A stretch of 33,923 bases of DNA from Candidatus Muiribacteriota bacterium (lineage in GTDB: Bacteria > Muiribacteriota > DAOVTB01): NCBI GenBank assembly GCA_030633305.1, contig DAOVTB010000021.1:1-33923 (forward strand), read 5' to 3'. The position numbers were made by a program, and so were the translations under genes. Below the pieces are notes generated by a model. It was not told the DNA's origin, did not search any database, and saw only the letters and a list, made by a program, of their open reading frames with translations. Below, piece by piece: positions 1 to 33,923 of this stretch (position 1 is the first letter of the stretch; each line of letters opens with the position of its first letter).

Positions 1-1397
1 ACTGCAGATGTAGCATGATTTTCAACTCCGAAATTTGGACTGAAGATGACCATTATTGCATCACCTATGAACTTATTGATGAGACCTAAATTAGCATGAA
101 TCGGCTTTACCATGTATGAAAAATATAAATTTAAAAATTCAACTAATTCAGTAGGATTGAGTTTTTCAGAAAATGGAGTGAAATTCCTGATATCAGAGAA
201 TAGTACAGTAGCGTTGATTACTTCACTTATCAAATTTGCTTTTTCTGTTTCGATTATTTTATTGGCAATTTCTTCTGAAACAAATTTTCCGAATTTTGCT
301 TTAATGTTCTTCTGCTCAATAAGACTATCCAGCATGGTGTTTAAATGTCCATTAAGTTGACCTATTTCATCTGTATAGAGAACAGGCATTTTACAATCCA
401 GCTGATTTTGACTGACAAGTTTCATACGACCAATAAGTCCATTAATTGGTTTTTGAATACCGGATCTGAAAGAAATAATTGTTATAACTTGAGCTATGAA
501 AAAATATGCCCCAATTATTATCATGAAAAGAAGTGGTATAAGCAGGTTTATGTTTTGTAGAATATAAAGACTGTTATAATTACCTCTGATTAGATTTTCG
601 TTAAATGAAAGAGGGATAAAAATTCCAAGTAAAGTTGGAACAACCCCAAGAGATATAATCATCAAGGTGATTCTACAAGTCAAAGTAATTGGAATTCCTT
701 TTTTTAGAGAATATGGTTTATTTTTTTTGAAATATGGCAAAGCTATATTATTGTTTATATATCTTAAAAGTAGAGTAATATAAAAAAAACTTAAAAAACA
801 ACCAAATATTGCTGATGTTAAAGCATATAAAAGAATGACTCTTAAAGGAAGAACTTTGAAAACCACTTCATAAAAAAATAATTTTATACAAAGCATATAA
901 ATTGTTATAATCCATACGAAAATAAATAAAAAAATTGGTAGATTAACAATTCTGCTCTGGATTTTATCAAAAGCATTATATTTTTTTGAAAAATTATAAC
1001 GATAAATCGGGAACATCCAGAGGAATGTAATAAGTAAAAAAATACGAATATCTGTCAATAAATACAGGTATGGATAGTTCTTCCTTAAGCTGCTATTTCT
1101 TCCGGAAGTTAATCTGAATCGAAAATTTTTATTTGTATTTCCAAAACTCAATATTTTTAAAGAAAAAATATTTGGGAGCTTTGTTTTCTGTGATATATCT
1201 TCTCTTACTTTGAAGGTTTTGCCTGATTTAAGAGATGAAATACATTTATTAGTTTCCTGCCTTAGTAAATCTGGGTCAATCAATGTATAAGATTCAACAA
1301 AATCGACAAGAATAAGGCAAAAAACTATAGGAATTATTAAATATATATAAAATAAGGGATAAAGTTTTTTAATAAAAGCATAAATTTTTTTGAACAT
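1..1397 (-). CDS. Membrane-bound HAMP-domain class III adenylate/guanylate cyclase (3' end truncated by window edge)
   Basis: My own minus-strand translation from ATG at 1397 is open to position 1. It has several hydrophobic segments, a HAMP-like linker (PINGLIGRMKLVSQNQLDCKMPVLYTDEIGQLNGHLNTMLDSL) and cyclase motifs KFGKFVSEEIANKII, ATVLFSDIRNFTPFSEKL and INKFIGDAIMVIFSP. Absent from the supplied ORF track because no stop lies inside the window. Confidence 0.9.
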   Translation of the reverse strand, partial: MFKKIYAFIKKLYPLFYIYLIIPIVFCLILVDFVESYTLIDPDLLRQETNKCISSLKSGKTFKVREDISQKTKLPNIFSLKILSFGNTNKNFRFRLTSGRNSSLRKNYPYLYLLTDIRIFLLITFLWMFPIYRYNFSKKYNAFDKIQSRIVNLPIFLFIFVWIITIYMLCIKLFFYEVVFKVLPLRVILLYALTSAIFGCFLSFFYITLLLRYINNNIALPYFKKNKPYSLKKGIPITLTCRITLMIISLGVVPTLLGIFIPLSFNENLIRGNYNSLYILQNINLLIPLLFMIIIGAYFFIAQVITIISFRSGIQKPINGLIGRMKLVSQNQLDCKMPVLYTDEIGQLNGHLNTMLDSLIEQKNIKAKFGKFVSEEIANKIIETEKANLISEVINATVLFSDIRNFTPFSEKLNPTELVEFLNLYFSYMVKPIHANLGLINKFIGDAIMVIFSPNFGVENHATSA

Positions 1398-1563
1398 GGT
1401 AAACTATCTTTGTCAATTTGAATGTGAATAATTATATAATTAAACGTTTTAAAATGCAATGTTTTATCGTACAGTCTTATTTTTTGTAGCCATAAATTTG
1501 TTGACAGAATAGCAATATATGAATATACTAAAGTTTTAAAATATTAAAATAAATGAGGTCCAT

Positions 1564-4050
1564 ATGGATAAATTTCGTATAATCTTTAGCAAAAAAGAAG
1601 GGACGACAACTTCAATATTAAAACATGAGCTTTTAGCATTGGACTGTGATGTTTATGGATTTACTTCCACTGAAGATATAATTATCAAGGCAGGAAAACT
1701 TGAACCAAATCTTGTTCTTTTGCTTTATCAACATCCTACAATTGATGCTATTAGAGTCTGTCGTGAACTAAAGAAAAATGTTGATTTGTATTCAACCCCT
1801 GTTCTGATTATGAACAGGGAGAATGATGCTAAGATAAATCAGGAAATCACTGATGCTGGTGGTCTTGAAATTAAATACCAGAATGACCATTTTGAATCTG
1901 TAGTCAAGATAATCAAATATTTTATTTCAACAAAGATTCAGGAGTCAGATCTACGAAAAAGTGAAAAATCATTAGTTGAGAAAGTAACTTCAGGAAAAGA
2001 TGACTTGTTTGCATGGATGTACTGGTATGATTTTTGTAGTAAATTCCCTGCAATCCGCGAGTTAAAACGTTCATTATCTACTAAACTGCTCCATTTTCTT
2101 GATATGAAATATTCTAACAGGGATGAATATTTTTTTCATCAGGATGCAAAAGCACATAAAGCAATTGATAGTTTTAATAATATTAAGCTGGACTCAAAGA
2201 AACAATTAAAAATTTTGCTGAAAAAAGAATCTAAAAGGATCAGATTAACCCTACATCCAGTAACTGAGGACATGATATTGCACGATGTGACATATTCTCA
2301 TTTTGCGATGGGTCCCATTCAACCTTTGCTCAATGACATGAGGATAACAGATATCCTTGTCAGTAGATTTAATGATATATACATCGAGTTAAAGGGTAGG
2401 CTTGTAAAAACACCAGTCAGGTTTGATACTGAAGAACATTTGATGTTGATTGTCAGTCGTATTTTACGGTTTTCGGGAAAAGAACTTAACGAGGTAAAAC
2501 CATATGTTGAAACACGATTAAGAGATGGATCAAGAATCTCTGCAACTCTTCCACCATTATCAATTCATGGGGCTACTCTGACAATTCGTAAATTTGTTGT
2601 TCCACAACTTGATTTCGAAGATCTTGTAAGATACGAGACTATGAACATGGAGATCGCAGTTTGCCTTGATCTTTTTATAAAATCAGGTTTGAATCTTATC
2701 GTCAGCGGTTCTACAGGCGCAGGAAAGACAACACTTTTGAATCTTTTAGCATCCTGTGTACCACTTAATGAACGAATTATTACTGTGGAAGATACTGCAG
2801 AGCTTAAGATAAAACACAGGGAAGTTATTCCTGATCTTATTGGAAGACTGGACAAGGAAGAACTGATTCCTGCTGAAAATATGGAATGTTTTGAAACCAG
2901 GTTTTCAAAATCTGAAAAAATGACGTTGGGAATAAGAGAAATAATAAGGCTGGCTTTACGTAAAAGGCCAGACAGGATCATCATTGGAGAGGTCCGTGGA
3001 CCTGAAGCTCTTGATATGTTGAATGCTATGAATACAGGTCACCGTGGATGTCTTTCTACAATTCATGCTAATAATACTGAAGATCTTATGGTTCGTCTTG
3101 AAAATATGCTTATTGAAGCAAATCCAAATCTTCCTCTTCAATCTGTAGGTCGAATGATTGTTGCTGGATTGAACCTTGCTGTACAGATTGTGAAATTTCA
3201 TGATAACGTTAGACGAATTACCGAGATTACTGAGATTTATGGTTATGATAGAGAAACAAATAAAATACTTTTGAGACCGCTTTTTGTTTTTGATCCTGAA
3301 AATATAAACCAGTTTACAGTTAAACACGGACCATCTGAGAGGACAAAGTTTTTGATTGTAGAGTATTTGATGAAGACTGGAAGATATCACAAAAATTGGG
3401 ATAAAATCAGTTCAGATGATGAAATCAAGAGGATTTTTAGAGCACTTTTTAGAAGAAATTTTAAGATTTACTTTAGAAATTTTCATATGATTGGGAATAA
3501 TGGTGTTGAAAAAGAAAAGATATTCATGAAATGTTTTCATTATATGATTACTGAAATATATGGTAGTAATAAAACTCTTAGTATTGATCTTTATAAGAAA
3601 GGGAAAACTGTGACTGTTGAAATACCATATCATGAACTTGTTGATAATAGACTTATCAGGAGAATTTATCAGATCTCACGTTTGACTTTGGCTAATCGTC
3701 TTAAACTCAAGGGGAAAATAAACGATTTTGTTGTAAAAGGGAATATTGCAGAGTTTATCTTGTGGCAGGATGTTTTTCCTGTAGAATCTGAAAAAATGGG
3801 TAAATCAGAATACGTAGCTGAAGGATTCAGTAGTGAAGATATAATAAGCAGCTTTGAAAAAGCTTTGGCCGAGAGTTTTGAATCATTAAAAAATGATGTC
3901 AGTATTAACAAACTGGATAATATTGATAGCTTTCTCAGGTCAGAAAGGGTTAAACCAATGCTGCCATATCTACGACTTGCAATAGATCATGAGCAGGAAG
4001 GTCGTGGTCAGGTTACCTATAAGGATGTTTTGGAGACTAAGGATTTATAA
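1564..4050 (+). CDS. CpaF/TadA/VirB11-like type II/IV secretion ATPase with N-terminal receiver-like domain and a ~170-aa C-terminal extension
   Basis: Walker A GSTGAGKTTLLN, Walker B/His-box region DRIIIGEVRGPEALDMLNAMNTGHRGCLSTIHANN, and upstream CpaF-like MRITDILVSRFNDIYIELKGRL. N-terminal ~120 aa resembles a REC fold (PNLVLLLYQHPTIDAIRVCRELKK). Confidence 0.88.
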   Translation: MDKFRIIFSKKEGTTTSILKHELLALDCDVYGFTSTEDIIIKAGKLEPNLVLLLYQHPTIDAIRVCRELKKNVDLYSTPVLIMNRENDAKINQEITDAGGLEIKYQNDHFESVVKIIKYFISTKIQESDLRKSEKSLVEKVTSGKDDLFAWMYWYDFCSKFPAIRELKRSLSTKLLHFLDMKYSNRDEYFFHQDAKAHKAIDSFNNIKLDSKKQLKILLKKESKRIRLTLHPVTEDMILHDVTYSHFAMGPIQPLLNDMRITDILVSRFNDIYIELKGRLVKTPVRFDTEEHLMLIVSRILRFSGKELNEVKPYVETRLRDGSRISATLPPLSIHGATLTIRKFVVPQLDFEDLVRYETMNMEIAVCLDLFIKSGLNLIVSGSTGAGKTTLLNLLASCVPLNERIITVEDTAELKIKHREVIPDLIGRLDKEELIPAENMECFETRFSKSEKMTLGIREIIRLALRKRPDRIIIGEVRGPEALDMLNAMNTGHRGCLSTIHANNTEDLMVRLENMLIEANPNLPLQSVGRMIVAGLNLAVQIVKFHDNVRRITEITEIYGYDRETNKILLRPLFVFDPENINQFTVKHGPSERTKFLIVEYLMKTGRYHKNWDKISSDDEIKRIFRALFRRNFKIYFRNFHMIGNNGVEKEKIFMKCFHYMITEIYGSNKTLSIDLYKKGKTVTVEIPYHELVDNRLIRRIYQISRLTLANRLKLKGKINDFVVKGNIAEFILWQDVFPVESEKMGKSEYVAEGFSSEDIISSFEKALAESFESLKNDVSINKLDNIDSFLRSERVKPMLPYLRLAIDHEQEGRGQVTYKDVLETKDL

Positions 4051-4075
4051 AACACTTTAATGTGGGTAATATTTT

Positions 4076-5863
4076 GTGATTGAAATTTACAAAGAACGTT
4101 TTGAAAAATATCAGATAGAATTAAAAAAAAAGGAAAAACGCCATCAGTTATTATCAATAATACGGATGGTGCTTTTTCTGTTTTCAGTTTTTTTTATTGT
4201 CTATCTAATCGAAAGTAGAAGTCATTATCTGAAATATTATTTGTTTTCTGCTACAGCCTTGTTCAGTATTATTTTCATAGTGCATGAAAAAGTAATAAGA
4301 AGAAAGGATTATTACAAAGCTCTTTGCGAGATCAACAGGATTGAAATAGATAAGTTACATGGACTTCATGGCGAATTATATCCTGGAACTGAATTTATGG
4401 ATTCGTCTCATCCTTATACCGTGGATCTGGACATTTTTGGACCAGGCTCACTTTATCAATATATTAACAGGGCACAAACATATCATGGGAAACTATGTCT
4501 TGCTGATTGGCTGAAAACTCCTGAAACAGAAATTGAGATCAAATGTCGCCAGGAAGCAGTTAAAGTTTTGAGTCAAAAAATAGACTGGAGACAGGAATTA
4601 GAGGTAATTGGTTTGCTTGAGAAAGAGTCTTCAAGAAATCCAACTGGTCTGTTAAAATGGTTAGCGCTTGAACCTATTCTTAATAATTCAAAAAGTATTA
4701 GAATTATAGTAAATCTGCTTAGATTGATGTTGCCAGTTACATATTTTTTATCATTTTTAGTTATTCCAGCCAGTATTCCATCATTATTTCTTATTATCAA
4801 TCTCCTTGTTATTTTATTCAGTGAAAAATATGTAGCTGAACTATATTCCAAAACATGTGGTATGGCTCGTACATTAAATACATATTTGAAATTGTTTGAA
4901 CATATTTCAAATGAAGATTTTGATTCTGAAAAACTGATCGATTTAAAAATGAAACTAATGAGTAATAACTATTGTGCCCCAGTTCATATTAAGAAACTGA
5001 CACGATTACTTGGCTGGCTGGATCTTCGTAAATCAATGATACATCTTCCTTTTAACTGGTTTTTTCTCTGGGATCTGTATTTTGTGAATTTACTTGAAAA
5101 ATGGAAATTGACCGTTGGAAATGATCTGGCTGGCTGGATAGAAATAATTGGTGAGTTTGAAACATTAAGTAGTTTATCATGTCTGTATTACGAAAACCCT
5201 GACTGGTGTTTTCCTGAAATAACTGATGGTTTTTTTAATTTTTCTGCCAAAAATCTTGGACATCCTCTGATTATAAAAGAAAAGCGGGTTTGTAATGATT
5301 ATAAGCAGGGAGATGACAATGTCGTAACGATAATTACTGGATCAAATATGTCTGGGAAGAGCACGTTTTTAAGGACTATAGGAGTGAATATGGTGTTGGG
5401 TTTATGTGGTGGTCCGGTGTGCGCGTCCTTGTGCAGTATGAGTCCGGTTTTTCTATATACTGGCATGAGTTCAAGAGATTCACTTGAAAAAGGAGTGTCA
5501 TCATTTTATGCAGAACTTGAAAGGATCAGGATGGTTTTAGATGCTATTGAATCAAAAAAAAATATATATATGCTTTTTGATGAGATTTTAAAAGGTACCA
5601 ATTCTGAAGACGGACACGCAGGTGCAGTTGCGCTTTTAGAGCAGTTAATCAAAGAAAAAGTATTTTGTATTATAGCAACTCATGATCTTAAGCTCGGAGA
5701 TTTGGAAAAAAGCTTTGAACAGAATGTAGCAAATTATTGTTTTAATGGAACTGTAAACGATGGACAGTTAGCTTTTGATTACAGTTTGACTGATGGGCTA
5801 TGTTCATGTAGGAATGCAATAGCTTTGATGCGTATAATGGGAATAAATATCCCTGAGTCCTGA
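4076..5863 (+). CDS. MutS-family ATPase (MutS domain V only) with N-terminal transmembrane segments
   Basis: GTG start. Walker A GSNMSGKSTFLRTIGVNMVLG, later motif YMLFDEILKGTNSEDG and IIATHDLKLG. Hydrophobic helices near residues 30-70 and 210-250. No mismatch-recognition domain I. Confidence 0.85.
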   Translation: MIEIYKERFEKYQIELKKKEKRHQLLSIIRMVLFLFSVFFIVYLIESRSHYLKYYLFSATALFSIIFIVHEKVIRRKDYYKALCEINRIEIDKLHGLHGELYPGTEFMDSSHPYTVDLDIFGPGSLYQYINRAQTYHGKLCLADWLKTPETEIEIKCRQEAVKVLSQKIDWRQELEVIGLLEKESSRNPTGLLKWLALEPILNNSKSIRIIVNLLRLMLPVTYFLSFLVIPASIPSLFLIINLLVILFSEKYVAELYSKTCGMARTLNTYLKLFEHISNEDFDSEKLIDLKMKLMSNNYCAPVHIKKLTRLLGWLDLRKSMIHLPFNWFFLWDLYFVNLLEKWKLTVGNDLAGWIEIIGEFETLSSLSCLYYENPDWCFPEITDGFFNFSAKNLGHPLIIKEKRVCNDYKQGDDNVVTIITGSNMSGKSTFLRTIGVNMVLGLCGGPVCASLCSMSPVFLYTGMSSRDSLEKGVSSFYAELERIRMVLDAIESKKNIYMLFDEILKGTNSEDGHAGAVALLEQLIKEKVFCIIATHDLKLGDLEKSFEQNVANYCFNGTVNDGQLAFDYSLTDGLCSCRNAIALMRIMGINIPES

Positions 5864-5973
5864 TTGAGCGAATATTGAATTATTCAGTATCATTTCAGAC
5901 CTCAACGCACAATAGTGCGCCTCGGCCTACCCGGATACTGAATAATCCAATCTTCATCTCATTCAGAACGCAG
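5853..5973 (+). repeat. Palindromic 3'-end element, copy R4 (121 bp)
   Basis: Outer arm CTGAGTCCTGATTGAGCGAATATTGAATTATTCAGTATC pairs with GATACTGAATAATCCAATCTTCATCTCATTCAGAACGCAG. Overlaps the stop codon of the MutS-like gene. Confidence 0.85.
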
Positions 5974-6007
5974 GGAATAGGTGATAAAAGATAAATAAAA
6001 ACTGTAG

Positions 6008-6029
6008 GGACAGGCCCCTGTGCCTGTCC
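6008..6029. repeat. Short perfect hairpin GGACAGGC-CCCTGT-GCCTGTCC
   Basis: 8-bp perfect inverted arms with a 6-nt loop, 10 nt upstream of the radical SAM start codon. Confidence 0.7.
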
Positions 6030-6038
6030 AATATTAAA

Positions 6039-7220
6039 ATGATCAACAAAAAATATATAACTATTAATACTGCTTTGAGAAAAAGCCAGATGCCATCTCC
6101 AATGTTTGCATGTAGATATAGTGTTTCTCCATATGTGGCTTGCCAGCATGCTTGTAAATACTGTGATGGCCGTGCAGAAAAATATTATGTTGAAGGTGAT
6201 TTTGAAAAGGACATAAAGATCCGAAAAAATCTTTGTAGCGTATTAGAATCAAATATTAAAAATATTCGTGAACCTGGAATAATTTCTATTGGTTCTGGAG
6301 TCAGTGACCCTTATCAACCAGTTGAGGAAGAAGAAAGTCTTATGAGGGGAGTTGCTGAAATAATCCAGACATCTTCTCTAGGAGCTGCAGTTTTAACAAA
6401 ATCTTCTCTTGTTCTCAGGGATTTGAAACTATGGGAAAAAGTGCATAAAAACAGTTCGTTTATATTAATGGTTTCTCTTACATCTATAGACTGTGAGACT
6501 ATGGAACTTATTGAACCCGGAGCATCAAATACCAAAAAAAGATTGGACGCTATAAAGCAATATAAAGATAAAAAGATGTATGTTGGAGTATTGGCAATGC
6601 CATTTCTACCATTTATCACAGATGGCGAGGAGAGTATTGGAAAACTTGGATCAGCTCTAAAATCAATTGGAGTGGATTTTGTAATTCCTGGAGGTTTAAC
6701 CCTTAGACCAGGCTGTCAAAAAGAAACATATTTTGAAATGATTTCAAGAAACTTTCCAGATTTAATTGATAAATATAAAGATCTTTATTGTGAAAATAGA
6801 CAGTCAGGATCTCCTAAACGTGATTATTCCCAATTATTGAATAAAAGGGTGAACAGGATATTTTCTGACTTGGAAATACCAATGGAAATTCCACATTATA
6901 TTTATAAAAATTCATTTCCACTTTATGATGAAATCTATATTCTTCTTCACCATATGGTTTCTCTTTACAGTAACAGGGGGATTGATATCGGAGCACTTAA
7001 AAAAGGTGTGTCTGGCTATTCAAAGTGGTTATATAATAGCAGAAAAAGTTTTAATCGGAATCGAAGAGAAAGTTACAAGACTTTTGAAAACAAATTCAAA
7101 CAGTTTATAATCAGCAAAGATTTCTATAAAATAATAGACAACAGAAAACTACGCGAATTTATCATTCAGGTTGTAATTGACAAAAGAGAATTCAATTATA
7201 ATACTTTAAAACTCATTTAA
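6039..7220 (+). CDS. SPL-family (spore photoproduct lyase-like) radical SAM protein
   Basis: CX3CX2C cluster motif CQHACKYCDGR near the N-terminus, followed by ISIGSGVSDPYQPVEEEESLMRG and AVLTKSSLVLRDL, typical of the SPL radical SAM family. Confidence 0.85.
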   Translation: MINKKYITINTALRKSQMPSPMFACRYSVSPYVACQHACKYCDGRAEKYYVEGDFEKDIKIRKNLCSVLESNIKNIREPGIISIGSGVSDPYQPVEEEESLMRGVAEIIQTSSLGAAVLTKSSLVLRDLKLWEKVHKNSSFILMVSLTSIDCETMELIEPGASNTKKRLDAIKQYKDKKMYVGVLAMPFLPFITDGEESIGKLGSALKSIGVDFVIPGGLTLRPGCQKETYFEMISRNFPDLIDKYKDLYCENRQSGSPKRDYSQLLNKRVNRIFSDLEIPMEIPHYIYKNSFPLYDEIYILLHHMVSLYSNRGIDIGALKKGVSGYSKWLYNSRKSFNRNRRESYKTFENKFKQFIISKDFYKIIDNRKLREFIIQVVIDKREFNYNTLKLI

Positions 7221-7281
7221 GTAATTAACACGTAGAGCTAGTCCGTATTTTATCTGTGTTGAATTGTGGCTAATATATTTT

Positions 7282-9936
7282 TTACTGGCAATCAAGATCC
7301 ATAATTGGATCTTCTGCTTCAACTTCCATATCAGCGTCCATCCCGCTTAAATCCATATCTAGTTTTGCTATCTTACCTTTAAGTCTTCTAATCATCAAGT
7401 AAACGATAGAATCTTTTGGATTTCCAGTATCTTTCTTTTTTGAATTTTTAAAACACAGGTCAAAGTTTGGAAACTTTTTATAAAGTCTGTTACATACCTT
7501 TAAAGCGTCTTCGTTTCTTTTCATTGATTCATAACATAATGCAATTTGAAAAAGAGAAATCTCAAGTTTTCTTGAAGCCCAGTTTTCCTTTTCTATTTTC
7601 TGGAAATAGGCAAGAGCTTTACTGTTTTGACCCATCATCTTGTGGATAGTTCCAAGATGATAGTTAATTGCTTCTTTAGTTCTAGGATTTACCTGTTTTA
7701 AATAATCCCTGGCATATTTAACAGATTCTTTAAGATATTCTTTTCTTTTTGCCTTATCTTTTTTAGCCAGTTTAAGGTAAAGGTCACTGATATTTTTAAG
7801 AAAACCAAAAGTGTCATCATTATCAGTATAAGAAGTCATGAGAGTTTTAAAATTCTCAATTGCCTCAAGTATAGCATCATTACTTGTATCAAATCCCAAT
7901 GTTGCACCACTGATTTTTGAATGAAGTTTCAGCATGGTATCAACAACCTTGGTCCTCTTGAGTGCTTTATTATAAAATTTGATAGTTTGAACAAACATTT
8001 TTTTCTTTTGCTCTTTTTTCTTGGACATCAATTTTTTATAAGTATCTCCAATCAATTCTTCAATCATGGACTTCCTCTCACGCTCAATTCTAGGATAATC
8101 TTTCAACAATTGCTGATATTGTAGTAGAGACTGTTCCAAAGCAGCAAGTTTCATAGGGGCGGCACCAGGACCAGATGATATTCTTTTATAAGCCAGGGCT
8201 TTAGCAAGATATGCATCTATAGCAGTACCCTTATCCAGGTTAGGATTACTAAGGATTTCATCACCCATGGAAATGGCACTGTGGTGAGCTTCAAGTGAAC
8301 TATAAATTGCAATCAGATCCAGATTGTATTGGTCTGCTTTTTCAGGAAATTTGTCAACAAGAGTATGGTAAATCATCGCTGCCGTGTTGTAATTTTTAGC
8401 TGTTTTAAATTCAGTTGCAAGTTTAATAAGATGTGCTTCATTGACTTTAATAGATTTAAACTTCTTATTTGTTTCAGTAATGAATTGTTTGACATATTCG
8501 CCTTCAACAGAAGTTAAAGCAATCTGTGAGGTGATTTTTTTCAAATCTTTAAAAAAGAGTATAGCGTCATAAATTTCAACATTTTCTAAGAAAATACTAC
8601 ATTCATCAAGAATTTTGCGTAGTTTATTTCCTTTTGCCTTTAGGATTTTTGGATAGATCTTACTGGAATACGTTTTTTCAATAGTCATGAGATATTCAAG
8701 TGCTTCAGAAAGATGTTTCTTTAATTCATCCCGGGATGTCAAATACTTCAAATGTTTCTTTACCGATTCCATTTGTTTTTTTGCAATCATAAGCTTTACC
8801 AGCTCGACTTGAAACTCAGACATCCGTGTAATCCAGATTGGGCTTGTCCATGCATGTTCACCATCGGCTTGAATGATCTGAGCAACATAAAACCTATCTG
8901 TAAAATCGAGAGGAGTCTCAAATTTAAGTGTATTAGAATCTGTTGAACTTGCAACTTTTTTTCCGAGTGCACCACAATCGACTGAATCCGTAAAAAGTGT
9001 AATCGATTTTGGTATTTCTCCATCGGGATCATCACAAGTGACTGTAATAATTGCATTTCCACGCTTGCCTTGATTAAAGACCCTTTCTCCCATTAAATAT
9101 TCATTTCCATCACATTTTGCAGTTAGAACAACTGATAGATTTCTATCCTGTGTTGCGAATGTTCTTCCAGCTATCATTGCTTTTCTTATTTCTTCAGAAT
9201 TTAATTTGTCAGCAAGAATTCCTGTCATTGTATTTGTAGCAAGTCCCCATGTCATAAAATGGTTGTCCTGGTTTGCTACAGCTGCGAGATGCCAGCCGCG
9301 ATTTAAAAGAATGAGGAATTGATCTTCGTAATCCAGGCTTTTTCGTGGAGCATCAAGCCTTGTAGCAAAGGCAGAACCATTAAAAAGTTCAACTGCAACT
9401 ATGCGATCATCCATTATAGGGTTATAGTAATATCCAAAATCAAAGGTTTCAGGATGATTTAAAATACCGATTGCTTTTTTATCATTGGAAAGGAAATCAA
9501 AATATTTTTGAAGGTGTAAATATTGATTATCATAGGTAGGAATCTTATCACAAAGCATGTTTTTAGAAAAAAGTGTTCCGATATGTCCAGTAACACTCAT
9601 TACTCCCCATTCGCCACCATAGGTTACAGCGAAGTCAGATTTCTTAAAATTTGAACTTTCATTTTTCAATCTCTGATGGAATTCATTACTTACCATATGA
9701 GAATGAGGGGAAAGCCCAAAGAAATCCAGTTTTCCTTTGTCTCTAGCAAATGTGTATGCTTTCTCTATTGTAGCATTTACCTGTTTATTGTCATCTCCGC
9801 CTTCTGAATTATGAGCATGAAAAAGCCCGAAATAAACATTGTATCCATTTGATTGACGTGCTGAAACAGGCACATTGAGAATGAAAATGAAAAGTACTGC
9901 TAAAACCAGAATATTTTTTAGAGATAGAAAATGCAT
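7282..9936 (-). CDS. Secreted CehA/McbA-like PHP-fold metallohydrolase domain with C-terminal TPR region
   Basis: Signal peptide MHFLSLKNILVLAVLFIFILNVPVSA. Putative metal-binding motifs FHAHNSEGG, GLSPHSHMV, LNHPETFDFG and NQDNHF. Repeated TPR-like helical pairs in the C-terminal half. Confidence 0.75.
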   Translation of the reverse strand: MHFLSLKNILVLAVLFIFILNVPVSARQSNGYNVYFGLFHAHNSEGGDDNKQVNATIEKAYTFARDKGKLDFFGLSPHSHMVSNEFHQRLKNESSNFKKSDFAVTYGGEWGVMSVTGHIGTLFSKNMLCDKIPTYDNQYLHLQKYFDFLSNDKKAIGILNHPETFDFGYYYNPIMDDRIVAVELFNGSAFATRLDAPRKSLDYEDQFLILLNRGWHLAAVANQDNHFMTWGLATNTMTGILADKLNSEEIRKAMIAGRTFATQDRNLSVVLTAKCDGNEYLMGERVFNQGKRGNAIITVTCDDPDGEIPKSITLFTDSVDCGALGKKVASSTDSNTLKFETPLDFTDRFYVAQIIQADGEHAWTSPIWITRMSEFQVELVKLMIAKKQMESVKKHLKYLTSRDELKKHLSEALEYLMTIEKTYSSKIYPKILKAKGNKLRKILDECSIFLENVEIYDAILFFKDLKKITSQIALTSVEGEYVKQFITETNKKFKSIKVNEAHLIKLATEFKTAKNYNTAAMIYHTLVDKFPEKADQYNLDLIAIYSSLEAHHSAISMGDEILSNPNLDKGTAIDAYLAKALAYKRISSGPGAAPMKLAALEQSLLQYQQLLKDYPRIERERKSMIEELIGDTYKKLMSKKKEQKKKMFVQTIKFYNKALKRTKVVDTMLKLHSKISGATLGFDTSNDAILEAIENFKTLMTSYTDNDDTFGFLKNISDLYLKLAKKDKAKRKEYLKESVKYARDYLKQVNPRTKEAINYHLGTIHKMMGQNSKALAYFQKIEKENWASRKLEISLFQIALCYESMKRNEDALKVCNRLYKKFPNFDLCFKNSKKKDTGNPKDSIVYLMIRRLKGKIAKLDMDLSGMDADMEVEAEDPIMDLDCQ

Positions 9937-10016
9937 AAAACCTCCGCATTAAATATTTTATATCTTTATACTATTATAATGGAAATAAGAAATATGACAA
10001 TGGTATGAAATATATA

Positions 10017-12215
10017 TTATTCTGACCATCTCAAAATTGAGAGAAGATTTGAATATTGATCTGTCCAAATTTTAAAGTTATCACTGGGTTTTAGACTTCG
10101 CCATTCGTCGATTTCGCTAAGCGAACCAATAAAAATTTCATCTTGTGACATGACAGCATAATTTGCAGCAACTCTGTACTCCTTGTTATCTTCTTCGTTA
10201 AGAGCAACTTCAAAGCGACAGATGAATTTCAAATTAACTTTTTCTGATAATGCAGCAAGAAGAGGCTCAATGTTAAGAAATCGATTTGATATATGGAAAA
10301 TTATAATTCCGCCAGGCTTCAGCTTTTTTTTGTACAATTCAATAGCCTCAAGTGTTATAAGATGAGATGGAATAGAGTCAGAACTGAATGCGTCGAGGAT
10401 TATAATATCAAAGTAGTGATTTTTCTCTTTTTTAATACATAATCTTCCATCTCCTTGTATAAGTTTGATATTTGCGTTAGATTTTTTTACAAAAGAGAAA
10501 AAATCAGGATTTAATGCGATATCGATTACGTCAGGGTCAATTTCATAAAACTTCCATTGTTCACCTTTATTTCCATAATATGCCATAGCACCAACACCTA
10601 AACCAATAACCCCAACATCAAAAATTTTCTTCTGATTTCTGATTAGACTGAAGATATCACCAAGAGGTCCTTTGGGGTGATAGTAGATTCCTGGAACTGA
10701 ATTGTTGGATATTTGTTGATCCTGTACTCCATGCCATGTATTACCATGAATAAAAATATGGTAATTGTTTTTAGCTTTTTCAATTCTTTTCACACTAAAA
10801 AAATTTCGTGATCTATAGATAACCTGTCCATCATTTTCGGAGATCCAGAGAGGAAGGACAATAAATAAAGTTCCAACGCATAATGCGAATCTTAATGGAT
10901 AGTCTTTTGCAGCAAAACAGGCTACTGTTGGAATCCCAAAAAGGAGCATGAATATGACTGTTTTATCATTTATTCCTGTGTGCAGAATTAATTTGATTAT
11001 AAATATTCCAGCTATAAGCATTAATGCTGGAAGTACGATATCTAATAATCGATTTTTATAATTTTTCTCATGGCTGTTTCTAAAAATCAGTGCAATAATA
11101 ATTAGAATAGGATATTCCGCTACAGAATTAAAAATTGCTATAGCCAGGACAGAATTGAACAATCCTCCCAGAACACCACCAACTGAAATTGAAAGATAAT
11201 AATCTGTGAGGAATTTTGAATCCGGTCTCAGGCTATACAGTTTATTATGACATAGAAGTGCTAAAAGGAAGAAAAGTGAAAGATGAACAGGAATTAGAAT
11301 CCAGTTCATCTGCTTTAATTCGGTAAAATTAAAAAGTACAACCGGAAGGACAATATAAGGCAGGAATTTAGTAATCCACAGCATTTTAGATGAATATTTA
11401 CCTGAAAAACTGATTATGTATGTGAGAAGATACAAAGCAAGTGGCAAGATCCATAGCAATGGTACTGGAGTAAAATCAGTTGTAATATGTGCAGTTACTC
11501 CAAGCATCAGACTTGATGGAATAAATGCCATTGTGATTATCTTTAATTTAGAATGTAAATTAAGGTTTTTTTCAATGTCACAAGGAGCAGTTGTGTTCTG
11601 AACTATGACATTTCCTTTTTTTTTCCAAAATTTGAAAATAATATAAAAAAAAAGCAGGATATAAAGCAGAAATATAAATGACCATAAGAGATTCTGATTT
11701 TTGAGGGTAAACACAGGTTCAATAATGATTGGATATATGATCAGTGCTAAAAAAGATCCAGCATTACTTGCAGAATAAAGAATATAAGGATTTGCTGAAG
11801 CGTTTTCCGATAACTCTGCAAAGATTTTCTGGATAAGCGGAGCATTGCACGAAACTGCGAATACAGGTATTCCAGCAACCATAAAAAGTTGAAAAAGAAG
11901 CCTTAGATTCTGGAAATTGCTGGTATTTTCTGGAATAAAATTATTGATAGCAAGGGGAAGTACAATTATTGGGATTAAAAGGATGAAAATATGTATGATA
12001 AGAGATTTTTTTAATCCAGTAATCCTTGTTATTTTGTGAACATAATAATATCCGGCAAGGAGTACAAGTTGGAAAAAAAACATGCAAGTATTCCATACCG
12101 CTGAAGTTCCACCCCAGTATGGTAAAACCATTTTTCCGATCATCGGTTGAATTAGAAAAAGCAGAAAAGAACCCAGGAATATACAGATCCCGAATGTTAA
12201 AGTTTTAGATTGCAT
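10017..12215 (-). CDS. Fused multi-TM / spermidine synthase-like methyltransferase-fold protein
   Basis: About 10 or more hydrophobic segments, then GVIGLGVGAMAYYGNKGEQWKFYEIDPDVIDIA, IKLIQGDGRL, DIIILDAFSSDSIPSHLITLEAIELYKKKLKPGGIIIFHISNR. Confidence 0.85.
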   Translation of the reverse strand: MQSKTLTFGICIFLGSFLLFLIQPMIGKMVLPYWGGTSAVWNTCMFFFQLVLLAGYYYVHKITRITGLKKSLIIHIFILLIPIIVLPLAINNFIPENTSNFQNLRLLFQLFMVAGIPVFAVSCNAPLIQKIFAELSENASANPYILYSASNAGSFLALIIYPIIIEPVFTLKNQNLLWSFIFLLYILLFFYIIFKFWKKKGNVIVQNTTAPCDIEKNLNLHSKLKIITMAFIPSSLMLGVTAHITTDFTPVPLLWILPLALYLLTYIISFSGKYSSKMLWITKFLPYIVLPVVLFNFTELKQMNWILIPVHLSLFFLLALLCHNKLYSLRPDSKFLTDYYLSISVGGVLGGLFNSVLAIAIFNSVAEYPILIIIALIFRNSHEKNYKNRLLDIVLPALMLIAGIFIIKLILHTGINDKTVIFMLLFGIPTVACFAAKDYPLRFALCVGTLFIVLPLWISENDGQVIYRSRNFFSVKRIEKAKNNYHIFIHGNTWHGVQDQQISNNSVPGIYYHPKGPLGDIFSLIRNQKKIFDVGVIGLGVGAMAYYGNKGEQWKFYEIDPDVIDIALNPDFFSFVKKSNANIKLIQGDGRLCIKKEKNHYFDIIILDAFSSDSIPSHLITLEAIELYKKKLKPGGIIIFHISNRFLNIEPLLAALSEKVNLKFICRFEVALNEEDNKEYRVAANYAVMSQDEIFIGSLSEIDEWRSLKPSDNFKIWTDQYSNLLSILRWSE

Positions 12216-12224
12216 AGCGAAATT

Positions 12225-12312
12225 TTACCACGAAGGACACGAAGAAACACGAAGAAAAAATAATAAGAATACAAAAATTAGCCACAGATAGACACAGATT
12301 AAACATGGATAA
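12225..12312. repeat. Low-complexity intergenic repeat motifs: (ACGAAGRAAC)n-like block and CCACAGATAGACACAGATT block
   Basis: ccACGAAGGACACGAAGAAACACGAAGAAA (three ~10-nt units), then tagccacagatagacacagattaaacatggataag. The second block matches the reverse complement of 32470-32500. Confidence 0.7.
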
Positions 12313-12469
12313 GAGAACTGTTGGTAATCTAAGGATTATATATATTTTGCTTTTTATAACTCAAATCGGTAATCAGTATTTGTTATTTTCTTGTTATTGT
12401 ATTGGGATACAGTCTGCAAGTGATACCAAGCTATATTATTATTTGATCATTTGTTGTTAAGGTTTTTTT

Positions 12470-12506
12470 TAAGAACAGCCTGAAAGGCCTGTTCTAAGTT
12501 TTTTTC
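12470..12506 (+). terminator. Intrinsic-terminator-like hairpin plus T tract
   Basis: AGAACAGCC-TGAAA-GGCCTGTTCT stem (one bulge) followed by AAGTTTTTTT on the + strand. Confidence 0.6.
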
Positions 12507-12519
12507 TACTTTAACTGTT

Positions 12520-12640
12520 CTGCGTTTTGAATGAGATGAAGGTTGGATTTTTCAAGACAATTTATGCTGAGGTGTTGTACCCTACTCCGCAAGCATAAAT
12601 TGGTGCAGAAAAATTCAAGATTCGCTCATTCAGGACGCAG
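12520..12640 (-). repeat. Palindromic 3'-end element, copy R1 (121 bp)
   Basis: ctgcgttttgaatgagatgaaggttggatttttc...gaaaaattcaagattcgctcattcaggacgcag, inner stem AATTTATGCT/AGCATAAATT. By hand about 95% identical (6 differences in 121) to the reverse complement of 26865-26985. Confidence 0.9.
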
Positions 12641-12641
12641 G

Positions 12642-13937
12642 TTAGGGGATTCCTTCGAATTCGACCGAGTTATTGGACTGCACATAAATACCATACTTAT
12701 CCATAATGTTTTTAACAGTCAGTGTATAAATCTGAGATGATGTTTGAGGATCAACTGAGATAAGAACTTTTGCTTCTGTGCTCATTTCAAGTGTTGCACC
12801 GGTTATTTTCAGGAATGGATTCAAAAAGTAGTTATTTATGTTTTGTGCAGTTTCAATTTTTAAAGGTTCTGAAAACAATAATTCAATTGAAGTCGAGTTT
12901 ACCGGATTTGCACTTATTAAATCGGGAGGATCAATACCATCAAATGAAATCAGAATTGTATCAATTACATTTCCGGCAAGATCTGTTAAATCCTCAATAG
13001 TCAATGTATAAACTTTAGCTTCGATCTGATTTGAAGTAGTTAAAGTTATCGTCCGTTGGTCTTCTTCAAGATGGAGACTTTTAATAATAAGGCCACCATC
13101 AACAGAAAAACTATTGGCATTTTCAGCTGTAGCCTGTGTTATTTTTTCGCTTAAATATACTTTAATGATATTATTATCTGTTGATTGGACGTATGTTACA
13201 GTGGGTTTTACCAGCTCTGATCGTGGTGCAGTTGTAAATGAAAAAGAATAATCTGCTTTTAAAGGATTTTCTACAAGATCCTTTGCGGCAGTACTTATTG
13301 TAACAGTGTATACAGTATTATTGTCTAATTCAATACTAGGATCAAATGTAAGTTTGAGATCATCCCAGTTGAAGACTCCCTGAACTGATGGAGAAATTGA
13401 AAATGCGTTATATACGGATGTTCTATCCATATCTTCTGAGAAAGTAATCTCAACATTATCTTTGACATTGATGCTAATTGCATCTTTAGCAGGATAGACC
13501 AGACTTACAGCCGGATTTTCAAATGGTGTTGAAAATGTGAAGAAATGACTTTTTCCAATCCTGTTTCCATAGGTATCATAAGCTGTATCATTTATTGTTA
13601 CCGTATATTTTTGATCCCATTTAAATCTTGGCTCTGGATCAAATTTTAAAACAGTTCTTTCAGGCCAGGAAAATTCTCCAGCAACAGCAGGATCTATTGT
13701 GAAAGCCTGTTCTGTTTTACTTTTATGCATTGGACGATAAAAGCGGATGTACAGGTTTGATCCAGCAACAATTCCACCTTCACCGCTATCGGGAGTCGTG
13801 GATTTGACTTCGTTGGGATAGGAAAGAAAGATATCATCTTCAACAGTAGAGTTATCATCAAATAAAGGATTGACACATCCGGTAAAGATAAGAATTATAA
13901 ATGAAAAAAGAGACAGGAATAGTAGAGTACGTCTCAT
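12642..13937 (-). CDS. Lipoprotein with repeated Ig-like (Big_5/SbsA-like) domains
   Basis: The track ORF starts at 14036, but ATG at 13937 (MRRTLLFLSLFSFIILIFTGC) has a GAGGAAAA ribosome-binding site and a lipobox FTGC. Repeats like 'YPAKDAISINVKDNVEITFSEDMDRTSVYNAFSISP...NNTVYTVTISTAAKDLVENPL'. Confidence 0.85.
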   Translation of the reverse strand: MRRTLLFLSLFSFIILIFTGCVNPLFDDNSTVEDDIFLSYPNEVKSTTPDSGEGGIVAGSNLYIRFYRPMHKSKTEQAFTIDPAVAGEFSWPERTVLKFDPEPRFKWDQKYTVTINDTAYDTYGNRIGKSHFFTFSTPFENPAVSLVYPAKDAISINVKDNVEITFSEDMDRTSVYNAFSISPSVQGVFNWDDLKLTFDPSIELDNNTVYTVTISTAAKDLVENPLKADYSFSFTTAPRSELVKPTVTYVQSTDNNIIKVYLSEKITQATAENANSFSVDGGLIIKSLHLEEDQRTITLTTSNQIEAKVYTLTIEDLTDLAGNVIDTILISFDGIDPPDLISANPVNSTSIELLFSEPLKIETAQNINNYFLNPFLKITGATLEMSTEAKVLISVDPQTSSQIYTLTVKNIMDKYGIYVQSNNSVEFEGIP

Positions 13938-14089
13938 AAGTGTTTTCCTCGTTAATATTATTTCTAAATTACTATCGGTCAACTTTTGAATTACTTTATG
14001 TTTCATTTCATAATTATTGACTTGTATTATCAGCAACAGTTATTGTATAATGTGATAGATTGAAATATATTTTATAGAGGTGAATTATC

Positions 14090-14542
14090 GTGGAATTGGA
14101 TTACAAGATTGTCAAAAAAGCTGAAAAAGATATTAGACTTATTCTTTTTGGTGATATTGGTATGGATCTGAAAGCTCTTAAGAATCTAAAAACAGTCCTT
14201 GATGATTTGACGATGGTTCCTGGAACAAAATTGATTATTGATTTTAAAAATGTAAAATTTATTTCCAGTAATGGAATCAGCATGATTATCAGGGCTTTTA
14301 AAAGAATTGAACAATCTAATGGGATATTTGAAATTTATAATATGAGTTCCGCAATTTTCTCGACATTTGAATTACTTGGTCTAACAGAAATGGTAACAAT
14401 AAAATATGAGAGTTCAGAGAAAAGTGAAGAGATATATAACGAAACTCTTGAGAATGACCAGGCCAAGAAAAAATGTCCTTACTGCATGAAAATAATTGAA
14501 AGCAGGGCGATCAGATGCCCTTACTGCTATAAGGTTATTTAA
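14090..14542 (+). CDS. STAS-domain protein (anti-sigma antagonist-like) with C-terminal zinc ribbon
   Basis: GTG start with upstream AGAGGTGA. STAS-like LIIDFKNVKFISSNGISMIIRAFKR, C-terminal CPYCMKIIESRAIRCPYC. Confidence 0.85.
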   Translation: MELDYKIVKKAEKDIRLILFGDIGMDLKALKNLKTVLDDLTMVPGTKLIIDFKNVKFISSNGISMIIRAFKRIEQSNGIFEIYNMSSAIFSTFELLGLTEMVTIKYESSEKSEEIYNETLENDQAKKKCPYCMKIIESRAIRCPYCYKVI

Positions 14543-14666
14543 TATCAATTTATTCAAAAACCTATTTTAAATTTCTATTCATACAAGTTATTATATAGAA
14601 TAATTTTTATGAATTTATTTTGTCTGTTCTAAGATGTTTTTTCTTATCTTTTTCAATAAAACTGTC

Positions 14667-14785
14667 CTGCGTTCTGAATGAGTTGAAGGTTGGATTTTTC
14701 AAATCTGGTCAATTCGAGATGTGCTTTTGTACATTGAGGATTGAACTGATTTTAAAGGTTCAAGATTCTCTCATTCTGGACGCAG
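14667..14785 (-). repeat. Palindromic 3'-end element, copy R3 (119 bp)
   Basis: ctgcgttctgaatgagttgaaggttggatttttc...ggttcaagattctctcattctggacgcag. Outer arms conserved with R1/R2, inner part diverged. Confidence 0.85.
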
Positions 14786-14786
14786 G

Positions 14787-16130
14787 TTAGTTTAAACTGA
14801 AATTTATTGTTTGGATTACCCATGCATTGACCGCTTTTCCGTTCTTCAGCGGTGGATTAAATTTCCATTTCCGAATGTTTTGAAGGACATAAGCTGAAAA
14901 TTTCTGACCGATTGTCTGCTCGATGACCTGGACATTATTGATTTTTCCAGCAGCCCTGATGAATAATTTTACGACTATTTTTCCGCTGATTCCCTTTTTT
15001 TCAGCCCATTCAGGATATCTTAATTTTGCACTTGCAATGAGCTCAGGTGCTTTATCAAGACCATCGGTGTAAGGACCCGTAGTAAGAGATTTTTTTATAA
15101 TAGGTGAAAAATCAACGACATAGTCACTGTTTAATTTAACTTTTTCATTATCATCATTGCTGTTTTCAGAATCAATAAGTGGTGTAAACTTCTTTCTGTA
15201 TTTATTGTGATTATCAATAATTATTTTTTTTGTTTTTTTAGAAGTATCATCAAGTACAGTTATGTTTCCAGCTTTTTTGATTCTGTCATCCTGGATGATT
15301 AAATTATCTTTTTTTATGGCTTTACTGGAATGGTCATCAATAGCAAGTAGATTAAACTTTTTTAATGTAGATTTTTGAACAACTTTTTTATCATCAATAT
15401 TCAGAATTTTTACAGAATTGATACGGCTCAATTTTTTATTTGCTAGTGAAAAGTGTTTTTTTGCAGTTTTTTTATTGTCATCAAAGGCATCTACGAGTAG
15501 CCGTTTAGTGAAATCCATTTTTCTGTGAATCCTGGGTTTCATATTTTCTTTTTTTGCTACTGCAATATTTCTATGTTTAATTATTTTTTTCTTGTTGAAA
15601 GAAGATGTACTTGCAACAAGTATCTTTTTTTTCTTATAGTTTTTTATATTTTTCTTTACATATTTTTTTGTATGTTTTACAGGATTCAGTTTTTTTCTAA
15701 CAGTTTTTTTCTTCTTTTTAATGGGTTTTTTCTTACTTTTTTTTGTTTTATTGCGCTTTTTGATATTTCGTTTTTTCTTTCTGATAACTTTTTTACGAGT
15801 CTTTTTCTTTTTTTTGACTGCTTTTTTTGGCGGTATTTTTATTTTTTTCTCAGTCTTTTTTTCTTTTTTTAACAATTTGACATTCATGTAAGTATAAGTT
15901 TTATCAGGTGTTTTTGTTTTATTGTAAAGCATGAAGCCCAATGCAAGAAAAATAAGGATATGTATTATGAAGGAGACAACGATCTCCTTTTTGATTTTTA
16001 ATACTGCTTCGCCAATATCAAAAAAAAGTTCTATGAGGAAAGCAGATATCACAGCAATAAATTGCTGGATTTTGAAGCTTAATTTCTTCATTCCTTCCAA
16101 AAAGTAGAACTTTAATTTTTTTTTATTCAT
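14787..16130 (-). CDS. tonB: TonB-family energy transducer with extremely Lys/Arg-rich linker
   Basis: N-terminal TM segment (VSFIIHILIFLALGFMLY). C-terminal TonB domain: LRYPEWAEKKGISGKIVVKLFIRAAGKINNVQVIEQTIGQKFSAYVLQNIRKWKFNPPLKNGKAVNAWVIQTINFSL. Confidence 0.88.
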   Translation of the reverse strand: MNKKKLKFYFLEGMKKLSFKIQQFIAVISAFLIELFFDIGEAVLKIKKEIVVSFIIHILIFLALGFMLYNKTKTPDKTYTYMNVKLLKKEKKTEKKIKIPPKKAVKKKKKTRKKVIRKKKRNIKKRNKTKKSKKKPIKKKKKTVRKKLNPVKHTKKYVKKNIKNYKKKKILVASTSSFNKKKIIKHRNIAVAKKENMKPRIHRKMDFTKRLLVDAFDDNKKTAKKHFSLANKKLSRINSVKILNIDDKKVVQKSTLKKFNLLAIDDHSSKAIKKDNLIIQDDRIKKAGNITVLDDTSKKTKKIIIDNHNKYRKKFTPLIDSENSNDDNEKVKLNSDYVVDFSPIIKKSLTTGPYTDGLDKAPELIASAKLRYPEWAEKKGISGKIVVKLFIRAAGKINNVQVIEQTIGQKFSAYVLQNIRKWKFNPPLKNGKAVNAWVIQTINFSLN

Positions 16131-16525
16131 GCTTTTTTACTTACAGTTGCAATTGTAAAATCTGATATTCCAAATTTTTTAACTAGATCTATTATTTCAA
16201 TAACAGTGCCATGACTGGAATTTGAGTCAGCTTCGATGATTACAGGTAGTTTTTTTGAAGCTTTCAGTTTTTCTGTTATCTGTTCAATCTTGACTTCAAT
16301 ACCAGCAAAATAAAGTTTATTACTTTTATCAATTGCAATACTTATCGTACCTGTTGCAGGTTGATCAACCCCGTTTTCTGCTTTGGGCAGGTTAAGTGTA
16401 ATTGACTGGTTCAATTTAATGAACGAAGTAGATACCATGAAAAAGATTAATAGCAGGAATACTACGTCTATCAGAGGAGTAAGATCAAGTTTTAATAATT
16501 TAAGTTTCCTACGCTGCAGCTTCAT
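16127..16525 (-). CDS. exbD: ExbD/TolR biopolymer transport protein
   Basis: LTPLIDVVFLLLIFFMVSTSFIKLNQSITLNLPKAEN is diagnostic of ExbD/TolR. Overlaps neighbours on both sides. Confidence 0.93.
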   Translation of the reverse strand: MKLQRRKLKLLKLDLTPLIDVVFLLLIFFMVSTSFIKLNQSITLNLPKAENGVDQPATGTISIAIDKSNKLYFAGIEVKIEQITEKLKASKKLPVIIEADSNSSHGTVIEIIDLVKKFGISDFTIATVSKKA

Positions 16526-17138
16526 TTGAATTGAGCCTTTCTTTGACTTGGTTTATATATATTCTACAGTTTTTTTCAATTGCTACTACGATTTCATCGA
16601 TCTTTGAATTGAGATAATTAAAGAAAACCAAAGCTGGGATTGCAACAAAAAGTCCTGCTGCTGTCGTTACAAGAGCCTGTGAAATACCATCAGCAAGTAA
16701 TTCTGGATTACCAACACCGCCAGTAGCTATTTTTCCGAAAGAACCGATCATACCAGTAACTGTTCCGAGAAGTCCTAGAAGTGGTGCAACACTGGATATA
16801 GTTGAAAGTGTACTCATGTTTTTTTCTAGCGGAGTCATCTGTAGCTGTGCTACTTCGGAAACTCTTTTTTCAAGCTCTGGTTTTTCAAGGTCTCTGTTTG
16901 TAATTGTTTCTCTTAAAATTGGGGAAAGAATATTACTGTGTTTTCTTTCGCATAAGGAAATAGCAATATCAGTTCGTTCTGATTTTAATGCTTCTATAGC
17001 TTGAGCTGAAAAATCATTAATTTCATTACGGATAGTTCTGAAATTTCTGTAACGTTCGATTATAATTGCCCCTGCATAAAATGAAGCAAAGACGATTGGA
17101 AACATAAGTATCCCGCCATCAACAAGTAGTTTAAACAT
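16509..17138 (-). CDS. exbB: ExbB/TolQ/MotA proton channel protein
   Basis: LSTISSVAPLLGLLGTVTGMIGSFGKIATGGVGNPELLADGISQALVTTAAGLFVAIPALVFFNYL. Confidence 0.93.
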   Translation of the reverse strand: MFKLLVDGGILMFPIVFASFYAGAIIIERYRNFRTIRNEINDFSAQAIEALKSERTDIAISLCERKHSNILSPILRETITNRDLEKPELEKRVSEVAQLQMTPLEKNMSTLSTISSVAPLLGLLGTVTGMIGSFGKIATGGVGNPELLADGISQALVTTAAGLFVAIPALVFFNYLNSKIDEIVVAIEKNCRIYINQVKERLNSNEAAA

Positions 17139-17158
17139 AAATTATATCCTCCAGTAGA

Positions 17159-18802
17159 TTAAAAACTAAAATCAACACCTGCATAATAGACCCGCCCTTC
17201 GCCAGGATGATCATATCGTATGCTGTATTGTTTATTAAAAATATTTTCTATACCAATATATGGTTTTGTTGAGTTATTTATATTGAATTGCATTTCAGAA
17301 TTTACAAGAATTATGCTTGGTACAAGCTTTGTGTTAGATATATCACTGTAATATTCTCCAATAAGTTTTTCGTCCATTTTAAGAGTTATCATGGGTGAAA
17401 GATCATATTCCATATCAATATCTAACTGGTTTTTTGGCACATTTGGAAGGTCGCGGTCCTTGTAATCTGTTAATAACAGGTTGTATTTGAATTCACATCT
17501 GAAAGCTGATGAAAATTTAAATTTAGCCCCTGTATTTAATCCATAAAAGGTTGTTTTTCCATTAGTATAAGATAGATTGAATCTATCACTTGTGTATGTG
17601 TCATCAAAATAGTGATAATTGGTAAAATCTTTCTTGTAAACCTTCATATAGGCTTTATAACCAGGATCGAATTGATAATCCAGACCAAACATTGCAAATA
17701 GATAATCTTCCTTTTTGTATCCTAGATTTGACTGAATTGGAACATAAGTTCTGTCTAGATAAAGTTCTTTGAAATTTCTACCTTCATAACCTTTACCATA
17801 ATGTAGATCGAGTCTGAGGCGGTCAGTAAAGATATATTTAAAATCAATTTTTGGTAGGATAAAGCTTGAAAGATCAGTTTCATATAGAAAATCAAGCTGG
17901 AGAATTAGAAAAGAATTTTCTCCCATATTGATATCCCTTTTTACATAAAGTCTGTTAATTGTCGTATCCAATGAATCAAGCCTGTTGGATGTAACCTGAT
18001 TGTTTCTGTTTAATCTGTCATGTTTCATGGAATATCCAAATGACAGCATTGAGTTTTGCATAAGGTATTTGTTGTATTGTAGTTTAAGGTCAAAGCAACT
18101 GTTGTTGTATTCCCAGTTATCGTTCATATTGGTTTCAAATATCTTTCGATCATATCCAGTGTAGTTTGAAGAGATTTCAAATGAGTTGTATGAAGAAAGT
18201 TTTTTAATATATTCACCACCAATTGAGTAATTCCGGTCGTCATTTTTTGCAGTTGTTGTTGGACTGTTGATTGGACCAGGTAGTCTGTTTATTGTACGTA
18301 GGAATTCAAAAGTTCCTGTTAATTCACTTTGATCATCCAGCATATTTCCAACTTCAAATCCAAAACTTGATTTGGTGAAATTATCATTAACGCGAAATCC
18401 GTTTCCGTTTTCCCGTTTTCCAAAGAGAACATAATGTAGTTGGTCAGAGTATTTTGAATTAAAAGTATCTTTCAATTCAAGTAAATATCGGCCATGAGTG
18501 GCCCCTAATATTTTTAAATATGAATTCCGGATCTTTCCGATGTTGTTAATATCTTCAGTTCCCTTATCAATACCATCATCAAGTTCAGGCAATTTAAATG
18601 AATTTTTCTTAACTGCAAGGAAATCTTTCTGAGTATGGTTAAGATCAAGTAGCTTTAATCTTTTTTTACCAATCGGAATAATATTCTTATCACTTCCATC
18701 AACGCTGATTTCTTTGAAATTGTATATATCATTACATCTTACTAGATTTGATGTTAGTAAGAGTAATGAAACAGATAGCAGTATTAGTAATAATTTTTTC
18801 AT
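17159..18802 (-). CDS. Outer-membrane beta-barrel protein resembling a TonB-dependent receptor barrel, no recognisable plug domain
   Basis: Signal peptide. Alternating amphipathic strands over ~400 aa. C-terminus TKPYIGIENIFNKQYSIRYDHPGEGRVYYAGVDFSF with terminal aromatic typical of OMPs and TonB-dependent receptors. Start codon abuts the preceding gene's stop. Confidence 0.75.
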   Translation of the reverse strand: MKKLLLILLSVSLLLLTSNLVRCNDIYNFKEISVDGSDKNIIPIGKKRLKLLDLNHTQKDFLAVKKNSFKLPELDDGIDKGTEDINNIGKIRNSYLKILGATHGRYLLELKDTFNSKYSDQLHYVLFGKRENGNGFRVNDNFTKSSFGFEVGNMLDDQSELTGTFEFLRTINRLPGPINSPTTTAKNDDRNYSIGGEYIKKLSSYNSFEISSNYTGYDRKIFETNMNDNWEYNNSCFDLKLQYNKYLMQNSMLSFGYSMKHDRLNRNNQVTSNRLDSLDTTINRLYVKRDINMGENSFLILQLDFLYETDLSSFILPKIDFKYIFTDRLRLDLHYGKGYEGRNFKELYLDRTYVPIQSNLGYKKEDYLFAMFGLDYQFDPGYKAYMKVYKKDFTNYHYFDDTYTSDRFNLSYTNGKTTFYGLNTGAKFKFSSAFRCEFKYNLLLTDYKDRDLPNVPKNQLDIDMEYDLSPMITLKMDEKLIGEYYSDISNTKLVPSIILVNSEMQFNINNSTKPYIGIENIFNKQYSIRYDHPGEGRVYYAGVDFSF

Positions 18803-20896
18803 TTACAGACTTTCTTTTATTGTTTTTATTTTTTTATTAATTGACTCGATAATTTTAGGGTCATTAATTCTTTCGACAATTTTGTTGAAGAACTTTATGG
18901 CCTTCTTTTTATTTCCAAGTTTTGAATAGAAAGTACCAATTTTTTCGTATATTTCTGTCAGTTTATTATTTTCGGGAAATAGTATGGTCAATTTTAGATT
19001 ACTATCGAGAGCTTTTTTCAGATTTCCGGATTTTTGGTAAGCTCTTGCTAGTTCTTCGAGTGATGCTTTAAGGAGTTTTTCGTCTTCGACTTCATTGGCC
19101 AGTTTTTCAAGTATTACAGTTCCATCATTGACCATTTTTTCGTTGCAATATATTTTTCCAAGTAAAAATTTAGCCTTATTTTCTTTTAATGACTTTAGTG
19201 TTTTAATTGCGCTGTTGACTTTACCTGTTTTCCAAAGGGCATAACCTTTGTAATAAAGTGCGTTGTTAATAAGACTTTTTTTGTTAAGTGCCAATGCGGC
19301 TTTGGCTGTTTTCAGGAGTTTAGAGTACTTTTTTAAATGATGCTCAAATTCCATTTTTAAATTATATGCATTTTCAAGTTGTTCAGCACTTCTTTTCTTT
19401 TTCAGAAATTCATCCAGAAGTTCAAGACATTTGGTATACATCTGTTTGTCTTTATAAATATCAACCATCTTCATTAATGCTTCAGCTGCAAGAATTTGAT
19501 CTATTTTAATCTTTTTGAAATTTACAAGGGCTTTATCATAGTTATTCTGGATTTTACAGATTTCTCCAATTGCAAAATATGCAGGTTCTATAAATTCACA
19601 TTTAGGATGTTCTTTTATCACATTGTGATATTTGTTTAAGGCTCTTGGATATTCTTCAAGATTCAAAAGACATTCTGCTAGGAAATATTTCGAGTTTGGA
19701 AGGAATTCAGATTTTGGCCACTTCACAATCGATGCTTCAAATGTATTGACAGCTTCTTTGAAATTATCACTAAGGTAGTATGCAGATCCTTTCAAAAATG
19801 CAGCTTCACCAGCAAGGTTGGATTTTCTATATTTCTTAGTAACAATACTTAGATTTGATATTGCGCGGGAAAAGTTTTTTTGCTTTAAATAAATTTTTCC
19901 AGCAATAATATAAATTTCAGGTAGTGAATTACTTTTTGGATATTCATTAATAAATTTTTTAATGATTTTTAGTGATTTTGCATAATCTTTAAGGTTATAA
20001 AGTGTTTTTGCCATTCTATATAAGGCATCTTCTTTTTCTTCTTTTGAAGTGTCCTTGGAATTGTAAATACTTTCAAAACTTTTGTAAGCATCCTCAAATT
20101 CATTTAAATTGTAGTAACAGAAAGAAAGTGAGTAATTGGAAAAATTTTCAAGTTTATCATTTTTTGATTCTGCGATTATTTTTTTGTAAATTGGCTTGCA
20201 TTTATTATATTCTCCGATGTTATATAATGATTCTGCAAGATAAAAATTACATTCCCAGTGGTATTTTCCAGTTTTAAATGCTTTAAGATATTCAATGAAA
20301 ATTTTCTTTGCATCTTTAAATTTATTTAATTTGTAATGTATCAGCCCTGATTTAAAAAGAGCTCCTTCATAAAAACTGCTTTTTGAACCTATGTTTATAA
20401 CGATGTTAAAACTTTTAAGCGCATGTTCCAGTTTTTTCTCTTCAAATTGCAGTTCTCCAAGTGTATTTGCAGCTTCCTCAAATATATTACTTGTTTTATA
20501 CGAATTTACGATATCTAATAATAACTCTTCAGCTTTTTTTATTTCTTTTAATTTCCAGTGACACCAACTTAATGAATATTTTGCATCATCAACAATCTCT
20601 TTATCTTTATAAAGGGTGGTTATTTTTTCATAAAACGGGATAGCTTCACTGTATTTTTCATTCTTGAAATTGATTTCTCCAAGAAAATAATAAGCATAAT
20701 AAACCTTTGAAAACTGGGGATAAAATTTGATGATTTTTTCAAATTGCCCGCTGGCTTCTTCATATAATTCTTCTTGATAAAGCCCATATCCAAATTTAAA
20801 AACTCTGGAAGCTTTCAGGTTTTTAGGATAGCTCAAAGTGATGTTGGCAATGAGGAATGCTATTGAAATTAGACAAACAATCTGATATTTCTTCAT
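18803..20896 (-). CDS. Tetratricopeptide-repeat protein, signal-anchored
   Basis: N-terminal hydrophobic segment MKKYQIVCLISIAFLIANITLSYP, then many TPR-like units (e.g. YYAYYFLGEINFKNEKYSEAIPFYEKITTLY). Confidence 0.88.
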   Translation of the reverse strand: MKKYQIVCLISIAFLIANITLSYPKNLKASRVFKFGYGLYQEELYEEASGQFEKIIKFYPQFSKVYYAYYFLGEINFKNEKYSEAIPFYEKITTLYKDKEIVDDAKYSLSWCHWKLKEIKKAEELLLDIVNSYKTSNIFEEAANTLGELQFEEKKLEHALKSFNIVINIGSKSSFYEGALFKSGLIHYKLNKFKDAKKIFIEYLKAFKTGKYHWECNFYLAESLYNIGEYNKCKPIYKKIIAESKNDKLENFSNYSLSFCYYNLNEFEDAYKSFESIYNSKDTSKEEKEDALYRMAKTLYNLKDYAKSLKIIKKFINEYPKSNSLPEIYIIAGKIYLKQKNFSRAISNLSIVTKKYRKSNLAGEAAFLKGSAYYLSDNFKEAVNTFEASIVKWPKSEFLPNSKYFLAECLLNLEEYPRALNKYHNVIKEHPKCEFIEPAYFAIGEICKIQNNYDKALVNFKKIKIDQILAAEALMKMVDIYKDKQMYTKCLELLDEFLKKKRSAEQLENAYNLKMEFEHHLKKYSKLLKTAKAALALNKKSLINNALYYKGYALWKTGKVNSAIKTLKSLKENKAKFLLGKIYCNEKMVNDGTVILEKLANEVEDEKLLKASLEELARAYQKSGNLKKALDSNLKLTILFPENNKLTEIYEKIGTFYSKLGNKKKAIKFFNKIVERINDPKIIESINKKIKTIKESL

Positions 20897-21001
20897 AAAA
20901 TACTTACTCCAAAAAATACTGAATTCTAATTACTTTGTTGAGAAAATTTTAAAATCCTGTTAAAAGATGTATCGGCAGATAAGGTAAAAGACAATAAAAT
21001 A

Positions 21002-21021
21002 AAATTTCAAGATTCGCTCAT
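21002..21021 (-). repeat. Possible fragment of the palindromic element (one half-arm)
   Basis: AAATTTCAAGATTCGCTCAT matches the arm GAAAAATTCAAGATTCGCTCATTCAG of R1/R2. No partner arm nearby. Confidence 0.5.
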
Positions 21022-21102
21022 GGGGGTGGGCCAATTTCTTTTATTTACAAAGATATTATTATTAAGTATAATGACTAAATATTAACTAGGAGGATTTTTT
21101 GG

Positions 21103-21879
21103 ATGAAACAATTATCAATGTTATTAATTTGCTCTCTTATGCTTGCTGGTATGGCTTTTACTCAGTCAGGTGCTGGTTTAGGACCTGTTACACTTAAACT
21201 TGGAGGAAAAGTAGGGCAGTCAAGTGAATATACGATGACGATGAATATGTCAATGAAACTTAGTTCCGCTGATGGTGTTCAGAATACAAAAATGGATAGT
21301 GAAATGCTGATTGAGAAGAAGATTCTTGATATTGATAAAAATATTATTAAATCAGAAACTGTGATCAAAAAAAGCAAGGTTCTTAAAGAAGGTGTTGAAG
21401 TACCTACACAAATCGATGGTCAGGTTACAATTATTGAACAGAACAGGAATGGTAAAATATTGAAACAGGAAGTTATTGGTTCTAAACAGCAGTCCAGTTT
21501 TAAAGCGCCATCGACTGTTTTTCCTGAAAAACCAATCAATATTGGTGCGGTCTGGAGCGGAAAAGAAGAACTTCCTCAACAGATGTTTATGAAATATAAA
21601 AACAAGTTGATCAATATTGAAAAGAAAAGGGGTAAATTGATTGCAACTATTGAAATTGATCTTTCCATCAACTCATCTCATCCTATGTTGAAAGCTAGTG
21701 GTAAAGGAAAAGGAATGTTGTATTTTAATGTGGATGATGGCGACATCGAAAAGTCTACAATGAAGATGAAGATGAACGTAAATATACCTGGACCAGATGG
21801 AAAAGATATTGTTAATGAGACAGTTATGAAAATGACTATGAAGAAGTTAAAAAATATGAGAGAGAAATCTTTGAGGTAA
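21103..21879 (+). CDS. Secreted protein of unknown function (DUF6263-like)
   Basis: RBS AGGAGG upstream, signal peptide MKQLSMLLICSLMLAGMAFTQ, beta-rich sequence. Family assignment tentative. Confidence 0.7.
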   Translation: MKQLSMLLICSLMLAGMAFTQSGAGLGPVTLKLGGKVGQSSEYTMTMNMSMKLSSADGVQNTKMDSEMLIEKKILDIDKNIIKSETVIKKSKVLKEGVEVPTQIDGQVTIIEQNRNGKILKQEVIGSKQQSSFKAPSTVFPEKPINIGAVWSGKEELPQQMFMKYKNKLINIEKKRGKLIATIEIDLSINSSHPMLKASGKGKGMLYFNVDDGDIEKSTMKMKMNVNIPGPDGKDIVNETVMKMTMKKLKNMREKSLR

Positions 21880-22325
21880 TGATTCAAAGGATTAGAGTAT
21901 CTGGTGTACTGGTAAGTGATAATAAGATCTTACTGGTATCGCATAAAAAGAAAGATGATGAATACTGGCTTCTGCCAGGTGGCGGAGTTGATGTTGGTGA
22001 AACACTTGAAGTTGCATTGCTCAGAGAGTTTCTGGAAGAAACTGGTATTCATGTTAAAGTTGAGAAGGTACTTTTTTTATCAGATACAATTTATCCTGAT
22101 GCATCAAAACAGATTCACCACATTATATTTGCAGTAAGCGAGGCGGTATCCTCTGTTGACAGAATTTCTATTTCTGATGCTGACATTGTTCAGGCTAAAT
22201 ACATTGAGATCAGTAAGTTGAAAGATTTGAAGTTTTATCCACCGGTAAATGAAAAAATCATGGAGTTTCTTCATAGTGGTGATCAAAGATACGGTGCTGA
22301 ATATCTTGGGAAATTATGGGAGTAA
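21879..22325 (+). CDS. Nudix hydrolase
   Basis: Nudix box GGGVDVGETLEVALLREFLEETGI (GX5EX7REUXEEXGU). TAATG overlap with the upstream gene. Confidence 0.92.
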   Translation: MIQRIRVSGVLVSDNKILLVSHKKKDDEYWLLPGGGVDVGETLEVALLREFLEETGIHVKVEKVLFLSDTIYPDASKQIHHIIFAVSEAVSSVDRISISDADIVQAKYIEISKLKDLKFYPPVNEKIMEFLHSGDQRYGAEYLGKLWE

Positions 22326-22327
22326 AT

Positions 22328-24904
22328 ATGGAAAGCAAGAGTCTTGATAAAGTAATTGAAGAAAGTTTGAAAATAATCGCGAAGAATCCCGAGGATTTTT
22401 ATGCATATTATAATCTTGGTCGTGCATATGAAACTACGGGTAAAATTGATGAAGCGATTATTGCTTTCAGAAAAGCTCTGGATATTAATCCTAGTGATGC
22501 TTATGCGAAAAACTTTATCGGGCTATGTTACAAGGAAAAAGGTCTCTTAAATGAGGCAATGGTTTATTTTAAAGAAAGCATAGAATTAAAAAATGATTAT
22601 TTCTGGGCTTATAGTAATCTTGGGACAATTTATAAATTAAAGGGGATTTGGGACAGGGCTGTAACTCAATTTAAACTTGCACTTAAATTAAATCCTGAAT
22701 TTGTTAATTCTTTGATCAATCTTGGACTACTTTATTATGAAAGAGCTCAGTATCAAACTGCAGAAGAATACTTTAGAAAAATACTGAAGGCTAATTCTAA
22801 TAATGCTTATGCACATTACAAATTAGCACTTATTTATATTAAACAGGGAACTCTTAAAAAGGCGATAAAAGAGATTAAAAAATCTACGATTTTAAATCCC
22901 AATGATGCATACAGCTGGAATCAGTTATGTCTTATCCATATGAAAATGGGAAGTCTTGATGAAGCAATGGATGCATGTCAGAAGGCGTTAAATATTGATG
23001 AAAACTATATTTATGGTCATCTGAATATGGGAGTTATCTATAATAGTAAAAATATGCCAACAGAGGCGATTCAGCGCTTTGAAAAAGTTCTTTATATTAA
23101 TCCATACAATCTTGAAGCACATTATCAGCTTGGTATCGCGTATGCAAAAAAGGATATGCTTGATGCCGCGATTGTGCAATTGAAAAAAGTTGAGAATTAC
23201 AAAAATCTGTTTCCTCAGACTTCTTTATTTCTCGGTCTTATATATCGTAGAAAAAGTGAGTATGAAAAGGCTTATCAGGAATTTCAAAAAGCAGTAGTAA
23301 AAGAGCCGTTTAATCCACATTCTTTTTATTATCTAGGCCTTGTTAATAATGATTTGGCAAAGCTTGATAAGGCTAGAGCTGCTTTTGAAAAGACTATCCA
23401 ACTGGAACCACGATACAAGGATGCTTTTTTTCGTCTTGGAAATATCAGTGATCTCAAAGGAAATTATGATGATGCAGTTGAATACTGGAAGAAAACAGAC
23501 GAGATAGACACAGACATTGAAAAACCTCTTGATTTTTCCAAAATAAATCCAGTGCAGATTGACAGTGATATCGAAGAAGTTCTTGAGCAGATTAAGGATA
23601 ATCCAAATGATGCCAACAATCATTTTCTGCTGGCATGTTTATATCGCAATAAAAGTGATATGGATAATGCTTTGATCGAATTTGAAAGAGTTCTTGAACT
23701 CCGTCCTGATGATAAGCAGGCAGATTACTATATTGATCTTATTAAGGATAAAAAAGGTTTTTTTGATAAAGAACTGATAATGTGGAAGAAAGAAGTTTCC
23801 AGAGATCCTGAAAATCAGTTGGCTCATTACAAACTTGGTTCTGTTTATAAGAAAAAAAGTATGATTGAAGATGCTGTTCAGGAATGGGAAAAGGCTATTT
23901 CACTTAAACCTGGTCACATAGAAACACGGTTTGCTCTTGGAAAGGGATATAAATCACGTGGAGAATCAGGTAAAGCATGTGAACAATGGAAAAAAGCTCT
24001 AGAAATAGATCCTAAAAATCAAGAATGTTATCATCTTTTAATCAGTGAATTCCGTAATAGTGGTTTTCTTGATGAATCTGAAGCCTTGCTTGACAGATAT
24101 GGTCAGAATTTTTCTTTCGACTATTTCTATAATTATAATAAGGGTCTTATTTCCAAGTACAGGAGTAATCACGTTGACGCAAAAGAATTTCTTGAAAAAG
24201 CTTTGAATCTAAGAGAAGGAGATCCAAACCTTTATTATTATCTTGCAGAGATTAACCGGGTAACTGGAAATGTGATGGAATCCATTAAATATGCAAGAAA
24301 AGCCCTTGTTTTAAATAAAGAACATTCTCTGGCCTATTACAGTATTGCGCTGTCATATTTTCAGGAAAATGATCTTGAGCAAGCCCTGGAAAATTTGAAG
24401 CAGGTATTATTGTATAATCCTTTTGATGAATTTGCATGTTATAAACTGGGTGTAATCTATAAAATGCAGGGGGAATTTGAAAAAGCTGCAGATAGTTTTA
24501 AAAAAGCACTTGAAATCAATCCAGAAGATGTATATGCATATACAAGGCTGGGTGTGATTTATCTTGAAACAGGAAGGTTGGAACTTGCAATCAAGATATT
24601 AACTAAAGGGTGCATGATCAATCCAGAAGATGAATTTGCACTTTATAATCTTGGTATCTCATTTTATGATGCAGGTAAATACCAGGAAGCAATTAAGGTA
24701 TGGAAAAAGTTGATTACAATAAATCCTACTGATTCTTATGCATTTTACCAGATAGGCTATGCGTATGAAGATATGGGGGAATATCAGCTTGCTATAGAAT
24801 TCTGGCGTAAAGCTATCAAATTTATCAGTATTGAAAGCAAGGTTGCCAAGTTTATTAAGGAATCTATTGATAAAACTCAATGTCTTTTGGATCGTAAAAA
24901 ATAA
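22328..24904 (+). CDS. Large TPR-repeat protein
   Basis: Around 20 TPR units (e.g. FYAYYNLGRAYETTGKIDEAIIAFRKALDINPSD). The ATG at 22328 has GGGAG upstream; the track start is 22316. Confidence 0.9.
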   Translation: MESKSLDKVIEESLKIIAKNPEDFYAYYNLGRAYETTGKIDEAIIAFRKALDINPSDAYAKNFIGLCYKEKGLLNEAMVYFKESIELKNDYFWAYSNLGTIYKLKGIWDRAVTQFKLALKLNPEFVNSLINLGLLYYERAQYQTAEEYFRKILKANSNNAYAHYKLALIYIKQGTLKKAIKEIKKSTILNPNDAYSWNQLCLIHMKMGSLDEAMDACQKALNIDENYIYGHLNMGVIYNSKNMPTEAIQRFEKVLYINPYNLEAHYQLGIAYAKKDMLDAAIVQLKKVENYKNLFPQTSLFLGLIYRRKSEYEKAYQEFQKAVVKEPFNPHSFYYLGLVNNDLAKLDKARAAFEKTIQLEPRYKDAFFRLGNISDLKGNYDDAVEYWKKTDEIDTDIEKPLDFSKINPVQIDSDIEEVLEQIKDNPNDANNHFLLACLYRNKSDMDNALIEFERVLELRPDDKQADYYIDLIKDKKGFFDKELIMWKKEVSRDPENQLAHYKLGSVYKKKSMIEDAVQEWEKAISLKPGHIETRFALGKGYKSRGESGKACEQWKKALEIDPKNQECYHLLISEFRNSGFLDESEALLDRYGQNFSFDYFYNYNKGLISKYRSNHVDAKEFLEKALNLREGDPNLYYYLAEINRVTGNVMESIKYARKALVLNKEHSLAYYSIALSYFQENDLEQALENLKQVLLYNPFDEFACYKLGVIYKMQGEFEKAADSFKKALEINPEDVYAYTRLGVIYLETGRLELAIKILTKGCMINPEDEFALYNLGISFYDAGKYQEAIKVWKKLITINPTDSYAFYQIGYAYEDMGEYQLAIEFWRKAIKFISIESKVAKFIKESIDKTQCLLDRKK

Positions 24905-24990
24905 TCTTCCCATAAAATTCTTGCGTCGTTATTAATTATAAGGTATATAAGAGGTAACTTTTAATACTATATTATAAAAAGGAGTTTTAA

Positions 24991-25992
24991 ATGAAAAATA
25001 TTGTAAATCTTCATCCTGATGATGGTAATAAGATGTCATTCAATGCTGGTGAAATACAACTTTCTCCAAAAATTATTGGTATAATAATTCTTGTGTTATT
25101 TGTAGTTTATCTTGGGAGCGGTATTTATATTATCGGTCCTGATGAGCAGGCAGTAGTTAAAAGATTTGGAGCTTTTATACCTCCAGAAGTAGAACAGGGT
25201 CTTCATTATCATTTCCCATGGCCGATTGAAGAAGTCATTAAACTAAAAGTTACTGAAACAAAACGTATTGAAATTGGGTTTAGAACTATTAATATGGGGC
25301 CAACAGCTCAATACAACCATATTTCTGAAGAAGCCAGAATGCTGACTGGTGATGAAAATATTATTTCTATTGAGATGGTTGTTCAATACAGGGTCCTTAA
25401 TCTTGGAAAATATCTTTTCAAAGTTGAAAATCAGGAAAGAACGCTTAAGCAGGCTGCGGAAGCTTCTTTGAGGCAGATTATTGGGCAGACTATGTTTGAT
25501 AAAGCTATTACAACTGAGAAACAGGCTTTACAGGATAAAATAAAGATTCTTCTGCAAAAGATTTGTGATGATTATGATATTGGATTTAGAATTGAAAAGA
25601 TAAAATTCCAGGATGTTAAACCGCCTGATCAGGTTATGGAAGCCTTCAAGGATGTATCCAGTGCTCGTGAAGACAGTAACAGATATATCAATGAAGCCCA
25701 GGCATATTATAATGATATTGTTCCAAAAGCTGAAGGTATTGCAGCCCAGATGACTCAGGAAGCAACAGCTTATAAGTTAGCAAGAATTAATCAGGCAAGT
25801 GGTGAGGCAGAAAAGTTTCTAAAAATTTATAATGCTTATGCAAAGGCTCCTGAAGTTACTAAATCCAGGTTGTATTTTGAAACTGTAATGGATGCCTTGA
25901 AAGACGTAAAACTGACTGTTGTTGATGAAAAGCTATACGACATTCTTGATGATCTTAAGGGAATTGTACAAAAGAAAGGAGCACAAAAATGA
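24991..25992 (+). CDS. hflK: HflK-like SPFH/band-7 membrane protein
   Basis: YIIGPDEQAVVKRFGAFIPPEVEQGLHYHFPWPIEEVIKLKVTETKRIEIGFR, then QVMEAFKDVSSAREDSNRYINEAQAYYNDIVPKAEG, typical of HflK. Confidence 0.93.
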   Translation: MKNIVNLHPDDGNKMSFNAGEIQLSPKIIGIIILVLFVVYLGSGIYIIGPDEQAVVKRFGAFIPPEVEQGLHYHFPWPIEEVIKLKVTETKRIEIGFRTINMGPTAQYNHISEEARMLTGDENIISIEMVVQYRVLNLGKYLFKVENQERTLKQAAEASLRQIIGQTMFDKAITTEKQALQDKIKILLQKICDDYDIGFRIEKIKFQDVKPPDQVMEAFKDVSSAREDSNRYINEAQAYYNDIVPKAEGIAAQMTQEATAYKLARINQASGEAEKFLKIYNAYAKAPEVTKSRLYFETVMDALKDVKLTVVDEKLYDILDDLKGIVQKKGAQK

Positions 25993-26849
25993 ACGAACAG
26001 AAAATAACTATACTTTTAGTAATAATTGGTGTTCTTTTGGCTTCTCTTTCTCAATTTATTTTTACTGTTGATGAAACCCAGCGAGCTATGATTATTCGAT
26101 TTGGTAAACCATCAAGAGTTGATATTCAACCTGGACTCCACTTTCGTCTGCCATCTTTTATTGATAAAGTTTTATATTTTGATATTCGTATTAAGGACTA
26201 TGATGCAGATGCAAAAGATATTACAACAAAAGATAAAAAGATGCTTAAAATCGATAATTATTCAAAATGGCGAATTTCAAATCTTTTGACATTTTATCGG
26301 AAAGTCAGGACTGTTGAACTGGCTATCAGTAAGATCGATGATATCATTTACAGTGTTTTACGAAATGTTTGTGGAAATTATAAAATGATCGATATTGTAA
26401 ATACAAAACGTGATGAAATACTCGAAAAAGTCTTAAAAGAGTGTAGGAAAAATGGTAAGGATCTTGGTATAGAGATTGTTGATGTAAGAATTAAAAGAGC
26501 AGATTTACCACGAGAAAATGAAAATGCTGTTTATGAACGTATGCAAACTGAGAGAGTTCAGCAGGCAAAGAAATATAGATCAACTGGACGAAAAATGGAA
26601 TTGATAAAAAAGGCGATGGCCGACAGGTTGAAAATCGAACTTCTTGCTTCTGCAAAGCGTGATGCAGAGATTTTAAAAGGTGAGGGCGAAGCGGCTACAA
26701 TTGAAATTCTGGCTGAAGCATATGGTAAAGATTTAGACTTTTATAAGTTTTATAAATCACTTGAAATCATGCGAACTAGATTTAAGAAGAATATTAATAT
26801 ATATTCCAGTAGTGACGTGGAGTTTTTAGACGTATTCTTTAAAAGATAA
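25989..26849 (+). CDS. hflC: HflC-like SPFH/band-7 membrane protein
   Basis: ATGA overlap with hflK. FTVDETQRAMIIRFGKPSRVDIQPGLHFRLPSFIDKVLYFDIRIKDYD, and ADLPRENENAVYERMQTERVQQAKKYRSTG. Confidence 0.93.
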   Translation: MNEQKITILLVIIGVLLASLSQFIFTVDETQRAMIIRFGKPSRVDIQPGLHFRLPSFIDKVLYFDIRIKDYDADAKDITTKDKKMLKIDNYSKWRISNLLTFYRKVRTVELAISKIDDIIYSVLRNVCGNYKMIDIVNTKRDEILEKVLKECRKNGKDLGIEIVDVRIKRADLPRENENAVYERMQTERVQQAKKYRSTGRKMELIKKAMADRLKIELLASAKRDAEILKGEGEAATIEILAEAYGKDLDFYKFYKSLEIMRTRFKKNINIYSSSDVEFLDVFFKR

Positions 26850-26864
26850 TCTCTGCGTCCTGAT

Positions 26865-26985
26865 CTGCGTTCTGAATGAGCGAATCTTGAATTTTTCTGC
26901 ATCAATTTATGCTTGCGGAGTAGGGTACTACACCTCAGCATAAACTGCCTTGAAAAATCCAACCTTCATCTAATTCAAAACGCAG
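26865..26985 (+). repeat. Palindromic 3'-end element, copy R2 (121 bp), preceded by a partial duplicate of its terminus
   Basis: ctgcgttctgaatgagcgaatcttgaatttttc...gaaaaatccaaccttcatctaattcaaaacgcag. The preceding ctgcgtcctgat (26853-26864) looks like a duplicated end. Confidence 0.9.
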
Positions 26986-27030
26986 AAGAAGTTTATAAAA
27001 AAAGAAAAAATTTACATTTCTATACCAATT

Positions 27031-27447
27031 TTGCTGGCTATAAATGAACAGTATATTAGCGGTGAATAGCTGGTTTCAAATATAGAATATGCCAATAAAA
27101 ACTGTGATAAAAACTATTCAGCCTATTTAAAACTTGCATTAAAGAATGATTATGCAAAAGTGAATAGAGAAGTGAAGGAAAAGAAAGACAAGATAATTCA
27201 GGAGAAGAAAGATTCTATCCAGGAAAAGAAGAACCAGGAAAAGTTATTGAGACAGAAAGCCTGGGATTATTTTAATTCACTTCCGGAAGGGGCGCAGTTT
27301 AAATTCAGATCCGATGCTGAAGAAAAGATGAGCGCTGCATTAAAATTTATTAAGATCCCGGAAGGTAGAAAAGATATCATCAATGCTCAGATCGAAAAGG
27401 ATATTATTATGGAATTGGAGCAGGGGAGGAATAATGGTCGAAATTAA
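27031..27447 (+). pseudogene. Probable decayed (or amber-interrupted) coding sequence, Lys/Glu-rich; intact part 27160-27447
   Basis: The frame of the 27160 ORF continues upstream as LLAINEQYISGE*LVSNIEYANKNCDKNYSAYLKLALKNDYAKVNREVKEKKDK, with a single in-frame TAG at 27067. The downstream start would be a GTG with no clear RBS. Confidence 0.45.
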
Positions 27448-28527
27448 GAAACGAAGTATAGAATCAAAAATACCTTGGTCTTTTATTGGTGTGATATTGG
27501 CGATTGTTTTGGTGTATTCTCCATTTTTAGCTATTTCCAAGAAAAAAAACCAGAAGTAACATATCGAATTATAGCAGAAGCGGATATTTTCAGTATTAAT
27601 AAAGGCGTTCCTGATCTACATATCACTTTTAAAGGTGAGGACTTACAGAAATCTAAAAGGAATCTCAAGATCGTAACGATTGAAATTTCAAATACTGGAA
27701 ATGACGATATTCTACAAGGATACTATGATATTAAAGGTTCCTGGGGACTAAAATTAGAAAATTGTGATATTTTTGGTAATCCTAAACTGGTTAACTCAAC
27801 ATCTGAATATCTAAAGAATAATATTAATCCAAAAGTATCAAATTCAAATATTCTAGTATTTGAGAAAGTGATTTTTGAGAAAGGGCAAGCTTTTGTTGTT
27901 GAACTCAAAACTCTTGTCGATTCACAATCGATGATTAAGTATTCACCTATCGGTAAAATTGCAAAAGTTGGGCGGCAACATGTGTTAGAACGTAATGATT
28001 TTGATAATCAGCCTACAATATTTGGTCAAATTTTCATGGGTGGAATTTTAGTCAACTTACTTCGATTTATCATTTGTTTCATTTGCATTTTAGTTTTGTT
28101 TGCATTATTTGTTTCCATTATAGAATGGATTGCCATTGGTAGGCTCCATAAAAAGGAAGAACTTGAAAAGATCGAAATAAAAACATATCTGAATTCAATA
28201 ATAGAAGGAAAATCAGAGAAAGAAGTAGATGATTATATTGATATTTACCACTTGATTGTTTATTCAGATGATTTGAAAAAGGATATAGTTACCATGGATA
28301 GAAAAGAATTGATTCCAGATTTAAATGAAATTCAGACAAAAACCAAGGTGTTTAGAGAAAAATATGATTTGAATATAGTTTCGTATCCAGTAGGGTGTCC
28401 TTTTTTAAAGGAAGATGATAGTGGAAATTATAGTATCGATAGAAAAAAAATACAAATGTTTTATGAGATAAATGATTATGTCAAAAAACAACCACTCGAT
28501 AGTTGCAGACCAATGATAGAGTCTTAA
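27434..28527 (+). CDS. Membrane protein of unknown function, reading frame interrupted by a -1 shift at an A8 tract
   Basis: ATG at 27434 (MVEIKKRSIESKIPWSFIGVILAIVLVYSPFLAISKKKNQK*) gives a TM N-terminus that stops just after A8 at 27542-27549. The other frame continues KKPEVTYRIIAEADIFS... to 28527 with a second TM region (GGILVNLLRFIICFICILVLFALFVSIIEW). Confidence 0.55.
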
Positions 28528-28626
28528 AATTGGCAGCTTCATTTATGTACGAGATTTTAACCCTCTAGCGAAATCCGAATAATTTCATACGTGTGCTACT
28601 GGCACGATTAAGCACCTTTTCATACC

Positions 28627-28651
28627 ATTCGGGCAGTCAAATTTCCCGAAT
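28627..28651. repeat. Inverted repeat ATTCGGG-N11-CCCGAAT
   Basis: 7-bp perfect arms in the non-coding stretch upstream of higBA. Confidence 0.5.
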
Positions 28652-29143
28652 GCGCCTGTAAACTATTTATTCAAATACCGCTGAAAACGACACTCACGCT
28701 CAAAGTCTTGTTTTAAGGGCCAACTGATTACTTTTGATATCTGATTGAAGGGAAAGTCTTCAGATATTCGAAATTTATAAGGGGCAGGTCTACTTTCTTG
28801 ACATAATCTTTATTAACATATAATTTCTGTATGACAAGGCCAATAATAAAGATAAGGTGTTTGGCTTGAAATAAACAATTTCCAGGAAATTCAAATGGAG
28901 CCTTCTTTTTATTTCGTGAACTTTCAATTTTTCTCAAAAACAACTGTTTGAAGGTGTAATGTAGCGCTGTTACAGTTGTCGAAATAAAAATGACAAGCTC
29001 CATTATGCCGAATTAAAATCGTGAATTTATCGGAAATTCGTTTATTTCATGCAGTGGCACGGTACTTAATAATGGGTGCGTCCAAGACGTTTAATCTTGG
29101 AAAGTGAACATTTTGGCAGATATATTTTCCAAATGTTCACGGA

Positions 29144-29178
29144 TGCAACTTGACACGTTGCACGTTTCGTTATATAAT
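29144..29178 (+). promoter_or_regulatory. Consensus sigma-70 type promoter with overlapping operator-like palindrome for higBA
   Basis: TTGACA (29150-29155) - 17 nt - TATAAT (29173-29178). TGCAAC-N7-GTTGCA inverted repeat (29144-29162) spans the -35 box. Confidence 0.8.
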
Positions 29179-29184
29179 TACTAT

Positions 29185-29463
29185 GTGATTAAAAAGTTTA
29201 AACATAAAGGATTGGAAAACTTTTTTTATACAGGTAATAAAAAAGGAATTATTCCAGCGCATGCCAAGAAATTAGCTAGAATTCTTGACAGGCTTGACTG
29301 TTCTATAAAACCTGATGATATGAATTTACCAGGTTATAAATTACATCCTTTAATTGGACAGGAGCAGGGGATGTGGTCTGTTACTGTAAATGGAAACTGG
29401 CGCGTTACATTTAGATTTGAAGAAGAAAATGCAATTTTAGTTGATTATAGAGACTATCATTAA
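29185..29463 (+). CDS. higB: HigB/RelE-family toxin
   Basis: GTG start at 29185 gives (M)IKKFKHKGLENFFYTGNKKGIIPAHAKKLARILDRLD...GMWSVTVNGNWRVTFRFEEENAILVDYRDYH. The track start at 29104 would include the promoter. Confidence 0.92.
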   Translation: MIKKFKHKGLENFFYTGNKKGIIPAHAKKLARILDRLDCSIKPDDMNLPGYKLHPLIGQEQGMWSVTVNGNWRVTFRFEEENAILVDYRDYH

Positions 29464-29473
29464 CATGGAGGAT

Positions 29474-29767
29474 ATGATGATTAACAAAAGAAAGCCTACT
29501 CATCCAGGTGAAATATTATTAGAAGATATTATTAAACCTTTAGGGATAACAATAACTGATGCAGCATCAAAATTAGGAGTCACCAGAAAAACATTATCAG
29601 AATTTGTAAATTGTAAATCTTCTTTAAGTCCTATGATGGCATTGAGAATATCTGAAGCAACTGGTACAAGTCCTGAAAGCTGGTTAAATATGCAATTAAA
29701 ACTGGATTTGTGGAACGCATTACAAGATAAACCTAAAAATGTTAAAGAGTTTGATAAAATTGCTTAA
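29474..29767 (+). CDS. higA: HigA-family HTH antitoxin
   Basis: RKPTHPGEILLEDIIKPLGITITDAASKLGVTRKTLSEFVNCKSSLSPMMALRISEATGTSPESWLNMQ. GGAGG RBS at 29467. Exact start among the adjacent ATGs uncertain. Confidence 0.93.
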   Translation: MMINKRKPTHPGEILLEDIIKPLGITITDAASKLGVTRKTLSEFVNCKSSLSPMMALRISEATGTSPESWLNMQLKLDLWNALQDKPKNVKEFDKIA

Positions 29768-29824
29768 TTCAATGATAGAGAAATGACTTCGTGGTGATTC
29801 TTATTCTCTGAGACGGATTTTTTC

Positions 29825-32137
29825 TCATCTTCTTTCAATATGAAACTTGATCTTCTTCTGATTTCCGGCAGCATCAATTGCAAGTAAACTATGCTTACCC
29901 TGTGAAAATGCATGTGAAAACGTATGATCTTTAGAGGTCTCAAGTAAAAATTTATCATCCAGATACCAGAATACTCTGTTATTTTCAGTTCTGCTTGCAA
30001 GTCTTACAACTATTTTCTGGTATTGTCCATCTAGTTCCCTTGGCAGCACGATTCTACTTCCATTTATAGGATAAATAAAATCAATTGAATTACCAGTTGG
30101 ACGTGCTGTACAGCTGGTTTTATGGGGTAATGCCGTGAAATAGGGTTGCCCACTTTCTTTTAAATATTGTACTACTTCTGGTGGAAAAAGAAGTTTCTTT
30201 TGCACGATCCTGTCATCTGGTGACCAACATCGAGAACAGACTTCATGTGTCATATTCTTATTAAAACTCAGGCTCTTGTGATATGGACACTGTCTTAGGA
30301 AAGTTTCAAAAGGAATTTTTACATCAATGGAATCAGTACAATTATTTGTGAATTTGTATCCGGATTGTTTACAAACTTTTTCTGTTTTGTAATCCATATC
30401 CGGTTTTTCAAACCAGAATTTTAAAGGATCCTTGGGTAGTTGTCCGAAAATTGTAAACAAAAGTGGTCCTGCTGTTTTTGAACCAGTTAATTCACGATTT
30501 CCTCGTCCATCAAAATTTCCTATCCAAACACATATTGTCCATTGTGGATTAACCCCTGCTGCCCATGCATCACGGTGTCCAAAACTTGTTCCGGTTTTCC
30601 AGGCCAGAGGAAAATGATCCTGGAATTTATGCCAGTAAAACTCTGTACCAGGACGTTTTACTTCTTTCAATGAATCAAGTATCATTCCGCAGGATCCTGA
30701 ACTTAATAATTTGATTTCTTTAGTCTTATTTTCTGTTTGCAGGTAGACAAGAGATTTGAATTTTCCAGAATTTGCCAGTCCGTTATACAGGCCTCCTAAT
30801 TCTAAAAGTTTTACTTCTGAACCTCCAAGTACCAATGTCAGACCATATTCGTCATATCCTCTGAACAGGGTAGTGATTCCGCTGTTTTTAAGCATGTTGT
30901 AAAACGTATCAACTCCGGTCATTGCTAAAAGTCTTACTGCTGGAACATTCAAAGATCGAATCAGAGCATCTTTCGCTGAAATAATACCTGAATATTTCAT
31001 ATCATAGTTTGTTGGTGAATAAGCTCCAAAATAAGTAGGGATATCTTTTATCAGACTTTGCGGTATGATGTGACCCTTATCAATAGCAAGTGCATAAAGA
31101 AAGGGTTTTAGGATGGAACCTGTAGATCTTGGTGCAATTACACCATCAACTTTTCCCTGATTTTTTTCATCGAAGTAGTTTTGAGAACCAACATATGCAC
31201 GGATTTTTCCACTTGGATTTTCAGAAACTATAACTGCTGCATTGTGAATACCGATATCACTTATACGATGAATGAAGTTTTTGACAGAAATCTCAACTTT
31301 TTCCTGTATACTGGAATCCAGTGTTGTTTTAATTGTTTTGCCTTTGTGTTTACTTCTAACCATTCGGGAAAAGTGTGGAGCTTTAAACGGAAATGAAATC
31401 TGGCCTTCTGGAAGTTTTTCCTGAAGCGAAAGAAGATATGTTGATTTTGAAATTTCTCCAGAATTCAGGAGTCTTTTTAAAAGGCGATTTCTTTTATTTA
31501 TCAGTTTTTTTCTACCCTGTTTAGAATTCCATAGAGCAGGAGTGTTAGGAATAATAGCTAGACTTGCGGATTCAGACCATGTCAATTGTTGTGCAGTTTT
31601 TCCAAAATAACGCCATGAAGCGGCTTCATATCCTATTATATTTCCTCCATAAGGAGCATGATTGAAATACAAATGCAGTATCTGTTTTTTCGATAGATTT
31701 CGTTCCAGGCGTAAAGACTGTAGCATTTCCTTGAATTTATTGAAATAGGTTCGTTTGTTTCTTGTGCTTAATCGGATGACCTGCATGGTTATCGTGCTTG
31801 CACCACTTACTTTTTTCATAGAACCCAGATTTTGTCCAATTGCCCTTATAATTGAATAAATATCAACTCCTGGATGAGTCCAGAATCTTCTGTCTTCAAA
31901 TAGTACAGCAGATTTAATCAACTTTTCCGGAATAACTGTTTCAGGTTCTGGCCTAAAACACCATTGCTCGCTAGAATTAAGAAATGCCCTGATAATATTA
32001 CCTTTTCTATCAAGTATGACAGTGCTGTAATCATCCGGGAACAATTGCTCTGGCAGTTCACTCAGCCATAATGCAAATATAGCGAAAGTAATTGAACTGA
32101 TTAGAAATAGTATAATAAATATTTTTGTTTTACTCAT
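29825..32137 (-). CDS. pbpC: Penicillin-binding protein 1C (transglycosylase/transpeptidase)
   Basis: Glycosyltransferase-51 motifs (VLFEDRRFWTHPGVD, GASTITMQVIRL, LYFNHAPYGGNIIGYEAASWRYFGK) and transpeptidase motif PRSTGSILKPFLYALAID, with KTGTSFGHRDAWAAG. C-terminal BiPBP_C-like region. Confidence 0.93.
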   Translation of the reverse strand: MSKTKIFIILFLISSITFAIFALWLSELPEQLFPDDYSTVILDRKGNIIRAFLNSSEQWCFRPEPETVIPEKLIKSAVLFEDRRFWTHPGVDIYSIIRAIGQNLGSMKKVSGASTITMQVIRLSTRNKRTYFNKFKEMLQSLRLERNLSKKQILHLYFNHAPYGGNIIGYEAASWRYFGKTAQQLTWSESASLAIIPNTPALWNSKQGRKKLINKRNRLLKRLLNSGEISKSTYLLSLQEKLPEGQISFPFKAPHFSRMVRSKHKGKTIKTTLDSSIQEKVEISVKNFIHRISDIGIHNAAVIVSENPSGKIRAYVGSQNYFDEKNQGKVDGVIAPRSTGSILKPFLYALAIDKGHIIPQSLIKDIPTYFGAYSPTNYDMKYSGIISAKDALIRSLNVPAVRLLAMTGVDTFYNMLKNSGITTLFRGYDEYGLTLVLGGSEVKLLELGGLYNGLANSGKFKSLVYLQTENKTKEIKLLSSGSCGMILDSLKEVKRPGTEFYWHKFQDHFPLAWKTGTSFGHRDAWAAGVNPQWTICVWIGNFDGRGNRELTGSKTAGPLLFTIFGQLPKDPLKFWFEKPDMDYKTEKVCKQSGYKFTNNCTDSIDVKIPFETFLRQCPYHKSLSFNKNMTHEVCSRCWSPDDRIVQKKLLFPPEVVQYLKESGQPYFTALPHKTSCTARPTGNSIDFIYPINGSRIVLPRELDGQYQKIVVRLASRTENNRVFWYLDDKFLLETSKDHTFSHAFSQGKHSLLAIDAAGNQKKIKFHIERR

Positions 32138-32154
32138 AATTTAAAAATAAAAAA

Positions 32155-32536
32155 AGATCTCGCGCCGAGATCGCTGAGGACGCAGAGAACAATAGTAAAT
32201 AAAAAAAATAATAAAAAAAATTAGAACCAGTACCATTAGTGGCATAATCCTTTTATCATCCTGCGGCTTGACCACAGGATACATCTTTCCATATTAACAA
32301 TTGAAATAGATACTGCGATCAAGTCATAGTATGACAGAATAATCATATTTCCTCATTTTTTATTTTCTATCTGTAAACTCTGTGGCAAATGTACATATTT
32401 TTTAATTGTGACACAGTCTGCCAATGCTTGTCCAAATACAAAGTAATTTGATATTATTTATTTTTTTCCTATCCGTGTTATCTGTGTTTATCTGTGGCTA
32501 TTTTTTCTCTGCGACCTCCGCGTTCTCTGCGCGAGA
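32155..32536. repeat. Repeat-rich intergenic block with inverted terminal motifs
   Basis: Left agatctcgcgccgagatcgctgaggacgcagagaa (32155-32189) is an imperfect inverted copy of right ctctgcgacctccgcgttctctgcgcgaga (32507-32536). Also contains tatccgtgttatctgtgtttatctgtggcta (32470-32500) and two degenerate palindromes (32255-32282, 32309-32335). Confidence 0.65.
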
Positions 32537-32541
32537 ATCTT

Positions 32542-33923
32542 CTATTTTCTGATGACGCTTACATTTTTACCGGCAATTACGGCTTTGTACTGGTCGTTAT
32601 ACATGGATTCTGCAACAGTTGGTGACAGATAAAACGAACCTGCAGTAACAGTATTCAGTTTGAAAACAAAATCAATAGTATTTTTGTATTTAGGTGCATC
32701 AAAGAACCACATGACCCTGTCATCCCGGATATCAACGTATTCAGGTTTTATTTTTTTGTATGTATTCATCCAAAATGGCATTTGTGTATTATTCAATCTT
32801 GTATTTTCAATTTCCCAACCAGAAGGAAGAATTTGAACAAGGGCTATTTCATCAATTCTTTCAGCAGGTTTCTTCAGCCTGATATGCCCCCAGAATGTCT
32901 TGCCCTGATCTAATTTATCAGGAGTTATGTTATTTCCATCTTCGTCATACCAGTTAAGTTCAATATTAAGGTTTCTATTACTGGTTTTTATAAACGATCT
33001 TTCAGGAATACCTTCCCATTCAATGGATGCAAAAATCTGTCCTGCAGAATTGTTTTTTACTTCAATTTTTTTCCCCAACATATGATCCATGGAAAGGGAA
33101 GTAAGTATATCAGTAGAATCAATTTTTTCAATTTTTCCATCTGGATATTTAACAGTTGCATTGAGAGGACCAGAACTTTTTTTACTAGCTGCAACATATT
33201 TCTGCATGGCAAGAAGAGCATATGAAAGGGTTTGCGTTGAATACCAGTTTTTTGAAGCGACTTTTGTTGAAACTTCCTTGAACACAGGAAGACCTTTCTC
33301 AAATTTTCCGAGTAATGAAAGGACTTCAAGAATAATAGCCCTGTCTCTTAAAGTAGAACCATAGTTATTTGAAAATTCAATATAGTTTCTCACATCCAGT
33401 TTTGCAACTGAAGCAATAGATTCAGCAGTTTTTTTGTTTCCTGCAAAATAATAAGCAGCTGCCAGTAACCATTTCTCAGTATTACTCATCTTGATTAGAT
33501 GGTTTTCCTTCAAAAGGTTCATTGGGCCGGCCTGAGGAACACCTGCCAGGCTCAAAACATATAATCTATATGTTCTAGCCATAATGTTACTGTTTTGGAC
33601 GAGTGAACGTTCTTTCTGGAAATTAAGCCAGTTATTAAAGATATCTTCAGGAACATAATATCCTTTTTTCTTTGCTTCTACCATGAAATGTCCCGCATAG
33701 GTTGTACCCCAGATAGAATCGTCACTTCCGTTTGGCCAATATGAAAATCCGCCGCGTATGGTTTGAAAAACCAGAAGTCTTTTAATTGTTTTGTTGATGT
33801 TCCGATCAATTTCGCTTTTTGCTGAAGTAGAAAGTTTTACAAGATCTCCAAGATATAATTGTGGGAATGCGCTGGAAACAGTTTGCTCAATACAGCCATA
33901 TGGATATTTGATCAACCATTTTA
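32542..33923 (-). CDS. Alpha-2-macroglobulin family protein, C-terminal part (N-terminus beyond window)
   Basis: Thioester motif YPYGCIEQTVSSAFPQLY and C-terminal A2M-like segment. Frame remains open to 33923 (KWLIKYPYGCIEQ), so the TTG start at 33915 in the track is an edge artefact. Adjacent to pbpC as in known bacterial A2M loci. Confidence 0.9.
   Translation of the reverse strand, partial: KWLIKYPYGCIEQTVSSAFPQLYLGDLVKLSTSAKSEIDRNINKTIKRLLVFQTIRGGFSYWPNGSDDSIWGTTYAGHFMVEAKKKGYYVPEDIFNNWLNFQKERSLVQNSNIMARTYRLYVLSLAGVPQAGPMNLLKENHLIKMSNTEKWLLAAAYYFAGNKKTAESIASVAKLDVRNYIEFSNNYGSTLRDRAIILEVLSLLGKFEKGLPVFKEVSTKVASKNWYSTQTLSYALLAMQKYVAASKKSSGPLNATVKYPDGKIEKIDSTDILTSLSMDHMLGKKIEVKNNSAGQIFASIEWEGIPERSFIKTSNRNLNIELNWYDEDGNNITPDKLDQGKTFWGHIRLKKPAERIDEIALVQILPSGWEIENTRLNNTQMPFWMNTYKKIKPEYVDIRDDRVMWFFDAPKYKNTIDFVFKLNTVTAGSFYLSPTVAESMYNDQYKAVIAGKNVSVIRK

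Follow-up and report, generated by a model that had tools for sequence, protein, structure and literature searches.

A dispersed hairpin family, REP-like but not REP, probably inserted at RNA 3' ends in a Candidatus Muiribacteriota genome

Hairpin copies in the window

The window, that is, the whole stretch of 33,923 nt analysed here (contig DAOVTB010000021.1, assembly GCA_030633305.1), belongs to the 4.6-Mb genome of an uncultured bacterium, Candidatus Muiribacteriota, represented by a 90%-complete draft assembly of 350 contigs. The four hairpin copies reported for this locus by the first-pass annotation were found to be present at the coordinates claimed and to fold as described. The first copy (5853-5973, plus strand; 110.4 bits with the antisense-strand model R2) follows a gene for a MutS-domain-V ATPase (4076-5863), and the stop codon of this gene (TGA, 5861-5863) lies inside the copy. 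The second (12520-12640, minus strand; 131.6 bits) and the third (14667-14785, minus strand; 109.3 bits) have their feet 1 nt past the TAA codons of genes for a Big_5 (Ig-like) protein (12642-14036, minus strand) and a TonB_C protein (14787-16130, minus strand), respectively. The foot of the fourth copy (26865-26985, plus strand; 129.4 bits) lies 15 nt past the TAA of an SPFH/Band_7 gene (25989-26849), which is the second member of a tandem pair. The set of stop-to-foot distances given earlier (overlap, +1, +1 and +15) was right, but it had been attached partly to the wrong copies; the correct assignment is the one described here. Tails of the kind found family-wide were seen in the sequence after all four copies, at 5974-6003 (plus strand; A-rich and C-poor), 12490-12519 (A-rich when read on the minus strand), 14637-14666 (minus strand; A-rich) and 26986-27015 (plus strand; A-rich).

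Two fragments accompany these copies. An extra 5'-arm fragment, CTGCGTCCTGA (26853-26863, plus strand), lies immediately 5' of the fourth copy and, judging from the sequence, may be either what is left of an older copy or the product of partial duplication. Nested arms of this type were also found at loci C258 and C77. A solitary 5'-arm fragment, ATGAGCGAATCTTGAAATTTT (21001-21037, minus strand), is located in a divergent promoter region, away from gene 3' ends.

Copy number and placement in the source genome

A genome-wide scan with a covariance model, which had been proposed as a check, detected 149 places, and the family is thus much bigger than the four copies in the window. An arm pattern found 37 exact copies genome-wide and a gapped core pattern found 137, with no matches in the reversed control of the former or in the control of the latter. 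In 729 kb picked independently of the hits, just 2 more strong copies were detected. The family comprises at least about 150 copies, and probably about 160-175. The draft state of the assembly is the one circumstance in favour of an assembly artefact or chance similarity; this explanation was ruled out for practical purposes by the reversed controls of 0, the flanks unique to each copy and the massive covariation described below.

The repeat is lineage-specific, non-coding and dispersed, and among the genomes searched it is restricted to the source genome. Two models detected no copies in 39 further genomes of this phylum, and none were found in phages or plasmids. An 18-mer searched in 85,000 species (257 Gb) gave 13 single matches, none of which fits the model, against roughly 7.5 expected by chance on a rough estimate. 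In IMG/VR a lax gapped pattern gave nothing beyond chance matches, and Rfam returned nothing over the gathering score except tRNAs for the window and 12 loci. Within the genome, unrelated loci share near-identical cores, and nested and truncated copies occur, the latter including 5'-arm-only fragments. No autonomous relative with matching terminal repeats was present among the copies or solitary arms in the part of the draft genome that was read. No close relative with empty sites was found; the element is missing from one paralogue (80%) of the C13 flank, which is too divergent to fix a junction.

It had been claimed that the element is fixed to gene 3' ends in one orientation, and this was borne out genome-wide. 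The element was situated between -26 and +17 nt relative to the stop of a gene running in the same direction in 120 of 134 copies, compared with 150 of 3000 random positions (5%). The foot was exactly at +1 in 38 of the 134 copies and at 0 to +5 in 81 of them, and in 33 copies the stop codon lay within the element. No reversed copies were seen when orientation was tabulated genome-wide. Random placement or orientation, named beforehand as the outcome that would count against the claim, was not what was observed. The host genes were ordinary and unrelated (192 Pfam families in 100 proteins), and a regulon was accordingly rejected as an explanation. A TAA/TGA motif as a DNA target was also rejected because no upstream motif exists where the stop lies inside the element.

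Placement was not confined to protein-coding genes. Five copies lie directly 3' of mature tRNA ends: in a tRNA-Ser/Ser/Arg run a separate copy follows every tRNA, with offsets of 0, -3 and +1 nt from the respective CCA, and tRNA-Glu and tRNA-Leu also carry a copy at the 3' end. Four copies sit behind an intrinsic terminator, and some lie between closely spaced tRNAs or between genes a few nt apart. The median distance from the element to the next gene was 269, compared with a stop-to-next-gene distance of 265 for genes without the element; such equality fits the expectation for an inserted extra module.

Structure and strand preference

The element is an asymmetric hairpin, 119-124 nt long in nearly all copies. 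Double changes were found in 38 of 45 stem pairs, 96.2% of cells were paired, and covariation reached 0.516 compared with 0.205 after shuffling and at most 0.116 after sliding, so that the covarying stems exceed the controls. The outer stem was re-paired locus by locus, and the 138 copies contained 116 different 13-nt versions of it. The A-rich stretch noted earlier after the second arm proved to be a family-wide tail of about 20-30 nt that is part of the element: its composition was 69% A and 4% C, compared with 38% and 15% at other gene ends, regardless of the direction of the next gene.

The strand opposite to the gene folded better in 136 of 136 copies as RNA (-67.7 vs -49.9 kcal/mol) and in 135 of 136 as DNA (-35.8 vs -29.8 kcal/mol), compared with 59 of 136 control regions; this difference goes back for the most part to a single ancestral set of mismatches, and the 136 copies are therefore not 136 independent observations. 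A bulged A and U-G/G-U wobbles are conserved on the opposite strand, and the mRNA strand shows no preference for G-U wobbles. In the central part of the outer stem, A-C pairs, which are G-U on the other strand, outnumbered G-T pairs 45:8.

One reading of this preference is that antisense or convergent transcripts form the stable fold and shield or regulate the gene 3' end as a structured RNA. The better fold, the conserved wobbles and the 45:8 ratio of the opposite strand are consistent with it; however, A-C and G-T pairs are equally frequent in the rest of the stem, and by inspection no -35-like motif was seen in the stretch ahead of the fold, which is T-rich and G-poor. Moreover, the next gene runs in the same direction in 71 of the 99 copies with both neighbours called, so each copy would require its own antisense promoter. 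This reading was considered improbable.

Relation to known repeats and possible routes of spread

The family resembles REP/BIME elements (RAYT, Y1 transposase) in its high copy number, extragenic site and imperfect hairpin with conserved mismatches. It differs from REP sequences as defined previously (PMC3733652) in its length (about 120 nt vs 20-40 nt), in its single fixed orientation and in the absence of the GTAG tag, which lay 9 nt or less from one of the feet in only 7 of 138 copies. The earlier REP/MITE-like reading stood insofar as this is a dispersed hairpin family fixed to gene 3' ends, whereas mobilisation by RAYT and membership of the MITEs were not supported. In the search for flanking Y1/RAYT genes, none of the six Y1 transposase genes was found to be flanked by the arms, and the one at C204 (L166) has GTAG-tagged hairpins unlike the family arms on both sides. 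RAYT was rejected as the mobiliser; in this genome it goes with those other hairpins, and the family is independent of the RAYT/GTAG system. TIR repeats of TIRYT transposases, which occur where a genome has Y1 transposases, are long inverted repeats of moderate abundance (PMC3733652). The family is similar in abundance, length and Y1-bearing genome but does not flank any of the six Y1 genes.

Bacterial MITEs of the ERIC, RUP and NEMIS type are non-coding inverted repeats of 70-300 bp that lie at gene borders and fold in RNA (PMC3733652). The family is alike in all these respects, but it keeps one orientation and a fixed spacing from the gene end, its ends vary per locus yet pair, and target-site duplication is absent, the best of 3000 offsets (z=3.7) being at chance level.

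Integron attC sites fold as single strands right after a stop codon, in constant orientation, with an extrahelical base and with the bottom strand favoured. The family likewise lies directly behind the gene and has a folded bottom strand, but its copies are scattered singly on the chromosome and its core is conserved in sequence. The boxes RYYYAAC and GTTRRRY were found in 4 and 6 of 138 copies and never together (0 of 138), and no integron integrase (TIGR02249) scored above the cut-off in the 90%-complete genome. Therefore, an attC origin was rejected.

Integrases bind attC bottom strands and HUH transposases bind hairpins. By analogy, an enzyme could bind the folded opposite strand of a selfish hairpin mobile through single-stranded DNA and insert it with fixed polarity, the position at gene ends reflecting target choice and purging. 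The strand preference with its bulged A and wobbles, the near-identical cores at unrelated loci and the nested and truncated copies point in this direction. Against it stand the missing integrase and attC boxes, the unlinked Y1 genes, the lack of target duplication and of an upstream motif when the stop is inside the element, and the non-independence of the copies. In addition, the folded strand was the leading-strand template in an estimated 48 of 58 cases, which is the wrong side for lagging-strand capture. Such a route was regarded as rather unlikely.

A route through RNA would begin with reverse transcription of the element RNA from its tail; at its 5' end the enzyme would jump to a cellular RNA, landing on the 3' end of the latter, and the chimeric cDNA would recombine into the chromosome. 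tRNA CCA ends, terminator T-runs and stop codons are all plausible RNA 3' ends, provided that mRNAs ending at stop codons are assumed. The constant order of gene, hairpin and A-tail and the absence of target duplication agree with this route, as do the 33 copies that are not preceded by the native stop of the gene, a pattern resembling a junction slightly upstream of that codon. However, 5'-arm-only fragments run opposite to the usual retro-truncation, and no reverse-transcriptase motif was found in a partial search of about 1.7 Mb of the genome in overlapping loci. Retro-insertion was given little credence. It is a similarly speculative suggestion that the mobile hairpin recognises the 3' ends of RNAs and not a motif in the DNA, being copied in a single orientation with its A-rich tail onto mRNAs (at the stop), mature tRNAs (at CCA) and terminated RNAs, with the outer stem re-made to pair with each neighbour. 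To our knowledge, such targeting has not been described for bacterial repeats.

A possible boundary role at transcript 3' ends

The family resembles intrinsic terminators in having a stable hairpin just past the stop codon, but its tail is A-rich, not T-rich, and some copies lie behind a real terminator. An ordinary terminator role, suggested earlier, was not upheld, since a T-run follows the hairpin in only 14 of 138 copies. The copies might instead be unusual terminators lacking a T-run; canonical T-run terminators are scarce, occurring at background frequency in the genome, and the hairpin right behind stop codons is very stable. Nevertheless, it is weaker on the mRNA strand, and copies located after canonical terminators, between closely spaced tRNAs or between genes a few nt apart make this explanation very doubtful.

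In E. coli, many REPs are located close to stop codons and affect mRNA decay or translation, and REP hairpins block 3'-to-5' exonucleases. The best overall explanation, to which a probability of about 0.4 was tentatively assigned, is that the family is a dispersed module inserted at RNA 3' ends and kept as a transcript 3' boundary. The hairpin with its A-rich tail would be an extra module placed right at the 3' end of an RNA unit (a stop codon, a mature tRNA 3' end or, now and then, a terminator T-run), with the same side toward the gene. The copies may have spread through a trans-acting enzyme, and their placement may have been retained because the hairpin stops 3'-to-5' exonucleases. The setting for this role would be a genome in which Rho is available and T-run terminators are few; rho is present, and the rho gene itself ends at a copy.

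Several observations run counter to a barrier. The better-folding strand is opposite to the mRNA, on which wobbles are not favoured; at the 4 copies behind an intrinsic terminator the mRNA would already have ended; a hairpin touching the tRNA CCA would hamper exonucleolytic trimming of the tRNA; and neither a mobilising enzyme nor a close relative with empty sites was found. A role in mRNA stability, as proposed earlier, is possible, but it must accommodate the better-folding opposite strand, the tRNA copies and the copies behind terminators.

Bacterial palindromic repeats usually have a loose tie to gene ends, and the placement of this family is far more exact than is usual for them. In this large family the position relative to stop codons and tRNA 3' ends is exact to a single nucleotide, the polarity is fixed and the outer stem is re-paired per locus. 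Two questions thereby become testable: how such repeats come to occupy safe sites, and whether it is they that set where transcripts end in bacteria in which T-run terminators are scarce.

Placement of the copies at gene ends

The four hairpin copies reported in the window, at 5853-5973 (+), 12520-12640 (-), 14667-14785 (-) and 26865-26985 (+), were found again in its sequence. The first-pass annotation had given their distances from the stop codon to the foot (the element end facing the gene) as overlap, +1, +1 and +15; this set of values was correct, but some values had been assigned to the wrong copies. It is the copy at 5853-5973 that overlaps the stop, the TGA at 5861-5863 inside the element ending the upstream gene, and the copy at 26865-26985 whose foot lies at +15. 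The upstream genes in the window encode a MutS-domain-V ATPase, a Big_5 protein, a TonB_C protein and a Band_7/SPFH protein; across the family, upstream genes were ordinary and unrelated to each other. A different dispersed repeat in the window (CACAGATAGACACAGATTAAAC / ...ATCTGTGTTTATCTGTGGC) forms a pair with 88% complementarity, at 12273-12304 and 32475-32506. Neighbouring small genes at 29104-29767 resemble, by eye, a HigB/HigA-type toxin-antitoxin pair.

The proposed genome-wide scan was performed with a covariance model built from 33 copies (model R1) and yielded 149 places in the 4.64-Mb genome (350 contigs), with 150 candidates scored. Independent pattern searches found 151 3'-arms, 176 5'-arms and 137 gapped cores, and next to nothing in the controls. 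Because a second model (model R2) applied to a further 729 kb of the genome, not selected by hits, added just two strong copies and several fragments, the total is estimated at ~160-175 copies. Neither model had a match in another 39 genomes from the phylum, none of the same genus or family, and searches of plasmids and phages gave no match. A search of 85,000 species with the conserved 18-mer returned 13 single hits, approximately the chance level, and none fitted the model.

Placement was tested independently of a gene caller, by means of open frames of at least 70 codons entering a copy and ending no more than 60 nt from the foot. Such a frame entered 124 of 134 copies. The genome-wide association with stop codons was borne out: the frame ended between -26 and +17 in 120/134 copies vs 150/3000 random positions, and between 0 and +5 in 81/134, with a peak of 38 copies at +1. 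Reversed copies were not observed. The stop codon lay inside the element in 33 copies, where it was mostly the element's own TGA. No stop-like triplet was enriched in the flank of these copies; TAAY or a similar DNA target motif was therefore rejected as the placement rule.

Several of the remaining copies come after tRNAs. On contig C246 (locus L079, 2100-2875), each of the consecutive tRNA-Ser, tRNA-Ser and tRNA-Arg genes has its own copy immediately behind it, starting at 0, -3 and +1 nt relative to the CCA end; in the second, the stem base is formed by the CCA of the tRNA itself. This array recalls gene cassettes. One copy each also follows a tRNA-Glu and a tRNA-Leu, the latter copy being very divergent. 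Four copies, in two independent contexts, lie directly behind the T-run of an intrinsic terminator. A multi-copy sequence with an intrinsic terminator at its end (C13:1-276, C238:26452-26653, C338:15123-15286, C144:4646-4802) is followed by the element in three cases, the element being absent after an 80% identical one. On contig C99 (locus L140, 5339-5445), the rho gene ends 6 nt before a copy that is cut by the contig end.

Structure, covariation and strand preference

Read along the sense strand (that of the upstream gene), the element begins with a variable outer stem of ~13-14 bp and GAG-C-GA-nnn-TTG-A-AWWWTT. A variable inner hairpin, of which there are several types, separates these from AAWWWT-C-CAA-nnn-TC-AT-CTC; the second half of the outer stem, ~10 nt of G/A/T and a ~20-nt tail come last. 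The tail contained 69% A and 4% C vs 38% and 15% at other gene ends, and its composition was the same whether the next gene was co-directional or convergent. In about eight copies (C35:350, C54:11856, C127:42215, C209:8847, C244:12615, C246:5541, C247:7476 and C282:3489), the loop houses a further small hairpin repeat (GGTGCCAG..CTGGCACC; GGTGCCAGATGG...AAGTGCCCTGGCACC), roughly constant in position and always in one orientation.

In an alignment of 101 copies, pairing was retained in 96.2% of cells and double changes occurred in 38 of 45 pairs; covariation reached 0.516, vs 0.205 after shuffling and a maximum of 0.116 with slid structures. Outer stems were highly diverse (116 different 13-nt versions in 138 copies), pairing ran on into the flanking 3-4 nt in a locus-specific manner, and copies at unrelated loci whose 75-nt interiors were identical already differed in about two compensated outer-stem pairs. 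Therefore, strong pairing selection acts on the outer stem, or the stem is re-made upon insertion, or template switching corrects it; template switching by itself would leave the retention of internal mismatches unexplained.

Under RNA parameters, the strand opposite the gene gave a much more stable fold in 136/136 copies (-67.7 vs -49.9 kcal/mol); under DNA parameters it was the more stable in 135/136 (-35.8 vs -29.8). The 136 cases are not independent, since the mismatches are ancestral. Other gene-end regions had no strand difference (mean 0.02; 59/136). The C-A, A-C, T-C and C/AT mismatches of the sense strand correspond to U-G, G-U, purine-purine and a single bulged A on the opposite strand. 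Sporadic mismatches midway along the outer stem (positions 5-10 without 7) gave more independent support, with A-C in 45 vs G-T in 8 unique contexts; the rest of this stem was unbiased. Nothing in these data points to selection for pairing within the mRNA itself, which weakens a simple 3'-UTR reading. Of the earlier proposal of a 3'-UTR structural element, the location at gene 3' ends holds.

Dispersal and possible function

The median distance from the element to the next gene was 269, vs 265 for genes without an element; the element therefore behaves as an inserted module. Nested and truncated copies occur, and no target duplication was found around copies. An extra 5' arm at window 26853-26863, before the copy at 26865-26985, and an extra 3' arm of another subtype, after the copy at C65:3517, are probable remnants of older copies next to newer ones. 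Such remnants suggest repeated insertion at one site.

Mobilisation by a RAYT, as previously suggested, was not upheld: Y1 transposases were not partners of the element. The genome also carries GTAG-tagged hairpins of two types (GTAGGGACAGGCCCCTGTGCCTGTCC; GTAGGGGAGGGTCTGTGACCCTCCC). The second of these types flanks the Y1 gene on contig C204 (locus L166) on both sides, at 1134 (-) and 1693 (+), which indicates a separate RAYT/REP system in the genome. GTAG hairpins sometimes lie ~30-40 nt downstream of the element, e.g., at window 6003-6028. An integron integrase was absent from the genome searched, as were attC boxes from the copies checked. The element is close in behaviour to REP, MITE and attC but departs from each on a defining test. 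The only feature shared by all of its neighbours is that each marks the 3' end of an RNA or a coding region. This prompts a less probable reading in which insertion would be directed to RNA 3' ends; in the ~1.7 Mb of genome looked at, no reverse transcriptase turned up that could serve it.

A simple scan put canonical terminators at background level, and the genome has Rho. REP hairpins block 3'-exonucleases. A post-stop hairpin acting in this way would be the most economical function, to which a probability of roughly 0.4 was assigned; it is not easily reconciled with the better folding of the opposite strand, the copies at tRNAs or those behind terminators. No described family was matched by the tools used, and the element family is real and unusually precise.
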